Positions 1 through 64,000 of a stretch of DNA of 64,000 bases are shown here, one piece after another. The notes under the pieces were generated by a model, which was not told where the DNA came from, made no database searches, and was given only the letters and a program-made list of their open reading frames with translations. Position 1 is the first letter of the stretch; each line of letters opens with the position of its first letter. The position numbers and the translations under genes were made by a program. Origin of the DNA: an uncultured Gemmiger sp. (GTDB lineage: Bacteria > Bacillota > Clostridia > Oscillospirales > Ruminococcaceae); contig CALXAH010000002.1 of NCBI GenBank assembly GCA_944386225.1, positions 124,001-188,000 of the forward strand, read 5' to 3'.

Positions 1-31
1 CATCAGGCCGCCGGTACATCTTTTCAGCCAT
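1..31 (-). CDS. Possible start of an unidentified gene running off the left edge
   Basis: Read on the minus strand, an ATG at 31 is preceded by a purine-rich AGGAAAGGATGG stretch that could act as a ribosome-binding site. It opens a frame of ten codons (MAEKMYRRPD) that continues past the window edge. It would be divergent from hicAB and share the operator-rich spacer. Ten codons are too few to identify a product, and the frame could be chance. Confidence 0.25.
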   Translation of the reverse strand, partial: MAEKMYRRPD

Positions 32-90
32 GCTGACCCATCCTTTCCTGTCTGCGTATCCCTATGGCGTTCCTTAATCCTCCTGCATAA

Positions 91-138
91 ATACGTAAAA
101 TACGTAATTTGCAGGTTGACAAATACGTATAATACGTA
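91..138. promoter_or_regulatory. Four ATACGTA operator-like repeats upstream of and inside the hicAB promoter
   Basis: ATACGTA occurs at 91-97, 100-106, 123-129 and 132-138. Each contains the 6-bp palindrome TACGTA. They form two pairs, each pair offset by 9 bp, with the pairs 32 bp apart. The downstream pair lies entirely between the -35 and -10 boxes. HicB antitoxins are DNA-binding autorepressors, so these are the obvious HicB or HicAB operator candidates (inference). Confidence 0.75.
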
Positions 139-144
139 TATAAT
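116..144 (+). promoter_or_regulatory. Consensus promoter of hicAB
   Basis: TTGACA (116-121) and TATAAT (139-144) are separated by exactly 17 bp, a perfect sigma-A promoter. Two ATACGTA repeats fill the spacer, so a bound repressor would block RNA polymerase directly. The expected transcription start is near 151, just upstream of hicA. Confidence 0.85.
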
Positions 145-169
145 ATAAAAGAAGGGAGGGACCGGGAGG

Positions 170-361
170 ATGCCAATGACACCCAAAGATATGGTACGGC
201 TACTGGAGCAAAACGGATTTGCATACATCAGCTCCAACGGTTCACACCGAAAGTACAGAAACCCGGCCACAGGGAAAACGGTGATTGTTCCGTTCCACGC
301 CAAAGACTTGAAACCGGGCACCGAAAAGAACATTCTGAAACAGGCGGGGCTGAAAGAGTAG
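170..361 (+). CDS. hicA: HicA-family mRNA interferase toxin
   Basis: A 63-residue protein of typical HicA length. HicA toxins have a double-stranded-RNA-binding fold and cleave mRNA when free of HicB. The signature is visible: an N-terminal helix (KDMVRLLEQNGF), then the G-S-H-R/K-Y segment with the catalytic histidine (NGSHRKYRNP), then the strand TVIVPFHAKDLKPGT and a final helix ending NILKQAGL. A GGGAGGG ribosome-binding site precedes the ATG, and a second in-frame ATG lies two codons later. hicB follows after 26 bp under the same consensus promoter. The toxin-first order is the usual one for hicAB. Confidence 0.92.
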   Translation: MPMTPKDMVRLLEQNGFAYISSNGSHRKYRNPATGKTVIVPFHAKDLKPGTEKNILKQAGLKE

Positions 362-387
362 GCCCCGCCCTGAAAGGGGGAAATCCA

Positions 388-768
388 ATGCGTAAAATTT
401 TCTATCCCGTCGTATTCCATCCGGAGGAAGTCGGCTATACGGTTTCTGTTCCTGATCTGGACGGGTGCTTCACCCAGGGCGACACCATGAACGAGGCCGT
501 AGCCATGGCCCAAGACGCTATCGGCTTGATGCTGGAGGATTGCGCCGACTATCCCCAGCCGAGCAACCCGGCGAACATCGAAACTGCACCCGGCGACTTC
601 GTGGTAATGGTTCAATTTGACGAGGAATCTTACAAGAAGCAGTTCAAGCCGGTAAAAAAGACCCTGTCAATTCCCAGCTGGTTGAACGAGGCAGCCGAAG
701 CGGCACACATCAACTTTTCCAGCGTGCTGCAAGAGGCTCTTAAACAACGACTGTATAACGCCGACTAA
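388..768 (+). CDS. hicB: HicB-family antitoxin
   Basis: A 126-residue antitoxin partner of HicA. The N-terminal HicB domain (about residues 1-65) has the typical FHPEEVGYTVSVPDLDGCFTQGDT core with the partial RNase-H-like fold, followed by a helix with the AxxxAxxAI pattern. The C-terminal part (about residues 88-126, IPSWLNEAAEAAHINFSSVLQEAL) looks like a ribbon-helix-helix DNA-binding domain, in agreement with autorepression at the ATACGTA repeats. Its ribosome-binding site is AAAGGGGG, 5-6 bases before the ATG. A terminator follows 11 bp after the stop, so the operon is just these two genes. Confidence 0.92.
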   Translation: MRKIFYPVVFHPEEVGYTVSVPDLDGCFTQGDTMNEAVAMAQDAIGLMLEDCADYPQPSNPANIETAPGDFVVMVQFDEESYKKQFKPVKKTLSIPSWLNEAAEAAHINFSSVLQEALKQRLYNAD

Positions 769-779
769 CCATTCACAAG

Positions 780-812
780 GCGCTCTCCGCGAGGAGGGCG
801 CTTTTCTTTTTT
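780..812 (+). terminator. Rho-independent terminator of hicAB
   Basis: A 9-bp stem (GCGCTCTCC with GGAGGGCGC, one G-U pair) and a GCGA loop are followed by TTTTCTTTTTT. Confidence 0.85.
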
Positions 813-895
813 ATCGCGCACGAACACCCCCTCTGGCCGTGACAGGGTCTTTCCGTGTTTCTCGTGCACGCTCCAAAGCTGGCGACATCTCAAAC

Positions 896-1450
896 TTACA
901 GCGCGTCCATCAGCTCCGTGAGCCACCGGGGGCGGCGGCTGCCGATGGGCAGGATCTCCCCGTTGCGGTACTCCGCCACCAGCTCGAAGCCGTTGTCGTT
1001 GTCAAAGAAGCGGGCTTCATCACAGTAAGGCAGCACCTTTGCAACGTCTGCAAAACGGTGGGCAAAACGGCTTTCCACGTCCCGCCGGGGAATATCATGG
1101 CCGCCTTTGCGAACGCGGTTTTGGATGCGCTGCAGGCTCTCCTGTACGGTGTCCAGGCCGATGTAGTACAAGCGGATGTAATACCCCTGTTCTCGCGCCC
1201 GGCGGGCCAGCTTGCGGGTGTAGCCGCCGGAGAGGGTCGTTTCCTGGGTGAAGCTGACCCCATCGGCCAGGGCGTGTTCCAGGCGCTCTACCGCCAGCTT
1301 GCCGCCCTCGTATTCATCCCCGCCCAGTTCAGCGGTGATCTTGTCCGGGTCCACAATAATGCCCAGGTCAGTGCGTTCGGCCTTGAGGGAGCCGGTGAGA
1401 CTGGACTTCCCGCAGCCGTTCACGCCGCCGATTATGGTGAAGATTTTCAT
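896..1450 (-). CDS. Zeta-toxin-like P-loop kinase
   Basis: A 184-residue P-loop protein. The Walker A motif GGVNGCGKSS is at residues 8-17, followed by VDPDKI (about 33-38) and the zeta-family sequence FTQETTLSG (about 67-75), a position where zeta toxins carry substrate-binding residues. Zeta toxins phosphorylate UDP-N-acetylglucosamine and block wall synthesis; small chromosomal or mobile-element homologues often have unknown substrates. A GGAAAGGA ribosome-binding site lies 6 bases before the ATG. No recognisable epsilon antitoxin is beside it; the only upstream candidate is the unidentified frame at 1505-1948. Whether it is a toxin or another small-molecule kinase is open. Confidence 0.8.
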   Translation of the reverse strand: MKIFTIIGGVNGCGKSSLTGSLKAERTDLGIIVDPDKITAELGGDEYEGGKLAVERLEHALADGVSFTQETTLSGGYTRKLARRAREQGYYIRLYYIGLDTVQESLQRIQNRVRKGGHDIPRRDVESRFAHRFADVAKVLPYCDEARFFDNDNGFELVAEYRNGEILPIGSRRPRWLTELMDAL

Positions 1451-1504
1451 AGCGTTTTCCTTTCCTGCCTCCGGCAGCCGCCGGGGGCTTTTCTTTGTGC
1501 CTAT

Positions 1505-1948
1505 TTAGTTCGATGCTGCGGCGGGTTGCTTTCCCTGGTTTCGCACCTGCTGTCTGCTCTCGGCTGGCGGTGGCTCGATTTGCAAGCATAGCGCGTGGAT
1601 ATCTGCGCAGGAAAAGACGTGCCGCCGGTTACAATACGTTTCGTATACTTGCGTTATACAATTCGTTATTTCATATATACGGAACTTATCCAACGGTTTG
1701 ACAGGCTCCAGACAGTTGCCGAACAGTTCGGCAACTACCTCGCCGGAGATCCAGCCGCGCGAAAGGGTGTGAGCCCGGCTCACTAACTCCGCAACCGTTG
1801 CGGAGTTAAAACTATTGCCGTTCCCCTGCCGTGAGCTGAACTCATACCAGGACAGGCAGGGGTCCAAGAGCTGGACATCCTCCCCAATCGGACGCCGGCA
1901 GCTAATCGCACCGTGCGACAAGCTGCACAGGATCCAACGGGTCGGCAA
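1505..1948 (-). CDS. Uncertain small protein upstream of the zeta-like kinase
   Basis: An open frame of 147 codons with only a TTG start (1946-1948) and no clear ribosome-binding site. The central part (about SATVAELVSRAHTLSRGWISGEVVAELFGN) has protein-like composition, and the frame ends 54 bp before the zeta-like kinase, so it could be its partner. Against this, the DNA is full of perfect palindromes, for example 1715-1735 (9-bp arms) and 1785-1807 (10-bp arms), continuing the palindrome cluster to its right. I recognise no family. It may be a real gene or an accidental frame through a structured non-coding region. Confidence 0.3.
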   Translation of the reverse strand: MPTRWILCSLSHGAISCRRPIGEDVQLLDPCLSWYEFSSRQGNGNSFNSATVAELVSRAHTLSRGWISGEVVAELFGNCLEPVKPLDKFRIYEITNCITQVYETYCNRRHVFSCADIHALCLQIEPPPAESRQQVRNQGKQPAAASN

Positions 1949-1970
1949 ATTATCGACCCCTTTTCTGCCC

Positions 1971-2266
1971 GTCGCAATTTGCGACGTCCTAAAGGGGGTT
2001 CCGTTACGTTACTCCCCTTTCCTGGGGTGGGGTTCCGCTTCGTTACCCCATCATGCGTTCAAGGGGGTCGCTCTAAGCTACCCCCTTTGCCCCGGGATGG
2101 GGTCGCCTTAAGCTACCCCACCAGTGCGACAAATTGTCGCACCGGTGCCGTTTTCGCAATTTGCGATAACGGTGCAGTGGCCGATTCGCTGGCAGGTAGC
2201 CCGAAATCCGGACGGGCTCGGAACCTTAAAAAACCTAAATCAACAGTTGTCCCAACTTGGGACAAC
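1971..2266. repeat. Cluster of dissimilar palindromes in a gene-free stretch
   Basis: Between 1949 and 2310 I find no convincing gene but at least seven inverted repeats. Perfect ones are 1971-1985 (7-bp arms, CGCAA-T-TTGCG core), 2124-2142 (9-bp arms, GTGCGACAA) and 2246-2266 (10-bp arms, GTTGTCCCAA). An imperfect one is at 2147-2173. GGGG/CCCC-armed hairpins are at 1991-2020, 2028-2050, 2061-2087 and 2098-2120; the first two share a loop sequence, as do the last two. Most arms differ between repeats, so this is not one operator repeated. A replication or transfer origin, structured RNA or regulatory island are all possible. Confidence 0.7.
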
Positions 2267-2310
2267 TCCCGCGCACCCTCTGCGGCCCCTGGCCGGCCCT
2301 GTGGCGGGTT

Positions 2311-2847
2311 TTACTCTTCGGGGGTGGGCGTTGTATTTATGGGGGCACAATCCCCTTTTTTAAGCTTCTTTTCCATCCGAACGCACAAATACTCCGTATA
2401 CTCAAGAGATTCGTGCAGCATTGCAACCATTTCCTGCTCCGGGATTCGATGCATCCATGTTTTATCTTTTCTATAGAACGTGTAGCTGTCGTTGCCTTCT
2501 GCATCTTTTTCGATATCAATATCATAGCCTACTGCCTGAATGGATGTTATAAACGCATTCCATCGTTCTGCCCCAGATTGCAGTCTTGCCGTTAAAGCGT
2601 TGAGGGATTGTTGATCTTCGGGAAAGTTTAAGATTTCAAACATTTCATCAATGCCTATCAAGAGCTCCATTACTGAAACATTCAGCGCCTTGGCTATCCG
2701 ACTGATAGTTTCGCTGTCCACCCCATCGCTGTCGCGCTTAATAATTGAATATAGAGTACTGTACGGTACATTGGCCATGATAGAAAGCCTGCGGATACTC
2801 AATCCTTTCATATTGCACAATTCTTGGATTCGTTTTCCTATCCCCAT
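2311..2847 (-). CDS. XRE-family helix-turn-helix repressor
   Basis: A 178-residue protein with an N-terminal HTH_3/XRE DNA-binding domain (about residues 5-65: IQELCNMKGLSIRRLSIMANVPYSTLYSIIKR, then SETISRIAKALNVSVMELL). The C-terminal part, about 110 residues, is acidic and helical and I do not recognise it; it has no peptidase (LexA/ImmA-like) motif. A good AGAGGTGAG ribosome-binding site precedes the ATG. It is divergent from a small XRE protein at 2979, with CGCAATTGCG palindromes between them, the classic layout of a phage or integrative-element repressor facing a Cro-like or activator gene. Confidence 0.88.
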   Translation of the reverse strand: MGIGKRIQELCNMKGLSIRRLSIMANVPYSTLYSIIKRDSDGVDSETISRIAKALNVSVMELLIGIDEMFEILNFPEDQQSLNALTARLQSGAERWNAFITSIQAVGYDIDIEKDAEGNDSYTFYRKDKTWMHRIPEQEMVAMLHESLEYTEYLCVRMEKKLKKGDCAPINTTPTPEE

Positions 2848-2884
2848 ATTCTCACCTCTTGGCTATAACATACCACGATTTTAA

Positions 2885-2955
2885 CGCAATTGCAAATATT
2901 ATAGTTGACATTATCGCAATTGCGATATATAATCACCAGTGTTGACGCAATTGCG
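2885..2955. promoter_or_regulatory. Three CGCAATTGC operator palindromes and divergent promoter region
   Basis: A consensus promoter reads rightward: TTGACA (2905-2910), 17 bp, TATAAT (2928-2933). Its spacer contains the perfect 16-bp palindrome TATCGCAATTGCGATA (2912-2927). Two further copies of the core lie at 2885-2893 and 2946-2955. This is a three-operator switch between the two divergent XRE genes. The centre copy would occlude the rightward promoter. Confidence 0.85.
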
Positions 2956-2978
2956 ATAATCCGAGTGGAGGTGAGAAA

Positions 2979-3185
2979 ATGCGTATAGATCGCGAAAAGT
3001 TCGCTGTACTCCTTATTCGTAAGAGCATGACAGCAAAGCAGGTAGCCGCTGTAGCAGGTATTTCCAATACGTCTATCTACAACGTAAAGAAGGGAATGCA
3101 GTGCAGTGACCAAATGGGCAGCAAGATCGCCCGCGCCCTGGGCGTGGATGTGTCCGAGATCATGGAGGAGGTGAAGCAGGCGTGA
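2979..3185 (+). CDS. Small XRE/Cro-like DNA-binding protein
   Basis: A 68-residue protein that is almost entirely one helix-turn-helix domain: FAVLLIRKSMTAKQVAAVAGISNTSIYNVKKG (helices 1-3), then GSKIARALGVDVSEIMEE. It has a strong GGAGGTGA ribosome-binding site (2967-2974) and a consensus promoter overlapped by operators. Size and position opposite the longer XRE repressor suggest a Cro-like or excisionase-activating regulator. Its TGA overlaps the GTG of the next small gene (GTGA, 3182-3185), so the two are translationally coupled. Confidence 0.88.
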   Translation: MRIDREKFAVLLIRKSMTAKQVAAVAGISNTSIYNVKKGMQCSDQMGSKIARALGVDVSEIMEEVKQA

Positions 3186-3310
3186 AAGAGCTGGATATTT
3201 TTGTATTTAAGCAGCAAGCCGTAGTTGACAGCCGAGATGTTGCCGAAGCCGTGAACCGTCAACATGCACACCTGTTGCGAAGTATTCAAACCATGATTGG
3301 GCATAACTAA
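3182..3310 (+). CDS. 42-residue Rha-like N-terminal peptide
   Basis: A short frame opens with GTG at 3182, overlapping the preceding stop, and ends at 3310. Its product, with core VVDSRDVAEAVNRQHAHLLR, matches the start of phage Rha regulatory proteins, whose conserved opening has the pattern V-x-S-R-x-V-A-E-x-x-x-x-x-H-x-x-V/L-L-R-x-I. Rha proteins usually run past 100 residues, so this is only the N-terminal module. The frame is intact, coupled at both ends (4 bp with the gene before, 14 bp with the one after) and reads as a deliberate mini-gene rather than a pseudogene, but it may be a truncation. Confidence 0.65.
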   Translation: MKELDIFVFKQQAVVDSRDVAEAVNRQHAHLLRSIQTMIGHN

Positions 3311-3737
3311 AGAGCAGACCAAGGCAAGGTTGGAACAGTATGCCGGGCTTCGCCTCGAATTGCAGAACCGACTGCAGCAGCTGGCAAGGCTCCAGCAGGC
3401 TGACCGTGACAGGCCGCTGCTGACGGGCAGCCGTGCCGAGGAATACGCCCGGCGGATCGCCGGCACGGTGCAACGCAACCGCCGCCAGCTGGCGGAGATT
3501 GAGGCCGCCGTGGCCACGCTACAGGATCCCCTTGAACGGGAAGTACTGCGGCTGCGGTATCTGGAACCATCCAGAGACCCGCAGACGGGCCGGAAAAGCG
3601 CAAGGCACACGACTTGGAATGAAATCTCACGCACAATGTATGGCAGCAGCGACAAGGGCACGTGTAGGGCAACGATTCGCATACACGATAGAGCGTTGCA
3701 GCACCTCACCGCCATCTGGCAGAAATCCGAACAATAA
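3297..3737 (+). CDS. Phage-type sigma-region-4-like regulator (DUF1492/ArpU-like)
   Basis: A 146-residue protein. The N-terminal half (about residues 5-75) is helical and charged (KARLEQYAGLRLELQNRL). The second half carries a sigma region 4-like unit, LQDPLEREVLRLRYLEP followed by a helix-turn-helix (TWNEISRTMYGSS-CRATIRIHDRALQHL). Such proteins control late or transfer genes in phages and integrative elements. The only start in the frame is TTG at 3297 (an in-frame stop lies directly upstream), and no ribosome-binding site is visible, so translation probably depends on coupling to the Rha-like peptide it overlaps. Family assignment comes from pattern and size only. Confidence 0.7.
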   Translation: MGITKEQTKARLEQYAGLRLELQNRLQQLARLQQADRDRPLLTGSRAEEYARRIAGTVQRNRRQLAEIEAAVATLQDPLEREVLRLRYLEPSRDPQTGRKSARHTTWNEISRTMYGSSDKGTCRATIRIHDRALQHLTAIWQKSEQ

Positions 3738-3741
3738 AAAG

Positions 3742-3795
3742 CCGCCCTCCCGGACGGCCATCACCAAGACCAGTATAGCAGAAACGGGAGGGCGG
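3742..3795 (+). promoter_or_regulatory. Hairpin sequestering the sigma-factor ribosome-binding site
   Basis: CCGCCCTCCCG (3742-3752) and CGGGAGGGCGG (3785-3795) form a perfect 11-bp stem with a 32-nt loop. The GGGAGGG at 3786-3792, the only ribosome-binding site for the sigma factor starting at 3800, is buried in the 3' arm. The hairpin begins just after the stop of the preceding gene, so ribosomes arriving there could melt it (inference). Confidence 0.7.
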
Positions 3796-3799
3796 TGCA

Positions 3800-4747
3800 A
3801 TGAAAGATATTCAATCCCCGGCGGAGGGCCTTTGCAGTCAAATGCAATCCGGCTCTGCGCCCATCGACCAGCGGCAGGAACTGAACAACGTGCTGGCACA
3901 GCTGGCCCGGCAGGGCAACAACGCAGCGCTGGCGCAGCTGTGGGAGATCAACCGCCCGGTGCTCCGTACAATGTTCTGGCGGTGGTACGACCGCAACCGA
4001 AGCATAGCGGACGCCGCCGGGCTTACCCTGGAAGACTTCGAGCAGGAAGGATTCTTTGCTGTGAAGCGGGCAGCCGAGTACCACAACCCGGAGAAAGGCG
4101 CTTTTCTGACATCGTTGCACTATTTTGTGCTACACCAGATCCGGGCGGCCACCATCGGCGCGCATGGGCGGTATACGACCACAGAGGACGGGAAAACGGT
4201 TAGGGTACCGGCGGACCCTCTGTACCGTGCGTCAAGCCTGGATGAGCAGCTGCCCGGCGAAGACGATGACCGCAGTCTTGGGGACGTTGTGCCGGACCCA
4301 GCAGCGGCCCAAGCATTTGAGAGCGTCGAACGTGATATTTACACCGAGCAGTTGAGGGCCGCTCTTGACAAGGCATTGGCCATGCTGCCGGAGCAGCAGC
4401 GGGAAGTGATACGCGGGCGATTTTTTGATAAGCTGACCCTGAAACAGGCTGGGGAATGCGTAGGCGTCAGCGGATCACGCGCCGCTCAGATTGAGTACTA
4501 CGGGCTGCGGGCCATGCGCCGGAATACAGCGCTGCGCCGGTTCTACGGTGAAAATCTTCTTTCCAGGGCCTACCGTGGTACCGGCTTTGGGGCTTGGGCA
4601 CACGGTGGCAGCGTAGAAGAACGCCTTGTGGAGAAACAGGAGGAACGGGAGCGCCGGGAGGCGGCATACAGCACAAAGCACCTGGCCGAGCTGCTGGATC
4701 TGGACGTTGCGGAGATGTGTGACTTTTTCGATGATGTGCAGCAATAA
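3800..4747 (+). CDS. Sigma-70-family RNA polymerase sigma factor of the mobile element
   Basis: A 315-residue protein. The region 2-like part (about residues 40-120) contains LEDFEQEGFFAVKRAAEYHNPEKGAFLTSLHYFVLHQIR, matching the sigma-70 region 2 pattern (D-x-x-Q-E-G... F-x-T-x-x-x-x-x-I-R). An acidic linker (EDDDRSLGDVVPDP) leads to region 4 (about 190-250: ALAMLPEQQREVIRGRFF and the HTH LKQAGECVGVSGSRAAQIE). The C-terminal 60 residues are basic, then acidic, and unfamiliar. Such factors in prophages and conjugative elements direct polymerase to element genes. Its ribosome-binding site lies in a stable hairpin, suggesting translational control. Confidence 0.85.
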   Translation: MKDIQSPAEGLCSQMQSGSAPIDQRQELNNVLAQLARQGNNAALAQLWEINRPVLRTMFWRWYDRNRSIADAAGLTLEDFEQEGFFAVKRAAEYHNPEKGAFLTSLHYFVLHQIRAATIGAHGRYTTTEDGKTVRVPADPLYRASSLDEQLPGEDDDRSLGDVVPDPAAAQAFESVERDIYTEQLRAALDKALAMLPEQQREVIRGRFFDKLTLKQAGECVGVSGSRAAQIEYYGLRAMRRNTALRRFYGENLLSRAYRGTGFGAWAHGGSVEERLVEKQEERERREAAYSTKHLAELLDLDVAEMCDFFDDVQQ

Positions 4748-4824
4748 CCGCCGGATTAATCGCAACCACGAAACAGGGGGCTCACGGCCCCTTGGGATAT
4801 ATTTTACTTATGGAGGATTGAGCC

Positions 4825-5466
4825 ATGAACAAAACCGTATTAGAAGAAGTCAAAGATAAGATCAAGACCATTGAAAGCAAGCGCATTTCTGATATGCTGG
4901 AAGTGCAGGAAGCTATTGCAAAGGCCCGGGCAGATGAAGCGGAGGCACGCAAGGCTTTGTCCAGTGCCGCCGGTGTGATGGATTCCACAGCCTACGAGGA
5001 AGCCACCGACCGCGAATTCAAAGCACACATGCTTGTGAAGATGTTCGAGGAAAAAGCCCGCCAGATGCAGGGGCAGGAGGATATCAGCGAAGAGGAAAGC
5101 GACAAAATTATTGACAGCTTGCTCGCTTATTCCAAGCAACTGGATGCGGACTTTACCGAAGCGATCAGAGAAAAGGCCGAAGAACTGAAAAAAATGCAAG
5201 AAAATTACATTGCAGAAGCGAAGGACGTGGAACGCACGATTAACTACTGGTGCGACCATATCCACGCCAATTACAATACCCGCGGGCGCACAACCTACTA
5301 CCATGACGGAAAGCCCACTCACAGAAGCCCGGAACCGGTTCCAGTCATTATTCGGCGCGGCCCGTGGGCTGGATGCGGCGCAAGCAACGCTCTTCAAGAT
5401 TTTCTGTCGCGTCTTGAGGGCAAAGGATTATTGTTTGATGCACTGAGCGGCGCGGGCCGGTACTGA
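4825..5466 (+). CDS. Predicted coiled-coil protein of the accessory segment, unknown function
   Basis: A 213-residue hydrophilic protein. Residues 1-140 are nearly all charged helix with heptad-like spacing (KDKIKTIESKRISDMLEVQEAIAKARADEAEARKAL..., then EAIREKAEELKKMQ), so a long coiled coil is expected. The C-terminal 70 residues change character (Tyr, His, Gly and Pro rich, CDHIHANYNTRGRTTYYHDGK). It lies 77 bp after the sigma factor on the same strand with a GGAGG-type ribosome-binding site. No family is recognised; phage scaffold- or tail-associated helical proteins look similar, but nothing proves that role. Confidence 0.7.
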   Translation: MNKTVLEEVKDKIKTIESKRISDMLEVQEAIAKARADEAEARKALSSAAGVMDSTAYEEATDREFKAHMLVKMFEEKARQMQGQEDISEEESDKIIDSLLAYSKQLDADFTEAIREKAEELKKMQENYIAEAKDVERTINYWCDHIHANYNTRGRTTYYHDGKPTHRSPEPVPVIIRRGPWAGCGASNALQDFLSRLEGKGLLFDALSGAGRY

Positions 5467-6049
5467 TGACTGTAAACAAAGTCATGAACAGCACAGGATC
5501 GTGTAAGCAGCTCGCAAGCGTCAGAAAGACATATGCACACATTCAATGAGCACAGTGTTCAACCGGGTGGGGGGGTACCCCCACCCGGGCCTCGGCGACC
5601 CCGCGCCGTCCAGCGCCGATTTACACACAAGGAAATTTTCAAGGGGGGAGGCAATCTTGTGCTCTCTGTTCGCTCTCTGTTCGATGTGTGCCCGCCAGCG
5701 GCGCAACAAAAAAAATAGAGGCCCGTACCCCCACCACATAGCGGAGGCCGCGCCCCTATCGCGCCGTTGCCCCTCCACCAGAAAGGGCGGAGGAACGGCT
5801 CTATAGAGACTTTACCGCCCCCACCAGAACGGGCGGAGGGGAGCCTCTATTGACATTTATACCATGGCTTCGGAGAATGTGTCAATGCGGCTCTGTTTCG
5901 ATGCCCGTGCGTGGTCACGAGCAGTGTGCAATCTGCTGTGTAGTTTTTGTATCGCCAAAGGCTCTTTGGGCTGCCCACGGCTACCTGCGAGAAGTAATGA
6001 AAAGCCCCGGAATCAAGCCATTTTTGGCTAAATACCGGGGTTTTTGTTT
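5467..6049. other. Gene-poor junction between the accessory segment and tRNA-Val
   Basis: No convincing coding sequence in 583 bp. It contains a GC-rich palindrome centred on GGTACC (5563-5588, 11-bp arms) and two hairpins sharing CCACCAGAAxGGGCGGAGG about 48 bp apart (near 5770-5792 and 5817-5840). The first is extended by GCCGTT/AACGGC flanks. A rightward terminator-like hairpin (CCCCGG at 6005-6010 with CCGGGG at 6035-6040, then TTTTTGTTTT) touches the tRNA 3' end. Short frames here have poor composition. This is the expected position of an att junction, but no duplicated tRNA end is visible inside the window. Confidence 0.55.
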
Positions 6050-6125
6050 TGGTGGGCGGTAAGGAACTCGAATCCCTGACCCCCTGCACGTCAAGCAGGT
6101 GCTCTACCAGCTGAGCTAACCGCCC
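6050..6125 (-). tRNA. tRNA-Val(GAC)
   Basis: A 76-nt cloverleaf on the minus strand. The acceptor stem GGGCGGT pairs with ACCGCCC, followed by discriminator A and an encoded CCA. The D arm has TTAGCTCAGCTGGTAGAG, the anticodon stem CCTGC/GCAGG encloses loop TTGACGT with anticodon GAC, and the T arm carries TTCGAGTC-type bases (GATTCGAGTTC). Its 3' end faces the accessory segment, the usual side for integration of phages and integrative elements. Confidence 0.95.
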
Positions 6126-6143
6126 ATGTGAATCAGCCTGTTT

Positions 6144-6172
6144 ATTATAGCTGACTCTGGCGAAAAATGCAA
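6144..6172 (-). promoter_or_regulatory. Promoter of tRNA-Val
   Basis: On the minus strand TTGCAT (6167-6172) and TATAAT (6144-6149) are 17 bp apart, about 19 bp before the mature tRNA 5' end. Confidence 0.85.
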
Positions 6173-6235
6173 GAGGTTTTTGAAAAAATTTTTATTTTTA
6201 TTTTTCTCACCGTGCCGCAGGCGGCCCCGGCGCAC

Positions 6236-6264
6236 TTGTAACCGGGAAAGCAGGGCGTTATAAT
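6236..6264 (+). promoter_or_regulatory. Promoter of the proCBA operon
   Basis: TTGTAA (6236-6241), 17 bp, TATAAT (6259-6264). It lies 60 bp upstream of proC and no other promoter is seen before the terminator after proA. Confidence 0.8.
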
Positions 6265-6323
6265 AGGGTATAAAAATGCAGCCGGACGGATAAAGCCGGG
6301 CCGGTACAGGGAGGGACTTTGGG

Positions 6324-7130
6324 ATGGAACATCCGATCTTTGGTTTTATTGGATGCGGCAATATGGGCGGCGCGCTGGCCCGGGCGGCCTGCGCCGGGCC
6401 GGCGGGCCCCGGGCAGGTGCTGCTGGCCGATCACAGCAAAGCCCAGGCGCTGGCCCAGGAGCTGGGCTGCACCGCCTGCACCAACGAAGAAGCGGCAGAG
6501 CACAGCGATTTTCTGTTTCTGGGGGTCAAGCCCCAGATGATGCGGGACATGCTGGCACAGCTGCAGCCGGTGCTGGCCCGGCGGGCCGGGCGGCTGGTGC
6601 TGGTGAGCATGGCCGCCGGGCTGACCATCGCCACCATCCGGGAGATGGCGGGCGGCGCCTATCCGGTGATCCGGATCATGCCCAATACCCCGGTACAGGT
6701 GGGCGAGGGCATGGTGCAGTACACCGCGCAGGATGTATCCGACGCGCAGCTGCGGGACTTTTTGCAGGCGATGGAAAAGGCGGGCCGATTTGACCCGCTG
6801 GCGGAGCATCTGATCGACGCGGGCAGCGCGGTAAGCGGCTGCGGCCCGGCCTATGTGTGCCTGTTTGCCGAGGCGCTGGCGGATGGCGGCGTGGCCTGCG
6901 GGCTGCCCCGTGACAAGGCGCTGGAATACGCGGCCCAGACCCTGGCGGGCACCGCCCGGCTGATTCTGGAAAGCGGCAAACATCCCGGCCAGCTCAAAGA
7001 TGCGGTGTGCAGCCCCGGCGGCAGCACCATCCAAGGCGTGCGGGAACTGGAAGCGGGCGGGCTGCGCAGCACCGTACTGGAAGCGGTACTGGCGGCCTTT
7101 GAGAAAAACCGGGAGCTGGGCAAGCAGTAA
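6324..7130 (+). CDS. proC: Pyrroline-5-carboxylate reductase
   Basis: ProC reduces 1-pyrroline-5-carboxylate to L-proline with NAD(P)H, the last step of proline synthesis. The 268-residue length is typical. The N-terminal Rossmann motif GFIGCGNMGGAL (about residues 7-18) is intact, followed by VKPQ (about 73-76), MPNTP (about 119-123) and the C-terminal dimerisation domain with the family signature (CSPGGSTIQGVRELE, about 231-245). A GGGAGGG ribosome-binding site precedes the ATG. It is first in a three-gene operon with proB 12 bp downstream. Confidence 0.96.
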   Translation: MEHPIFGFIGCGNMGGALARAACAGPAGPGQVLLADHSKAQALAQELGCTACTNEEAAEHSDFLFLGVKPQMMRDMLAQLQPVLARRAGRLVLVSMAAGLTIATIREMAGGAYPVIRIMPNTPVQVGEGMVQYTAQDVSDAQLRDFLQAMEKAGRFDPLAEHLIDAGSAVSGCGPAYVCLFAEALADGGVACGLPRDKALEYAAQTLAGTARLILESGKHPGQLKDAVCSPGGSTIQGVRELEAGGLRSTVLEAVLAAFEKNRELGKQ

Positions 7131-7142
7131 GGAGTATCGACC

Positions 7143-7916
7143 ATGCGCATCGTAGTAAAAGTAGGCACCTCCACCCTGGCCCACGCCACCGGCCAGCTGA
7201 ACATCCGGCACGTGCAGACGCTGGTGCGGGTATTGAGTGATCTGAAAAACGCCGGGCACCAGCTGATCCTGGTGTCCAGCGGCGCTATCGGCATGGGGGT
7301 GGGCAAACTGCTGCTGCCCGGCCGGCCCTCCGATATGGCCACCAAGCAGGCGGCCGCCGCGGTGGGCCAGTGCGAGCTGATGTATACTTATGACAAGCTG
7401 TTCGGGGAGTACAACCATACTGTGGCCCAGCTGCTGGTGACCGGCGAGGATATCCAGGACGAAAAGCGGCACAGGAATTTTGAAACCACCCTGAACCGTC
7501 TGCTGGAGCTGGGCGCGCTGCCCATCATCAACGAGAACGACACCGTAGCCACCCAGGAGATTGAAATCGGCGACAACGACACCCTGGGCGCGGTGGTGGC
7601 GGTGAGCGTGGGGGCGGATCTGCTGGTGCTGCTTACCGACATCAACGGCCTGTACACCGCCGATCCCCACACCCATCCGGACGCGGAGCTGATCCCCCGG
7701 GTGGAGGTGCTGACCCCGGAGATCCTGGCGCTGGCCGGCGGTGCGGGCACCACACTGGGCACCGGCGGCATGGCCACCAAGCTGCGGGCCGCCCAGCTGG
7801 CGGGCGACGCGGGGGTGGAAATGGTAATTGCCAACGGGGCCAACCCGGAGGTTTTATACGACATTGTGGACGGCAAGCCGGTGGGAACCCGGTTTACCGC
7901 CCGGAAGGAGGGCTGA
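7143..7916 (+). CDS. proB: Glutamate 5-kinase, short form without PUA domain
   Basis: ProB phosphorylates glutamate to gamma-glutamyl phosphate, the committed step of proline synthesis. The amino acid kinase fold is complete: VVKVGTSTL at the start, VSSGAIGMG (about residues 42-50), INENDTVA (about 123-130), the aspartate-rich GDNDTLGA and LLTDINGLYT. At 257 residues it ends after the kinase domain and lacks the C-terminal PUA domain found in the roughly 370-residue E. coli form; short forms are common in Clostridia. It lies between proC and proA with 12-bp and 3-bp gaps. Confidence 0.95.
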   Translation: MRIVVKVGTSTLAHATGQLNIRHVQTLVRVLSDLKNAGHQLILVSSGAIGMGVGKLLLPGRPSDMATKQAAAAVGQCELMYTYDKLFGEYNHTVAQLLVTGEDIQDEKRHRNFETTLNRLLELGALPIINENDTVATQEIEIGDNDTLGAVVAVSVGADLLVLLTDINGLYTADPHTHPDAELIPRVEVLTPEILALAGGAGTTLGTGGMATKLRAAQLAGDAGVEMVIANGANPEVLYDIVDGKPVGTRFTARKEG

Positions 7917-7919
7917 CCC

Positions 7920-9176
7920 ATGACCACACAGGAGATCCTGCAGGCGGCCAAAGCGGCCAAAGGGGCCTTTGCCGCCGCCGATACCGAAACCCGCAACCGG
8001 GCGCTGGAGGCGATGGCCGGCGCCCTGCTGGCTGACCGGGAGGCCATTCTGGCGGCCAACGCGCTGGACCTGGAAGCCGCGCAGGGTTCCATCAGCACGG
8101 TGATGCAGGACCGGCTGCGGCTGACCGACGCCCGGCTGGAGGAGATGGCCGCCGGGGTACGGGAGGTGGCGGCTCTGCCCGACCCGGTGGGTCAGGTACT
8201 GGCCCGGGTGGAACGGCCCAACGGGCTGGTGATTGAAAAGACCGCCGTGCCCATGGGGGTGGTGGCGATCATCTACGAAAGCCGCCCCAACGTGACCAGC
8301 GACGCCGCCGCCCTGGCGGTGAAGAGCGGCAACGCCTGCGTACTGCGGGTGGGCAAAGAAGCCTGGCGCAGCGCCGACGCCATCACCCGGGCGATGCGGC
8401 GGGGGCTGGCGGAAGCCGGCCTGCCGGAGGACGGGGTGGCCCTGGTGCAGGACACCACCCGCGCCAGCAGCCGGGAACTGATGGAAGCGGTGGGCCTGGT
8501 GGATCTGCTGATTCCCCGGGGCGGGGCCGGGCTGATCAAAGCCTGTGTGGAGCAGGCCAAGGTGCCCTGCATCCAGACCGGCACCGGCATCTGCCATGTG
8601 TATGTGGACAAGGCCGCCGACCTGGACATGGCCCTGGATATTCTGGAAAACGCCAAGACCAGCCGCCCCAGCGTATGCAACGCGGCGGAGGTCTGCCTGG
8701 TGGACAAGGCGATTGCCCCGGCATTTCTGCCCCGGATGAAACAGCGCCTGGTGGATGACCGGGCGGCGGCGGGCCTGCCGCCGGTGGAGCTGCGGCTGGA
8801 CGAAGCGGCCGCGGCGGTCATTCCGGGTATTCCCGCCGGGCCGGATGACTTCGACACCGAGTTCCTGGACTATATTCTGGCGGTGCGGGTTGTGGACGGC
8901 GTACAGCAGGCGGTGGCGCACATTGCCTGCCATTCCACCGGCCACAGCGAAGCTATCGTGACCGGCGACGAGGCGGCGGCCCGTGCCTTTGTGACCGGGG
9001 TGGACAGCGCCGCGGTGTATGTGAACGCCTCTACCCGTTTCACCGACGGCGGTGTATTCGGGCTGGGGTGCGAAATGGGTATCTCCACCCAGAAGCTGCA
9101 CGCCCGGGGTCCCATGGGGCTGGCGGAACTGTGCAGCTACAAATACGTGATTCACGGCAGCGGCCAGGTACGGTAA
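7920..9176 (+). CDS. proA: Gamma-glutamyl phosphate reductase
   Basis: ProA reduces gamma-glutamyl phosphate to glutamate semialdehyde with NADPH; the product cyclises and feeds ProC. The protein has 418 residues and the aldehyde dehydrogenase fold. The catalytic cysteine is C253 in SVCNAAE, and the cofactor region IPRGGAGLI and C-terminal [11 protein letters not shown] and [15 protein letters not shown] motifs are intact. It completes the set needed to go from glutamate to proline. Only 3 bp separate it from proB, and a strong terminator ends the operon. Confidence 0.96.
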
Positions 9177-9194
9177 GTACCCGGAATGCCGTAC

Positions 9195-9231
9195 AAAGGT
9201 AGGAACCGGCGGGTTCCTGCCTTTGCTTTTT
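9195..9231 (+). terminator. Terminator of the proCBA operon
   Basis: AAAGGTAGGAACC and GGTTCCTGCCTTT form a 13-bp stem with a GGCG loop (one mismatch or wobble), followed by GCTTTTT. Confidence 0.9.
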
Positions 9232-9383
9232 GTACCTGTTCTCGTTCTGTTCACAAAACGTTTATTCCTTCTTGACATGGGGCGTGTATAGTAACAGACA
9301 AGGCCCTCCGAATACAGCTGTGCCCCGCGCGGTATACTGATGCTGTACACGCAGGCCCATACCCGAAAAGAAGGATTTATGTT

Positions 9384-10955
9384 ATGGAACTGTACCATGC
9401 TTTTGTCCGCACCATGGATCCCGCCCTGCCGGTGTGCAGCGGGGTTCTGGTAGAGGACGGCCATATTCTGCGCACCGGCGACTTCGCCGTGCTGCGTGCC
9501 CTCTACCCCGACGCCCGGGTGGAAGGCTGGGACGGCGCGGCCCTTCTGCCCGGCTTTATCGACGGGCACTCCCACCTGAGCGCGGTGGCCTGGGACCGGC
9601 TGCTCTGGGATGCGCGCCCCTCCCCGGAAGGGGTCTGCGACAGCCTGGAAGCCCTGCGGGAAAGCGGGCTGGAATACCTGCGCAGCCATACCCTGCCCCA
9701 TGATACCTGGATGCTGGGCTTTGGCTGCGACGACACCCGGCTGGGCCGTCTGCCCACCCGGGAGGATCTGGACGAGATCAGCTGCCAGATCCCCGTTCTT
9801 CTGACGTCCGCCGACAGCCGGTGGAGCGCAGCCAACAGCGAAGCCCTGCGGCTGCTGGGCTACGACCGGCCGGAGGAAGGCCCCTGTCCCCTGCCCGCCG
9901 CCATGCTTACCGACCCGGCGGTTTCCGCCCGTATCAAGGGGCCCGGGCGGGCCCAGCTGCTGCTGGCGGTGACGGACGCTGCCCGGCTGTACGCCTCCTT
10001 TGGGGTGACCACCATGCAGGACGCCCGCTCCACCGCGGCAGAACTGTCCCTGCTCACCGAAGCCGGGCATCAGGGGCTGATCGGCGGCGAGGTAGCCTGT
10101 TATCTGGACGAGAAAACCGCCCCGGCCCATCTTCCCTGTCAGCCCCCTGCCGAAAATCCCTACCATGACCGGTGCCGGATGGCCGGGATCAAACTTACGC
10201 TGGACGGGGCGGTGCACAAAAAGACCGCCTGGCTCAGCCATCCCTACCAGGCCCCGCCTGCGGGCCGGGGGCCGGAATACCGGGGCGACCCGCTGTGGGA
10301 GGACGCACAGGTCACCGAACTGCTGACCCATTGCATCCGCTGCCACTGGCAGCCGGTGATCCACGCCGACGGGGATGCGGCCATCGGCCAGCTGCTGCGC
10401 TGCTGGCAGGCCGCCCGGATCGAGACCGAAAGCCGGGAAGATCTGCGGCCTGTAGCCATACACGCCCAGACCGTGCGCCGGGATCAGCTGGAGCAGATGG
10501 CGGAACTGGGCATACTGGCCAGCTTTTCCCACGACCCGGTATACTACTGGGGCGACTACCATGTACACTCGGTGCTGGGGGCACAGCGGGCCGCCAGCCT
10601 GAGCCCGCTGGCCTGGGCGCTGGAAGCGGGGGTAGGCTTTACTCTGCACCAGAACGCCCCCGCCGCACCGCCGCACACCCTGTTTTCGGTTCAGAATGCC
10701 GCTGTGCGCCGTACCCGCAGCGGCCGTCCGCTGGGGCCGGAACAGGCAGTGCCGGTGCAGGCCGCGCTGGAGGCCGTGACCATCCAGGCGGCCCGGCAGC
10801 TGTTTGAAGAAGGGCAAAAGGGCAGCATCACCCCCGGCAAGCTGGCGGACTTCACCCTGCTGGAAGCCGACCCGTTGGCGGTGTCCCCCGACCGGATCGC
10901 CGATATCCGGGTGCTGGCCACCGTCAAGGCCGGGCGGTTCATCTACCGGGCCTGA
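9384..10955 (+). CDS. Amidohydrolase family protein (YtcJ-like, amidohydrolase_3)
   Basis: A 523-residue metal-dependent hydrolase of the amidohydrolase superfamily. The N-terminal beta-sandwich strand VEDGHILRTG leads to the metal site PGFIDGHSH (about residues 53-61). Later metal and substrate positions are AGIKLTLDG (about 269-277, lysine position), HADGDAA (about 330-336) and AIHAQTV (about 357-363). The sandwich closes with PGKLADFTLLEADP near the C terminus. The substrate is unknown; homologues act on exocyclic amides, formamides or ureido compounds. It has no signal peptide and stands alone between two terminators, so context gives no hint. Confidence 0.85.
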   Translation: MELYHAFVRTMDPALPVCSGVLVEDGHILRTGDFAVLRALYPDARVEGWDGAALLPGFIDGHSHLSAVAWDRLLWDARPSPEGVCDSLEALRESGLEYLRSHTLPHDTWMLGFGCDDTRLGRLPTREDLDEISCQIPVLLTSADSRWSAANSEALRLLGYDRPEEGPCPLPAAMLTDPAVSARIKGPGRAQLLLAVTDAARLYASFGVTTMQDARSTAAELSLLTEAGHQGLIGGEVACYLDEKTAPAHLPCQPPAENPYHDRCRMAGIKLTLDGAVHKKTAWLSHPYQAPPAGRGPEYRGDPLWEDAQVTELLTHCIRCHWQPVIHADGDAAIGQLLRCWQAARIETESREDLRPVAIHAQTVRRDQLEQMAELGILASFSHDPVYYWGDYHVHSVLGAQRAASLSPLAWALEAGVGFTLHQNAPAAPPHTLFSVQNAAVRRTRSGRPLGPEQAVPVQAALEAVTIQAARQLFEEGQKGSITPGKLADFTLLEADPLAVSPDRIADIRVLATVKAGRFIYRA

Positions 10956-10965
10956 ACGACAGAAA

Positions 10966-11000
10966 AAATCCCCTCCGGAGAAATCCGGAGGGGATTTTTG
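10966..11000. terminator. Bidirectional terminator between convergent genes
   Basis: A perfect 14-bp stem (AAATCCCCTCCGGA) with a GAAA tetraloop has T-tracts in both directions. It serves the amidohydrolase (plus) and the AI-2E-family gene (minus). Confidence 0.9.
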
Positions 11001-11030
11001 TAGAAATCAAATATTTTTATACCAGCAGTA

Positions 11031-12239
11031 TTACTTCTTTTCCTCTTCCTGGGCAGCAGGGGCGGGGCCGGGCCTGCCGGGACCCGGGAACAGGGTGCGG
11101 TAGTCGATGCCGCGGCTGCGCAGCCGGGCGTGGATGTTGGCCCGCAGCAGGCTGTAGCACACCGAGGCCAGCGGGATCATCACCAGCATACCGGCGATGC
11201 CCATCAGGCTGCCGCCCACCGTGACCGCCGCCAGCACCCAGATGGAGGGCAGGCCCACGCTGCTGCCCACCACGCGGGGGTAGATCAGGTTGCCCTCGAC
11301 CTGCTGCAGGCATAGGAACAGCACCACAAACCAGAGCGCCTGGATGGGATCATCCACCAGGATCAGGAACGCACCCACGCCGCAGCCGATAAAAGCACCG
11401 AAGATGGGGATCAGGGCGGTAAAGGCAATCAGTACGCTGATCAGCAGCACATAGGGCATGCGGCACAGGGTCATGGCCACGGCGAACAGCGATCCCAGGA
11501 TCACCGCCTCGGTGCACTGGCCGGAGATGAACTTGGAGAAGGTGCGATGGGTCAGGCCGGCCACGTCCACCACCCGGTCGGCCCGGGGGCGGGGCACAAA
11601 GGCGTACAGCAGCATCCGGGCCTGGGTGCCCAGCCGCTCTTTCTGGGCCAGGATGTACACCGCAAAGCAGAAGCTGACAAAGAAATCGAACACGCCGCTC
11701 ATCACGCCGCTGGCCGCGTTGATGGTGCCGCCCAGGATGGCCACACCGCCGGTGGTCAGCCATTCGGTGGCTTTCTTCACCGCGTCCTGCCAGTTGATGG
11801 CGGTCATGTCCCCCACCGTATCGTTCAGCGCGGCGGCCAGATCCGGGTAGGTATCCATCAGGTCGGAGACCCACTGCTGCACCGAAGCCCAGAACAAGGG
11901 CAGCTGGTTGCCGATCTGGGTTACGGTGGTGCCCAGCTGCGGGATCACCAGCCCCAGCACCAGCGCCACCACGGCCACCACCGCCACCAGCACCAGCAGC
12001 ATGGCCAGTGCTCGGCGGCGGCCGGGCTTCATTTTGGCGGGCAGCAGTTTTTCAAAGACCCGCATGGGCACGTTGAGGATAAAGGCGATGGCGCCGCCGA
12101 TCAGAAACGGACGCAGCAGCCCGGTGATCCAGTTGACCAGATCCATCAGGGCATCGTGGTTCTGCAGCGCCCAGTACAGCAGGATACACCCCGCCGCCAG
12201 CAGCGCAATGGTGCGCACCGTGCGTTTATTCAGTTCCAT
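11031..12239 (-). CDS. AI-2E family transporter (YtvI/PerM type, DUF20)
   Basis: A 402-residue membrane protein. Hydrophobic segments lie near residues 8-25, 38-58, 78-102, 170-200, 232-262, 265-290, 295-318 and 325-355. The large soluble loop after the third segment and the clustered C-terminal membrane helices (LPIFGAFIG region, then VVGSSVGLPSIWVLAAVTVGGSLMG) are typical of this family, which includes TqsA-like exporters and Na+/H+ antiporter homologues. The actual substrate cannot be called. The tail is Pro/Gly rich and ends in EEEKK. An extended -10 (TGGTATACT, minus strand, 12302-12310) lies about 60 bp upstream. Confidence 0.85.
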   Translation of the reverse strand: MELNKRTVRTIALLAAGCILLYWALQNHDALMDLVNWITGLLRPFLIGGAIAFILNVPMRVFEKLLPAKMKPGRRRALAMLLVLVAVVAVVALVLGLVIPQLGTTVTQIGNQLPLFWASVQQWVSDLMDTYPDLAAALNDTVGDMTAINWQDAVKKATEWLTTGGVAILGGTINAASGVMSGVFDFFVSFCFAVYILAQKERLGTQARMLLYAFVPRPRADRVVDVAGLTHRTFSKFISGQCTEAVILGSLFAVAMTLCRMPYVLLISVLIAFTALIPIFGAFIGCGVGAFLILVDDPIQALWFVVLFLCLQQVEGNLIYPRVVGSSVGLPSIWVLAAVTVGGSLMGIAGMLVMIPLASVCYSLLRANIHARLRSRGIDYRTLFPGPGRPGPAPAAQEEEKK

Positions 12240-12349
12240 TGGACAGTCCTCCCGGCCGGCAGGCCCGGCCGCGTTTGAAAGTGTAACGGTATATGCTATT
12301 CAGTATACCAGATTCCCGGCAAAACGGAATGGTTTTTTGCGCATTTTCT

Positions 12350-13330
12350 TCAGCCCAGCGCCTCCAGCGCGTCGTTGAGCAGCTGGCGGGCCTCCTCAAT
12401 GCGGGCGTTGGCCTCCGCCAGCCGGGCCTGGCACTCCGAACAGTCGGTGCCGGAATCGTCGGCGATCAGGCGGCAGCGATCCTCCAGCAGGGCGGTCCAC
12501 CAGACCGCGCCCCCCAGCCGGAAGGTCACCCAGACAAAGCCGCCGAACTCCTCCTCGCTCAGGGCTACCGCCGGATAGGTGCCCAGCGGCAGATAGCCCA
12601 CCACGTCGTTCACGTCCGGCGAGTTGAAGTATTCGCACCGTTCGCTGAATACCTCCAGCAGCTGGTTCTCCAGCGGCATCATCACCGGGCCGGAGGACGC
12701 CGGGAATCCGTTGAAGCCGCCCTCCTTGATAAAGGGCAGGAAATCCACATAGCTGCGGTTCATATCCACGTTGCCCTGGATGCCGCTGACCTGCCCGCTG
12801 CTGGAATACTGCCACATGGCATAACTGCCCTGGTAGCCCACATAGCCCCGGTAATCGGCAATCCAGAGCGGGTAGTCCTTCAGCGCCTCGGTATCAATGT
12901 AGTTGGTGGCAAAAAAGGTATAGGTATAATATCCCGCGTACCAGCCTTTCTGATACAGAATGTCCATGGCAAACCGGGTCAGATCGGTAACCTGTTTGCG
13001 GGTGAGAGAGGCAAAGCTGGAATCCTCCATGTCCACAAACACCGGATATTCCAGCTGATAGCCCTCCAGCGCGGGCAGGAACGTATCCAGCTCCCGGATC
13101 ACCGCTTCTTCCGTTTTGGCGTAGGTGTAGTAATAGGCCCCCACCTTGAGCCCGGCGGCCTTGGCGCCCTCCACGTTCCGCTTGAAGTACGGGTCCACAT
13201 AGACGTCGCTGCCGTCGGTGGAACCCACCCGCACAATGGCAAACTGCTGCCCCGACGCGGCTACCCGGGTCCAGTCGATCACGCCCTGATAGCGGGACAC
13301 GTCGATGCCGTTTTCAAAGATCGCTGCCAT
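12350..13330 (-). CDS. GH25-family muramidase
   Basis: A 326-residue glycoside hydrolase family 25 (Chalaropsis-type lysozyme) that cleaves the MurNAc-GlcNAc bond of peptidoglycan. The family start GIDVSRYQGVIDW (catalytic-cleft aspartate), then FAIVRVG, the AYYYTYA strand, the catalytic PVFVDMED and LWIADY/MWQYSSSG are all present in about residues 1-200. The C-terminal about 110 residues are an extra region ending in a short coiled coil (CQARLAEANARIEEARQLLNDAL). ATG at 13330 is chosen because GGGGGAG lies 5 bases before it; a GTG two codons earlier is possible. No signal peptide is visible, so its export route is unclear. Confidence 0.88.
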   Translation of the reverse strand: MAAIFENGIDVSRYQGVIDWTRVAASGQQFAIVRVGSTDGSDVYVDPYFKRNVEGAKAAGLKVGAYYYTYAKTEEAVIRELDTFLPALEGYQLEYPVFVDMEDSSFASLTRKQVTDLTRFAMDILYQKGWYAGYYTYTFFATNYIDTEALKDYPLWIADYRGYVGYQGSYAMWQYSSSGQVSGIQGNVDMNRSYVDFLPFIKEGGFNGFPASSGPVMMPLENQLLEVFSERCEYFNSPDVNDVVGYLPLGTYPAVALSEEEFGGFVWVTFRLGGAVWWTALLEDRCRLIADDSGTDCSECQARLAEANARIEEARQLLNDALEALG

Positions 13331-13403
13331 ATCCACTCCCCCTTTTTGCCCATTGTATGCGGGCAGGAGGCGGGAGAGTGACCGGCCGGGGCAAAAAAGC
13401 CTC

Positions 13404-14138
13404 TCAGATTACCAGGCCGCCGTTGACCCCCAGCACCTGGCCGGTGATGAAATCCGACTCCGGCCCGGCCAGGAACACCAGCGTCCGGGCCACCTCCTCC
13501 GGCGTGCCCAGGCGGCCCACCGGGGTTTCCTCGGCCAGGGCGGCCTTATCCTCGGCGGAGAAGCCCGCCATCATATCGGTCTCCACCACGCCGGGGGCCA
13601 CGCAGTTGACGGTGATGCCGCTGGGGCCTACCTCCTTGGCCAGCGCCCGGCCTAGCCCGATCAGGCCGGCCTTGGCGGCGGAATAGGCCGCCTCGCAGCT
13701 GGCCCCCACCTGACCCCACATGCTGCTCACCAGCAGGATGCGGCCCCATTTGCGGCGGATCATGGCGGGCAGCGCCGCCCGGCAGCAGTAAAACGCGCCG
13801 GACAGATCCACGTCCAGCACCCGCCGCCAGTCCTTGTCGGTCATATCGGTGAGCAGACCCTGCCAGGCCACCCCCGCGTTGCAGACCAGAATATCCGGCG
13901 CGCCCAGTGCCTGTTCCACCGCCGCGAACAGCCCACGCACCGAATCCGGGTCGGACACGTCCGCCGCAAAGCCCCGCACGCCGGGCAGTTCGGCTTCCAG
14001 CGCGGCGGCAGCCTGCGCGCTCTTTTCATAGCAAAAAGCCACCCGGCAGTCCCGGGCATAAAAGGCCCGCACGGCGGCGGCCCCGATGCCCCGGCTTCCG
14101 CCGGTGACCAGTACCACAGGTACAGCGGGAATGCTCAT
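13404..14138 (-). CDS. SDR-family oxidoreductase (FabG-like)
   Basis: A 244-residue short-chain dehydrogenase/reductase. The NADP(H)-binding TGGSRGIG lies near residues 12-19, CNAGVAW near 85-91, and the catalytic Ser-Tyr-Lys set is visible as VSSMWG ... AAYSAAKAGL. VAPGVVETDM and the C-terminal GQVLGVNGGLVI match 3-oxoacyl-ACP reductases (FabG). It stands outside a fatty-acid cluster, so it may be a second FabG or another reductase. It starts within the stop of tadA (ATGA overlap, 14135-14138) and has a GGAGG ribosome-binding site. Confidence 0.85.
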   Translation of the reverse strand: MSIPAVPVVLVTGGSRGIGAAAVRAFYARDCRVAFCYEKSAQAAAALEAELPGVRGFAADVSDPDSVRGLFAAVEQALGAPDILVCNAGVAWQGLLTDMTDKDWRRVLDVDLSGAFYCCRAALPAMIRRKWGRILLVSSMWGQVGASCEAAYSAAKAGLIGLGRALAKEVGPSGITVNCVAPGVVETDMMAGFSAEDKAALAEETPVGRLGTPEEVARTLVFLAGPESDFITGQVLGVNGGLVI

Positions 14139-14668
14139 GTTTTTTCCTCCTTGTTCTGCCGGCGCTGCATTTTGCGCAGCTGCCAGGCGGTGGGAATGCC
14201 CAGGGCCTTCTGTTTGGCCCGGCGGGCCCGCAGAGCGGCGAAAAATTCCGCCAGCAGGGCGGAAGCTTCCTCTTCCAGCAGACCCCGTTCCACCCGGGGA
14301 TGGTGGTTGAAGGGCAGCGCGGCCATATCCACCACTGAGCCGCAGCAGCCTGCCTTGGTATCCGCCGCGCCGAAAACCACCCGGGGAATCCGGCTGTTGA
14401 TGATGGCCCCCATACACATAGGGCAGGGCTCCAGCGTAACGAACAGCTCGCACTCCCACAGCCGCCAGCCGCCCAGCGCCCGGCAGGCCGCGTCGATGGC
14501 CAGCAGTTCCGCGTGATGGGTGGCGTTCTTTTCGGTCTCCCGGGTGTTGTGGGCGGCGGCCACTACCTCTCCGTGCCGTGCCACCACCGCCCCCACCGGC
14601 ACCTCGCCCAGGGCGGCGGCGGCCCGGGCCTCGTCCAGGGCCAGGCGCATCAGTTCTGTATCGGTCAT
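14135..14668 (-). CDS. tadA: tRNA adenosine(34) deaminase TadA
   Basis: TadA converts A34 to inosine in tRNA-Arg(ACG) so that it can read CGU, CGC and CGA. The 177-residue protein has the zinc/catalytic motif HAE (H52, E54) and PCPMC (C82, C85) of the cytidine/deoxycytidylate deaminase fold, with the TadA-type PVGAVV near residue 24 and the C-terminal helix FFAALRARR. The start MTDTELMR is chosen over longer upstream frames because an AGGAGCC ribosome-binding site precedes it. It overlaps the SDR gene by 4 bp. Confidence 0.93.
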   Translation of the reverse strand: MTDTELMRLALDEARAAAALGEVPVGAVVARHGEVVAAAHNTRETEKNATHHAELLAIDAACRALGGWRLWECELFVTLEPCPMCMGAIINSRIPRVVFGAADTKAGCCGSVVDMAALPFNHHPRVERGLLEEEASALLAEFFAALRARRAKQKALGIPTAWQLRKMQRRQNKEEKT

Positions 14669-14685
14669 GGTTGCGGCTCCTTTTT

Positions 14686-15594
14686 TTACAAAATTCCGGC
14701 ACACCGGGCGCTGAACACGGCCCCCAGCGCCAGCATGGCGGCCAGCCAGGCCGGATTGGCAAACAGGCTGCGCAGCCTGACGCCGCTTCTGGGCGGCAGC
14801 CGGTGGCGGCGGAACGCCGCGCACAGGGCCAGCAGCCCCCACACCGGCAATGCGGCGGCCACCGCCAGCTGGATTGTACCCGCCAGCCCGGACGGGCCGT
14901 ACTGCAGCAGCCAGGCGGCCACAAAGGCCAGCAGGTTATTGCCCAGATGGGCCAGTATCGCGGGGGCCAGGCTGCCGGTGGCCTCCACTGCCAGGCCCAT
15001 GGCCAGGCCGGTAAGCAGCGCCACCAGGCCCTGGCCGGGGCGGCTGTGCAGCAGCGCAAAGGGCACCGCCGCCGCCAGGGCGGCGGTCAGCCCGCCCCGG
15101 GGGCGCAGCATCCCCTGCAGCACCCCGCGGAAGAACAGCTCCTCCCCCACGGCGGGCACCAGGCAGATCTGGAGAAAAGCCAGCAGCAGCGCCGGGCCGC
15201 CCCGGGGCAGTTCCAGCATGACCCCCGCCCCCAGGCCCAGCCCATTGGCCAGCAGGTTGGCCGCCATGGCGGCCCCCAGCGCGATGGGCGCCCAGAGAGC
15301 CAGAGCGCCGGGCGCGGGGCGCACCAGCCCCAGCCGGGCACGGCCCGGGCGCAGCAGCCCGATAAGCAGGGCGGCAGGGACTGCCAGGCTGCCCGCCGAC
15401 ACCGCCAGCTGCACCGCCAGACCGGCTGCCTGGCTCATGCCGGCGGGATTATGCAGGGTGGCCCCGGGAACAGCCGCCCGCAGTGCCAGCGCCGCAAGCA
15501 GCTGCAGCATCCAGCTGACCGCCAGATAGCCCGCCGCCCCCAGGCCAATCAGCCCGGCCCGGCGGGCGGTACGGCCCCGTTCGGATATTTCCAC
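14686..15594 (-). CDS. CPBP-family intramembrane metalloprotease
   Basis: A 302-residue, very hydrophobic, Ala/Leu-rich protein with about eight membrane segments. The CPBP (Rce1/CAAX-protease-like) motifs are clear: VPAVGEELFFRG (EExxxR, about residues 147-158), then FALLHSRPG (F-x-x-x-H) and AHLGNN (H-x-x-x-N). These residues bind the catalytic metal. Roles of bacterial members include bacteriocin self-immunity and exoprotein processing; nothing here points to one. It uses a GTG start with AAAGGGGG upstream and is followed by tadA 17 bp later. Confidence 0.85.
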   Translation of the reverse strand: MEISERGRTARRAGLIGLGAAGYLAVSWMLQLLAALALRAAVPGATLHNPAGMSQAAGLAVQLAVSAGSLAVPAALLIGLLRPGRARLGLVRPAPGALALWAPIALGAAMAANLLANGLGLGAGVMLELPRGGPALLLAFLQICLVPAVGEELFFRGVLQGMLRPRGGLTAALAAAVPFALLHSRPGQGLVALLTGLAMGLAVEATGSLAPAILAHLGNNLLAFVAAWLLQYGPSGLAGTIQLAVAAALPVWGLLALCAAFRRHRLPPRSGVRLRSLFANPAWLAAMLALGAVFSARCAGIL

Positions 15595-15679
15595 GGCTGC
15601 CGCCCCCTTTCCTTGTGTTTTGATCCGGATTCATTGTACCGGAAAACCCGCCGGCGTGCAAGCGGGGCCAAAAAGGCAT

Positions 15680-15713
15680 AAAAAAACAGGCAGCCCCCTT
15701 TGGGCCGCCTGCC
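15680..15713 (-). terminator. Terminator of minD-mgsA
   Basis: On the minus strand GGCAGGCGGCCC, an AAAG loop and GGGGCTGCCTG form an imperfect stem followed by TTTTTTT, about 20 bp after mgsA. Confidence 0.75.
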
Positions 15714-15734
15714 GTCGCAAAAATCTGCCCCCGT

Positions 15735-16139
15735 TCAATGCTGGGGGTTCACGATGGAACGCCACTCCAGATCGCCCCGCTCCAGGCCGTGGATCAGCAC
15801 CTCGGCGGTGGCAATGTTGGTGGCAATGGGAATATTGTGTACGTCGCACAGACGCAGCAGGTTCATCTCGTTGGGTTCATGGGGCTTGGCACTGATCGGA
15901 TCCCGGAAGAACAGCAACATATCGATCTCGTTGCAGGCGATCCGGGCCGCGATCTGCTGGTCGCCGCCATGGGCGCCGGACAGGAAACGCTGTATAGACA
16001 GGCCGGTGGCCTCCGCCACCATCTTGCCGGTGGTGCCGGTGGCCAGCAGGGTATGGTGGCTGAGCACACGGCAGTACGCGATGCAGAACTGAACCATCAG
16101 TTCTTTTTTGGAGTCATGGGCAATGAGTGCAATGTTCAT
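15735..16139 (-). CDS. mgsA: Methylglyoxal synthase
   Basis: MgsA converts dihydroxyacetone phosphate to methylglyoxal and phosphate, an overflow bypass of lower glycolysis. The 134-residue product has the family opening [11 protein letters not shown], the phosphate site ATGTTG, the catalytic [11 protein letters not shown] (Asp in GGDQQ) and FFRDPI...HEPN. ATG at 16139 is preferred to a GTG two codons upstream because it sits 5 bases after GAGGAG. It is co-transcribed with minD, a pairing also seen in other Clostridia near the mre genes. Confidence 0.95.
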
Positions 16140-16211
16140 GAGCACTCCTCTCCTTTCTCTTATTTGTCCGGCGGGAAATTGAAACGCGCAGGGCGGAATT
16201 CGTATAAAAGG

Positions 16212-16946
16212 TCAGCGCAGCGCCAGCGGGGGCATCCCGCCCAGCAGGCGGGCGGCGATGTTGTCCACCGCCTGGAAAGCGGTGCTGCCGGGGGCCAGCG
16301 CCTGGCCGGAAACGGCGGCGCGGGCGATCAGCGGAGAATCCGGCACCGCACCGATCAGCTGCACGCAGACGGTGTCGATGCATTCGTCCAGATCCCGCAC
16401 GCCGGTATTGGCAAATCCGGAAGGCGGAACCCGGTTGACGATCAGGCGGGGATTGGGGCCGTTTTTCTGCAGGATGGCGTCCGCTACAATGCGGCCGTCC
16501 CGCAGGGCCACCGGGTCGGGGGTAAGTACCAGCAGCGCCAGATTGGCCAGAGGCACCGCGGCGGTAAAGGGTGCACCCATCCCGGCGGCGGTATCCAGCA
16601 GGATAAAGTCAAAGCCGGCACGCATGGCCTGAACCAGGCGGCTCAGCGCCTTGGCCGGTACCTGCCCGCCCTCATAGGGGGCACTGATTACCGACAGGCC
16701 CGGATAGAGGGGGCTTTCCACCACGGCCTTGTCGCCGGGGCAGCGCCCGCAGAGCACATCCTCGATGTCGTAGACGGTTTTTCCGTACACGCCGGCGATG
16801 ATGTCCACGCTGCGCAGGCCGGAGTCCAGCTCCACAAGCAGCACCCGCTGCCCGGCAGCGGCCAGGCGGCCGCCCACCAGCACCGAAAGGGTGCTCTTGC
16901 CGGTGCCGCCCTTGCCGGACGCCACCATAATGACCTTTGCGCTCAA
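16212..16946 (-). CDS. minD: MinD-like septum-site ATPase
   Basis: MinD is a membrane-associated ParA-family ATPase that recruits MinC to block off-centre FtsZ rings. The 244-residue protein has the deviant Walker A motif GKGGTGKST (about residues 11-19, with the signature first lysine), ELDSGLRSVDI in the switch region and LLDTAAGMG. The C terminus (AARLLGGMPPLALR) is short with only a weak amphipathic helix, whereas MinD usually ends in a clear membrane-targeting sequence. No minC or minE is adjacent. It has a TTG start with AAAAGGAG upstream and its own promoter. A general ParA-like ATPase is the alternative. Confidence 0.82.
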   Translation of the reverse strand: MSAKVIMVASGKGGTGKSTLSVLVGGRLAAAGQRVLLVELDSGLRSVDIIAGVYGKTVYDIEDVLCGRCPGDKAVVESPLYPGLSVISAPYEGGQVPAKALSRLVQAMRAGFDFILLDTAAGMGAPFTAAVPLANLALLVLTPDPVALRDGRIVADAILQKNGPNPRLIVNRVPPSGFANTGVRDLDECIDTVCVQLIGAVPDSPLIARAAVSGQALAPGSTAFQAVDNIAARLLGGMPPLALR

Positions 16947-17066
16947 ACCACCGGCTCCTTTTCAGGTGCGGGGCACAGCGCGCGGCGGCTATGCCGTACC
17001 CGGGCCCAAAACGCACAAAATAGCCGAAGCAGCAGCCTCATAAGCCCGCTGCTCCAACTTATATCT

Positions 17067-17095
17067 ATAGTAGCATAAAAGAAAGGTCTTGACAA
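17067..17095 (-). promoter_or_regulatory. Promoter of minD-mgsA
   Basis: On the minus strand TTGTCA (17090-17095) and TACTAT (17067-17072) are 17 bp apart, between the mrdA terminator and minD. This separates minD-mgsA from the mre operon transcriptionally. Confidence 0.65.
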
Positions 17096-17176
17096 GAAAA
17101 TTTTGTGTGCATTGCATACCTGTTTTTTTTGCGTCCTTCTGAATCGCCCCCGATGGCGCAACGACGGGCAATTCTG

Positions 17177-17212
17177 CAAAAAAAGAGTACAGGTGCACCA
17201 AAATGCACCTGT
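17177..17212 (-). terminator. Terminator after mrdA
   Basis: ACAGGTGCA and TGCACCTGT form a perfect 9-bp stem; on the minus strand it is followed by ACTCTTTTTTT. It closes the mreBCD-mrdA transcript. Confidence 0.85.
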
Positions 17213-17230
17213 GCTTTTGTTGCAGATTGG

Positions 17231-19321
17231 CTACGAAAGCAGTTCGCCTTCCGGATCGGGTTCAAAACTGCTGGTGCGGTCAAAGTAGTAGGCATTGAGC
17301 ACATCCACCATCAGCTGCGCCGCATTGGAACCGCTGCCGCCGTATTCCAGTACGATGGCCACCGCGATTTCCGGGTCTTCGGCCGGGCAGAAGCCCACCA
17401 TCACGCCGTTGCAGTAGTAGTAGCGGGTGCCGTTCACCACCTTGTAGACCTCGCTGCGCTGCGGGCTGCCGGTCTTGGCGGCGATGGTCAGGGGGTAATT
17501 GCGCAGGGTGCTGTTGCCCTGGGCCATGAGCACCATGCCCTCCTTGACCGCCTCAAAGGCGCCCACGTCGTCCTCGATCTGGTCTTCCACCACAGGCTCC
17601 ACCGTTTCGATCAGCTCGCCGGTATTGGTATCCATCAAGCCGCTGACTAGGTGGGTTTTGTAGCGGGTACCGCCGTTGGCAATGGTGGCGGCATAGGTGG
17701 CCAGCTGCACCGGGGTAAAGGCGTTGTTGCCCTGCCCGATGGCGGACTGTACATCCAGGCCCACGGTGTAGTTTTCGTCCTCGGTGCTGGTCAGATGGCC
17801 CAGCGATTCGCCCACCTCCACGCCGGTGGCCACACCCAGGCCCAGGCGGTTGGCCATATCGGCACAGGCGGCCAGCCCGGCCCGGCGGCCCACATCGTAG
17901 AAGTACACGTTGCAGCTGTGCTGCAGGGCGATGTACAGATCCACCTTGTTGCCGGGATGGTAGTGCTGACAGCGGGGGGTATAGCTGGGGGCGTAGTAGG
18001 TAGAGGTACCGTTGCACTCAATGAGGTCGGGGGGGGGTATGGTACCTTGCAGCAGGCCGGTAAGCGCCACCGAGGGTTTATAGGCCGAGCCGGGGGCATA
18101 CTGCCCGGTAAAGGCCCGGTTGATCAGCGGCAGCGCCGGATCGTTGGCGTAATCACTATAGTTGCTGCGGTACAGGTTCAGGTCATAACTGGGATAGTTG
18201 CTCACCGCCAGCAGGCCGCCGGTATCCACGTCGATGACCACCACCGCCCCGGCGTTGCATTCCTTGCCGGCGTTTTCCGCCTTGGTCTGCTGCAGGGTCA
18301 GGATGTTGCGTTCCAGCGCCTCATCCACCCGTTTCTGGAACTCCCGGTTGATGGTGAGCATCACGGTCTTGCCGGGGGTGGGGGTCACGCCGGTGCGGAT
18401 CTCCTGGATCTCCCCGTCCCCCACCACGATTTCGGTGGTGCCGTCGGTGCCGCGCAGTTCATCCTCGTAGACCTTTTCCAGGCCGGACTGGCCGATCAGG
18501 TCGTTCATGTTGTAGCCGGCGTCCCGCAGAGGATAGCTTATGTTGCCGTCCTCGTCCTCCACCCGCCACTGTTCGGCGGTGATCGAGCCCACGCTGCCCA
18601 GGATGTGGGGCAGGATGGTGCCGTCCGGGTAGCTGCGGCGGCTGGTCTCGATGACCTGCACGCCGGGCAGGTTCATGCTGCGTTCCTTCACGGTGGCCAT
18701 GGTGGCCGAACCGATGTCGGTGGCAAAAACAAAATTGTTGCGCACGCTGAATTCTTCCAGCGTCATCTGGTAACGCACCCCGGCAATCCGCCGCTGCCAC
18801 AGGGGGTCGTACTTCTCCAGCCCGTATTTTTCCACCAGCACGGCCATCACCTGATCGGCGGTGCCGTACTGCTGTTTGCCCAGGCTGTCTTTTAAGGCGG
18901 CCAGGCGGGCCTCCTGGCTTTCGTTGCCGGGCTCATTGGTAAATTCGTAGTGGCCGTTCCCGTCCGGCTCGCTGATAAGCATGGTGTCGTTCCACTCTTC
19001 GCCGGAGGCTTCCAGAATCTCAATCAGTTCCCGGATGATCTCGTTCAGATCGGTATCCCCCATCATAAGCTGGTTCAGCTCGATCTGGTACACCGTTTCG
19101 TTGGTGGCCAGGCTGCGGCCGTAGCAGTCCACAATTTCGCCCCGGGCCGCCGTAGCGGAAAAGGAATAGGTACTGGTGCTTTCCGCCTGGGAAAGATATT
19201 TGTCGCCATCGATCAGCTGCCACTGAACCAGCCGCAGCAGAAACGCGCAGAGCACCGCGCACAAAAAGCCGATCAGGATATAGATCCGGTTGCGGACCTG
19301 CTTGTCGTTCAAGGGAATCAC
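17231..19321 (-). CDS. mrdA: Penicillin-binding protein 2, elongation transpeptidase
   Basis: The class B PBP of the elongasome, which crosslinks lateral-wall peptidoglycan with RodA. The 696-residue protein has one N-terminal membrane anchor (about residues 12-32), the PBP dimerisation domain with ARGEIVDCYGR (about 57-67) and the transpeptidase domain: SxxK at S412-K415 (PGSAYK), SxN at S469-N471 (HSCN) and KTG at K616 (AAKTGS). PBP2 proteins more often have STFK at the first motif; SAYK keeps both catalytic residues. It uses a GTG start 25 bp after mreD. It is the last gene of the mre operon. Confidence 0.92.
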   Translation of the reverse strand: MIPLNDKQVRNRIYILIGFLCAVLCAFLLRLVQWQLIDGDKYLSQAESTSTYSFSATAARGEIVDCYGRSLATNETVYQIELNQLMMGDTDLNEIIRELIEILEASGEEWNDTMLISEPDGNGHYEFTNEPGNESQEARLAALKDSLGKQQYGTADQVMAVLVEKYGLEKYDPLWQRRIAGVRYQMTLEEFSVRNNFVFATDIGSATMATVKERSMNLPGVQVIETSRRSYPDGTILPHILGSVGSITAEQWRVEDEDGNISYPLRDAGYNMNDLIGQSGLEKVYEDELRGTDGTTEIVVGDGEIQEIRTGVTPTPGKTVMLTINREFQKRVDEALERNILTLQQTKAENAGKECNAGAVVVIDVDTGGLLAVSNYPSYDLNLYRSNYSDYANDPALPLINRAFTGQYAPGSAYKPSVALTGLLQGTIPPPDLIECNGTSTYYAPSYTPRCQHYHPGNKVDLYIALQHSCNVYFYDVGRRAGLAACADMANRLGLGVATGVEVGESLGHLTSTEDENYTVGLDVQSAIGQGNNAFTPVQLATYAATIANGGTRYKTHLVSGLMDTNTGELIETVEPVVEDQIEDDVGAFEAVKEGMVLMAQGNSTLRNYPLTIAAKTGSPQRSEVYKVVNGTRYYYCNGVMVGFCPAEDPEIAVAIVLEYGGSGSNAAQLMVDVLNAYYFDRTSSFEPDPEGELLS

Positions 19322-19346
19322 CGCCTTTCACAAAGCGCGCCGCGGT

Positions 19347-19871
19347 TTATTCGGTGCGGGCAAACCGCTCAAAGACCCGCCGTACCGCCAAAAAGGAAAG
19401 CGGCGCGGCCGCGCTGGTAAAGATCACAATGGGCAGGATCACGGTGCCGTAATACCAGGCCGACCGGGAATAGCCCCGCATCAGATAGTTGAACAGAAAA
19501 TCCACCCCGGTAACCAGCGCCACCGCCGCGGCACACAGCAGGATGAAGTTCATGTGGTTGACCCGCAAAAACAGCTGAACCAGCACCGAGGTCATGAAAC
19601 AGACCACCAGCAGCTGGATAGCCAGCAGCCCCGCCACCCGGCCGGCGGTCAGATCCCACAAAAGGCCGCCCACCGCGCCGAACAGCGCGCCCCGGAACTC
19701 ACCCTCGTAGATGGACACCGCCATACACAAAGGCAGGATAAAGAGCGGCCGGGCACCGGCGATGGTGAGGAATCCCGGCAGGGTCTGCATCACCGCGGCC
19801 AGCAGCAGCAGCAGGCTGTAACAGGACCATTTGCCAACCAGCAGCATATGTTTTTTTCGCCGTGTTTCCAT
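19347..19871 (-). CDS. mreD: Rod shape-determining protein MreD
   Basis: A small integral membrane protein of the elongasome linking MreC to the RodA-PBP2 synthase. The 174-residue product has five or six hydrophobic segments (about residues 14-40, 44-60, 64-84, 90-112, 116-135 and 142-165) with the MreD-like FGAVGGLLWDLTAGRVAGL stretch in the middle. MreD is poorly conserved, so the call rests on topology, size and its place between mreC and mrdA. Start ATG with AAGGAG 5 bases upstream. Confidence 0.88.
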   Translation of the reverse strand: METRRKKHMLLVGKWSCYSLLLLLAAVMQTLPGFLTIAGARPLFILPLCMAVSIYEGEFRGALFGAVGGLLWDLTAGRVAGLLAIQLLVVCFMTSVLVQLFLRVNHMNFILLCAAAVALVTGVDFLFNYLMRGYSRSAWYYGTVILPIVIFTSAAAPLSFLAVRRVFERFARTE

Positions 19872-19900
19872 GGTTACTCCTTACAGACGGAACGGGACGG

Positions 19901-20737
19901 TCACGCGGTCTCGTCGGTGATCACGAATACATGGGTCAGGCTCAGGATATCCGCACCGGGCTGCACCACCGCGATGGTGGACTGGCCGCTGACCTCGGGC
20001 ACCAGCTGATCCACCGTACCCACCAGGATATCGGCGGGTATCTCGCCGCCCAGGCCGGTGGTGATGACCTCATCCCCCACGCTGGCCAGGGTGTCCCGGG
20101 TCAGGTTGTTCAGGGTGCACTGGCCCTGGGCCACATAGTCCGCACTGCCGGACAGGATGCCGTTGTCCCGGGTGCGGCTGATAATGGCCGCCGCATTGAA
20201 ACTGGGGCTCAGGATGGTAATGACCTTGGCGCTGGTCAGGTTGGCCTCGGTCACGCGGCCCACCAGGTAGCCCTTGTCGCTGACCACCACATCCCCTTTT
20301 TCCACCCCGTCGGTGGTACCCTGGTCGATGGTAAAGCTGCCGAACTGATCCAGCGCGTCCCGGCCGATCACAAAGGCGGAGGCATAGGTGTACTCCGGAT
20401 GTTCCTGCTGGATCTGATACAGGTCCCGGAAGGCCTGGTTCTCGGCCTGGAGTTTTTCATAGTCCACCAGCTGACGGCGCAGCTCGGCGTTTTCTTCCTC
20501 CAGGGCCTCGTTTTCGGCCACAATGCTGTCGATGCTGGTGTATTTTTCCCACAGGTCGGCCAGGCCGCCGCTGCCCAGGGCGGCGATCTTCTGAAACGGG
20601 GTCAGGATCGCGCCCAGCAGCTCCTGCGGGGCGGCGGTAAGCCGGTTGTTGGCGCCGGCCCAGGCCATGATGCCCGCCAGCACCACCAGCACGCAGAGCA
20701 GGATCTTGAATTTTACGGTGGAAAAGAAATCCTTCAT
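19901..20737 (-). CDS. mreC: Rod shape-determining protein MreC
   Basis: A bitopic elongasome protein that forms extracellular filaments and activates PBP2-RodA. The 278-residue product has an N-terminal membrane helix (about residues 9-28), a coiled coil (about 65-105, ENEALEEENAELRRQLVDYEKLQAENQAFRDL), then the two beta-barrel domains with VIGRDALDQFGSFTIDQGTTDGVEKGDVVVSDKGYLVGRV and the C-terminal VITTGLGGEIPADILVG. All are standard for MreC. It follows mreB after a 99-bp spacer containing a strong GC-rich hairpin and precedes mreD by 29 bp. Confidence 0.93.
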   Translation of the reverse strand: MKDFFSTVKFKILLCVLVVLAGIMAWAGANNRLTAAPQELLGAILTPFQKIAALGSGGLADLWEKYTSIDSIVAENEALEEENAELRRQLVDYEKLQAENQAFRDLYQIQQEHPEYTYASAFVIGRDALDQFGSFTIDQGTTDGVEKGDVVVSDKGYLVGRVTEANLTSAKVITILSPSFNAAAIISRTRDNGILSGSADYVAQGQCTLNNLTRDTLASVGDEVITTGLGGEIPADILVGTVDQLVPEVSGQSTIAVVQPGADILSLTHVFVITDETA

Positions 20738-20774
20738 CAGGCCACCTCACGGTTGGTTCGATAGGCAAACAAGA

Positions 20775-20812
20775 CGCGGGCCGCCGCGGGGATGCCCCGC
20801 GGCCGCCCGCGC
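20775..20812 (-). other. Long GC-rich hairpin between mreB and mreC
   Basis: Two 16-nt arms, GCGGGCCGCCGCGGGG and its near-complement (one mismatch), enclose a 3-nt loop. There is no T-tract in either direction, so it is not a standard terminator. It may protect or separate the mreB message from mreCD (inference). Confidence 0.7.
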
Positions 20813-20836
20813 CGAACACCGGTGCTTCCGGTTTGT

Positions 20837-21859
20837 TTACAGGTGAGAGGAATTGTCGTCCAGCACATCCTGCAGGATGTCGATGTGATCCAGCACGGCG
20901 CCGGTGCCGGCGGCCACGCAGTCCAGCGGGCTTTCGGCCACATGCACGTCGATGCCGGTCTCGGACTGCACCAGCTGGTCAATGCCGCGCAGCAGCGCGC
21001 CGCCGCCGGTCAGCATGATGCCGTGGTCGATGATATCGGCGCTCAGTTCGGGCGGGGTGCGCTCCAGGGTCTCCTTGACCGCTTCCACGACCCGGGCCAG
21101 GCTTTCGGACAGGGCCTCGCGCACCTCTTCGGAATGGATGGTGATGTTCTTGGGCAGGCCGTCCACCAGGTTGCGGCCCTTGATCTCCATTTCCATCTCG
21201 GCGTCCAGCGGATAGGCGCTGCCGATCTCGATCTTGACCTGTTCGGCGGTGCGCTCGCCCACCAGCAGATTGTATTTGCGCTTGATGTACGCGATGATGG
21301 CCTGGTCGAACTCGTCGCCGCCCACACGCACGCTGCGGGCCGCCACAATGCCGCCCAGACTGATCACGGCCACCTCGCTGGTGCCGCCGCCGATGTCCAC
21401 CACCATGCTGCCGGAAGGCTCGCTGATGGGCAGGCCGGCGCCGATAGCCGCGGCCATGGGCTCCTCAATCAGGTTGACCTGCTTGGCGCCCGCGTTGAAG
21501 GCGGCGTCCTTTACGGCGCGGCGCTCCACCTCGGTAACGCCGGAGGGGATGCAGATGACCACGCGGGGCCGCACAAACAGGCTGTTGCCGCAGACCTTTT
21601 TGATGAACTGGCCCAGCATGTTGGCGGTGATCTCAAAGTCGGCGATAACGCCGTCCTTCAGAGGACGCACGGCCACGATGTTGCCGGGGGTACGGCCGAT
21701 CACGGCCTTGGCCTCATGGCCTACGCTGCGCACGTCGTTGGTTTTGGTATCCACCGCCACAACGCTGGGCTCCCGCATAACGATGCCCTTGCCTTTCAGA
21801 TAGACCAGGGTGTTGGCGGTGCCCAGGTCAATCCCGATATCCCTGCTGAAAAATGCCAT
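20837..21859 (-). CDS. mreB: Rod shape-determining protein MreB
   Basis: The bacterial actin that organises lateral-wall synthesis on the inner face of the membrane. The 340-residue protein starts [20 protein letters not shown] with the phosphate-1 loop DLGTANT. It contains [15 protein letters not shown], the phosphate-2 loop [18 protein letters not shown] and the adenosine motif [14 protein letters not shown]. The N-terminal AFFSRD stretch resembles the membrane-binding start of MreB from Gram-positives. It has an AAAGGAG ribosome-binding site and its own near-consensus promoter. Confidence 0.96.
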
Positions 21860-21935
21860 ACTCTCTTACTCCTTTATCTTCCCTGCTGTGCCGGTTTGCT
21901 GCAGTATATGCAAGTACGCAGAATTTTACGTTCCT

Positions 21936-21964
21936 ATTATAACCGCAAGTTTCCGGTTTCTCAA
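21936..21964 (-). promoter_or_regulatory. Promoter of mreBCD-mrdA
   Basis: On the minus strand TTGAGA (21959-21964), 17 bp, TATAAT (21936-21941), in the 129-bp gap between maf and mreB. Confidence 0.8.
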
Positions 21965-21988
21965 CGGCGGCGGAAGGTTTTTTGCATT

Positions 21989-22567
21989 TTATTCACTTTT
22001 TCGCCCTGTCGGCACGCCCAATTCGTCCAATTTGCGGGCCAGGCGGGACACGGGCAGCCCCATCACATTGTAGTAGCAGCCCTCGATCTCCTCGCAGAAC
22101 AGCGCCGCGGCCCCCTGGATGCCGTAGCCGCCGGCCTTGTCGTAGGGCTCGTCGGTGGCGATATAGGCTTCGATCTGGGCCTCGGTCAGGGGGAAGAACC
22201 GCACCCGGGTGGTGGCGGTAAAGGTATGGGAGGAGCCGTTTGCCCACACGCAGACACCGGTGTGGACGTAGTGGTCGGCCCCGGCCAGGGCGGTGAGCAT
22301 GGCGCGGGCGTCCTCCTTGCTGTGGGGCTTGCCGAACACCTTGCCCTTGTACTCCACCACCGTGTCACAGCCGATCACCACCTCGCCGGGGAAGCGCCCG
22401 GCCACGGCCATGCACTTGCCGAAGGCCAGGTTCTCGGCGGTCTGTTTGGGGGTGGGCGCGGTGAGCACGCTCTCGTCAAAATCGCTGACCTCCACCCGGA
22501 AGTCCGGGGTGATCATGGACAGAAGCTCCCGGCGGCGGGGGCTGCCGGATGCGAGGATCATAGACAT
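21989..22567 (-). CDS. maf: Maf-family nucleotide pyrophosphatase
   Basis: Maf proteins hydrolyse non-canonical or modified nucleoside triphosphates (dTTP/UTP or m7GTP type) and are linked to septum control. The 192-residue protein has LASGSPRRRELL at the start, SDFDES (about residues 29-34), the catalytic VIGCDTVV (about 65-72), GKPHSKEDA and the C-terminal DKAGGYGIQG and GCYYNVMGLPV motifs. Start MSM at 22567 is chosen because GGAG lies 10 bases before it; a frame 14 codons longer lacks support. It sits directly upstream of mreB, as in many Firmicutes. Confidence 0.93.
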   Translation of the reverse strand: MSMILASGSPRRRELLSMITPDFRVEVSDFDESVLTAPTPKQTAENLAFGKCMAVAGRFPGEVVIGCDTVVEYKGKVFGKPHSKEDARAMLTALAGADHYVHTGVCVWANGSSHTFTATTRVRFFPLTEAQIEAYIATDEPYDKAGGYGIQGAAALFCEEIEGCYYNVMGLPVSRLARKLDELGVPTGRKSE

Positions 22568-22611
22568 AAACGAAACACTCCTTGGGTTTATTTCAGCTGC
22601 GGGGCGCATTT

Positions 22612-22860
22612 TCAGCGCAGGCCGCTGCGGTTGTACAGAAAAATCGCCGCGCCGATGGTGAAAATCTGGGCCACGCTGATGCCCATATAAAAATCCAGCG
22701 ACAGGCGGATCACGCTCAGATCCATGGCGGGGGTCAGCCGGATACCCTGGGAATAGGCCAGCCAGCTAAGCCCCCGCACACCGGCGCACAGCTGGGCGAT
22801 CATAGCGCCCAGGATGATGCCGGACAGTATGTAAAAGCAAAGAAGCAGCGTCTTTTTCAT
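22612..22860 (-). CDS. DUF4321-type two-helix membrane protein
   Basis: An 82-residue protein with two membrane helices (about residues 4-26 and 56-76), joined by an external loop containing LSWLAYSQGIRLTPAMDLSVIRLSLDF. Size, spacing and position next to maf and mreB fit the DUF4321 family of Clostridia, whose function is unknown. Context suggests an envelope or shape role, but that is inference only. It lies 22 bp after dut, with maf starting 44 bp after its stop. Confidence 0.7.
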   Translation of the reverse strand: MKKTLLLCFYILSGIILGAMIAQLCAGVRGLSWLAYSQGIRLTPAMDLSVIRLSLDFYMGISVAQIFTIGAAIFLYNRSGLR

Positions 22861-22882
22861 GATTCCTTCTCCTCACAGGTTG

Positions 22883-23323
22883 TTACAGGCGGCCGGTGGA
22901 GCCGAAGCCCCCTTCGCCGCGGCCGGTCGCCTCCAGGGTTTCAGCGGGCACAAAGGCCGCCTGCGCCACCGGTACGATCATGATCTGGGCCACCCGCTCG
23001 CCGGGCTGGAGGGTATAGGCCTCCTCCCCCAGGTTGACCAGGCCCACCCCGATCTCGCCCCGGTAGTCGGAGTCAATGACCCCCACCCCGTTGGACAGGG
23101 TGATTCCCTTGCGGATGCCCAGCCCGCTGCGGGCGAACACCAGGGCCACCCATTCCGGACCGGGCAGTTCGATGGCCAGGCCGGTGGGCACAAAAGCCCG
23201 GCCGCCGGGCTGCAGGGTCAGGGGCTCGTCCAGCACGGCGCACAGGTCGGCGGCCGCCGCGCCGGGGGTGGCGTAGCGGGGCTCCCGGGCCCCGGGACGG
23301 GTCAGGCGGTATCGGATCTGCAT
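22883..23323 (-). CDS. dut: dUTP diphosphatase
   Basis: Trimeric dUTPase hydrolyses dUTP to dUMP and pyrophosphate, keeping uracil out of DNA and supplying dUMP. The 146-residue protein shows the five family motifs: PGAAAADLCA (motif 1), FARSGLGIRKG (2), GVGVIDSDYRGEIGVGLVNLG (3), RVAQIMIVPV (4) and the C-terminal GRGEGGFGSTGRL (5, with the Gly-Phe-Gly-Ser-Thr arm). It is the third gene of a co-directional group starting at zapA. Confidence 0.95.
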   Translation of the reverse strand: MQIRYRLTRPGAREPRYATPGAAAADLCAVLDEPLTLQPGGRAFVPTGLAIELPGPEWVALVFARSGLGIRKGITLSNGVGVIDSDYRGEIGVGLVNLGEEAYTLQPGERVAQIMIVPVAQAAFVPAETLEATGRGEGGFGSTGRL

Positions 23324-23340
23324 GGATGTCCTCCTTGGTA

Positions 23341-25389
23341 TCAGTTGGTGCCCTTGTAGTACAGGCCCCGGGTGAACTCCCCGTCAAAGGGGGCCCCGGC
23401 AGCCAGCAGCTCCAGCACGCGGGCGGCACGGGGCGCGTCCTCCAGGGTGAACCAGGCCAGCGCCGTGTTCACCGGCATCTCGCCCAGCCGCTCGCCCATG
23501 TACAAAGGCACGGGATTGTAAACGGTACGCACGCCCCGCAGCCCGCCGCTGCACCGCACCGGGAACCTGCGTCCCTTGCGGTCGGTGAGCTCGCCCTGGC
23601 CGCTGCAGCCCGCGCAGTTGTGTAGATTGTGCAGCGGGCAGGCCCGGGTGAGCATCAGCGGCATATGCCCATAGGCAAAGGCCATGGTGGGCACGCCCGG
23701 CTCGATGGCCGCCATCTGGGGCAGGGTCAGTTCCGGCAGCAGGGTCATGCCGGACAGCCCCAGCCGCGCATACTCCGCCGCGGCCAGGGGGTTGGTGATG
23801 TTCAGGCCGAAGCCGCCGTACAGCGTCCAGCCTTTGGCCAGCCGCAGCTGGGCAATGTTCTGCAGCAGCGCCCCGGCAAAGCCCGCCTCCTTCCAGCGGG
23901 CCAGCAGGCGGGCGGTCTGCTCTTCCCCGTCGCCGAACATGGCCCGTGGCAGTTCCAGAATCACGGCGGAACGCTTGTCCGGCGGCACCTGCTCGGCCTG
24001 GGCGATGGGCAGGATCACCCGGGCACAGCGGGCCCAGGCAGCCGGGGGTATCTGCTCCGCCCGCTCAAAGCGGGCCCATAGCGCCTGCCGGGGCGGGATC
24101 GGATGCTTCTGCGGCGCGGGCAGCACCGGCGCGGCGCAGGGCCAGGGCCGGGGGGCTTCCCGCTGGGCCAGCAGCTGCTCCAGCACGGCGCGGCGCAGCT
24201 CGTTCCACTCGCCGGCGGGCAGGTAGCCGGGGGCGTCGCTGCCCTCGGCCAGGGCCAGGCCGCGCACAAAGAACGGGGTGCCGCCGGTGCGGGACAGGGC
24301 TTTTTCAATACCGGGCATCGGGTCTTTCTGGGCGGGTTCCGGCGCGCCGGGGCGGGATACCCGGACGGTATGGCCGTCGTCATCCCGGGCGGTGAGGGTC
24401 ACCCCATCCGCCCCGCAGGCCAGCACCAGGTCCACCGGAACCCGGGGCATCTCCCGCCGGAACAGCTCCCGCAGCGCGGGCAGAGCGGCTTTGGTGGCGG
24501 CGGAGTCCTCCGCGGTGCGCACACCGAACATACGGCCGTCGATGCGGCCGGTCAGGTAGCCGTCGGTAAAGCCGGAGCGGGAAAACGCCGCTTCCAGCCG
24601 GGCTTTGTCGTACGCTTCGCCCGCCAGCGCCCGGCGGCAGGCGTCCACTGCGGCGGCCACATACTCGGGGGTGCGCAGCCGGCCCTCGATCTTGGCGCTG
24701 CCCACCCCGGCGGCCTGCAGCCGCGGCAAAGCGTCCAGTGCGCTCATATCCTTCAGGGACAGGTGGGCCGCGCCGGAACCGTCGGCGGCAAAGGGCAGGC
24801 GGCAGGGCCCGGCGCAGCTGCCCCGGTTGCCGCTGCGGCCGCCCAGGAAGGCGCTCAGATAGCACTGGCCGGACACCGACATGCACAGCGCCCCGTGTAC
24901 AAACACCTCGGTGGGGATGGGGCTGGCGGCGGTGATGGCTTCAATCTCGGAAAGGCTCAGTTCCCGGGCCAGGATGGCGCAGGAAAAGCCCATATCCGCC
25001 AGCTGCTTTGCCCCCTCCAGGGTATGCACCGACATCTGGGTGGAGCCCCGCAGCGCCAGGCCGGGGGCCATTTGCCGGATCAGGGCGGCCACCGCCAGAT
25101 CCTGCACAATGACCCCGTCCGCCCCGGCGGCGGCTATATCCGCCACCGCCCGGGCAACTTCGGGCAGTTCGGCGGCGTAGACGGTGGTGTTCAACGTGAC
25201 CCACACCCGCACGCCCCGCCCATGGCAGAACGAAACCGCCCGGGCCAGGGCCTCGGGCGTGAAATTTCCCGCCGAGCGGCGGGCATTGAAGGCGGTAAGC
25301 CCCAGATACACAGCATCCGCGCCGCTGAAAACGGCGGCGCGGAGCATCTCCTCATTGCCGGCGGGGGCCAGGATCTCCAGAGGGGCCAT
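23341..25389 (-). CDS. U32-family peptidase with DUF3656-like C-terminal region
   Basis: A 682-residue protein. The N-terminal U32 domain (about residues 1-290) has EILAPAGNEEMLRAAVFSGADAVYLG and the family signature EVFVHGALCMSVSGQCYLSA (about 162-181). A Cys-rich stretch, GNRGSCAGPCRLPF, follows. The C-terminal half contains another barrel-like part ending CPLHNLHNCAGC...RKGRRFPVRC. Some U32 proteins, such as RlhA and TrhP, carry out RNA hydroxylation, so 'peptidase' is a historical label. It overlaps zapA by one base (TGATG) and precedes dut by 17 bp. Confidence 0.88.
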   Translation of the reverse strand: MAPLEILAPAGNEEMLRAAVFSGADAVYLGLTAFNARRSAGNFTPEALARAVSFCHGRGVRVWVTLNTTVYAAELPEVARAVADIAAAGADGVIVQDLAVAALIRQMAPGLALRGSTQMSVHTLEGAKQLADMGFSCAILARELSLSEIEAITAASPIPTEVFVHGALCMSVSGQCYLSAFLGGRSGNRGSCAGPCRLPFAADGSGAAHLSLKDMSALDALPRLQAAGVGSAKIEGRLRTPEYVAAAVDACRRALAGEAYDKARLEAAFSRSGFTDGYLTGRIDGRMFGVRTAEDSAATKAALPALRELFRREMPRVPVDLVLACGADGVTLTARDDDGHTVRVSRPGAPEPAQKDPMPGIEKALSRTGGTPFFVRGLALAEGSDAPGYLPAGEWNELRRAVLEQLLAQREAPRPWPCAAPVLPAPQKHPIPPRQALWARFERAEQIPPAAWARCARVILPIAQAEQVPPDKRSAVILELPRAMFGDGEEQTARLLARWKEAGFAGALLQNIAQLRLAKGWTLYGGFGLNITNPLAAAEYARLGLSGMTLLPELTLPQMAAIEPGVPTMAFAYGHMPLMLTRACPLHNLHNCAGCSGQGELTDRKGRRFPVRCSGGLRGVRTVYNPVPLYMGERLGEMPVNTALAWFTLEDAPRAARVLELLAAGAPFDGEFTRGLYYKGTN

Positions 25390-25733
25390 CAGCTCTTCTG
25401 CTCCTTGAGATACTGCAGTTCACGGCGCAGGCGCTCCACCTCGCGGCGGGCTTCCTCGGCGCTGAGCTTGGCCTTGGCGGCGTCCTCCAGGTATTCCTTG
25501 ATCTGCCCGCGCATGTTGTCCGCCCCGCTGGTGGCCTTGTTCAGCCGGTCCAGGTAATCCATGGCGGCCAGCACCGCGGCGCTGGTCACGCTGGCGGTGG
25601 GGCATTCGGTCAGCACGTTGCTCATGTCCTCATCCAGCTGCTTGGCCAGCTCCAGCACATACTGCTCGCTGTCTTCGGTGCCCAGAATATATTGCGAACC
25701 GCACACGGTAATGCGTACTTTGCTTACAGACAT
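25389..25733 (-). CDS. zapA: Cell division protein ZapA
   Basis: ZapA binds FtsZ and bundles its protofilaments at the division ring. The 114-residue protein has the N-terminal globular part KVRITVCGSQYILGTEDSEQYVLELAKQLDEDM (about residues 5-38), a helix (ASVTSAAVLAAMDYLDRL) and a C-terminal coiled coil (about 75-112, AKLSAEEARREVERLRRELQYLKE). Order and length match the family. It heads the zapA-U32-dut-DUF4321-maf series. TATAAT-like boxes lie upstream on the minus strand near 25765-25780, without a clear -35. Confidence 0.92.
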   Translation of the reverse strand: MSVSKVRITVCGSQYILGTEDSEQYVLELAKQLDEDMSNVLTECPTASVTSAAVLAAMDYLDRLNKATSGADNMRGQIKEYLEDAAKAKLSAEEARREVERLRRELQYLKEQKS

Positions 25734-25870
25734 AGTCGGTTACTCCCTTTTCTGCTTTGTTTTCATTATATTATAGTATAAACCGCCTGCATAAAAAAGC
25801 CCAATTTTCGTTTTTTGGCAGATTTGCCTGCCAAAACCGCGGTGCAAAGCCGTTAAATCGCATTTTTTCC

Positions 25871-25899
25871 TTGAAACAGGCAGCTAAAGCGGGTATAAT
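25871..25899 (+). promoter_or_regulatory. Promoter of glgP
   Basis: TTGAAA (25871-25876), 17 bp, TATAAT (25894-25899). A start of transcription near 25906 excludes the longer upstream frame and supports the ATG at 25979. Confidence 0.85.
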
Positions 25900-25978
25900 T
25901 ATCGTGTTGTGTGTGCAGCAAAAAACGCGGCGGCCGGCCTTGAGGGAATCGGCCCTGTATGTTTGGAGGAAGTATTGG

Positions 25979-28384
25979 ATGATCCACTATACCAAGCGTG
26001 AATTTGACCGTCTGCTGAAAGACAAGCTGACCAGCGAGTACGGCGTTACCCTGGATGTAGCGTCCAACCAGCAGGTTTACCGCTGCCTGGCCCTGATCAG
26101 CCGTCAGCTGATGAGCGATCAGCACAAGAAATACCAGAGCAAGGTGTTCGGCACCGGCTCCAAGCAGGTGTACTACCTGTGCATGGAGTTCCTGATGGGC
26201 CGCAGCCTCAAGACCAGCCTGTTCAACCTGGGGCTGAATGAGGTGGCCGAGGCCGTTCTGGCCGACGCCGACATCAAGCTGGAAAACATCTATGAAGAAG
26301 AGCCCGATGCCGGCCTGGGCAACGGCGGCCTGGGCCGTCTGGCCGCCTGCTATCTGGACGGCATGGCCACCACCGGCGTGCCCGGCACCGGCTACTCCAT
26401 CCTGTATGAGTACGGCATCTTCAAGCAGAAGATCGTGGACGGCTGGCAGCAGGAGCGTGCCGACAACTGGCTGCCCGGCGGCCAGGTATGGCTGCGCAGC
26501 CATCCGGATCAGGCCATCGAGATCAAGTTTGACGGCCATATCCAGGAGACCTGGGACAACGGGTTCCATCATGTGACCCATCGGGACTACAACAGCGTGC
26601 TGGCGGTGCCCAGCGACATGTACGTGCAGGGCTACAACAGCACCGGCGTGAGCAAGCTGCGTCTGTGGCAGGCCAAGGCCCCGGATTTTGATATGAACAG
26701 CTTCAACGCGGGCGAGTACGGCAGCGCCATCACCAAAAACGCCTCCGCCGAGCTGATCAGCAAGATCCTGTACCCCAACGACAACCATCTGGAGGGCAAG
26801 ATCCTGCGGCTGCGCCAGCAGTATTTCCTGTCCGCCGCCTCCATCGGCGACATCATCCAGAACCACCTGAGCCAGTACAGCACCCTGAACAACCTGCCGG
26901 ACAAGGCGGCCATTCAGCTGAACGACACCCATCCCACCCTGGCTATCCCCGAGCTGATGCGCATCCTGCTGGATGAGTGCGGCTACGACTGGGAGGCTGC
27001 CTTTGATATCTGCCAGCGCACCTTCGCCTACACCAACCACACCGTCATGAGCGAGGCGCTGGAGAAGTGGAGCATCGACATCTTCAAGATGACCCTGCCC
27101 CGCATCTACACCATCGTGCAGGAGATGGACCGCCGCTGCCGCGCCGCGCTGGAGCAGGCGTTCCCCGGCGACCAGGGCAAGATCGACTACATGGCCATCC
27201 TGGGCGACGGCCAGGTGCGCATGGCCAACATCTGCTGCTACACCTGCCACTCCATCAACGGCGTGAGCAAGCTGCACAGCGAGATCATCAAGAAGAGCGT
27301 ATTCCACGACTATTACCTGTATAAGCCGAACGCCTTCAAGAACGTGACCAACGGCATCGCCTACCGGCGCTGGCTGCTGGCCTCCAACCCCCGGCTGACC
27401 GAGCTGCTCTGCGAGACCATCGGCGAAGGCTTCAAGACCGACGCTTCCCAGCTGGCCAAGCTGGCCCGCTTTGCGGACGACAAGAAGGTGCTGGCGGCCC
27501 TGGACAAGGTCAAGGCCGACAACAAGGCCGGTTTTGCCGCCTATCTGGAAAAGACCACCGGCCAGGTGATCGATCCGTCCAGCATCTTCGACTGCCAGGT
27601 CAAGCGGATGCACGAGTACAAGCGCCAGCACCTGAACGCGCTGAACATCGCCGCCCAGTACCTGTACCTGAAGAACAACCCCAATGCCGACTTTGCCCCC
27701 AAGACCTACATCTTCGGCGCCAAGGCGGCCCCCGGCTACTACATGGCCAAGCAGATGATCCGCCTGATCTGCAAGCTGGGCAAGCTGATCGACGAGGATC
27801 CCGCTGTGCGTGAAAAGCTGCGGGTGGTGTACCTGGAGGACTACTGCGTGAGCCTGTCCGAGCGGCTGATGCCCGCCAGCGAGGTGAGCGAGCAGATCAG
27901 CCTGGCCGGCACCGAGGCCTCCGGCACCGGCAACATGAAGTTCATGCTGAACGGCGCGATCACCCTGGGCACCCTGGACGGCGCCAACGTGGAGATCGCC
28001 CAGGCCGCCGGCATGGAGAACGAGATCATCTTCGGCATGCTGACCGAGGAAGTGGAGCATCTGAAACAGATGGGCTACCATCCCAGCATGTTCATCCGCA
28101 ACGACGACGAAGCCATGCAGGTGCTGAACTTCCTGGAGAAGGGCTTCGGCGGCGACGACTTCCACGAGATCGTCAACAACCTGCGCACCGCTGACCCCTA
28201 CATGGTCATGGCCGACTTCAAGGCCTACCGGCAGGCCCAGCAGAAGGTGCAGCAGCTCTACGCCGACCGTACCCTGTGGAACAAGATGAGCCTGGCCAAC
28301 ATCGCGGGCAGCGGCATCTTCAGTGCCGACCGCAGCGTGATGGACTACGCCAATGACATCTGGCACATCAAGCCGGTGCGCTGA
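25979..28384 (+). CDS. glgP: Glycogen/alpha-glucan phosphorylase
   Basis: GlgP releases glucose 1-phosphate from alpha-1,4-glucans using phosphate and pyridoxal phosphate (GT35). The 801-residue protein has the YYLCMEFLMGRSL and DAGLGNGGLGRLAACYLDGMAT substrate-site motifs (about residues 60-135), KAAPGYYMAK and the cofactor region EASGTGNMKFMLNGA with the PLP lysine. ATG at 25979 follows GGAGGAAG and lies downstream of the promoter. Codon use is strongly biased to C-ending codons, which suggests high expression. The GH13 enzyme follows 111 bp later, so the pair can degrade glycogen or imported maltodextrin. Confidence 0.96.
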   Translation: MIHYTKREFDRLLKDKLTSEYGVTLDVASNQQVYRCLALISRQLMSDQHKKYQSKVFGTGSKQVYYLCMEFLMGRSLKTSLFNLGLNEVAEAVLADADIKLENIYEEEPDAGLGNGGLGRLAACYLDGMATTGVPGTGYSILYEYGIFKQKIVDGWQQERADNWLPGGQVWLRSHPDQAIEIKFDGHIQETWDNGFHHVTHRDYNSVLAVPSDMYVQGYNSTGVSKLRLWQAKAPDFDMNSFNAGEYGSAITKNASAELISKILYPNDNHLEGKILRLRQQYFLSAASIGDIIQNHLSQYSTLNNLPDKAAIQLNDTHPTLAIPELMRILLDECGYDWEAAFDICQRTFAYTNHTVMSEALEKWSIDIFKMTLPRIYTIVQEMDRRCRAALEQAFPGDQGKIDYMAILGDGQVRMANICCYTCHSINGVSKLHSEIIKKSVFHDYYLYKPNAFKNVTNGIAYRRWLLASNPRLTELLCETIGEGFKTDASQLAKLARFADDKKVLAALDKVKADNKAGFAAYLEKTTGQVIDPSSIFDCQVKRMHEYKRQHLNALNIAAQYLYLKNNPNADFAPKTYIFGAKAAPGYYMAKQMIRLICKLGKLIDEDPAVREKLRVVYLEDYCVSLSERLMPASEVSEQISLAGTEASGTGNMKFMLNGAITLGTLDGANVEIAQAAGMENEIIFGMLTEEVEHLKQMGYHPSMFIRNDDEAMQVLNFLEKGFGGDDFHEIVNNLRTADPYMVMADFKAYRQAQQKVQQLYADRTLWNKMSLANIAGSGIFSADRSVMDYANDIWHIKPVR

Positions 28385-28406
28385 GTTCCCGATTCCCCTG
28401 GCATTC

Positions 28407-28446
28407 CGCCACGCCCTGCGTGCCCACCGGCCGCGGCGGCGTGGCG
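28407..28446 (+). terminator. Possible weak terminator after glgP
   Basis: CGCCACGCC and GGCGTGGCG form a 9-bp stem with a 22-nt GC-rich loop, followed by TTGCCGTTTTT. The T-tract is interrupted, so termination may be partial and the GH13 gene may be read through. Confidence 0.4.
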
Positions 28447-28495
28447 TTGCCGTTTTTACGGCGCATATTCTTGACACAATGGGGTGTTTTTGACT

Positions 28496-30316
28496 ATGGA
28501 CCGTCTGTTCAACAGTTTTCTTGACGCATACAAATCGCCCTTCGGCGCGGTGCCGGCGGGCACACCGGTGCGCCTTTGCCTGACCATCCCGGAGAGCTAC
28601 GGCTTTGTGGAGCCCCGGGTGGTGGTGACCCGGGACCGGGGCGAAACCGCCGAGTACCGGATGGAGTACCGGGGTGTGGAAAACGGCATCCACAAGTTTT
28701 CCTATACCCTGACGTTGCCGCGGGTAGGGCTGTACTTCTACCATTTTGATCTGTACAGTGATTTCCGCAAGCTGACCCGGGGCGCGCTGGGCGAGGCCCT
28801 GATCACCCGGGACCGGCCCACGCCCTGGCAGCTGACCGTATACGAGCCCGGCTTCACCACGCCGGACTGGATCAAGGGCGGGGTGCTGTACCAGATCTTC
28901 CCCGACCGGTTCTGTGAAGGGGTCAAGGATAAGCCCATGCCCTTTGCCGACCGGGTCTACCGGGAAAACAAGCACGGCGAGCCCTATTTCTGGCCCACCG
29001 AGACCGGCGGTTATCTGAACGCCGACTACTTCGGCGGGGATTTTGAGGGCATCCGCCAGAAGCTGCCCTACCTGAAAGACCTGGGGGTCAGCTGCATTTA
29101 TCTGAACCCCATCTTTGAAGCCCACGCCAACCACCGGTACAACACCGCCGACTACCTGAACGCCGACCCGCTGCTGGGCACCAACGAGGAGTTCGTCACC
29201 CTCTGCGCCGAGGCGAAAAAGCTGGGCATCCGGATCATTCTGGACGGGGTGTTCAGCCACACCGGATCGGACAGCCGGTATTTCAACAAGGAAGGCCGGT
29301 ACGGCATCGGCGGTGCCTACCACGATCCCAACAGCCCCTACCGCAGCTGGTACGACTTCGGCCAGCAGTATCCCAGCGGATACCGGTGCTGGTGGGGCTT
29401 TGACACCCTGCCGGAGGTAAACGAGTTTGATCCCGCCTACCAGGAGTTCATCTGCGGCACCGGCGGCGTGATCGATACCTGGATGCGCCGGGGCGCCAGC
29501 GGTTTCCGGCTGGATGTGGCCGACGAGCTGCCGGACAACTTTATTGAAAAGATCCGTCTGGCGGTGAAGGCCCACGGACAGGACAGCTACCTGCTGGGCG
29601 AAGTGTGGGAGGACGCCTCCACCAAGGAGGCCTACGGCCGCCGCCGTACCTATCTGCTGGGCCGCGGGCTGGACGCGGTGATGAACTATCCCTTCAAGAA
29701 CGCGATCCTGGACTACCTGCGCACCGGTTCGGCCTACAACGCCGCCGAGCAGATCATGTCCATCTGCGAGCACTACCCCGCCCCCGCGCTGAACGTGCTG
29801 ATGAACTTCATGTCCACCCACGACACCGAGCGGGCTATCACCGCCCTGGCGGGCGACCCGCTGGGCCAGCACGACCGCTACTGGCAGAGCGGGCGGCGGA
29901 TTCCGCCTCAGCGGTACGACCGGGGGGTCAAGCTGCTGATCCTGGCCTACGCGCTGCTCTACATGCTGCCCGGCGTGCCCTGCATCTATTACGGGGACGA
30001 GGTGGCCATGCAGGGCTACAAAGACCCGTTCAACCGGGCCTACTTTGACTGGGACAGTCAGGAAAAGCGTATCCGGCCGGTGCTGCGCAACCTGGCCCGG
30101 ATGCGTCAGGACTGCGACGCCTTTACCGACGGTACGCTGGAACTGGTCCGGGCACAGGGCAGGCTGCTGCACCTGCGCCGCCGCGGCCGCACCCAGACCG
30201 CCGAAATGATCTTCAACTGTTCCAATTCCCTGATCGTGGAACAGGCTTTCGGCAAGACCGCCGAGGTGAACCCCTGGGGCTTCACCGTGCTGGTGGAAGA
30301 CAACGAGGATCTGTGA
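28496..30316 (+). CDS. GH13 alpha-glucan hydrolase (neopullulanase/cyclomaltodextrinase-like)
   Basis: A 606-residue cytoplasmic alpha-amylase-family enzyme without signal peptide. An N-terminal beta-sandwich (about residues 15-110) precedes the catalytic barrel. Motifs are YQIFPDRF, the CIYLNPIFEAHANHRYNTADY loop, DGVFSHTG, GFRLDVADEL with nucleophile D340, LLGEVWED with acid/base E369 and FMSTHDTER with D443. FSHTG (where family I often has NH) and the sandwich domain fit neopullulanase or cyclomaltodextrinase types. ATG at 28496 is chosen with GGGGTG upstream. It pairs functionally with glgP by trimming branched or short glucans. Confidence 0.9.
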   Translation: MDRLFNSFLDAYKSPFGAVPAGTPVRLCLTIPESYGFVEPRVVVTRDRGETAEYRMEYRGVENGIHKFSYTLTLPRVGLYFYHFDLYSDFRKLTRGALGEALITRDRPTPWQLTVYEPGFTTPDWIKGGVLYQIFPDRFCEGVKDKPMPFADRVYRENKHGEPYFWPTETGGYLNADYFGGDFEGIRQKLPYLKDLGVSCIYLNPIFEAHANHRYNTADYLNADPLLGTNEEFVTLCAEAKKLGIRIILDGVFSHTGSDSRYFNKEGRYGIGGAYHDPNSPYRSWYDFGQQYPSGYRCWWGFDTLPEVNEFDPAYQEFICGTGGVIDTWMRRGASGFRLDVADELPDNFIEKIRLAVKAHGQDSYLLGEVWEDASTKEAYGRRRTYLLGRGLDAVMNYPFKNAILDYLRTGSAYNAAEQIMSICEHYPAPALNVLMNFMSTHDTERAITALAGDPLGQHDRYWQSGRRIPPQRYDRGVKLLILAYALLYMLPGVPCIYYGDEVAMQGYKDPFNRAYFDWDSQEKRIRPVLRNLARMRQDCDAFTDGTLELVRAQGRLLHLRRRGRTQTAEMIFNCSNSLIVEQAFGKTAEVNPWGFTVLVEDNEDL

Positions 30317-30324
30317 TTTTTCAG

Positions 30325-30357
30325 ACGGACGCGTTTTTTGACGCGTCCGTTTTTTTG
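30325..30357 (+). terminator. Terminator after the GH13 gene
   Basis: ACGGACGCGT and its perfect complement form a 10-bp stem with a TTTTTG loop, followed by six T. Confidence 0.92.
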
Positions 30358-30415
30358 CCCGTTTTTCTGTCTTTGCGGGCCGGTTTTTCCCGGTAAGAAT
30401 TGTATGTTTTGCGAC

Positions 30416-30444
30416 TTGTTTTCCGCCGCCGGATTGCCTACAAT
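30416..30444 (+). promoter_or_regulatory. Promoter of the DUF5107 gene
   Basis: TTGTTT (30416-30421), 17 bp, TACAAT (30439-30444), 60 bp upstream of the chosen ATG. Confidence 0.7.
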
Positions 30445-30504
30445 AGTTCGCAAAGCCCTTTCACACGCCAACGCCGCCCTTTGTGCGGCAAGGAGAGCAA
30501 CACC

Positions 30505-32553
30505 ATGGAGATCCTACTGGAAACTTTGACCCTGCCCGGCGCGGCCCTTGGCCCGCAGAACCCGCTGCCCCGCTTCCGGGACCCGCAGCACGACCGTGCC
30601 CCCGCCAGCGACGGTACCCTGACTGACGAACAGCTGGCCGGATTCGGCAGGCACACCGGCGTCCGGCTGCTGCCCTACTGCGCCCAGGACCGCTTTTCCT
30701 TTGACAAGCCGATGCGGGATTACCCGGTCATCCGCATGGAAAACAACCGGCTGCGGGCGCTGTTCCTGCCCGGATTCGGCGGGCGGCTCTGGTCGCTGTA
30801 CGACAAGAAACTGGGCCGGGAACTGCTGTTCCGCAACCCGGTGATCCAGCCCGCTAATCTGGCGCTGCGCTGCGCCTGGATGAGCGGCGGCATCGAGTGG
30901 AACGTGGGCCAGCTGGGCCACGCCTATTCCACCTGCGACGACGTATTCTTCGCCCGCTGCACCGGCCCGGACGGACGGCCGTTCCTGCGGATGTACGATT
31001 ACCTGCGCACCACCGGCCTGGTCTGGCAGGTGGATTTCCACCTGCCGGACGAGGACAGCGCCTTTCTGGCCGCCCATGTGCGGGTGATCAACCCCACCGA
31101 CCGGGTCGCCCCCCTCTACTGGTGGACCAACACCGCCGTGCCCGAGACCGGCGCCCGGGTACTGAGCGGCTGCGGCGAGGTGATCTACATCAACCCCAAC
31201 ACCCTGACCAGGGAGGGCACCGTGCACGGCTACGGCGCCGCCCGGATGCCCCATCTGCCCCCGCTGGGAAACGCGGATGTAAGCTATCCGGAAAACTTCC
31301 CCTATTCCAACGAGTATTTCTTCCAGAACCCGCCCGCAGACCCGGCCCCCTGGGAGGCCGCCCTCTACCGGGACGGCTTTGCCTTTGTGGAGCGCAGCAC
31401 CCAGCCGCTGCGCATCCGGAAAATGTTCTGCTGGGGCATGCACAAGGGCGGCCGCAACTGGCAGGATCACCTGGCCCTGCCCGGGCAGGGCGCCTATGTG
31501 GAGATCCAGGCGGGGCTCTCCCCCATCCAGTGTCACGGGGCGGACATGGCCCCCGGCGCGGTGCTGCGGTTTACCCAGTGTTTCGGCAGCATGGAACTGG
31601 ATCCGGACCTCTGGAGCGAGCCCGACTGGGACGAAGCCGCCCGCCGCACCGGCGACGGGGCCGAACAGGCGCTGCCCGCCGCCCGTCTGGCGGAGTGGGA
31701 TCGGGCCTTCACCGCGCTGGAGGACGCGCCGCAGACGGAACTGCTGCACGCGGGCCACGGCTGGGGTGCGCTGGAACAGCGCCGCCGCGCCCGCATGGGC
31801 GAGCCCCCGCTGCCCGGCTGGCCGGAGGACGGTGCCTGCACCGGTTTCTCCCCGGAAGAACAGCCCTGGGCCGAACTGCTGACCGAGAGCCGGATGACCC
31901 CGCTGGAGCCGGGCCAGCTGCCGGTAAGCTGGATGACCGATCCGGCCTGGCGGCCGCTTCTTGCCGATGCCTACCGCACCGATCCCTCCAACGCGGCGGT
32001 GGCCGCCGCCCTGGGCGTGCTGGAATACGAAAACGAAAACTGGGACGAGGCCGCCGCCATCTGGCGGGAGAACTGGAACATGCAGCCCACCGCCATCGTC
32101 TGCCGCTGCCTGGCCCAGAACAGCCTGCGCAAGGGCAGGGAACCCCAGGCCCGGGAGCTGATGCGCCAGGCCATGGCCCTGCAGGGGGATGCGCCCCATC
32201 CCGCCCTGGCCGCCGAGTACCTGACCATGCTGCAGGCCCAGAACCGCTGGCAGGAACTGTGGGACGCTTTCTCCGCTTTGCCCGAAGCCGTGCAGCAGGA
32301 TGAGCGGGTGACCATTCTGGCCGCTACCGCCGCCGGGCAGCTGCAGAACGACGCGTTTCTGGACCGGGTGTTTGCCCACAAATTTGCCGTGATCCGGGAG
32401 GGCGAAACCCAGCTGACCGATGTGTGGTTTGCCGCCATGGCCCGCCGCAAAGCCGCCGCCGAGGGCCGGGACGACCTGGAGGCTGTGGAGCAGGAGGTAC
32501 GGGCCACGATGGCGCCGCCGGATACCATTGATTTCCGTCTGACCGGCCGCTGA
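30505..32553 (+). CDS. DUF5107-type protein with C-terminal TPR-like helices
   Basis: A 682-residue cytoplasmic protein. The N-terminal about 400 residues look like a DUF5107 beta-sandwich, as in carbohydrate mutarotase-like folds: MENNRLRALFLPGFGGRLWSLYDKKLGRELLFRNPV, then SGGIEWNVGQLGHAYST and YWWTNTAVPETG. The C-terminal about 200 residues are helical repeats resembling TPRs (NAAVAAALGVLEYENENWDEAAAIWREN, ARELMRQAMAL). Its function is unknown; the aldose-mutarotase-like core hints at a sugar ligand. It follows the glucan genes but has its own promoter. ATG at 30505 is preceded by AAGGAGA. Confidence 0.72.
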   Translation: MEILLETLTLPGAALGPQNPLPRFRDPQHDRAPASDGTLTDEQLAGFGRHTGVRLLPYCAQDRFSFDKPMRDYPVIRMENNRLRALFLPGFGGRLWSLYDKKLGRELLFRNPVIQPANLALRCAWMSGGIEWNVGQLGHAYSTCDDVFFARCTGPDGRPFLRMYDYLRTTGLVWQVDFHLPDEDSAFLAAHVRVINPTDRVAPLYWWTNTAVPETGARVLSGCGEVIYINPNTLTREGTVHGYGAARMPHLPPLGNADVSYPENFPYSNEYFFQNPPADPAPWEAALYRDGFAFVERSTQPLRIRKMFCWGMHKGGRNWQDHLALPGQGAYVEIQAGLSPIQCHGADMAPGAVLRFTQCFGSMELDPDLWSEPDWDEAARRTGDGAEQALPAARLAEWDRAFTALEDAPQTELLHAGHGWGALEQRRRARMGEPPLPGWPEDGACTGFSPEEQPWAELLTESRMTPLEPGQLPVSWMTDPAWRPLLADAYRTDPSNAAVAAALGVLEYENENWDEAAAIWRENWNMQPTAIVCRCLAQNSLRKGREPQARELMRQAMALQGDAPHPALAAEYLTMLQAQNRWQELWDAFSALPEAVQQDERVTILAATAAGQLQNDAFLDRVFAHKFAVIREGETQLTDVWFAAMARRKAAAEGRDDLEAVEQEVRATMAPPDTIDFRLTGR

Positions 32554-32632
32554 GCCGGCTGCCGGGGGATGTGCACGCATCCCCCGGTTTTGTTTTGTCC
32601 AAGAAGTTGTAAACCCATCCCAGCATTTTATG

Positions 32633-32662
32633 TTGACGGTGGTTTGCGCCGCCCGGTATAAT
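32633..32662 (+). promoter_or_regulatory. Promoter of birA-bioY
   Basis: TTGACG (32633-32638), 18 bp, TATAAT (32657-32662), 37 bp upstream of birA. Confidence 0.8.
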
Positions 32663-32699
32663 GGCACCGTTACCCAACGCTGTGAAAGGAGGCCGCCCC

Positions 32700-33677
32700 A
32701 TGCCCACCACCCGACAGGCCCTGCTGGCGCTGCTCTGCGAACAGCCGGGGCAGGACATATCCGGCCAGGCCCTGGCCGACCGGCTGGGGGTAAGCCGGGC
32801 CGCGGTGCACAAGGCGGCGGCGGCTTTGCAGAAGCAGGGATACGCCATCCGGGCGGTGAGCGGCCGGGGCTACCGGCTGACCGTCGAAAGCGACTGCCTG
32901 ACCCGGGAGGAACTGGAACTGCTGTGGCCCCACCGGCCCTGCCGGGCATTGCCGCAGGTGGATTCCACCAACCGGGAGATGCGCCGGATGATTCTGGAGG
33001 GCGCGCCCCACGGCACGCTGGTGGTGGCCGGGGCCCAGACCGAGGGCCGGGGCCGGGCCGGCCGGGTGTTCGTCAGCCCGCCCGGCGGGGTGTACCTGAG
33101 CCTGCTGCTCTGCCCGCAGCCGGACACCCCCGGCGATGTGACCGCAGTGACCGCCGCGGCGGCTGTGGCGGCGGCCCGGGCGGTGGAGGCGCTGTGCGGG
33201 CGACAGCTGCGGATCAAGTGGGTGAACGACCTGTACTGGCAGGGCCGCAAGGTGGGCGGCATCCTGACCGAGGGGCTGCTGGATATGGAGAGCGGCCGGC
33301 CCAGCCATGTGGTAGTGGGCATCGGGCTGAACCTGCGCACCCCCGCCGGCCTGCTGGCCGACACACCGGGGGCGGGCAGCCTGTTCCCGGACGGGACGGC
33401 CCCCTGCGGCCGGGCCCGGCTGGCGGCGGCCATTGCCGAAGAACTGCTGCACTGGGACGGCTCCCCCGCCTGGTGGGAGGAATACCGGGCCCGCAGCCTG
33501 GTGCTGGGGCACTGGCTTACCGTAACCGAACCCACCGGCCATACCTACACCGCCCTGGCCCGGGCCATCGACGATGAGGGGCGGCTGGTGGTACAGCTGC
33601 CCGGCGGCGGGGTGCGGGCGCTGCGCAGCGGCGAAGTGCGCACCCGGCCCGCGCCCCGGCCCGGCGAATCATTTTAA
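32700..33677 (+). CDS. birA: Biotin-protein ligase with N-terminal winged helix (BirA)
   Basis: BirA activates biotin as biotinyl-5'-AMP and attaches it to biotin carboxyl carrier proteins. The winged HTH (about residues 1-60: QALADRLGVSRAAVHKAAAALQKQGYAIRAVSGRGYRL) allows repression of biotin genes. The ligase domain has VDSTNREM, EGRGRAGRVFVSPPGGVYLSLLL (the biotin/AMP loop GRGRxGR) and KWVNDLYWQGRKVGGILTE, then the small C-terminal domain. The 325-residue size fits bifunctional BirA. ATG at 32700 follows AAAGGAGG. bioY follows after 18 bp, so ligase and transporter are co-expressed. Confidence 0.94.
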   Translation: MPTTRQALLALLCEQPGQDISGQALADRLGVSRAAVHKAAAALQKQGYAIRAVSGRGYRLTVESDCLTREELELLWPHRPCRALPQVDSTNREMRRMILEGAPHGTLVVAGAQTEGRGRAGRVFVSPPGGVYLSLLLCPQPDTPGDVTAVTAAAAVAAARAVEALCGRQLRIKWVNDLYWQGRKVGGILTEGLLDMESGRPSHVVVGIGLNLRTPAGLLADTPGAGSLFPDGTAPCGRARLAAAIAEELLHWDGSPAWWEEYRARSLVLGHWLTVTEPTGHTYTALARAIDDEGRLVVQLPGGGVRALRSGEVRTRPAPRPGESF

Positions 33678-33695
33678 TTGTATGGAGGAATCCCT

Positions 33696-34223
33696 ATGAA
33701 AACCGCAAGCAAGACCCGTCAGCTTACCACCGCGGCCCTGTGCGCCGCCCTGCTCTGTGTGGTTGCCCCCTGGAGCATCGTGATCGGCCCCATCAGCCTG
33801 ACCCTGGCGGTGTTCGGGGTGTTCTTTGCCGGGGCGATGCTGGCCTCCCCCGGCATGGCCGCCGCCGCGGTGCTGGTGTATATGGCGCTGGGCGCGGTGG
33901 GCCTGCCGGTGTTCAGCAACAACATGGGCGGCGCCCAGGTGCTGGTGGGGGTCACCGCCGGGTTCCTCTGGGCGTATCCGGTAATGGCGGCCATCCTGGC
34001 GGCGGCCTGCCGCCGCTGGCAGGGTCTGCTGCCCCGGCTGGGCGCGGTGCTGCTGGCCCAGCTGGTGTGCTACGCGCTGGGCACCGCCTGGTTCATGTTC
34101 GTAATGAAGATGGGCCTTCTGCCCAGCCTGACCGCCTGCGTGTTCCCCTTTATCCTGCCGGATTTCCTCAAAGGTCTGGCAGCGGTGCTGCTGGCCCGGG
34201 GTCTGCGTGCCCGGCTGGGCTGA
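33696..34223 (+). CDS. bioY: Biotin transporter substrate-binding component BioY
   Basis: BioY is the S component of the biotin ECF transporter. The 175-residue membrane protein has six hydrophobic segments and the family pattern near GPISLTLAVFGVFFAGAMLASPGMAAAAVLVYMALGAVGLPVFSN followed by GGAQVLVGVTAGFLWAYP. It needs the EcfA1-A2-T module encoded elsewhere, or works alone as some BioY proteins do. No biotin synthesis genes are seen here, in line with reliance on uptake. ATG at 33696 follows GGAGGA; a TTG six codons upstream is less likely. Confidence 0.92.
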   Translation: MKTASKTRQLTTAALCAALLCVVAPWSIVIGPISLTLAVFGVFFAGAMLASPGMAAAAVLVYMALGAVGLPVFSNNMGGAQVLVGVTAGFLWAYPVMAAILAAACRRWQGLLPRLGAVLLAQLVCYALGTAWFMFVMKMGLLPSLTACVFPFILPDFLKGLAAVLLARGLRARLG

Positions 34224-34238
34224 ACCGCCTGCTTTTCC

Positions 34239-34273
34239 CGCCCCGGACGGCCTATCCGTCCGGGGCGTTTTTT
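34239..34273 (+). terminator. Terminator of birA-bioY
   Basis: CGCCCCGGACGG and CCGTCCGGGGCG form a perfect 12-bp stem with a CCTAT loop, followed by six T. Confidence 0.92.
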
Positions 34274-34288
34274 GGTTCCAGCCGCGCG

Positions 34289-34317
34289 TTGACAGACCGG
34301 TAACAGGGTGGTATAGT
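34289..34317 (+). promoter_or_regulatory. Promoter of the feo operon
   Basis: TTGACA (34289-34294), 17 bp, TATAGT (34312-34317). I see no clear Fur-box palindrome overlapping it. Confidence 0.8.
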
Positions 34318-34369
34318 AGGTGGGTGAAAAAGGCGGAATCGCCACGATACGCGCGGAGGAGGACAGGGC

Positions 34370-36718
34370 ATGACACTGGATCAATTGCATGTGGGGGAAA
34401 GCGGCATTATCCGGGCCGTAGGCGGCCAGGGGGCGCTGCGGCGTCACTTTTTTGATATGGGGCTGACCCCCGGCACCTGGGTGACCCTGCGCAAAACGGC
34501 CCCCATGGGGGACCCGGTGGAGCTGGAGCTGCGGGGGTACGAACTGACCCTGCGGCTGGCCGACGCCGCCGACATCACCATTGAAAAGATGGATCTGCCC
34601 CTGCGGCGGGAGGCCGGCGCCGACCACCCGGAGGACACCGACCATCCCGGTCACGGCGAGGCGGCGTTCGCCCCCCGCAAAGGCGGCCGGGAACTGCCGG
34701 ACGGCGCCCCGCTGACCTTTGCGCTGGCGGGCAACCAGAACTGCGGCAAAACCACCCTGTTCAACCAGCTCACCGGCTCCAACCAGCACGTGGGCAACTT
34801 CCCCGGCGTGACGGTGGACCGGAAGGACGGCCAGATCCGCAAGCACCCGGAGGCCACGGTGGTGGATCTGCCGGGCATCTATTCCCTGTCCCCCTACTCC
34901 AACGAGGAGATCGTGACCCGGGATTTCCTGATCGGGCAGCATCCCCAGGGCATCATCAATATTGTGGATGCCACCAACATCGAGCGCAACCTGTACCTGA
35001 CCCTGCAGCTGATCGAGCTGGATATCCCCATGGTACTGGCGCTGAACATGATGGACGAGGTGCGCAGCGGCGGCGGCACCATCCTGGTGAACCGGCTGGA
35101 AGCGGAACTGGGCATCCCGGTGGTGCCCATCAGCGCCGCCAAGAACGAGGGTATCGACGAGCTGATCGCCCACGCCCTGCTGGTGGCCCGCCAGCAGCAG
35201 AAGCCCGGGCGGCTGGATTTCTGTTCCGGCGCGGTGCACCGGTGTATTCACGCCATCAGCCACCTGATTGAGGATCATGCCGAGCGGGCGCAGGTTCCGC
35301 CCCGGTTTGCCGCCACCAAGCTGGTGGAGGGCGACGCGCCCATGCTGGAACAGCTGGCCCTGAGCACCAACGAGAAGGAGCTCATGGAGCACGCCATCAC
35401 CGAAATGGAGGATGAACTGGGCACCGACCGGGAGGCCGCTCTGGCCGATATGCGGTACAGCTTTATCGAACAGCTGTGCGCCCACACGGTGGTCAAACCG
35501 GCGGAAAGCAAGGAAAAGGCCCGCAGCGTGGCCATGGACAAGGTGCTGACCAACAAATATCTGGCCCTGCCCATCTTCCTGGCCATCATGGGCTTTGTGT
35601 TCTGGGCCACCTTCGGGCCGGTGGGCAGTACCCTGAGCGACCTGTTCAGCGCAGGCATCGACTGGGTCACCGCCCGGTGCAGCGACGCGCTGCTTGCCTA
35701 CGGCATCAACCCGGTGGTGCATAGCCTGGTGATCGACGGCATCTTTGCCGGTGTGGGCAGCGTGCTGAGCTTCCTGCCCCTGATCGTGGTGCTGTTCTTC
35801 TTCCTGTCTTTGCTGGAGGATTCCGGCTACATGGCCCGGGTGGCTTTCGTCATGGACAAGCTGCTGCGCAAGCTGGGTCTGAGCGGCCGCAGCTTTGTGC
35901 CCATGCTGATCGGTTTCGGCTGCAGCGTGCCCGCCATCATGGCCACCCGCACCCTGTCCAGCGAACGGGACCGGAAGATGACCATTCTGCTGACCCCCTT
36001 CATGAGCTGCAGCGCCAAAATCCCCATCTACGCCATGTTCACCGCTGCCTTCTTTGCCAAATTCCAGGCAGGGGTGATGATCGGGCTGTACCTGCTGGGC
36101 ATCCTGGTGGGTGTGGTGTTCAGCCTGATTCTGAAAGCCACCGTTTTCAAGGGCGAACCGGTGCCTTTTGTGATGGAGCTGCCCAACTACCGGCTGCCCA
36201 GCGCCAAAAACGTGGGCCAGCTGATCTGGGACAAGGCCAAGGATTTTCTGACCCGCGCCTTTACCGTGATCTTCCTGGCGTCCATCCTGATCTGGTTTTT
36301 GCAGACCTTTGACGCCCGGCTGAACGTGGTCACCGACTCGTCCCAGAGCCTGCTGGCCATGCTGGGCGGGCTGCTGGCCCCGCTGTTTGCCCCCCTGGGC
36401 TTCGGCGACTGGCGGGTGGCCACCGCGCTGGTCACCGGCTTTACCGCCAAGGAGGCGGTGGTCAGCAACCTGGCGGTGCTTACCGGCTCCACCATGGCCA
36501 CCCTGCCCCAGAACCTGAGCAGCCTGTTCACCCCCTTCACCGCCTTTGTGTTCCTGGTGTTCACCCTGCTGTACACCCCCTGCGTGGCGGCTATCGCCGC
36601 CGTGCGCCGGGAGATGGGCAGCATCCGGGCCGCGCTGGTTGTGGTGGTGGAACAGTGCGCCATCGCCTGGGTGGTGGCGTTCCTGGTGCGCTGTATCGGG
36701 ATGCTTTTCATCGGATAA
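34370..36718 (+). CDS. feoB: FeoA-FeoB fusion ferrous iron transporter
   Basis: A 782-residue inner-membrane Fe(II) transporter. Residues 1-75 are a complete FeoA (SH3-like) domain (GESGIIRAVGGQGALRRHFFDMGLTPGTWVTLRKTAPMGDP). A His/Asp-rich linker (about 80-100) joins it to FeoB. The G domain has GNQNCGKTTLFNQLTG (G1), DLPGIYSLSPYS (G3) and NMMDE (G4). The membrane part has two Gate regions with SFVPMLIGFGCSVPAIMATRTL and a Cys-containing pore (PFMSCSAKIPIYA). FeoA is more often a separate gene. A Cys-rich partner follows 15 bp downstream. Confidence 0.95.
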   Translation: MTLDQLHVGESGIIRAVGGQGALRRHFFDMGLTPGTWVTLRKTAPMGDPVELELRGYELTLRLADAADITIEKMDLPLRREAGADHPEDTDHPGHGEAAFAPRKGGRELPDGAPLTFALAGNQNCGKTTLFNQLTGSNQHVGNFPGVTVDRKDGQIRKHPEATVVDLPGIYSLSPYSNEEIVTRDFLIGQHPQGIINIVDATNIERNLYLTLQLIELDIPMVLALNMMDEVRSGGGTILVNRLEAELGIPVVPISAAKNEGIDELIAHALLVARQQQKPGRLDFCSGAVHRCIHAISHLIEDHAERAQVPPRFAATKLVEGDAPMLEQLALSTNEKELMEHAITEMEDELGTDREAALADMRYSFIEQLCAHTVVKPAESKEKARSVAMDKVLTNKYLALPIFLAIMGFVFWATFGPVGSTLSDLFSAGIDWVTARCSDALLAYGINPVVHSLVIDGIFAGVGSVLSFLPLIVVLFFFLSLLEDSGYMARVAFVMDKLLRKLGLSGRSFVPMLIGFGCSVPAIMATRTLSSERDRKMTILLTPFMSCSAKIPIYAMFTAAFFAKFQAGVMIGLYLLGILVGVVFSLILKATVFKGEPVPFVMELPNYRLPSAKNVGQLIWDKAKDFLTRAFTVIFLASILIWFLQTFDARLNVVTDSSQSLLAMLGGLLAPLFAPLGFGDWRVATALVTGFTAKEAVVSNLAVLTGSTMATLPQNLSSLFTPFTAFVFLVFTLLYTPCVAAIAAVRREMGSIRAALVVVVEQCAIAWVVAFLVRCIGMLFIG

Positions 36719-36733
36719 ACGGAGGTTTTTTAT

Positions 36734-36886
36734 ATGGGTACCTGGATTGTTCTGGGCGTTGTGATTGTGGCGGCCATTGCCGCGCTGGTTTTTATCTGCA
36801 AAAACGGCGGCTGGGGCGGCTGCGGCGGTGACTGCGCCCACTGCGCCGGCTGCGACGCACAGAAAAAGCAACAGAACGGGCAGTAA
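36734..36886 (+). CDS. FeoB-associated Cys-rich membrane protein
   Basis: A 50-residue protein: one N-terminal membrane helix (about residues 3-21, WIVLGVVIVAAIAALVF), then a short tail with C22, C30, C34, C37 and C40 (GGCGGDCAHCAGC). Small Cys-rich proteins of this form commonly follow feoB in Firmicutes and are thought to help Fe(II) delivery, though this is unproven. It has a GGAGG ribosome-binding site directly after the feoB stop and is followed by a terminator, so it is the last gene of the feo operon. Confidence 0.88.
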   Translation: MGTWIVLGVVIVAAIAALVFICKNGGWGGCGGDCAHCAGCDAQKKQQNGQ

Positions 36887-36898
36887 CCGCCCGTACAC

Positions 36899-36933
36899 AA
36901 GCCCGCCGGAGCGTTGGCTCCGGCGGGCTTTTT
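36899..36933 (+). terminator. Terminator of the feo operon
   Basis: AAGCCCGCCGGAGC and its perfect complement form a 14-bp stem with a GTTG loop, followed by TTT. Confidence 0.9.
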
Positions 36934-37042
36934 CGTTGCATTTTTGTCCTCCATTGGCGTACATTTGTAACTTGAGTGAATCCACACGGGTGCGGGCGGC
37001 TCATTTTTGTGCAAAAGCCGCACTGTACCACAGTGCCGAAAT

Positions 37043-37057
37043 AGAGTATAATACTCT
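37043..37057 (+). promoter_or_regulatory. -10 box of serC embedded in a palindrome
   Basis: TATAAT (37047-37052) is the centre of AGAGTATAATACTCT, a perfect dyad with 7-bp arms. No good -35 lies 16-18 bp upstream (TGTACC). This may be an activator-dependent or repressed promoter for serCA; the dyad could also be chance. Confidence 0.5.
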
Positions 37058-37097
37058 GTATAAACCGCCGCGAGGCGAAAAAAAGGAGAGTTTGATC

Positions 37098-38180
37098 ATG
37101 GCACGAGTGTACAACTTCAGCGCAGGCCCTTCCATGCTGCCCGAACCGGTCCTGGAGATCGCACGGGATCAGCTGCTGGAATACGGATGTTCCGGCCAGT
37201 CCGTCATGGAGATGAGCCATCGAAGCAGTACCTTCGATGCCATCATCAAGGGCACCGAAGCGGCGCTGCGCCGGGTGCTGAACATTCCGGACAACTACAA
37301 GGTAGGCTTTATCCAGGGCGGCGCCTCTACCCAGTTCGCGATGGTGCCGATGAACCTGATGACCACCGGCCACGCCGACTACATTGTTACCGGCAACTTC
37401 TCGAACCGGGCCGCCAAGGAGGCCGCCAAGTTCGGCCAGGTGGACGTGGTAGCCTCCAGCAAGGACAAGAACTTCACCTACATTCCCGACCCGGACACCA
37501 TCGCCTATACCCCGGGCGCCAGCTACGTGCATATCTGCGAGAACAACACCATCTTCGGCACCCGCTACACCAAGCTGCCCCAGGTGCCCGGCGTACCGCT
37601 GGTGGCGGATATGTCCAGCTGCATCCTGAGCCGTCCCACCGATGTGAACCAGTACGGGCTGATCTACTTCGGCGTGCAGAAGAACGTGGCCCCCGCCGGC
37701 ATGGCCATTGCCATCGTGCGGGAGGATCTGCTGGGCAACGCGGGCCCCGCGGTGCCGGATATGCTCAACTACAAGACCCTGATCGACGCGGACAGCATGT
37801 ACAACACTCCGCCCTGCTGGTGCATCTACATGACCGGCCTAGTGCTGGACTGGATCGAGAACCAGGTGGGCGGTCTGGCCGAGATGGAAAAGCGCAACAA
37901 CGCCAAGGCGGCGGTACTGTACGATTATCTGGACAGCCAGGAGTTCTTCAAGAACCCGGTGGAAAAGGAATTCCGCAGCATCATGAACGTGACCTTTACC
38001 AGCCCCACCCCCGAGCTGGACAAGAAATTCTGCGCCGAAGCCGCAGCCGCCGGGTTCGTGAACCTGAAGGGCCACCGTTTGGTGGGCGGCATGCGCGCCT
38101 CCATCTACAACGCCATGCCTGCTGAGGGCGTGGCCAAGCTGGTGCAGTTCATGGAAGACTTCCGCAAGGCAAACGCGTAA
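37098..38180 (+). CDS. serC: Phosphoserine aminotransferase
   Basis: SerC converts 3-phosphohydroxypyruvate and glutamate to 3-phosphoserine, step two of serine synthesis, and can act in pyridoxine synthesis. The 360-residue class V aminotransferase starts YNFSAGPSMLPEPVLE, has EMSHRSSTF, GGASTQFAMVPMNL and the PLP lysine in IYFGVQKNVAPAGMAI, and ends VGGMRASIYNAMPAEGV. ATG at 37098 follows AAAAGGAG. serA lies 71 bp downstream. No serB is present in the window. Confidence 0.96.
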   Translation: MARVYNFSAGPSMLPEPVLEIARDQLLEYGCSGQSVMEMSHRSSTFDAIIKGTEAALRRVLNIPDNYKVGFIQGGASTQFAMVPMNLMTTGHADYIVTGNFSNRAAKEAAKFGQVDVVASSKDKNFTYIPDPDTIAYTPGASYVHICENNTIFGTRYTKLPQVPGVPLVADMSSCILSRPTDVNQYGLIYFGVQKNVAPAGMAIAIVREDLLGNAGPAVPDMLNYKTLIDADSMYNTPPCWCIYMTGLVLDWIENQVGGLAEMEKRNNAKAAVLYDYLDSQEFFKNPVEKEFRSIMNVTFTSPTPELDKKFCAEAAAAGFVNLKGHRLVGGMRASIYNAMPAEGVAKLVQFMEDFRKANA

Positions 38181-38251
38181 AAACCGTGAAAAGTTCGGCG
38201 GCGCCGATTGACAGCCCGGCGCCGCCGTCATACTATAAAGGAGTGTGGAGC

Positions 38252-39415
38252 ATGTTTACCATCAAGACCCTCAACAGCATCTCGGCCGCGGGGCTTTCCA
38301 AGCTCTCGGCCAATCTTTTCCGGGTGGACAACGACTGCGACGAGCCCCAGGGTATCCTGGTGCGCAGCGCCAAGATGCATGATATGACCCTGCCCGACAG
38401 CCTGCTGGCCATCGCCCGGGCGGGCGCGGGGGTGAACAATATTCCCCTGGACAAATGCAGCCAGCAGGGCATTGTGGTCTTTAACACCCCGGGCGCCAAC
38501 AGCAACGCGGTGGCCGAACTGGCCATCGGCGGTCTGGTGCTGGCCAGCCGCAACCTGGCTCCGGCGCTGGCCTGGGCCGCCGGCCTCAAGGGCCAGGGCG
38601 ACGCGGTGGGCGCGCTGGTGGAAAAGGGCAAGAGCCAGTTTGTGGGCCCGGAACTGCGGGGCAAGTCCCTGGGTGTGATCGGCCTGGGCGCCATTGGCGT
38701 CAAGGTGGCCAACGACGCGGTGCATCTGGGCATGGACGTGTATGGCTATGACCCCTACATCTCGGTGGAGGCCGCCTGGAATCTGAGCCGCAGTGTTATA
38801 CGATGTGTAAATCTCAACGACATTATTACAAAATGTGACTACATTACCCTGCATCTGCCCTTAAACAACCAGACCCGCGGCTTCCTGAACGCCACCACCC
38901 TGGCCGGCTGCAAGCCGGGCGTGCGGGTGCTGAACTTTGCCCGGGGCGAACTGGTGGACAACGCCGCCATCCTCGGCGCGCTGGAGCAGGGCAAGGTGGC
39001 CACCTATGTGACCGACTTCCCCTGCGAGGAGTTGCTGGGTGTGCCGGGCGTGGTGGCGCTGCCCCATCTGGGCGCCTCCACCCCCGAGAGCGAGGACAAC
39101 TGCGCGGTGATGGCCGCCGAGGAGATCGCGGACTATCTGCTCAACGGCAACATCGCCAACAGTGTCAACCTGCCCAACGTGAGCCAGCCCCGGGCGGCCG
39201 GGCGGCGCATCTGCGTGATCCACAAGAACGAGCCCGGTCTGATCAGCGCGATCACCACCGTGACCACCCAGGCCGGCCTGAATATTGAGAACATGGTGAA
39301 CAAGAGCAAGAAGGATATGGCCTATACCATGCTGGATGCCACCGGCCCTGTCAGCCGGGATCTGGAGCAGCAGATGGCCGCCATCCCGGCGGTGGTGCGG
39401 GTCCGCATCCTGTAA
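38252..39415 (+). CDS. serA: D-3-phosphoglycerate dehydrogenase with C-terminal ACT domain
   Basis: SerA oxidises 3-phosphoglycerate to 3-phosphohydroxypyruvate with NAD+, the first serine-specific step. The 387-residue protein has the substrate part with AIARAGAGVNNIPLDKC, the Rossmann motif LGVIGLGAIGVKVAND (about residues 141-156), the catalytic Arg and Glu in NFARGELVD and FPCEELLG, and His in LPHLGASTPESEDN. A C-terminal ACT domain (about 318-387, RRICVIHKNEPGLISAITT) suggests serine feedback. It forms an operon with serC. A short AT-rich patch near 38793-38850 stands out from the GC-rich surroundings. Confidence 0.95.
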   Translation: MFTIKTLNSISAAGLSKLSANLFRVDNDCDEPQGILVRSAKMHDMTLPDSLLAIARAGAGVNNIPLDKCSQQGIVVFNTPGANSNAVAELAIGGLVLASRNLAPALAWAAGLKGQGDAVGALVEKGKSQFVGPELRGKSLGVIGLGAIGVKVANDAVHLGMDVYGYDPYISVEAAWNLSRSVIRCVNLNDIITKCDYITLHLPLNNQTRGFLNATTLAGCKPGVRVLNFARGELVDNAAILGALEQGKVATYVTDFPCEELLGVPGVVALPHLGASTPESEDNCAVMAAEEIADYLLNGNIANSVNLPNVSQPRAAGRRICVIHKNEPGLISAITTVTTQAGLNIENMVNKSKKDMAYTMLDATGPVSRDLEQQMAAIPAVVRVRIL

Positions 39416-39448
39416 AGTGGATTGCCTGTTCACCGGAAAGAGTGAACT

Positions 39449-40144
39449 GTGCAAGACAAATCTCATCCGCGCCCCCGGGCCAAAAAGCGCTGGCTGATCC
39501 TGCTGGTGCTGCCCCCGGCGGCGCTGACCGCTCTGGGCCTGATCTTCTGGGGGCAGCTGCGGGGGCTCACCGCCACCCAGCTGCTGCATTATCTGCCGGC
39601 CAATCTGCCGCTGGCCGCGCTCAGCCTGATCGGCCTGCACGGGCTCAAATCCCTGAGCCTGGTGTTTCCATTGGCGGTGCTGCAGGTGGCGGGCGGGCTG
39701 CTGCTGCCCACCGGCTGGGCCTTTGCGGTGAATCTGGCGGGCATGCTGGTCAGTTTGTCCCTGCCCTACGGGGTGGGGCGCTTCACCGGCAACCAGCTGT
39801 GGCACTGGCTCTGCGCCCGCTTTCCCCGGCTGCGGGCCATCGAGCGGTTCGAGGCGAGCAACAACCTGCTGTTTGCCGCGATCCTGCGGCTGGTGGACGT
39901 GCTGCCTTTCGATCTGGTCAGCTGGTATCTGGGAAGCACCGGGGTGGCCTACGGGCCCTATCTGCTGGGTTCGGTGATCGGCAATCTGGCCGACATGGTC
40001 ATGAACACCTGGCTGGGCATCGCCCTGGGGGACGGGCTGGACTGGCGGCAGCTGTTTTTGTGGCTGGTGCTCAAGATCATCAGTCTGCTGGCCGCCCGCG
40101 CGCTGAACCGCAAGGTCAACGAGCGATGCCAGAAAACCGAGTAA
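39449..40144 (+). CDS. TVP38/TMEM64 (VTT/DedA-like) membrane protein
   Basis: A 231-residue membrane protein of the VTT domain superfamily, which includes DedA lipid flippases and TVP38. Hydrophobic segments lie near residues 15-35, 53-75, 80-105, 115-125, 143-165 and 175-200. The SNARE-associated-type core is seen as GWAFAVNLAGMLVSLSLPYGVGRFTG and ILRLVDVLPFDLVSWYLGSTGVAYGPYLLGSVIG. The start is GTG after a GGAAAG stretch, 33 bp after serA, so it may be read from the serine operon although no pathway link is evident. Confidence 0.82.
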   Translation: MQDKSHPRPRAKKRWLILLVLPPAALTALGLIFWGQLRGLTATQLLHYLPANLPLAALSLIGLHGLKSLSLVFPLAVLQVAGGLLLPTGWAFAVNLAGMLVSLSLPYGVGRFTGNQLWHWLCARFPRLRAIERFEASNNLLFAAILRLVDVLPFDLVSWYLGSTGVAYGPYLLGSVIGNLADMVMNTWLGIALGDGLDWRQLFLWLVLKIISLLAARALNRKVNERCQKTE

Positions 40145-40146
40145 GA

Positions 40147-40191
40147 ACAAACGGGAAGAGCGCACTGCGAAGCGCGCTCTTCCCGTTTGTC
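40147..40191. terminator. Bidirectional terminator between the VTT gene and lacZ
   Basis: ACAAACGGGAAGAGCGC and its perfect complement form a 17-bp stem with an 8-nt loop between two convergent genes. The T-tracts are short, so termination in both directions is inferred from the strong stem and position. Confidence 0.75.
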
Positions 40192-43188
40192 TTAGTCCAG
40201 GCCGGCAAATCCCAGCGCCAGCACAAAGCGGAACCGTTCCTCCGCCAGGGCGTACCGCGGATCCAGAACCGGGCCGCAGCTGTTGGAGCCAATGCCGCTG
40301 TTCTTGTAGTCCAGGCAGAGTTCCACATCCGGCGCCCGTTCCAGTTCAAAATTGTGGGCCGCCGCCATCAGTGCCTCCTGCGAATAGTGGGAGGCCCGGA
40401 AGCTGAAAGGCGCATCGGAAGCCGCCCAGAGAGCCGCGTCCTCCCCGTTCAGCCGCACCGCCGTACACCCCGTGTGGCTGCCGTGTTCCTGGGGCTTGAT
40501 GTAGTCCACATACTCCGCGTCCACCGTGCTGTCAAATGCCCCGTACCAACTGGCCTGGTGCTTGTCCAGATAGCTTTCGCCGGGACCGTAGCCGGTGTAG
40601 GACAGCCCCTCGAAACCCGCCGGCAAAAACAGCCGAACGCCGAACCGGGGCAGGTAGGGGAACAGGGGGTCGCGTTTTCCCTCCACCGTCAGCCGCAGCC
40701 CGCCGCGGGCGTCGATCCGCCAGCACACCGCGCAGCGCAAAAACGGCTGCCGGATACTGGCCGCGAACACCACATCACAGACGATCTCGGCGCCGCCGTC
40801 CGCCGCGCGGGCGATGTCGCACCGGGCCAGACGCAGCTGTGCCCGGTCGTAGCCGGCCTGTTCCCAGACGCGGCGGATCTTGCGGTCGTTGTCGGTGGGG
40901 GCGCGCCAGACATTGAAGCCCATCGGGCGGCTCAGCCGTTCCCGCCCGCCCCACGCAAGGCTCTTGAAACAGCCGGTGAACCGGTCGAACACATACTCGA
41001 ACCCTTCGCCGGTGATCCGGATCGTCTCGTCGGTCTCCGCCCAGTCCACCGGGCCCGCGCAGGGTTCCGGCAGCGCCGGCGCTGCCGCCTGCAGGGGGAT
41101 CTCGTCAAAGCCCATCTCCTCCCCCGCCCGCATAAAGCCAGCATCCCGGGCGGCCAGCCAGACCAGCCGCAGGTCCCAGCGGCCCGGCGCACAAGGTTGC
41201 GGGCAGGGCAGCGGCATCGCGGCGGTGCCCCGTGGCGGCAGCGGAGGCAGTTCCGCTTCGCCGCCGGCGGTCAGCACCCCATCCCGGCGCAATTCCCACC
41301 GCAGCCGCACCAGGCGGGACGCGTCGGTGAAGTCCAGGGTATTGCGCAGCCGGATCACCCCGTCGGACCAATCGGCCCGCACCGGCCGCCAGACGTTCTT
41401 CAGTTCCCGCAGACCGGGGTGCGGTTTGCGGTCGGGCGAGACCAGACCGTCCACACAGAAGTTCAGGTCGTGGGGGAACTCGCCGCTGTCGCCGCCGTAC
41501 AGATACTTCCGCCCCCCGCCGGGCGCGGGGCCTGCGTCGATGGCATGGTCGCACCACTCCCACACAAAGCCGCCCAGCACGCCGGGCTGCTCCAGCATCA
41601 TGGTCTCGTAGTCCTCCAGATCGCCGGGACCGTTGCCCATGGCGTGGCAGTATTCCACCAGCAGGAAAGGTTTGATATTGGCCGGATCGGCCAGCCAGCG
41701 GCGCACAAAGTCCGGCGGGGTATACATCCTGCTGAACAGATGCAGCATGCTGTCATCGTTCACATGGCCGCCGGTCTGCCGCCAGGCCCCCTCAAAATGC
41801 ACCAGCCGGGTGGGGTCGTATTCCCGCACCCAGCAGCCCGCCTTTTCAAAGCCGGGCCCGTAGCCGGACTCGTTGCCCAGCGACCAGATCAGCACCGACG
41901 GGCTGTTTTTGTCCCGGATCACGCAGCGGCGCACCCGGTCCAGGATCAGGGGTTCAAAGGCCGGGTCCTGGGCGATCAGGCCGTAGGTGATCTCGTCGCC
42001 TCCGCCAAACAGTTCGGTCACCCCGTGGCATTCCACATCCGCCTCATCGATCAGATAGAAGCCGTACCGGTCGCACAGCTGCGCAAACCAGGGCGCGTTG
42101 GGATAATGGCTGGTGCGGATCGCGTTGATGTTGTGCCGTTTCATCAGGGCCAGGTCCCGCAGCGCCTGTTCCGGCGAGATGGCGAAACCGGTGACCGGGT
42201 CGGAATCGTGGCGGTTCACCCCCCGCAGCCGCAGCGGCCGGCCGTTGAGCAGCACCTGCCGCCCCTGCACCGCGATATCCCGCACCCCCACCGGCAGGCT
42301 GATGGTCTCCTCGCCGGCGCGCAGTTCCAGCCGGTAGAGGGCCGGGGTCTCGGCGGTCCAGAACCGGGGCGCATCCAGCGGAATGGTCAGATCGTTTGTG
42401 GCCTTGCCCTGTGCCGCGGGGGCTCCGTCCGGATCCCACAGCTGCCATTCCAGGGCCCCGGCGCCGCCGGTCCACTCCACCCCGACCTGGATCACCGCTT
42501 TGGTATACCCCTCGCAGCCCCAGGTGCGCACCCCGATATCCCGGATATGCTGCGCGGGCCGCGCCAGCAGATACACGTCCCGGAAGATGCCGGACATGCG
42601 GAACTTGTCCTGACATTCCAGATAGGTGCCCACGCTCCACTTGAGCACCAGCACCGCCAGCAGATTCTCCCCGGGATGCACAAAGGCGGTGATATCGAAC
42701 TCGCTGGTGGAGTGGGAGACCTGGCTGTATCCCACCCGCTGCCCGTTGACCCAGACGTAGTAAAAGCTGTCTACCCCCTCAAAGTTCAGATAGAGCCGCC
42801 CGCCGCAAAGGTCCGCGTCCAGGGAAAAGCGGGTGCGATAGGCGCCGCAGGGGTTCTGGTGGGGCACAAAGGGCGGATCGTACGGGATGGGATACCGCAC
42901 GTTGCTGTACTGGTTTTTGTCCAGCCCCTGCATCTGCCAGCAGGAGGGCACCGGCATGGGGGAAAACTCCCGGTCGTCAAACTCCGGCCGGCAGAACTCC
43001 TCCGGCACGGCGCTGATCCGGTCGTACAGCTTCATCCGCCAGCTTCCGCTGAGCAGGACGAATCGCTCCGAGGTCTCCCGCGCGGCGGCTGCATCCTGCC
43101 CGGGAGCAAAGGGAATGTAGTAGGCGCGGTCCGGCTCCACCCCTTCGTGAAGCCGGGTCCAGTCCTCAAATTCATGGTGATGCCGCAT
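40192..43188 (-). CDS. lacZ: GH2 beta-galactosidase, intracellular
   Basis: A 998-residue LacZ-type glycoside hydrolase family 2 enzyme releasing terminal beta-linked galactose. The N-terminal sugar-binding domain contains PSCWQMQGLDKNQYSNVRYPIPYDPP, then LNFEGVDSFYYVWVNGQRVGYSQVSHSTSEFDIT. The barrel has LRGVNRHDSDPVTG, NAIRTSHYPN, the acid/base E440 (LGNESGYG) and nucleophile E512 (VEYCHAMGNG). The C-terminal Bgal_small_N domain ends the protein. No signal peptide. ATG at 43188 follows AAGGAGAACGCC. It is the last gene of the fucose operon, separated from fucI by a 79-bp spacer with a strong hairpin. Confidence 0.94.
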   Translation of the reverse strand: MRHHHEFEDWTRLHEGVEPDRAYYIPFAPGQDAAAARETSERFVLLSGSWRMKLYDRISAVPEEFCRPEFDDREFSPMPVPSCWQMQGLDKNQYSNVRYPIPYDPPFVPHQNPCGAYRTRFSLDADLCGGRLYLNFEGVDSFYYVWVNGQRVGYSQVSHSTSEFDITAFVHPGENLLAVLVLKWSVGTYLECQDKFRMSGIFRDVYLLARPAQHIRDIGVRTWGCEGYTKAVIQVGVEWTGGAGALEWQLWDPDGAPAAQGKATNDLTIPLDAPRFWTAETPALYRLELRAGEETISLPVGVRDIAVQGRQVLLNGRPLRLRGVNRHDSDPVTGFAISPEQALRDLALMKRHNINAIRTSHYPNAPWFAQLCDRYGFYLIDEADVECHGVTELFGGGDEITYGLIAQDPAFEPLILDRVRRCVIRDKNSPSVLIWSLGNESGYGPGFEKAGCWVREYDPTRLVHFEGAWRQTGGHVNDDSMLHLFSRMYTPPDFVRRWLADPANIKPFLLVEYCHAMGNGPGDLEDYETMMLEQPGVLGGFVWEWCDHAIDAGPAPGGGRKYLYGGDSGEFPHDLNFCVDGLVSPDRKPHPGLRELKNVWRPVRADWSDGVIRLRNTLDFTDASRLVRLRWELRRDGVLTAGGEAELPPLPPRGTAAMPLPCPQPCAPGRWDLRLVWLAARDAGFMRAGEEMGFDEIPLQAAAPALPEPCAGPVDWAETDETIRITGEGFEYVFDRFTGCFKSLAWGGRERLSRPMGFNVWRAPTDNDRKIRRVWEQAGYDRAQLRLARCDIARAADGGAEIVCDVVFAASIRQPFLRCAVCWRIDARGGLRLTVEGKRDPLFPYLPRFGVRLFLPAGFEGLSYTGYGPGESYLDKHQASWYGAFDSTVDAEYVDYIKPQEHGSHTGCTAVRLNGEDAALWAASDAPFSFRASHYSQEALMAAAHNFELERAPDVELCLDYKNSGIGSNSCGPVLDPRYALAEERFRFVLALGFAGLD

Positions 43189-43216
43189 GGCGTTCTCCTT
43201 TCGCACCGCAAGGCGC

Positions 43217-43243
43217 GGGCCGGGGCGGTATCCGCCCCGGCCC
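43217..43243 (-). other. Perfect GC-rich hairpin between fucI and lacZ
   Basis: GGGCCGGGGCGG and CCGCCCCGGCCC form a perfect 12-bp stem with a TAT loop and no T-tract. It could stabilise the upstream message or lower lacZ expression within the operon (inference). Confidence 0.75.
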
Positions 43244-43267
43244 TGGTCCTTGCGTCTGGTATTGAGA

Positions 43268-45052
43268 TTATCGGTAGAGCGGGCCGTAATGCTTGCAGGC
43301 GGCAAAGTCCGCGGCCTCGGTGTCCTGCGTGCCGAAAGCAGCCCAGGCGTGGGGCCGGTAGAGGGCCTCGTTTGGAAGGTTGTGCAGCGCCACCGGGATG
43401 CGCAGCATCGAGGCCAGGGTGACCAGATCCGCCCCCACATGGCCGTAGACGGTGACACCGTGGTTGGCGCCCCAGTTGGCCATGACGCTGTATACATCCC
43501 GGAACGCCCCCTTGCCGGTGAGCCGGGGCACAAACCAGGTGGTCGGCCAGGTGGGATCGGTGCGCTTGTCGATGGGGGTATGCACCTCGTCCGGCAGATG
43601 GGCGGTCCAGCCTTCGGCCAGCTGCAGCACCGGGCCTACCCCCTCCACGATGTTCACCCGCAGCAGGGTCACCGGCATCTCGGCGGCACAGCGGAAGTGG
43701 CTGGAGAATCCGCCGCCCCGGAAGTATTCGTAGTTGGCGCGGCACCAGTCGGTAGCCGCCAGGCAGGCGTTCACGTCCCGGTCGGTCATCTCCCAGAAGG
43801 GCTTCATCGCGGGCTCGCCCTTGTCGTTGACGGCCGCGCCGCTGCCGTCCAGCGCGGTGGCGCCGGAGTTGATAAGATGGATGAAGCCGTCCTTCGCCAC
43901 GCCGGTGGGCTTGTGGCCGGCGACCCGCTCGCAGGCCTCGGGGCTCCAGTAGGTGCGCACGTCGTGGAAACAGGGCGCGGTGCCGGTGACCAGGGTGCCC
44001 AGCAGCATCGCCACCCCGTTGAGGGTGTCGTTCTCGGTGGCGAAGGGGGTGGGATGTTTGGGGCCGTTCCAGTCAAAGGTACTGGCCAGGATCGCCTCGC
44101 TGAAGTCCGCGTTGGGCAGCCAGTCGGTCCAGTTGCGCTGGCCCTGGAAGCCGCCGGCCACGGCGTTTTTGCCCAGCGCCTCCTCGTGCCAGCCCATCTC
44201 GTCCAGCTTCGGATTGCCGTACAGAATATCCCGCATGACCATGGTCATCTTGGTGACGAACTCCCAGTCCTTGTCGGCGGGCACCACCTTGGACCGGGTG
44301 ATCACCGGCGGCAGATCCTTGCCGGCGTTGCAGTCATAGCCCTCCTTGCAGTTGGCCTTGACCCAGGCCAGGGCCCGGTCGTACTCCTCGTGGTCGTAAA
44401 TTTCCAGGGTGATGCGGCGCAGGATCTCGGTCATATCCACCCACTCGGGCCGGATGCCCAGATATTTCTGGAACATGGCCGCGTCGCAGTAGCTGCCGGC
44501 GATGCCCATGGCCACGCCGCCCAGGTTGACGTAGGCCTTGTTCTTCATCCAGCCCACCGCCACGGCGCAGCGGGCAAACCGCAGGATCTTCTCGGCCGCG
44601 TCGGCGGGCACGCTGGTGTCGGCGGCGTCCTGCACGTCATGGCCGTAGATGGAGAAGGCAGGCAGCCCCTTCTGGGCGTGGGCGGCCAGCACCGCGGCCA
44701 GATAGACAGCCCCCGGGCGCTCGGTGCCGTTGAAGCCCCATACCGCCTTGATGGTGCGGGGATCCATGTCGAAGGTCTCGCTGCCATAGCACCAGCAGCG
44801 GGTGACGGTCAGGGTGGCCACCACGTTTTCGGTGGTGAACTTGTCGGCGCAGGCGGCGGCCTCGGCCCCGCCGCCGATGGTGGAGTCCGCGATCACGCAC
44901 TGAACGGGGGTGCCGTCCGGATAGCGCAGGTTTTCCTCGATCAGGGCCTTCGCGTTGCGGGCCATGGCCATGGTCTGTTCTTCCAGGCTCTCCCGCACGC
45001 CGCCCCAGCGGCCGTCGATGGTGGGTCGGATCCCGATTTTTGGATAGAGCAT
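43268..45052 (-). CDS. fucI: L-fucose isomerase
   Basis: FucI interconverts L-fucose and L-fuculose, the first step of fucose catabolism, with a Mn2+ site. The 594-residue size is standard. The start [24 protein letters not shown] is characteristic, with [35 protein letters not shown] and [10 protein letters not shown] following. The metal-site Glu and Asp are expected near the middle, for example around [16 protein letters not shown], with the His toward the C terminus. AAGGAGG lies 7 bases before the ATG. It stands 12 bp after the kinase gene. Confidence 0.96.
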
Positions 45053-45064
45053 TCTGGTTCCTCC

Positions 45065-46489
45065 TTATTGCAGTTGTTGTCTGAATCGGGCGATGGCTTC
45101 CTTCCATCCCTCCCGCCCGGCCGGTTCGTATCGTTTGAGCGGCTCGGTGCGCGCGATGAGCGCGCGGCCTTGCTCGATGCTTTCCACCTCGCCCAGGGCC
45201 ACAAGCTGGATCAGGATGTTGCCCAGCGCGGTGGCCTCCACCGGCCCGGCGATCACAGGGATGCCGGTGCAGTCGGCGGTCATGCGGCAGAGCAGGCCGT
45301 CCTTTGCGCCGCCGCCCAGCACATGCAGCACCGAAAACTGCCGGCCGGTGAGCCGGCGCAGCTGGTCCAGCGCCGCATCGTATTTGAGGGCCAGGCTTTC
45401 GTAGATGCAGCGCATCACCTGCCCCACCGTTTCCGGCACCGGCTGGCCGGTGCGCCGGCAGAATTCCCGCACCCGGCCCGGGATATCCCCCGGCGGGGTG
45501 AACTCCGGCGCGTCCGGGTCGATAAAGCTGCGCAGGGGCTCGGCAGCCAGGGCCAGCTGTTCCAGTTCGGCGTAGGAATACTCCCGCCCTTCGCGCCGCC
45601 ACTGGCGGCGGCTCTCCTGGATCAGCCACAGGCCGATAATGTTCTTCAGGTAGTTCACCTTTCCATTGGCCCCTCGCTCGTTGGACAGAGCGGCCAGCCG
45701 GCTTTCCCGGGTCAGGATCGGCTGGTCCAGTTCGCAGCCCAGCAAACTCCAGGTGCCGCAGGAGAGGAACGCTGCGTCCGGGTCGATGCAGGGCATGGCG
45801 GCCACCGCGCACTGGGTGTCGTGGCCGGCCACCGCGATGACCTTCGCGCCCCGGTATTCCCCTATCACCGTACCGCTCTCCACCCGGGGGGCGAACAGGG
45901 TTTCCGGGATATCGAACGCCGCCAGCACCTGCCGGCTCCATGCGCCGGTGCGCGGATCCAGCATCTGGCTGGTGGAGGCAATGGTCGTCTCGCACACGCT
46001 CGCCCCGCACAGGGCACAGGCGAACAGATCCGGCATAAACAGCAGCCGCCGGGCGCGGGCCCAGGTCTCCGGCTCGCCTTTTCGGACCGCCAGCAGCTGA
46101 AACAGGGTGTTGATGGGCATGATCTGGCTGCCGGTGGCGGCGTAGAGCGCGTCCGCGTCCAGCCGGTCGCAGGCCGCCTCCACCATGCCGGCGGTGCGGC
46201 CGTCCCGGTAGTGGACCGGGTCTGCCAGCAGCTTGCCCGTCTGGTCCAGCAGGCCGAAGTCCACCCCCCAGGTGTCAAAGCCCACGCTGTCAAAAGCGCC
46301 CGCCTGTTCGACGCCCCGCTGTACGTTCTGCATCAGATCAGAGAAATCCCAGCGAAGATGCCCGGCCTGTTCCCGGGGGCGGTTTTCAAAGCGGTGTACC
46401 TCCCGGCAAATCAGGCGACCGCCGTCATATTCCGCCAGGATGGCCCGGCCGCTGGACGCGCCGAAGTCAAACGCCAGAACTCGTTTCAT
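45065..46489 (-). CDS. FGGY-family kinase, rhamnulokinase-like, probably L-fuculokinase
   Basis: A 474-residue sugar kinase of the FGGY family. The phosphate-1 motif LAFDFGASSGRAIL opens the protein. FDTWGVDFGLLD is the substrate loop typical of rhamnulokinases, and AVAGHDTQCAVAAMP and LSCGTWSLLG follow, then the second FGGY domain with HVLGGGAKDGLLCRMTADCTGIPVIAGPVEATALGN. By sequence it resembles RhaB more than E. coli FucK, but it lies between fucI and fucA and no rhamnose isomerase is present. L-fuculose is therefore the likely substrate, as in gut Firmicutes and Bacteroides. ATG at 46489 follows AAGGAGAG. Confidence 0.88.
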   Translation of the reverse strand: MKRVLAFDFGASSGRAILAEYDGGRLICREVHRFENRPREQAGHLRWDFSDLMQNVQRGVEQAGAFDSVGFDTWGVDFGLLDQTGKLLADPVHYRDGRTAGMVEAACDRLDADALYAATGSQIMPINTLFQLLAVRKGEPETWARARRLLFMPDLFACALCGASVCETTIASTSQMLDPRTGAWSRQVLAAFDIPETLFAPRVESGTVIGEYRGAKVIAVAGHDTQCAVAAMPCIDPDAAFLSCGTWSLLGCELDQPILTRESRLAALSNERGANGKVNYLKNIIGLWLIQESRRQWRREGREYSYAELEQLALAAEPLRSFIDPDAPEFTPPGDIPGRVREFCRRTGQPVPETVGQVMRCIYESLALKYDAALDQLRRLTGRQFSVLHVLGGGAKDGLLCRMTADCTGIPVIAGPVEATALGNILIQLVALGEVESIEQGRALIARTEPLKRYEPAGREGWKEAIARFRQQLQ

Positions 46490-46502
46490 CCGGTCTCTCC
46501 TT

Positions 46503-47192
46503 TCAGCGCAGGCCGTTTTCAAACTTTTTGTAGCCCGGATGCCGCCCGGTGACCCGATAGAATCCCCGCAGATCGATGAGTTTCTGGATGTTCTCCCGGC
46601 TGATGTCCACGCTGCCGCCCAGGATCACCGCGTTGATGGTGATCTTGGCCCAGAGTTCCAGGCTCTCCATCCGATAGAAGGCGGTGATCACATCGCTGCC
46701 CACCGCCAGCGCGCCGTGGTTTTCCAGCAGCATCACGTCGTGTTCTTCCAGATAGGGCTCGATGGCGTCGGGCACCTCCGGGGTGGAGGGAGTACCGTAG
46801 GGGGTCAGGGGTACGCTGCCGATCACCGCCACGTCCTCGATCATGTTGTACATATCCATCGCCTTGTGGGCCACCGCAAAGCCGGTGGCGCCGGGGGGAT
46901 GGGCGTGAAGTACACTGCCCACATCGGGCCGCTTTTCGTAGCAGCGCAGATGCATCTTAATCTCGCTGGAGGGGCGCAGACCCTCCGCGCCCTCCAGTAC
47001 CTGGCCTTTGGCGTCGATTCGCAGCAGTTTGTCCGGCGTGATAAAGCTCTTACTGATGCCGGTGGGGGTACACAGGAAGGTGCCGTCCTCCAGGCGGGCG
47101 GACAGGTTGCCGTCATTGGCGGCCACCCAGCCCAGCTGCCAGGTTTTTTGGCAGACGTCGCACATCTGTTCTTTCAGCGCTTGCAGTTCCAT
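46503..47192 (-). CDS. fucA: L-fuculose-phosphate aldolase (class II)
   Basis: FucA splits L-fuculose 1-phosphate into dihydroxyacetone phosphate and L-lactaldehyde using Zn2+. The 229-residue protein has GNLSARLEDG (about residues 28-37), TPTGISK, the catalytic E77 (SSE), zinc ligands H96 and H98 (HAHPP) and H159 (LLENHGAL). RhaD and AraD are related, but neighbouring FucI supports fuculose 1-phosphate. No lactaldehyde reductase (fucO) or propanediol genes are in the window, so lactaldehyde must be handled elsewhere. The kinase gene starts 13 bp downstream. Confidence 0.93.
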   Translation of the reverse strand: MELQALKEQMCDVCQKTWQLGWVAANDGNLSARLEDGTFLCTPTGISKSFITPDKLLRIDAKGQVLEGAEGLRPSSEIKMHLRCYEKRPDVGSVLHAHPPGATGFAVAHKAMDMYNMIEDVAVIGSVPLTPYGTPSTPEVPDAIEPYLEEHDVMLLENHGALAVGSDVITAFYRMESLELWAKITINAVILGGSVDISRENIQKLIDLRGFYRVTGRHPGYKKFENGLR

Positions 47193-47216
47193 GGATTCGC
47201 CTCATTTCTCTCGGTG

Positions 47217-48674
47217 TTATTTCTGGTATTTGGGGCTGTCGGCGTAGACCGGCCGCCCCTCGGAATAGATCCCCGGCCGGCGCATCTGGCCAAAGCCGGA
47301 CACCGCTTCCCGGGTGCCGTCCACCGCCGGATCGGCGTAGGTGTGGTACCAGTGTTGCAGCTTTTTTAGAAGCTGCGCCTGAACGTCGGCGTATTCGGGC
47401 CGGCCGGCCAGGTTTTCCCGCTCGCCCGGGTCGTTTGCCAGGCAATACAACTCGTGGGGGCCATAGGGATAACGGTGGATGTATTTCCATTCCCGGTTGC
47501 GGATCATCCGGCTGTTGCCGTACTCGTCCAGAATGACCACGTGGTTGTCGGCCTCGGCGCCGTTCACCAGCACATCGGCAAAGCTGCGGCCCGGCAGGTC
47601 GGCGGGCAGGTCGGCCCCCAGATCCAGCAGCTCGTTCAGGGTCTGGATGATATCATAGTGGCTGCACATGCTGCCGGTCACCCGGCCCGCCCGGATATGG
47701 CCGGGCCAGCGGGCGATGAAGGGCACCTTGACCGCTGTGTCGAACAGGTTGAAGGGGAAGGTGCCGTTGCCCTTGCCCCAGATGCCGTGGTGCCCCATGT
47801 TCATGCCGTTGTCGGCGGTGAAGATCACCAGGGTGTTCTCCGCCAGGCCCAGCGCTTCCAGCCGGTCCAGCAGCCTGCCCACCCCCGCGTCCATGGCGCT
47901 GATCGCCGCATAATAGCCCCGCAGCAGCCGTTTACGCTCCTCGCCGGTGCCGCCGGGGGCGGTGGGGATGCGGTTGGGATGCAGCGGCTCGTCCGGGGTG
48001 GCGGTAAAGGCGCAGTCCCGGTACAGGTCGATGTACTCCTTCGGGTGCTGGTCCTCGTCCCAGGGGTCGTGGGGCGCGGTATAGTGCACGCTGATGTAGA
48101 AGGGCTCCTCCCGGCCGGAAAACTCGTCCAGATACCCCAGGGCCCGCTCGGTGATGAGATCGGTGATATACCGGCTTTCAAAATGCAGCTGTCCGTCCTC
48201 GATCACGTCCGCCTGGTTGTACAGGCAGCCGCCCCGCCCGATGGTGTACCAGTGGGAAAACCCGTGCTGGGGATGCAGGCTGTCCCCCAGGTGCCATTTG
48301 CCGCTGAGGGCACAGGTATAGCCCTTTTGCGCCAGCAGATCCGGATAGGTGAGGAGCCCTTCCAGATACCGGATGGGCAGGTCCTCACTGGCGAAATAGG
48401 GATGGTCCGCGTGCTCGCCCAGCGCCTTTTTGTCCAGGCTTCCGCTGCGAATCCAGTCGTGGACCCCATGCTGGGAGGGGATGCGGCCGGTCAGGATGGA
48501 GGCGCGGGCCGGGCTGCACACCGGCGAAGCGCAGAAAAAGTTTTCAAAGCGGGTGCCCTGGGCCGCCAGCCGGTCCAGATGGGGGGTGTGAAGATCGGTG
48601 TTGCCGGCACAGCGCATGGCCCAGGCGCCTTGATCGTCGGTCAGGATAAAGAGCAGATTCGGTCGTTGGTTCAT
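47217..48674 (-). CDS. Cys-type sulfatase, intracellular
   Basis: A 485-residue alkaline-phosphatase-superfamily sulfatase. The N terminus NLLFILTDDQGAWAMRCAG has the metal aspartates D13 and D14. The modification motif is CSPARASILTGR with C53, to be converted to formylglycine by a radical-SAM anSME in anaerobes. SGKWHLGDSLHPQHGF (LSGKWHLG) and FTADNGMNMGHHGIWGKG carry further active-site residues. There is no signal peptide, unlike most Bacteroides carbohydrate sulfatases. Lying upstream of fucA it probably desulfates an imported sugar such as sulfated fucose, galactose or GlcNAc; the exact target is unknown. No maturase gene is in the window. Confidence 0.92.
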   Translation of the reverse strand: MNQRPNLLFILTDDQGAWAMRCAGNTDLHTPHLDRLAAQGTRFENFFCASPVCSPARASILTGRIPSQHGVHDWIRSGSLDKKALGEHADHPYFASEDLPIRYLEGLLTYPDLLAQKGYTCALSGKWHLGDSLHPQHGFSHWYTIGRGGCLYNQADVIEDGQLHFESRYITDLITERALGYLDEFSGREEPFYISVHYTAPHDPWDEDQHPKEYIDLYRDCAFTATPDEPLHPNRIPTAPGGTGEERKRLLRGYYAAISAMDAGVGRLLDRLEALGLAENTLVIFTADNGMNMGHHGIWGKGNGTFPFNLFDTAVKVPFIARWPGHIRAGRVTGSMCSHYDIIQTLNELLDLGADLPADLPGRSFADVLVNGAEADNHVVILDEYGNSRMIRNREWKYIHRYPYGPHELYCLANDPGERENLAGRPEYADVQAQLLKKLQHWYHTYADPAVDGTREAVSGFGQMRRPGIYSEGRPVYADSPKYQK

Positions 48675-48700
48675 GGTATAACCTCGTTGCGTTTGGTACC

Positions 48701-48739
48701 AAAAAGGGCCGGCAGCCCCGGGAGGAGCTACCGGCCCTT
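48701..48739 (-). terminator. Intra-operon terminator/attenuator between binding protein and sulfatase genes
   Basis: On the minus strand AAGGGCCGG and CCGGCCCTT close a hairpin with an inner AGC-rich helix, followed by TTTTT. It lies 25 bp after the binding-protein stop and 26 bp before the sulfatase ATG. Partial termination would leave transporter mRNA in excess over the catabolic genes. Confidence 0.8.
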
Positions 48740-48764
48740 GCACACATTGTCCGGGACGGAAGGA

Positions 48765-50324
48765 TCAGCCGGCCGCGTTGAACTGGCTCAACTGGTTGCT
48801 CACCTCGGTCACCAGGGCTTCAGCGCCATTGGCGTTCAGCGCATCCAAGAACTGAGGGATGTACTCGGCGGGATCCACCGAGCCGGTCTCCAGGGAGGGA
48901 GCGTACTCGCTGATCACGTTGGTCAGGGCCGCCACCTGGGTCTCCACCGGCACCGCGTCAAAGGTAAAGCCGTTGTTGGGCGAGATGATCGCGGAGTCGT
49001 TGTATTCCTGGAACAGTTCCTCGATGTTGTCGGGATAGCTGATATCCCACTTCTGGTTGAAGGGGGTGCCGAACTGCCAGCCGTAGGTGTAGTCGTAGCC
49101 GTTTTCGGTCAGGGTGCCGCCCATGGTCTTGTCCACCTGGTTATCGCCCACCGCGGTGTAGTGCTGGCCCTCGATGCCGTGACGGATCAGGGTGCCCACA
49201 TACTCGTCGGTGTTCAGCAGGTTGATGAACTCCAGCGCCTTCTCGGGATACTCACTGGCGGAGGAGATGGCCAGCAGGCCGCCCATGGCGCTGCGGGTCT
49301 CAAACAGGGGATCCATCAGGGGCAGGAAGCCCACGCCGTGGCCGCTGGACGCAGTCATGGACTCGGCGGTGCCGGGAGCGTACTGGATGAAGTAGGAGAA
49401 CAGAGCGCCGTTGTTGAAGTCGTTGTCCCGGTTGGCGGTGTCGCTGTCGTAGTTGACCGGGTCGCCGCCCAGGTAACCGGCCTGGTTCCAGCCGCGCACG
49501 GTGGTGCAGTAGTTCATGTACTCCTCGCTGGCGTACTGGTTGAACACGGTCTGGCCGGCCATGTCGGCAAAGTTGTTGAACTCGGCCACCGCGCCCGCCG
49601 CGGGCAGTTTCGGGTTACCGGTGAGAGACTCATAGGGCGCGGCCATGGGCCAGGCGTTGGTCAAACCGGAAACGCCCACCACATCCTTGCCTTCGGCCTT
49701 GCTCTTCTCGGCCACGGTCGCCAGGACCTGGGTGTAATCCTCCAGGGTCTTGACTGCGGTCATGTCGATGCCGTAGGCCTCGGCCATATCGCTGTTGTAC
49801 ACGATGCCGCCCTGCCAGCCCATCTCCTTATAGGAGGGCACACCATAGATGGCGCCGTTCACCTTGACGGCGTTCCACTCGGCCTCGGGGATGAAGTCCC
49901 AGGTCTCCTTGGCGTACTGGGGCAGCAGTTCGGTGATATCCATGAAGGCGTCCTTGCCCACGAACTGCAGATAGTCGGTGGTCCAGTTGGAGGTAAAGCA
50001 GATGTCGAAGTATTCGCCCGCATTGATCAGGTTGGGCATCTTCTCCTTGTAGTCCGGGTTGGCCATGACCTTGTAGTCGATCTCCACGCCGATCTTCTCC
50101 CGGGTATACTCATTCAGCGCCTCGATGACCTTGTCGGTATCGGCGGCCACCGGGTTGATGGACATGTACCAGGTCAACGTGGTGATCTCCTGGCCGGCGG
50201 AAGATCCGGAACCGGCCGTGGAGCCGGCGGTGGAATTGCCATTGCCGCCGCAGCCCGCCAGCATGCCGGCCGCCAGAGCGGCAGCGGCGCCCAGCGCCAT
50301 GACTCGTTTGATCGTATTTTTCAT
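48765..50324 (-). CDS. Lipoprotein sugar-binding component of an Lpl-type ABC transporter
   Basis: A 519-residue extracellular solute-binding protein (family 1, LplA/YtcQ-like). The signal peptide MKNTIKRVMALGAAAALAAGMLAGC ends in a lipobox (LAGC, cysteine about residue 25), followed by a Gly/Ser/Asn linker. The mature part (TTLTWYMSINPVAADTDKVIEALNEYTREKIGVEIDY...) fits large oligosaccharide-binding proteins with a C-terminal DUF3502-like region (about 390-519). It should hold the glycan at the membrane surface for the two permeases upstream. Strong GGAGG ribosome-binding site. The ligand is inferred from the neighbouring fucosidase, galactosidase and sulfatase. Confidence 0.92.
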   Translation of the reverse strand: MKNTIKRVMALGAAAALAAGMLAGCGGNGNSTAGSTAGSGSSAGQEITTLTWYMSINPVAADTDKVIEALNEYTREKIGVEIDYKVMANPDYKEKMPNLINAGEYFDICFTSNWTTDYLQFVGKDAFMDITELLPQYAKETWDFIPEAEWNAVKVNGAIYGVPSYKEMGWQGGIVYNSDMAEAYGIDMTAVKTLEDYTQVLATVAEKSKAEGKDVVGVSGLTNAWPMAAPYESLTGNPKLPAAGAVAEFNNFADMAGQTVFNQYASEEYMNYCTTVRGWNQAGYLGGDPVNYDSDTANRDNDFNNGALFSYFIQYAPGTAESMTASSGHGVGFLPLMDPLFETRSAMGGLLAISSASEYPEKALEFINLLNTDEYVGTLIRHGIEGQHYTAVGDNQVDKTMGGTLTENGYDYTYGWQFGTPFNQKWDISYPDNIEELFQEYNDSAIISPNNGFTFDAVPVETQVAALTNVISEYAPSLETGSVDPAEYIPQFLDALNANGAEALVTEVSNQLSQFNAAG

Positions 50325-50393
50325 AACAGGCCTCCTTGAATTGTATCTCTCTGCATCGCGCCGGTTAAGGCGCGAATTTCCGACAATCGTTGC

Positions 50394-51329
50394 TCAGCCC
50401 TTGACGCCGCCCACCGTCAGGCCCTTGACAAAATATTTCTGGAAGAAGGGATAGGCCAGCAGAATGGGCAGCACCACCAGCACGGTCAGCGCCATGCGGC
50501 CGCTGTCGGTGGGGGCGTTGGCCGCCATCTCGGCGTATTCCAGGGCGTTGGCCGAGGACTGTTTCATAAACTCCAGACTGTTCTGCATGCTCCACAGCAG
50601 GGTCTGTACCGGATATTTTTTCTGATCGATGATGTAGAGCATCCCCAAAAACCAGTCGTTCCAGTAGGCGATGGTGGTAAACATGCCGATGGTGGCCAGG
50701 CCAGGTTTGGACAGGGGCATCACGATGCGGAAGAAGGTCTTGAACTCTCCCGCGCCGTCAATGCGGGCCGCCTCAATGATCTCGAGGGGGATCCCCTTGT
50801 AGAAGGTGCGCAGCACGATCACGTAAAAGGCGTTCAGCGACATGGGGAAGATCAGCGCGCCCAGGCTGTCGCCCAGACCCAACAGCTGGGTGTTGACCAT
50901 ATAGGTGGCCACGATGCCGCCGTTGAACAGCATGGTGAAGAGCATCAGCAGGGTGAACAGCCGGTTGTAAGCGTAGTCGGCCCGGCTGAGCACATAGGCA
51001 AACATGGCGGTGATGGCCAGGCTGAACAGGGTGCCTGCCACCGTGACGAAGATGGTGATGCCATAGGAGCGTACCAGCTGGTCGCCCAGGCGGAAGAAGA
51101 AACGGTAGGCGTCCAGGCTCCACTCGCTGGGGAAAAAGCTGTAGCCGTTCTGGAAGATGCTCTGCTCGCTGCTGAAGGACACGATGACCACCAGGATCAG
51201 CGGCAGCACGCAGGCCAGCGTCCAGATCAGGAAAATCAGGTTGAGGATCCGGTCGGTGGTTTTGGAGATCCGGTTGATCGCCAGATCGCCCTCGCCCTCG
51301 TCCCGGAAACGGTTTTTGAATTTGCGCAT
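50394..51329 (-). CDS. ABC sugar transporter permease, LplC/YtcP type
   Basis: A 311-residue inner-membrane permease with six helices (first about residues 28-50). The EAA loop that contacts the ATPase is EAARIDGAGEFKTFFRIVMPLSKPGL (about residues 209-234). The C-terminal PILLAYPFFQKYFVKGLTVGGVKG is typical of this CUT1 subfamily. Lies 18 bp after the other permease gene with a GGAGGGAG ribosome-binding site. No ATPase gene is in the operon; such systems usually share an MsmX/MsmK-type ATPase encoded elsewhere. Confidence 0.93.
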   Translation of the reverse strand: MRKFKNRFRDEGEGDLAINRISKTTDRILNLIFLIWTLACVLPLILVVIVSFSSEQSIFQNGYSFFPSEWSLDAYRFFFRLGDQLVRSYGITIFVTVAGTLFSLAITAMFAYVLSRADYAYNRLFTLLMLFTMLFNGGIVATYMVNTQLLGLGDSLGALIFPMSLNAFYVIVLRTFYKGIPLEIIEAARIDGAGEFKTFFRIVMPLSKPGLATIGMFTTIAYWNDWFLGMLYIIDQKKYPVQTLLWSMQNSLEFMKQSSANALEYAEMAANAPTDSGRMALTVLVVLPILLAYPFFQKYFVKGLTVGGVKG

Positions 51330-51347
51330 GGTTATTCTCCCTCCTTC

Positions 51348-52301
51348 TCAGAACAGGGCGCTGTCCGGCTCAATGCGGCGCACCACCAGGTTGGCGCCCA
51401 CCACCAGCACGAAGCCCACCACCGACTGGTACAGGCTGGCCGCGGCGGCCATGCCCACGTTGCCGGTCTCTTTCAGAGCCCGGTACACATAGGTATCGAT
51501 CACCTGGGTGACCGGATACAGCGGGCCGGAATCCCGGGGAAGCTGGAAGAACAGGCCGAAATCGGCGTAGAAGATGCGGCCGATCGCCAGGATGGTCAGC
51601 ACGATCATCATCGGCTTCAGGCAGGGAAGGGTGATCCGGCGGATCTGCTGCCATTTGGTGGCGCCGTCGATGATGGCCGCCTCATAATAGTCGTTGGAGA
51701 TGCCGGTCAGGGTGCTGATGTACATCACGGTGGAGTACCCCACGGTTTTCCACAGCTGGAAGAAGGTCAGGATAAAGGGCCATTTGCCCGGCTCAGCGTA
51801 CCAGTTGACCCCGGAGAATCCGAAATAGTTCAGCAGATGATTAAATAAGCCGTCGTCCACGCTGAACAGGGAGAAGGCCATGAAGGAGACCACGACCCAG
51901 GACAGAAAATACGGCGCCATGAAGATGGTCTGGTACACCTTGGCCCGCCGCTTGCGCAGCAGTTCGCTCAGGCCGATCGCCATGGCCACCGCCATCACCA
52001 GATCCAATGCGATGAAAAAAGCGTTGTACAGGATGGTGTTGCGGGTGATAACCCAGGCGTCGGAGGTCTTGAACAGGAATTCAAAGTTCTGCCAGGCCAC
52101 CCAGTCGCTGCCGAAGATCCCCTTGCGCACGCTGAACCGTTTGAAGGCCAGCAGCAAGCCGGACATGGGCAGATACCGGAACAGGAACATCACCACCAGC
52201 GCCGGCAACGCCATGATCGTAAGTGGCAGGTTTTTTTGAAAGGTCTTGACAAACCCCGCTTTTCTGCACACGGTATTGGTGTGCCGGGCGGACTGTTTCA
52301 T
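51348..52301 (-). CDS. ABC sugar transporter permease, LplB type
   Basis: A 317-residue inner-membrane permease, first gene of the operon. The start KNLPLTIMALPALVVMFLFRYLPMSGLLLAFKRFS is typical of LplB-like CUT1 permeases. The EAA loop is EAAIIDGATKWQQIRRITLPCLKPMM (about residues 206-231), followed by two more helices. LplB pairs with LplC to carry complex oligosaccharides such as those taken up by YtcQP/YteP and Lpl systems. A GGAGGAG ribosome-binding site precedes the ATG. Confidence 0.93.
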   Translation of the reverse strand: MKQSARHTNTVCRKAGFVKTFQKNLPLTIMALPALVVMFLFRYLPMSGLLLAFKRFSVRKGIFGSDWVAWQNFEFLFKTSDAWVITRNTILYNAFFIALDLVMAVAMAIGLSELLRKRRAKVYQTIFMAPYFLSWVVVSFMAFSLFSVDDGLFNHLLNYFGFSGVNWYAEPGKWPFILTFFQLWKTVGYSTVMYISTLTGISNDYYEAAIIDGATKWQQIRRITLPCLKPMMIVLTILAIGRIFYADFGLFFQLPRDSGPLYPVTQVIDTYVYRALKETGNVGMAAAASLYQSVVGFVLVVGANLVVRRIEPDSALF

Positions 52302-52354
52302 GCTGTGCTCCTCCTCGCTGTGGCGTTTCGCGGCCGGATTTTTGTTCTGGGTTC

Positions 52355-52384
52355 ATTATAAACGCCGCCGGCACCGGGGAACAA
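52355..52384 (-). promoter_or_regulatory. Promoter of the transporter-fucose operon
   Basis: On the minus strand TTGTTC (52379-52384), 18 bp, TATAAT (52355-52360). It drives the operon from lplB toward lacZ. A candidate activator element ends 32 bp upstream of the -10. Confidence 0.75.
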
Positions 52385-52392
52385 CGCTACAA

Positions 52393-52413
52393 TTTTTAAG
52401 TGGGGTGCACTTT
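52393..52413 (-). promoter_or_regulatory. Candidate YesN-type regulator site at the operon promoter
   Basis: On the minus strand this element has a TGCACC core flanked by A-tracts and contains the 5-5-5 dyad AAGTG/CACTT. It matches the fucosidase element (55478-55498) at 14 of 21 positions. Its end is exactly 32 bp from the -10 box in both cases. Assignment to the neighbouring response regulator is inference. Confidence 0.6.
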
Positions 52414-52456
52414 TTTTAGATACGCGGTCCTGCCTGCTGCGGCCCCGCGAAAAATG

Positions 52457-52465
52457 TGGTATACT
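52457..52465 (+). promoter_or_regulatory. Extended -10 promoter of the two-component system
   Basis: TGG directly before TATACT (52460-52465) gives an extended -10. No good -35 is seen, which fits an extended -10 promoter. It is divergent from the transporter operon promoter. Confidence 0.55.
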
Positions 52466-52523
52466 GGTGGCCAAACGGCGACCATCGCCCAAATACCTGC
52501 TATGCGGAAAGGAGCAACGCCCC

Positions 52524-53597
52524 ATGAAGGTTCTGCTTGTCGATGACGATCCCCTGGCGCTGAAAGGGATCCAGCGCATGCTGCACTGGGAATCTTTCGG
52601 CGGCGAACTGGCCGGATGCGCCGCCAGCGGCGAGGAGGCGCTTGCCCTGCTGGAAGCCACCCATCCCGACGTGGTGATCTCGGATATCCGGATGCCCGGA
52701 CTGGACGGATTGGATCTGGCCCGGCATATCCACGAACACTTTCCTTATACCCGGATGATCCTGATCAGCGGCCACGGGGAATTCAGCTACGCCCAGCAGG
52801 CCCTGCAATATCAGGTGACCGACTATCTGCTCAAGCCTATTACCCGGGCCAAGCTGAACAGCCTGGAGGAACGTCTGGCCGCCATTCAGAAGGAGCTCAC
52901 CGCCGACGTGCCGCCCTGGTACGCCTGCGACGAGGAACTGCGCAACCGGGTGGGCCAGGCGCTGCGCAAGGGGGACATGGCCGCCATCGGGGAACTGCTG
53001 ATCCAGCCTGACGTGTTCCGCGCGCTGTGCAGCCGGCGGGATGTGCTGGGCATCCAGCTGCTGAACTATCTGTTTGTGTACCAGGAGGAGCTGGGCAAGG
53101 ACCGGGATTCGCTGGACGCGCTGCGCCAGGAGGCCATGTCGGAATACTGGGCTTTAAGCACCGCCGGCGAGCGCCGGGCCTACCTGGCAGCGCGCTATTA
53201 CGATCTCATGGAATATGCCGAAGAGCAAAAGAACGAGTATACCAGCCCGATCGTGCGGTTCTGTTTGCAGTCCATTGAGGAAAACTTTTCCGACTCCAAC
53301 TTCAATATCTCCAACCTGGCCGACACGCTGCATCTCTCCCTGTCCTATTTGAGCACCGTGTTCAAAAACGCCACCGGTCAGAACGTGAGCAACTACCTCT
53401 CCGCCCGGCGGCTGCGGCAGTCCCAGAAGCTGCTGCGGGACCCCTCGATCCCCATTCGCCAGGTCTGCTTTTTGTGCGGGTACGACGATCCCCGCTATTT
53501 TGCCAAGCTGTTCAAAAAACACATTGGTATGACCCCCAGTGAATTCCGCAATCTGTATGCGGCGGGCGGCTATCCCACGGCGGAGGACACCCCATGA
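52524..53597 (+). CDS. YesN-like AraC-type response regulator
   Basis: A 357-residue transcription factor. The receiver domain (residues 1-120) has acidic residues D8-D10, phosphorylated D54 (VVISDIRMPG) and K104 (LLKP). A helical linker (about 125-245) leads to the AraC/XylS DNA-binding domain (about 255-350) with two HTHs: NISNLADTLHLSLSYLSTVFKNATGQNVSNYL and IPIRQVCFLCGYDDPRYFAKLFKKHIGMTPSEFR. YesN-type regulators activate adjacent sugar operons after phosphorylation by YesM. It overlaps the kinase by 4 bp. Likely targets are the divergent transporter operon and the downstream fucosidase. Confidence 0.94.
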   Translation: MKVLLVDDDPLALKGIQRMLHWESFGGELAGCAASGEEALALLEATHPDVVISDIRMPGLDGLDLARHIHEHFPYTRMILISGHGEFSYAQQALQYQVTDYLLKPITRAKLNSLEERLAAIQKELTADVPPWYACDEELRNRVGQALRKGDMAAIGELLIQPDVFRALCSRRDVLGIQLLNYLFVYQEELGKDRDSLDALRQEAMSEYWALSTAGERRAYLAARYYDLMEYAEEQKNEYTSPIVRFCLQSIEENFSDSNFNISNLADTLHLSLSYLSTVFKNATGQNVSNYLSARRLRQSQKLLRDPSIPIRQVCFLCGYDDPRYFAKLFKKHIGMTPSEFRNLYAAGGYPTAEDTP

Positions 53598-55381
53598 GCA
53601 TCACCCGACGTACCTTTTTGAGCATCTGCGGGCTGTTCTGCCTGGTGCTGCTGGCGCTGAACACCGCCACCTATCTGCTGTTTCAATACGCCATCACCCG
53701 GCAGCTGATCACCTCGCAGGCGGCCATAGCGGAAGCCAATGTACAGCTGAGTTCCGTTTTCACCCAAACCACCGACAAGCTGATCTACCGATATACCAGC
53801 GACACGGAACTGGGCGAACTGTTGAGCCGTGCGGTGGGGCGTGACGAACTGGAAGATCTGAGCACCAAGTATCTGCTCAACAGCCGGCTGACCTATCACC
53901 TGAACGCGGAAAACCTGCTTTTGAACAACGGGTTTCGGATGGAATTGTACCTGGACCCGGCCTTGCCGGTGAGCCAGCTGTTCACACCTGGCAACACCAT
54001 CCCCAACGTGAGCCGCGTGTTCAGCGGCGAAGCGGTCGCGCAGGAGGACTGGTATCAGGTGGTGCGGGCAAACAATGGGCGGCTCATTTTCCTCAACGAG
54101 GACCAGACCCGGCTGTGTTTTGCCACCAAGCTGCAAAACAGCACCTACACCGGGGTCCACCGCAAAGAGGGGATCGGCGTGCTGCTGGGCAGCCTGCCGC
54201 TGGACCGGTTACCTCACCTGCTCTCTCTCTTTCCCATCACCGAGAACAGCGGATTCTTGCTGTTGAACGGGCAGGGCCAACAGGTGTTCTGTTCCGAAGA
54301 TCTGGCCGGGTTGCCGGCCGCGGATGACCTGTCTGTTCCGGATGCCGCCAGCAGCGAGCTGACCCTGGGCGGGCAGCAATTTCTCTGTACCCCGGCCCGG
54401 CTGGACTGGGGGCTGCAGCTGGTTTTCCTGACCCCCTACTCCGATGTTGCCCGTCAGGTATGGGGCATGATGTTCCCCTATCTGGTCTGTTCGGCGGTAT
54501 TTCTGGTGTTGGGGGTGCTGGTCTCGCTGGGGCTCTCCGCCCAGGTGTCCCGGCCGGTGGTGCGCTTTACCCGCAAACTGGAGGCCATCCAGGATACCCG
54601 CAGCGTCAGCGTCGAGAATTTCGCGCCCCGGGGTCCCCGGGAGATCCGCCAGCTGAACCGCAGTTTCGGCGCGCTGATCGGCCGGGTCAACGCGCTGATC
54701 GAGGAGGTCACCCGCAAGGAGGACCAGCGCCGGGAGAGCGAGCTGCGGGCCCTTCAGGCTCAGATCAACCCGCATTTTATGCTCAACGCCATGAACGCCG
54801 TGAACTACATGGCGCTGGCCCGGGGCGAAGACGACATCGCCGCCACGGTGGATTCGATTGCCAACCTGATGCGGTACAGCATCACCGAACCGGACCGGCT
54901 GGTGACCATGAGTACTGAACTGGACAACATCCGGGAATATATCGCGGTGTATGTGCTGCGGTTCCGTCAGGATATCCGGCTGGAGATGCTGCCGGGGCTG
55001 GACGCGTCCCAGGTGGTCATCCCGAAATTCACCCTGCAGCCCCTTGTGGAGAATTCGATCCGGCACGGCATCACCCGGCAGGATCCGGGCATCGTGATCC
55101 GCATCCAGGCGCGGGAAACCGACACCGGCATTTGCATTGAGGTGACCGATACCGGCCGCGGCGCCGACGCCCGGCTGCTCAACGATTATCTGGAGTACCG
55201 GGATGTGGACCTGAAGGTGACCCATGGTTTCGGCATCCGCAACGTAAACGAGCGGTTGCAGCTGCGGTTCGGGCCCGGCTGTCATCTGCGGTACGCAAAC
55301 TATGACGGCCGCCGGCTGCTGGCCCGGCTCACCCTGCCCAAATCCCCTGGCCCGGCCAAAGAGGCCCTGTCCGACAGCTGA
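53594..55381 (+). CDS. YesM-like sensor histidine kinase
   Basis: A 595-residue membrane kinase. One helix at about residues 8-30 and another at about 293-317 enclose an extracellular sensor of about 260 residues. HAMP-like sequence follows, then the His_kinase domain with ALQAQINPHFMLNAMNAVNYM; the phospho-His is in NPHF, where most relatives have NPHFLYN, so MLN is a small variation. The HATPase part has the N box LVENSIRHG and G box DTGRGAD...HGFGIRNVNERL. It probably senses the glycan or the loaded binding protein outside and phosphorylates the YesN-like regulator. ATGA overlap with the regulator gene. Confidence 0.94.
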   Translation: MSITRRTFLSICGLFCLVLLALNTATYLLFQYAITRQLITSQAAIAEANVQLSSVFTQTTDKLIYRYTSDTELGELLSRAVGRDELEDLSTKYLLNSRLTYHLNAENLLLNNGFRMELYLDPALPVSQLFTPGNTIPNVSRVFSGEAVAQEDWYQVVRANNGRLIFLNEDQTRLCFATKLQNSTYTGVHRKEGIGVLLGSLPLDRLPHLLSLFPITENSGFLLLNGQGQQVFCSEDLAGLPAADDLSVPDAASSELTLGGQQFLCTPARLDWGLQLVFLTPYSDVARQVWGMMFPYLVCSAVFLVLGVLVSLGLSAQVSRPVVRFTRKLEAIQDTRSVSVENFAPRGPREIRQLNRSFGALIGRVNALIEEVTRKEDQRRESELRALQAQINPHFMLNAMNAVNYMALARGEDDIAATVDSIANLMRYSITEPDRLVTMSTELDNIREYIAVYVLRFRQDIRLEMLPGLDASQVVIPKFTLQPLVENSIRHGITRQDPGIVIRIQARETDTGICIEVTDTGRGADARLLNDYLEYRDVDLKVTHGFGIRNVNERLQLRFGPGCHLRYANYDGRRLLARLTLPKSPGPAKEALSDS

Positions 55382-55420
55382 ACGTCTCATTCCAGATGCC
55401 GTTTTTCCCGCTCTGCGATA

Positions 55421-55460
55421 CGCCTGTCTTGCCGCTGCGGCAAGGCAGGCGTTTTGTTTT
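55421..55460 (+). terminator. Terminator of the two-component operon
   Basis: CGCCTGTCTTGCCGC and GCGGCAAGGCAGGCG form a 15-bp stem (one G-U pair), followed by TTTTGTTTT. Confidence 0.85.
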
Positions 55461-55477
55461 GCCAGGGCCGCCGCAAA

Positions 55478-55498
55478 AAATTGCACCGGATGCAAAAG
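55478..55498 (+). promoter_or_regulatory. Candidate YesN-type regulator site at the fucosidase promoter
   Basis: A TGCACC core in A-rich flanks, containing the 5-5-5 dyad TTGCA/TGCAA. It matches the element at 52393-52413 at 14 of 21 positions and ends exactly 32 bp before TATAGT (55531-55536), the same spacing as at the operon promoter. Confidence 0.6.
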
Positions 55499-55507
55499 AT
55501 TTCCCCC

Positions 55508-55536
55508 TTTGCGGCGGCGGGCTTCTTCCGTATAGT
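55508..55536 (+). promoter_or_regulatory. Promoter of the alpha-L-fucosidase gene
   Basis: TATAGT (55531-55536) is preceded at 17 bp by the poor -35 TTTGCG (55508-55513). A weak -35 fits dependence on an activator bound just upstream. Confidence 0.6.
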
Positions 55537-55580
55537 AGAAGTAAGGCAATCACTACCCGCACGAAAGGAATCCAACCGCC

Positions 55581-56942
55581 ATGAAACAAGCGATCGTCGC
55601 CAACGGCGTACACAATTACACCCCGCCAGAAGAGTATATCCCGCCCCGTTCAGCCCAGGTACAGGAACACCTGGCATGGTTCATGGGGCTCAAACTAGGC
55701 TTCATGATGCACTGGGCCCCCGGCAGCCAGCTGGGCACCTACGAGAGCTGGCCGCTGAGCGACGGAGACGCCGTCTGGAGCCAGGAGGACTTCACCTGGG
55801 CCGATTCCGAGACCTGCAAGCGTCAATACCGGGAGGCCAATCGCACCTTCAACCCGGTCAAGTTCAACCCGGCCGCCTGGGCAAAGCTGGCCCGGGAATG
55901 TGGGTTCAAATATCTGCTGTTCACCACCAAGCACCACGACGGGTTCTGCATGTACGACACCCGGACCACCGACTACAGGATCACCGCACCGGACTGCCCG
56001 TTCCATACCCATCCCGACGCGGATGTGGTGGGGGCGCTGTACCGGGAATTCCGCAAACAGGGCCTGGCCATCTCCACCTACTTTTCCAAGCCCGACTGGA
56101 ACAGCCCCTTCTACTGGGCGCCCCAGTTCGGCCCCGCCCCCACCCGCAACGTAAACTATGATGTGCACCAGCATCCGGAATTGTGGGAGCAGTATGTGCA
56201 GTTCACCCACCAGCAGATTCGGGAGCTGTGCACCAACTATGGTCAGATCGACGTGCTCTGGCTGGACGGCGGCTGGGTGAGGCCGGACAATCTGGGGCAG
56301 GACATCCGGCTGGGTGAGATCGTGGAGGAACTGCGCGCCGGTCCTCAGCCCCAGATGATCGTCTGCGAGCGGACCTGCGGCGGCGAATACGAGAACTTCA
56401 TCACCCCCGAAAAAACCGTGCCGGATACCGCGCTGACAGTGCCCTGGGAGACCTGCACAACTGTGGGGGAGAAATTCTCCTTCCATTACACCGACCATTT
56501 CAAAAGCGGCCGGGAACTGGTGCATCTGCTGCTGGATGTGGTGAGCAAGGGCGGCAATCTGGCGCTGAATCTGGCGCCCCAGCCCGACGGCGAACTGCCC
56601 GCCCCCGCGGTGCGCTCACTGCGGGAGATGGGCGCCTGGCTGACCCTGTTTGGCGAGGGGATCTACGGCACCCGCATCTGCGCCCCCTACTTTGAGGACC
56701 GGTTGTTCTACACCCAAAAAGAGGGAGAGATCTTTGTTTTCTTCCGCTACGACGAACTTCCCCGGCTGCCGGACCGGCTGACCCTGCATCTTGACCGTCC
56801 GGTGCGGCAGGCGTATTGTATGCGCACCGGCGAGGCGCTGCATTTTCGTGCCGGTGACGATGGCCTGACGCTGGACCTGCGGCAGTTGCCCATGGGCGGT
56901 GCCTTCTATGCCGAGGGGTTCCGGCTGACCCTGGCCGACTGA
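55581..56942 (+). CDS. GH29 alpha-L-fucosidase, intracellular
   Basis: A 453-residue retaining alpha-L-fucosidase. Substrate-site features are KLGFMMHWAPGSQLGTYESWPL, the His-His pair in LLFTTKHHDGFCMYDT and the nucleophile D229 in QIDVLWLDGGW. SKGGNLALNLAPQPDG marks the end of the barrel, followed by a beta-sandwich tail. No signal peptide, so it acts on imported fucosides. Released fucose would enter FucI, the kinase and FucA encoded in the divergent operon. It has its own promoter with a regulator element shared with that operon. The linkage (alpha-1,2, 1,3/4 or 1,6) cannot be told from sequence alone. Confidence 0.93.
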   Translation: MKQAIVANGVHNYTPPEEYIPPRSAQVQEHLAWFMGLKLGFMMHWAPGSQLGTYESWPLSDGDAVWSQEDFTWADSETCKRQYREANRTFNPVKFNPAAWAKLARECGFKYLLFTTKHHDGFCMYDTRTTDYRITAPDCPFHTHPDADVVGALYREFRKQGLAISTYFSKPDWNSPFYWAPQFGPAPTRNVNYDVHQHPELWEQYVQFTHQQIRELCTNYGQIDVLWLDGGWVRPDNLGQDIRLGEIVEELRAGPQPQMIVCERTCGGEYENFITPEKTVPDTALTVPWETCTTVGEKFSFHYTDHFKSGRELVHLLLDVVSKGGNLALNLAPQPDGELPAPAVRSLREMGAWLTLFGEGIYGTRICAPYFEDRLFYTQKEGEIFVFFRYDELPRLPDRLTLHLDRPVRQAYCMRTGEALHFRAGDDGLTLDLRQLPMGGAFYAEGFRLTLAD

Positions 56943-56976
56943 TTCCGCTTTTATCGTTTCCCTTCCTCCTTTGTGC

Positions 56977-57038
56977 AAAAAGCCTCCCCGCCGGCGCGGC
57001 AGCCATGGCTGCGCGCTCCGCAAACGGGGAGGCTTTTT
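56977..57038. terminator. Bidirectional terminator between the fucosidase gene and rodA
   Basis: AAAAAGCCTCCCCG and CGGGGAGGCTTTTT form a perfect 14-bp outer stem with a second hairpin (GCAGCCATGGCTGC) inside the loop. T-tracts exist in both directions. Confidence 0.9.
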
Positions 57039-57055
57039 GTTGGCTTACACAGGGT

Positions 57056-58252
57056 TCAGCGGCTGCTGCGCCAGCTGTATCGACTGTTTCTGTATACGCT
57101 GAGTACTAATCCGACACAAATATACAACATCAGGACACTGCTGCCGCCCGCGGAAAAGAAGGGCAGGGTCACCCCGATGACCGGCATAAGCATCAGGTTC
57201 ATGCCCAGATTGATGATCAGCTGGAAGGCGATGGCGGCAAACACCCCCACGCACAGATAGGTGCCCATCCGCTGCCCGCTGTTGACCCCGATGGTCAGGG
57301 TGCGGATGGCTATGGCGAACAAAGCCCCCAGCACGATCAGGCAGCCCACAAATCCAATGCTCTCGGCCATATAGCTGAACACGAAATCGTTCTCCGAACG
57401 GGGCACATAGGTGTGGGCGTCGCTGAACAGCCCCCGCCCGAAGATCTGCCCCGCGCCGATGGCGTTGCGTCCGTATTTCTGTTGCAGGATCACGTCTTTG
57501 TATACCGGATTATCCGGATCAAACAGGCTCATGATCCGGTCCATCTGGTAGCCCTGCAGCATATCCGGGAACAGAAAGATAGCTCCCAGCAATCCCGCTG
57601 CCACCAGGCTGATCCCGGCGGCGATGTACTTCCAGGAAAGCCCGGCGCTGAACAGCATCATGGCCCCGATAGCCGCAAACACAATGGCGGTGCCGTCGTC
57701 GCCCTGGAAATGCACGATCAGTACCGGCGCGCCCATGTGAACCAGCAGCCCCAGCAGCTGCTTGGGCTCGTTGATGCGCTCCCGCACATTGTCCAGGTGC
57801 ATGGCAAAGGTCAGCATAAAGCTGATTTTGGCCAGCTCGGTGGGCTGCAGGCTGATGCCGCCCGGCAGCAGGATCCAGCTGTAGTTCTGGGTGTTGGAAG
57901 GGGCATAGCCGATGGTAAGGCCCCCGATCTCCACATTGTGGAATACGAGGGTCAGCAGCACCAGGAACCAGGTCACCAATACGTGCAGCGGCCACAGCCG
58001 GGCCAGCGTCTGGTAGTCCAGATAGGACAAGAACACCGCACAGCCCAGGCCCAGAATAAAGGCGCCCGCCTGCACCACCGCGTATTTGTAACCGCCCAGG
58101 CCCCGGGCCCCGGTGAGGGAATCGTAGCTGAAGCCCCCCGCGTAGTACCGGCCTACCGAGATCAGTACAATCACCGCGAAGATCGAGCAGGCCATGCAGA
58201 GGAACAGATAGGTTTTGTCGGTCGTTTTCAGATAGTTGCGCACCGCTTTCAT
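57056..58252 (-). CDS. rodA: SEDS peptidoglycan glycosyltransferase RodA
   Basis: RodA polymerises glycan strands of the lateral wall together with PBP2. The 398-residue protein has about ten membrane helices, beginning after KTTDKTYLFLCMACSIFAVIVLISVG. SEDS motifs are PGGISLQPTELAKISFML, FQGDDGTAIVFAAIGAMMLF, GQIFGRGLFSDAHTYVPRSENDFVFSYMAESIGF and the C-terminal NLGMNLMLMPVIGVTLPFFSAGGSSVLMLYI. SENDFVFS with loop HTYVP fits RodA; FtsW and SpoVE are close relatives. ATG at 58252 follows AAGGAGA. It stands alone, 36 kb from its partner mrdA. Confidence 0.92.
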   Translation of the reverse strand: MKAVRNYLKTTDKTYLFLCMACSIFAVIVLISVGRYYAGGFSYDSLTGARGLGGYKYAVVQAGAFILGLGCAVFLSYLDYQTLARLWPLHVLVTWFLVLLTLVFHNVEIGGLTIGYAPSNTQNYSWILLPGGISLQPTELAKISFMLTFAMHLDNVRERINEPKQLLGLLVHMGAPVLIVHFQGDDGTAIVFAAIGAMMLFSAGLSWKYIAAGISLVAAGLLGAIFLFPDMLQGYQMDRIMSLFDPDNPVYKDVILQQKYGRNAIGAGQIFGRGLFSDAHTYVPRSENDFVFSYMAESIGFVGCLIVLGALFAIAIRTLTIGVNSGQRMGTYLCVGVFAAIAFQLIINLGMNLMLMPVIGVTLPFFSAGGSSVLMLYICVGLVLSVYRNSRYSWRSSR

Positions 58253-58376
58253 GCTGTGTCTCCTTATAAATCCAACCGGCCGGGGCTGCGCCCGGCAGGG
58301 AAAAACGTTTTTTGCCCCAAAGGGCATATGTAGGTATTATAGCATACCCGCCGGTAAAATGGTATGCCCGGGCGGA

Positions 58377-58405
58377 TTGCAGTTTCCATCGGATTATACT
58401 ATAAT
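58377..58405 (+). promoter_or_regulatory. Promoter of tsaE-tsaB
   Basis: TTGCAG (58377-58382), 17 bp, TATAAT (58400-58405). It lies 75 bp upstream of the tsaE ATG. Confidence 0.75.
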
Positions 58406-58479
58406 AGTTGAAGTTTACACACCTTATATACGAGGCAGACCGCCCGGATGTGACAGCGGGCGGCGGCAAGGAGGGGCAT

Positions 58480-58908
58480 ATGGCGGTTTTTCACACCTCA
58501 AGCCGGGAAGAAACGGTGGCGCTGGGCCGGCGGCTGGCCGCTAAGCTGGCGCCGGGTACCCTGGTAGCCTTTACCGGGGGTCTGGGCATGGGCAAAACGG
58601 CGTTTTCCCAGGGTATCGCCGAGGGATTGAGCTGTACCGACCCGGTAAGCAGCCCCACCTTTGCCATTGTGAATTACTACCGTGGCCCCCGCCCGATGGC
58701 TCATTTTGATCTGTACCGCATCCATTCGGAGGAGGATCTGTACACCGCCGGGTTCTATGAATACCTGGATGAAGGCGCGGTGGTGGCCGCCGAGTGGAGC
58801 GAGAATTTTGCCGCCCTGCTGGACGCGGAAAACCCGGTACGGGTGGACATCCGCCCGGGCGCGGGCCCGGATGACCGGGAGATCGAGATCAAGGGGGTGG
58901 AGCTGTGA
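58480..58908 (+). CDS. tsaE: tRNA threonylcarbamoyladenosine synthesis ATPase TsaE
   Basis: TsaE works with TsaB and TsaD to transfer threonylcarbamoyl to A37 of ANN-decoding tRNAs. The 142-residue P-loop protein has FTGGLGMGKTAFSQGIAEGL (Walker A), VSSPTFAIVNYY, the FDLYR motif and VAAEWSE. ATG at 58480 follows AAGGAGGGG; a longer upstream frame lacks a ribosome-binding site. Its stop overlaps the tsaB GTG (GTGA). Confidence 0.94.
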   Translation: MAVFHTSSREETVALGRRLAAKLAPGTLVAFTGGLGMGKTAFSQGIAEGLSCTDPVSSPTFAIVNYYRGPRPMAHFDLYRIHSEEDLYTAGFYEYLDEGAVVAAEWSENFAALLDAENPVRVDIRPGAGPDDREIEIKGVEL

Positions 58909-59591
58909 TCTGTCTGGGGCTGGATTGTGCCGGCAAGGTGGCCGGTGTGGCCGTTACCCAGGACGGCCGGCTGCTGTACGAATGTTTTCTGGACCGGGGC
59001 CTTACCCACAGCGAGACCCTGCTGCCCATGGTGCAAAGCGCCCTTTCGGCGCTGGAACTGACCCTGGCGGATGTGGATCTGCTGGGGGTATGCGCCGGTC
59101 CGGGCAGTTTTACCGGGCTGCGGATCGGGCTGGCGGCGGTCAAGGGGCTGGCGTTGCCCCGGGATATTCCCTGTGCCGGGGTATCCACCCTGGAGGCGCT
59201 GGCCCGCTGCTGCACCGGCAGCGGGGTGGTGATCCCCGCGCTGGATGCCCGCCGGGGAGAAGTGTACTGGGCGGCATTCTCACTGCCCGGCTGTGAACGG
59301 CTGACGCCGGACGCGGCCCAACCGGTGGGCACCATCGAGGATTTTTTGAGAAATTGCAAAAATCCGGTGTTTTTTGTTGGTGACGGGGCGGGCCTATGCT
59401 ATAATAGATACGATACGCGGGAGCAGGTGATCCCCTGCCCCGCTCCGCTGCGTCAAAGCCGGGCGCTGGGCGTCTGCCTGGCGGCCGAGGCGGCAGCTGC
59501 TGCCGGCGAGGCAGTAAGCGCGGCCGCCCTGGCGCCCCGGTATCTGCGGTTGAGCCAGGCCGAACGGGAACGGGCCGCCCGCGGGATGTAA
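58905..59591 (+). CDS. tsaB: tRNA threonylcarbamoyladenosine synthesis protein TsaB
   Basis: TsaB is the inactive ASKHA paralogue that holds TsaD and TsaE in the t6A complex. The 228-residue protein starts ICLGLDCAGKVAGVAV and has the family signature GVCAGPGSFTGLRIGLAAVKGLA, then PALDARRGEVYWAAF. The C-terminal segment ends APRYLRLSQAERERAA, the region that in many Firmicutes leads into rimI; here upp follows instead, and neither rimI nor tsaD is in the window. GTG start overlapping tsaE by 4 bp. Confidence 0.94.
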   Translation: MICLGLDCAGKVAGVAVTQDGRLLYECFLDRGLTHSETLLPMVQSALSALELTLADVDLLGVCAGPGSFTGLRIGLAAVKGLALPRDIPCAGVSTLEALARCCTGSGVVIPALDARRGEVYWAAFSLPGCERLTPDAAQPVGTIEDFLRNCKNPVFFVGDGAGLCYNRYDTREQVIPCPAPLRQSRALGVCLAAEAAAAAGEAVSAAALAPRYLRLSQAERERAARGM

Positions 59592-59652
59592 CGTGCACGC
59601 CGCACACGGCGGCGGGCCATTTGCATAACTGAATGAAGAGGAGCGATACGCA

Positions 59653-60285
59653 ATGAGCAAACAACCCATGATCCTGGATCATCCCCTGGTGCAGCACAAG
59701 GTGAGCCTGCTGCGCAACAAGAACACCGGCACCAAGGAATTCAAGGAGCTGGTGAGCGAGCTGGCCACCCTGCTGTGCTACGAGGCCACCCGTGATCTGC
59801 CCACCGAGGAAGTGGAGATCGAGACCCCTGTGGCCGTGGCGCACACCCGGGTTCTGGCCGGGCGCAAGCTGGCCCTGGTGCCCATCCTGCGGGCCGGTCT
59901 GGGCATGGTGGACGGCATGCTGACCCTGCTGCCCGCCGCCAAGGTGGGGCACATCGGCCTGTATCGCAATGAAGAGACTCTGGAGCCGGTGGAATACTAC
60001 TGCAAGCTGCCCGCCGACATTGCCGAGCGTGACGTGATCGTGCTGGATCCGATGCTGGCCACCGGCGGCAGTGCCCGGGACGCCATCACCCAGATCAAGA
60101 AGCGGGGCGCCCGCAGCATCAAGTTTATTGGCATCATTGCCGCGCCGGAAGGCCTGGCCAAGCTGCATGAGGCCCATCCCGACGTGGACATCTACGTGGC
60201 TGCGCTGGACGATCATCTGAATGAAAACGGCTACATCGTACCCGGCCTGGGCGACGCGGGCGACCGCATCTTCGGCACCAAGTAA
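59653..60285 (+). CDS. upp: Uracil phosphoribosyltransferase
   Basis: Upp converts uracil and PRPP to UMP (pyrimidine salvage). The 210-residue protein has [27 protein letters not shown] at the start, [29 protein letters not shown], the PRPP-binding [15 protein letters not shown] and the uracil-binding [16 protein letters not shown] at the end. GAAGAGGAG precedes the ATG. It lies 61 bp after tsaB and may be read from that promoter; no separate promoter is evident. Confidence 0.96.
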
Positions 60286-60316
60286 TCCATTCCGCGCGCA
60301 AAGGAGGTGGCGCATC

Positions 60317-61066
60317 GTGAAGCATAAACTGGTTTTACCGTTTGCGGTAAGCTGCGTACTGTCGGTCGGGATCGGCTGGGCGCTGCGGCTGCTGACCACA
60401 AGCGACTATCTGCGCGGCTCGGTGCGCTATCTGGTGATCGGATGCGCCGTGCTGCTGCTGGCCGCGGTATGGGCCGCCTTTATCGGCGAGGTACTGGACT
60501 GTGCCCGTGCCGCCCGTGAAGAACGCGTCAGGGCAAAGAAAGAGCAGACCGTGGAAACATTGACCGCGGCGGCAGCCCTGGATACAGCCTCTGCCGAACC
60601 GGCGGAGGAAGCCGATGCGCCGCATCTGCCGGAACCGTCCGTCTCAGCGGAGGAGCCGGCCGTGACCGGGCCGGAATCCCAGCCTGCTCCCCAGCCGGAG
60701 CCGGCTGTTCCAAACACGGTGGAATCCTCTGCTGCGCAGGCTCCGGCGGCCCCTGTGCCCGATGAAGCCGCGCCGCAGCCTGAGCCTTCGGCACAGCCCG
60801 CCCAGGAACCGGCCCCTGCGGCTGCCCCATCCGCCGGTTCCCGCCCTTCCACGAGAGAATCCGCCCGCGCCCTGCATGCGCAGGCAGAAGCCGCCAAGCG
60901 GGAACAGGAACTGCAGCGGATCCAGGAGGGCGCCAGCCGCCGCCTGGCCGAGCAGGCCGCCCGCCGCAAGGCCGAGCAGGAAAAGCTGGAAGCCCAGCGG
61001 CAGAAAGCCCTGGAGCAGGCCGCGCAGATCCAGCAGGCACGGCGCCAGAAAAACGGAAATTCCTGA
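60317..61066 (+). CDS. Membrane-anchored Pro/Ala/Glu-rich protein with C-terminal coiled coil
   Basis: A 249-residue protein of unknown family. Two membrane helices (about residues 5-24 and 36-58) are followed by a charged stretch, then about 110 residues of low-complexity Pro, Ala and Glu (SAEPAEEADAPHLPEP..., PAPQPEPAVPN). The last about 50 residues are a basic coiled coil (AAKREQELQRIQEGASRRLAEQAARRK). Topology suggests both termini inside. The start is GTG at 60317 with AAAGGAGGTGG upstream, 31 bp after upp. A tether or wall-associated scaffold would fit, but no function can be assigned. Confidence 0.75.
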   Translation: MKHKLVLPFAVSCVLSVGIGWALRLLTTSDYLRGSVRYLVIGCAVLLLAAVWAAFIGEVLDCARAAREERVRAKKEQTVETLTAAAALDTASAEPAEEADAPHLPEPSVSAEEPAVTGPESQPAPQPEPAVPNTVESSAAQAPAAPVPDEAAPQPEPSAQPAQEPAPAAAPSAGSRPSTRESARALHAQAEAAKREQELQRIQEGASRRLAEQAARRKAEQEKLEAQRQKALEQAAQIQQARRQKNGNS

Positions 61067-61082
61067 TTTTTTTGCGTATTCA

Positions 61083-61132
61083 ACAGCCCCGCAGCATTCC
61101 GGCATACGCGGAAATGCTGCGGGGCTGTTTTT
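61083..61132 (+). terminator. Terminator after the Pro/Ala-rich protein gene
   Basis: ACAGCCCCGCAGCATT and its complement form a 16-bp stem, with an inner TCCG/CGGA pairing, followed by TTTTT. The rest of the gap to 61441 shows no gene; a weaker hairpin (GTTGCAAAA with TTTTTGGCAAC, about 61291-61324) lies in it. Confidence 0.9.
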
Positions 61133-61333
61133 GCCGCCGGGCGGGATTCCGGCATCTGTCTGGTGCAGGCGGCACAGCTTTTTCTTTCCCGTACAGCCAC
61201 CGCGCCGTTCAAAACCGGCACGAACACCGCCCACCACAGAGATTTATTTTTCATCTGTCCGCGGTTTGCGTACACAAACTTTATTACTTTTGGTTGCAAA
61301 AGCACAAGTTTTTGGCAACTTTTTATCCGCTGA

Positions 61334-61380
61334 CCAAAAAGAAAAGGCCCCGGCTTTCCCACAAGGGGAAAGCCGGGGCT
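61334..61380 (-). terminator. Terminator of the HPr-like gene
   Basis: On the minus strand GCCCCGGCTTTCCC and GGGAAAGCCGGGGC form a perfect 14-bp stem with a 5-nt loop, followed by CTTTTCTTTTT. Confidence 0.88.
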
Positions 61381-61441
61381 GCTGCGCGTTTACGCCCTGT
61401 TACGCAGACGGCAGGCTGCTGCCCGCCGCGTCCCGTGCCGC

Positions 61442-61663
61442 TTACTGCACCACAGAGCGGTATACACGATCCAGTTCAGCCTCGTTTTCGCTTACCAGCT
61501 TGACAGGGGCGGAATAGTCCAGGCTCATCAGACCCAGGATGCTCTTGGCGTCGGCAATGCTGCCGTTTTTATCATGAACCCCGATATCGTCCAGGCAGCT
61601 GGAAGCAGCCGAAACGATCTCCTTCACTTCGCTGAAATTGGAAACTTTAATTTCTTTCACCAT
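61442..61663 (-). CDS. HPr-like protein lacking the active-site histidine (Crh-like)
   Basis: A 73-residue protein aligning with HPr of the phosphotransferase system. DAKSILGLMSLDYSAPVKLVSENEAEL matches the HPr segment around Ser46 (KSIMGVMSL), so the HPr-kinase site is kept. Aligning back from it, the HARPA segment with catalytic His15 is replaced by NFSEVKE, with Phe at the His position. It therefore cannot carry PTS phosphate. In Bacillus, Crh has the same combination (Ser46 kept, His15 lost) and acts only in CcpA-type catabolite control; this protein may do likewise (inference). GGAGGG lies 10 bases before the ATG. Confidence 0.82.
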   Translation of the reverse strand: MVKEIKVSNFSEVKEIVSAASSCLDDIGVHDKNGSIADAKSILGLMSLDYSAPVKLVSENEAELDRVYRSVVQ

Positions 61664-62066
61664 AACTTGTTGTCCCTCCGTTACTAAATAATATAGACAG
61701 GTTGGGTCAAACCATCAAAGGGGGCGACGCGCAGCGGCGGGCGTGGCACGGTTCGGTTCGGTTTCGACAGGATCTGTCGCCCGCTCAGGGTTGCCTCACC
61801 TTTGATATTGTGCATTATATCACATAAAATGCAGTTTGTCTTGTGGTTTTTGCACAACCAGGCTCTTTTCTCCCTGCTGGACAAAAGAAATCAGGAGCGC
61901 TCGCCGGAATTTGTGCGTTTTGGATGCAGAAATGTTGCACATGCGTAACATTTGTGTGTGACAGGCGCACAGATGCCTCTTGCAATTTTCTCCGTGTTCT
62001 GGTATACATATAGTCATCGGGCCTGCACAGGGCGGGCCCCTGATTTGGAAAGGAATGTGATTATTT
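61664..62066. other. 403-bp divergent spacer between the HPr-like gene and the CNNM gene
   Basis: No gene is seen. On the minus strand a TATAAT in TGATATAATGC (about 61813-61823) lies about 150 bp before the HPr-like ATG, leaving a long GC-rich leader with small dyads (GACAG/CTGTC near 61778-61790). A TGATAT...ATATCA dyad spans about 61802-61822. The rightward promoter for the CNNM gene lies at 61980-62008. The leader could be regulatory, but it matches no riboswitch class I know. Confidence 0.5.
61980..62008 (+). promoter_or_regulatory. Promoter of the CNNM-family gene
   Basis: TTGCAA (61980-61985), 17 bp, TATACA (62003-62008), with TGG directly before the -10. Confidence 0.7.
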
Positions 62067-63329
62067 TTGGATTCTCCTGGCCCTAGTATACTTGCGTTTG
62101 TATTGCTGCTGGCATTTTCGGCGTTTTTCTCTGCCAGTGAAACGGCGCTTTCCTGTGTGAACAAGATCCGTCTGCGCAACAAGGCAGACGACGGCGACAA
62201 GCGCGCTGAAACGGCGCTGCACCACGTGGAAGACTACGACCGCACCCTGTCCTCCATTCTGGTGGGCAACAACGTGGTGAACCTGTCCGCTTCTTCGCTG
62301 GCTACAGTGTTCTGCTCCACCCTGCTGGGCGAGCAGTACGGCCCGGTGATGGCCACCGTGGTGGTAACCGTGCTGGTGCTGATCTTCGGCGAGGTCATGC
62401 CCAAGAGCTTCGCCAAGACCAACTCCGAAAAGGTGTCGCTGGCGGTAGCCCGCCCCATGACCCTGATCAAGACCATCCTGAAACCGGTGGTATTCCTGTT
62501 TGCCCAGCTGCAGAAGCTGGCCACCCGCGGCGGCGATGACAGCCCCAGCGTGACCGAGGCCGAGCTCAAAACCATCATTGACACGGTGGAAGAGGACGGC
62601 GTGCTGAGCCAGCAGGAGACCGACATGATCCAGAACGTGATCGAGTTTGACGACATCACGGTACAGGAGATCCTGGTGCCCCGGGTGGACATCCTGGCGG
62701 TGGACGTGGACTCCCCTGCGGACGAGATCATCCAGAAGGCCCTGAACAGCAGCTACACCCGCATCCCCGTATACGAGGGTGATATCGACAATATCATCGG
62801 TATGCTCCATACCCGGGATCTGTTCCAGTGCCTGGCACAGAACAAGCCGGTGGATGTGCGGGCACTTTGCCGGGATATCCCCTTTGTCTATCGCACCAAG
62901 CACATCAACACCCTGCTGGCGGAGTTCCGCCGCAAGCAGCAGCACATGGCCATTGTGACCGACGATTTCGGCGGTACGCTGGGCCTGGTAACGCTGGAGG
63001 ACGTACTGGAAGAGCTGGTGGGCGAGATCTTTGACGAAACCGACGAGGCTGAGCCCCCTGTGGTGCAGAACATCGGCGAGAATCTGTACCGGGCCGCAGG
63101 CGAAGCCCCCATCGACGAGCTGTTTGAGGCGGTGGATTTTGACGACCGCCACTACGACGGCGACTGCACCACCGTGGCCGGCTGGGCGCTGGAGTGCCTG
63201 GAGCACATCCCGGTAGCCGGTGAGGACTTCGATTTCGAGAACCTGCACGGCACCGTGGAGGAAGTGGACGACAAGCGCATCCTGAGCGTTCTGGTGCGGG
63301 TGTACCCGCCGGAGGAAAAGGACGACTGA
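62067..63329 (+). CDS. CNNM/TlyC-type membrane protein with CBS domains
   Basis: A 420-residue protein of the CNNM (DUF21) - CBS pair - CorC_HlyC family, usually Mg2+/Co2+ efflux or divalent-cation homeostasis proteins and often misnamed haemolysins. The DUF21 membrane domain (about residues 8-180) has FSAFFSASETALSCVNKIRLR and ILVGNNVVNLSASSLAT. Two CBS motifs (about 195-320) begin VQEILVPRVDILAVDVD and end DDFGGTLGLVTLEDVLEELVGEI, followed by the CorC_HlyC domain. TTG at 62067 is the only start after an in-frame stop, with AAAGGA 10 bases upstream. Confidence 0.9.
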   Translation: MDSPGPSILAFVLLLAFSAFFSASETALSCVNKIRLRNKADDGDKRAETALHHVEDYDRTLSSILVGNNVVNLSASSLATVFCSTLLGEQYGPVMATVVVTVLVLIFGEVMPKSFAKTNSEKVSLAVARPMTLIKTILKPVVFLFAQLQKLATRGGDDSPSVTEAELKTIIDTVEEDGVLSQQETDMIQNVIEFDDITVQEILVPRVDILAVDVDSPADEIIQKALNSSYTRIPVYEGDIDNIIGMLHTRDLFQCLAQNKPVDVRALCRDIPFVYRTKHINTLLAEFRRKQQHMAIVTDDFGGTLGLVTLEDVLEELVGEIFDETDEAEPPVVQNIGENLYRAAGEAPIDELFEAVDFDDRHYDGDCTTVAGWALECLEHIPVAGEDFDFENLHGTVEEVDDKRILSVLVRVYPPEEKDD

Positions 63330-63369
63330 GCCGGTTTTCCACAAAGCAGCCAAAACCTGTGAAAAAGTT

Positions 63370-63414
63370 AAACCGCGGCGGCGGGCCAAATGGCCCGCCG
63401 CCGCGGTTTTTCTG
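63370..63414. terminator. Bidirectional terminator between the CNNM gene and tex
   Basis: AAACCGCGGCGGCGGGCC and its perfect complement form an 18-bp stem with an AAAT loop, followed by TTTTCTG rightward. It serves both convergent genes. Confidence 0.88.
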
Positions 63415-63415
63415 T

Positions 63416-64000
63416 TTATTGCTGGGGCTGCTTGACCTGCTTCATGGTCAGGGCAATCCGCTTTTTCTTCAGATCCACGTCCAGCACCCGCACACGAACC
63501 ACATCACCCACGTGCACCGCCTGGCTGGGATGCTTGATGAACTTTTCGCTGAGCTGGCTCACGTGTACCAGACCGTCCTGATGCACGCCAATGTCCACAA
63601 AGGCGCCGAAGTCGATCACGTTGCGCACGGTGCCCAGCAGTTCCATGCCGGGTTTCAGGTCCTCCATGCCCATCACATCGCTGCGCAGCAGCGGCGGGGG
63701 CAGCTCGTCCCGCATATCCCGGCCGGGCCGCACCAGTTCGGACACGATGTCCCGCAGGGTGGGTTCGCCTACGCCGGTTTCCTCGCAAAGGGCTTTATAG
63801 CCCACCGCCTCCACCGTTTTGGGCAGGGAAGCAATGGCCGGGGTGCCCACATCCGCCAGGGAGAAGCCGCACTTTTTCAGCACGGCGGAGGCGGCGGCGT
63901 AGCTTTCCGGATGCACGGCGGTGGCGTCCAGCGGATCGGCCGCGCCGGGCAGACGCAGAAAGCCCGCACACTGTTCAAAGGCCTTGGGGCCCAGCCCCTT
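63416..64000 (-). CDS. tex: Tex family RNA-binding transcription accessory protein, C-terminal part
   Basis: The last 194 residues of a Tex protein; the 5' end is beyond the right edge. The helix-hairpin-helix part is seen as GLGPKAFEQCAGFLRLPGAADPLDATAVHPESY, a very conserved Tex segment, followed by the second HhH region and a C-terminal S1 RNA-binding domain (GMELLGTVRNVIDFGAFVDIGVHQDGLVHVSQLSEKFI...VKVRVLDVDLKKKRIALTMK-type). Tex (about 720-780 residues complete) binds nucleic acids and influences transcription and toxin expression. The frame is open to the window edge. Confidence 0.94.
   Translation of the reverse strand, partial: KGLGPKAFEQCAGFLRLPGAADPLDATAVHPESYAAASAVLKKCGFSLADVGTPAIASLPKTVEAVGYKALCEETGVGEPTLRDIVSELVRPGRDMRDELPPPLLRSDVMGMEDLKPGMELLGTVRNVIDFGAFVDIGVHQDGLVHVSQLSEKFIKHPSQAVHVGDVVRVRVLDVDLKKKRIALTMKQVKQPQQ

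Follow-up and report, generated by a model that had tools for sequence, protein, structure and literature searches.

Gene content and layout of the locus

The window, a stretch of 64,000 nucleotides (C2:124001-188000), was taken from the 3.38 Mb genome (77 contigs, 63% G+C) of a Gemmiger placed in the Oscillospiraceae, Bacillota. Between positions 40192 and 56942 it holds genes for a GH2 enzyme, FucI, an FGGY kinase, a class II aldolase and a Cys-type S1 sulfatase, and further those for a lipoprotein binding protein, two permeases, a YesN/YesM pair and a GH29 enzyme. Matches to domain profiles recovered the whole gene set that the initial annotation had named here. The features are as follows:

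40192..43188, minus strand: GH2 beta-galactosidase of the LacZ type (Pfam GH2 domains and Bgal_small_N)
43268..45052, minus strand: FucI, L-fucose isomerase (NF008220 and TIGR01089)
45065..46489, minus strand: FGGY kinase (start at the first ATG of the frame)
46503..47192, minus strand: class II aldolase, between kinase and sulfatase (PF00596, E 4.4e-49)
47217..48674, minus strand: Cys-type S1 sulfatase (PF00884, 164.8 bits, cut-off 25; start ATG, M-N-Q-R-P-N)
48765..50324, minus strand: DUF3502-type lipoprotein solute-binding protein (PF12010; lipobox L-A-G-C)
50394..51329, minus strand: ABC permease 2 (PF00528)
51348..52301, minus strand: ABC permease 1 (PF00528)
52524..53597, plus strand: YesN-type response regulator with an AraC-type DNA-binding domain (PF00072, PF12833; start refined)
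53594..55381, plus strand: YesM-type membrane histidine kinase (PF06580, PF02518, PF02743; the dCache match is below cut-off)
55420..55452, plus strand: terminator-like hairpin in the interval between yesM and GH29 (15 pairs, 10 of them G-C, T-rich tail)
55581..56942, plus strand: GH29 alpha-L-fucosidase (Pfam Alpha_L_fucos, 261.9 bits)

On the minus strand, neighbouring genes from permease 1 through GH2 lie 12 to 90 bp apart, computed with the GH2 and kinase starts one codon shorter, and yesN overlaps yesM by 4 bp. Because the terminator-like hairpin separates yesM from GH29, the latter may form its own transcription unit; the terminator scan as a whole was near chance (15 found, 12.7 expected). 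The promoter scan of the window did no better than chance (4 found, 3.3 expected), and Rfam at gathering threshold gave a tRNA as the sole match in the whole window.

FucI scores 1003.6 bits with NF008220 (cut-off 775) and 946.6 bits with TIGR01089 (cut-off 850), and is the only match to PF07881 in the genome. The FGGY kinase is most likely an L-fuculokinase. Its best solved match is the L-fuculose kinase 4c23 (E 4.6e-105), followed by the rhamnulokinase 2cgj (E 2.5e-96); it falls below the NCBIfam cut-offs for both fuculokinase and rhamnulokinase, and the rhamnulokinase models score higher. The class II aldolase is most likely an L-fuculose-1-phosphate aldolase, the sugar specificity of both enzymes being assigned by similarity and position alone. 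The GH2 protein scores below the NCBIfam cut-offs. Its start was refined to an ATG with a ribosome-binding-like site, so the listed 1113-aa open reading frame includes an extension upstream of it. The GH29 protein, the only match to PF01120 in the genome, is over the Alpha_L_fucos cut-off and probably belongs to subfamily A. The Asp of its WLDGG motif aligns with the WFD of 6gn6, and we take this residue to be the catalytic nucleophile.

The nearest solved relative of the binding protein is NgtS (E 2.4e-30), the protein of 5SUO/5SWA, described as a binder of the Man5GlcNAc of host N-glycans (PMC5215778, in part). Only one OB_MalK-type ATPase is over the cut-off in the whole genome. It is encoded on another contig than the cluster (C34), and we read it as MsmX-like.

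Sulfatase, maturase and the location of the enzymes

S1 sulfatases, which carry formylglycine, share the maturation consensus C/S-x-P/A-x-R-x4-T-G. The window protein has CSPARASILTG from residue 53 (C53-S-P-A-R-x4-T-G) and is over the Pfam Sulfatase cut-off, which places it in this family; its predicted structure model has a pLDDT of 82 and a pTM of 0.89. The top sequence matches and the sequence profiles put subfamily S1_11 first. The 6S-GlcNAc sulfatases of S1_11 are described as recognising their sugar through a triad, with a His to O3 and an Asp/Arg pair to O4 (PMC10154612, in part). A HMMER alignment shows G-W-F-D-K-R in 5g2v, 7p24 and 9s03 where the family of the window sulfatase has an invariant G-K-G-N. 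We read the D and R of the former as the S1_11 pair, and since this putative pair is missing from our protein, we did not accept an S1_11 identity. S1_25 and S1_16 are further candidate subfamilies.

Export was judged by hydropathy and start-codon checks, with the loci's own lipoproteins as positive control. The measure was the highest hydropathy over 11 residues within the first 32 residues from the preferred start, and it was applied to 19 module loci (L083-L101, described below). Peak values were 0.75-1.22 for the sulfatases (n=19), -0.46 to 1.05 for GH29 (n=16) and -0.45 to 0.13 for GH2 (n=7); the binding proteins reached 1.55-2.43 (n=16), 15 of the 16 with a lipobox. When in-frame starts up to 60 codons upstream were allowed, a single enzyme, the GH29 of L094, exceeded 1.6 (1.75). 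A hidden upstream start with a signal peptide was rejected for the window enzymes, as there is no hydrophobic leader upstream of the sulfatase, GH29 or GH2. These checks revealed in the window sulfatase no signal peptide of the kind that marks the exported mucin sulfatases of Bacteroides, and we predict from them that the protein is cytoplasmic. Outside the module loci, one of 61 sulfatases (L109) has a hydrophobic upstream stretch.

The genome encodes 16 matches to PF00884. In three of these the maturation motif is absent and the matching region is distant from the N terminus; in our reading they are LTA-synthase-like. The remaining 13, the window's among them, are Cys-type without exception, and each has a start codon lying 2 to 8 residues ahead of the domain. 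One of them, on contig C28, has a hydrophobic upstream stretch (2.25) that could be reached from a GTG 17 codons upstream, which has no ribosome-binding-like site. Because these 13 proteins start at the catalytic strand (that on C28 possibly further upstream), the S1 repertoire of the genome looks cytoplasmic.

The maturase is an anSME, a cytosolic radical-SAM enzyme, and such a location fits a cytosolic sulfatase. A search of the genome with TIGR03942 found one anSME over the cut-off, on another contig than the cluster. Among the 19 module loci, an anSME gene adjoins GH29 in seven (L090-L095 and L098), all from Lachnospiraceae; the four of these that were tested all pass TIGR03942 and are all below the stricter NF010321. 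L097 and L099 have none beside the module; the stretch of L100 breaks off within GH29. A search of 12 genomes gave one anSME over the cut-off in each. As four of the 12 have only an unlinked GH29, the presence of an anSME is by itself no mark of the module. Both the synteny and the anSME gene that adjoins the module in seven relatives make a sulfated substrate likelier.

No enzyme of the cluster looks exported, and therefore none can cut the glycan free. Two families of glycan-freeing enzymes were sought genome-wide: BNR_2 sialidases, of which none was found, and GH20, with three weak matches over the cut-off (27-32 bits). The initial annotation had described a complete intracellular system, with hydrolases and sulfatase devoid of signal peptides. 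The latter point agrees with the hydropathy, the upstream-start check and the lipoprotein control. Completeness applies only to uptake and to degradation within the cell, which rely on shared components. It does not extend to glycan release (only the lipoprotein looks exported, and there is no BNR_2 sialidase), nor to the ATPase and the maturase, both encoded on other contigs.

Conservation and spread of the module

We searched named genomes with the sulfatase, which matched at least 592 stretches; 507 were confirmed and the best 80 kept. The closest of the matches listed is an uncultured Gemmiger bin, with a 99% identical sulfatase. Next among them come Anaerofilum, Gemmiger An50 and An87, Caccousia and Anaeromassilibacillus, and further on several Mediterraneibacter, Lachnoclostridium An76 and a Treponema bin. 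Within the family, 18 of 197 genomes (own included) match the sulfatase with an E-value of 1e-40 or lower, and seven of the 197 (own included) have a full-length sulfatase at 75% identity or more; an eighth (G142) has a fragment. Across the family genomes and the best 80 loci, the conserved core consists of YesM, YesN, permease 1, permease 2, the binding protein, the sulfatase and GH29.

The association of these genes depends on the identity of the sulfatase. Among the best 80 of at least 507 loci, GH29 lies nearby in 15 of the 18 with a sulfatase at 70% identity or more, in one of four at 60-70% and in two of 58 at 50-60%. The binding protein occurs in all of those 18 loci of the best 80 with at least 60% identity, the match being incomplete in L084 and L096; 17 of the 18 have YesM and 16 permease 1; L096 has the sulfatase without these permeases alongside. 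Since 15 of 18 loci keep GH29 and all 18 the binding protein, the gene set is not, on this comparison of sequences, due to chance. GH29 is absent from the stretches of L084, which is cut by the contig end, L085 and L086. A similar genome, G025, has its GH29 about 6 kb past YesM, too far away to fall within the stretch initially retrieved, and L085 and L086 may be arranged likewise.

The remaining genes are less constant. Among the best 80, FucI is found in seven of the 18 loci with a sulfatase at 70% or more; GH2 is present at 60% identity or more in five of the 18, and seven have any GH2 match at all, so that the galactoside assumed in the initial annotation is not supported as a feature of the module. 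Gemmiger-like genomes have the aldolase, kinase and FucI genes inside the operon, and L087 has them on the opposite strand; in Mediterraneibacter and Treponema they do not adjoin the core. In a genome of the same genus as the window (G008, L056), the core stands between SerA and RodA without the three fucose genes or GH2, and FucI is encoded on another contig. Hence the fucose genes and GH2 are variable parts, GH2 being an accessory gene outside the conserved module. FucI was found somewhere in 14 of 15 module-bearing genomes checked, the exception being that of L101, the most distant; it was matched in three of 14 control genomes, which is not a rate for comparable module-free genomes.

In a sulfatase tree of 82 rows, made with a quick method and with two outgroup rows on very long branches, the window protein and L083-L100 form one clade of 19 rows (SH-aLRT 100). 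This clade spans Oscillospiraceae, Acutalibacteraceae, Lachnospiraceae and the Treponema bin, where a 78% identical sulfatase lies on an 11.3-kb contig with 37% G+C. Its presence there suggests that the module was transferred between phyla, unless that contig was binned wrongly. We also considered whether this type of GH29 always goes with a sulfatase. Among 391 genomes of the class, 11 have a GH29 match at E 1e-60, one of them that of the window and the other 10 with 46-55% identity. tblastn gave no sulfatase match in the retrieved flanks of these 10, some of them truncated by a contig boundary. The idea was thus rejected, and the pairing with a sulfatase is a mark of the module clade.

Substrate, alternatives and known systems

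We give a probability of about 0.68 to the reading that this is a Gram-positive glycan-utilisation locus, predicted to import a soluble, sulfated and fucosylated oligosaccharide intact and to dismantle it inside the cell. The proposal of the initial annotation that a member of the Bacillota has an intracellular system for a fucosylated glycan is supported; that the glycan is also sulfated is made probable by synteny and by the linkage of anSME in seven relatives. Release of the oligosaccharide would fall to other bacteria or to enzymes encoded outside the cluster. YesM would probably sense the glycan or a fragment of it outside the cell and YesN would switch on the divergent importer operon, as family and layout suggest. 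The lipoprotein is predicted to capture the oligosaccharide and the two permeases to import it, presumably powered by the MsmX-like ATPase encoded elsewhere. In the cytoplasm, the sulfatase would be matured by the anSME, Cys53 becoming formylglycine, and would then remove sulfate; GH29 would take off fucose before or after this step, and GH2, where present, galactose. Fucose would pass through FucI, the kinase and the aldolase to DHAP and lactaldehyde.

As to the substrate, the milk and mucin glycans suggested in the initial annotation are an inference, and our best guess is a sulfated mucin oligosaccharide. The most likely natural substrate would be a gut mucin O-glycan that bears sulfate and fucose, plausibly from birds. 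Six of the 18 named clade loci among the best 80 bear bird epithets (L084, L087, L091, L097, L098 and L100), and the An strains and Mediterraneibacter catenae come from chickens. Gemmiger sp. An50 (L085) and M. catenae (L090) are cultured carriers. A poultry review gives 34% of chicken caecal O-glycans as sulfated (PMC8521165, in part).

Two other readings have to be weighed. The sulfatase might act on sulfated L-fucose, in an imported sulfofucose oligosaccharide that is fucan-like or an unusual host glycan, with GH29 then feeding the fucose pathway. We count this as a live rival, with the odds clearly against it: the rank by S1 fold is a weak guide to specificity and the sequence profiles put S1_11 first, the cluster has one GH29 and no exported enzyme, and brown algae are not an obvious food of the animal hosts of these bacteria. 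Alternatively, the locus could be an operon for scavenging fucosides, in which the sulfatase serves a separate, non-fucosylated sulfated compound that shares transporter or regulation. Clusters can contain unrelated neighbours, and sulfatases at 50-60% identity do occur in other contexts, with GH29 in only two of 58 loci of the best 80. Yet sulfatase and GH29 stay paired across Oscillospiraceae, Acutalibacteraceae, Lachnospiraceae and the Treponema bin, and G008 (L056) keeps importer, YesMN, sulfatase and GH29 without the fucose genes or GH2 as neighbours, which leaves a separate compound quite improbable. Beyond the import and internal dismantling of a sulfated, fucosylated oligosaccharide, we advance tentatively, at somewhat less than even odds, a wider view. 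A guild of gut Bacillota and at least one spirochaete would desulfate wholly inside the cell, sharing horizontally a module of importer, anSME-matured sulfatase and GH29 for selfish uptake of mucin oligosaccharides, and the sulfatase would have a novel S1 specificity, perhaps towards sulfated fucose.

If true, such a portable module would leak no bare sugars or fucose to neighbours, and surveys in which a signal peptide is a requirement would overlook it. It adds a candidate sulfatase clade for specificity studies. Mucin is shielded by its sulfation, and those gut sulfatases that a review presents as characterised are surface or periplasmic enzymes of Bacteroidota (PMC10154612, in part). In a survey that covered about 397 genomes from the human gut (a number derived from its percentages), the GlcNAc-6-sulfatases listed as desulfating mucin come only from Bacteroidetes and Akkermansia (PMC5583593, in part), and Gemmiger does not occur in the survey's main text. 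Among Firmicutes, mucin glycosulfatase activity is on record for Ruminococcus torques (PMC4365749), and sulfatases are on record for Clostridium perfringens (PMC8521165), with no location given in the excerpted text of either source. The locus is a gpPUL by the definition excerpted from PMC9067506. The module did not appear in the titles and abstract openings among the matches listed from the openly licensed (CC0, CC BY, CC BY-SA) PubMed Central literature.

In Bacteroides thetaiotaomicron, S1 sulfatases for host glycans likewise work alongside glycosidases; those for mucin and glycosaminoglycans are surface or periplasmic, mostly by signal-peptide prediction, and belong to PUL systems of Bacteroidota, so the contrast with exported Bacteroides enzymes drawn in the initial annotation stands (PMC10154612, in part). 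Its notion of a distinct strategy meets precedents in Streptobacillus moniliformis (PMC5430744) and Bifidobacterium breve (PMC9239261). In the former, with a glycosaminoglycan importer (Smon0120-0123), a sulfatase (Smon0126) and a UGL (Smon0127), internal desulfation after ABC import of sulfated disaccharides was proposed with evidence, and sulfatase activity was not found outside the cells. It resembles our locus in the import of an intact sulfated oligosaccharide by an ABC system and in a sulfatase and hydrolase predicted to be cytoplasmic, and differs in its substrates (chondroitin and hyaluronan disaccharides), its lyase and GH88 route and its bacterial lineage, the fusobacteria; the excerpted text mentions no fucosidase or fucose pathway (PMC5430744). 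NgtS-P1-P2 of Streptococcus pneumoniae shares a related binding protein (E 2.4e-30), two permeases and intracellular depolymerisation of a host glycan fragment, which is there a mannose-rich N-glycan, with no sulfatase or fucosidase mentioned in the excerpt (PMC5215778). Import of sulfated sugars with internal desulfation had thus already been proposed for Streptobacillus, and clusters of sulfatase, anSME and transporter were known from B. breve. The ats clusters of B. breve act on GlcNAc-6-sulfate. In this Gram-positive gut bacterium, ats1 and ats2 likewise group a sulfatase, an anSME, a transport system and a regulator, but the excerpted account mentions no GH29 or fucose pathway (PMC9239261). 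Our module departs from these precedents in joining the sulfatase to a GH29 enzyme and a fucose catabolic pathway, and in being distributed across gut Bacillota.

Other sulfatase loci in the Gemmiger genome

The genome of the window also carries Cys-type sulfatases on other contigs. A region of about 17 kb on contig C16 (C16:23814-40779; loci L018 and L019) holds six of them, all leaderless. Neighbouring genes encode a two-component pair of YesMN type, enzymes of families GH43 and GH3, a binding protein of the DUF3502 type, and a BPD_transp_2 transporter. This region is possibly a second, larger locus for internal desulfation. On contig C28 (C28:30239-39343; L014), a Cys-type sulfatase lies approximately 6 kb from genes for an ABC permease and for a hexosaminidase of the GH20C type; such a gene set would fit a system that processes a sulfated glycan containing GlcNAc. 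Contig C29 carries, near one of its ends (C29:809-2284; L017), a sulfatase paralogous to the one in the window (55% identity), with no match to GH29 within the 12 kb stretch searched. In the window itself, outside the module, positions 30400-32553 encode a DUF5107 protein of 717 aa.

The module in other genomes

In genome G142, the locus L075 (contig C26, positions 8041-12000) has a full-length GH29, together with truncated matches to the sulfatase, the binding protein, a permease, and YesM; it resembles a degenerate version of the module. In seven of the 19 module loci (L090-L095 and L098), the gene next to the module GH29 encodes an anaerobic sulfatase maturase. Another of the 19 loci, L100 (11.3 kb, 37% G+C), comes from a bin named Candidatus Treponema excrementipullorum and encodes a sulfatase with 78% identity to that of the window. 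The presence of the module in a Treponema bin may reflect a transfer between phyla.
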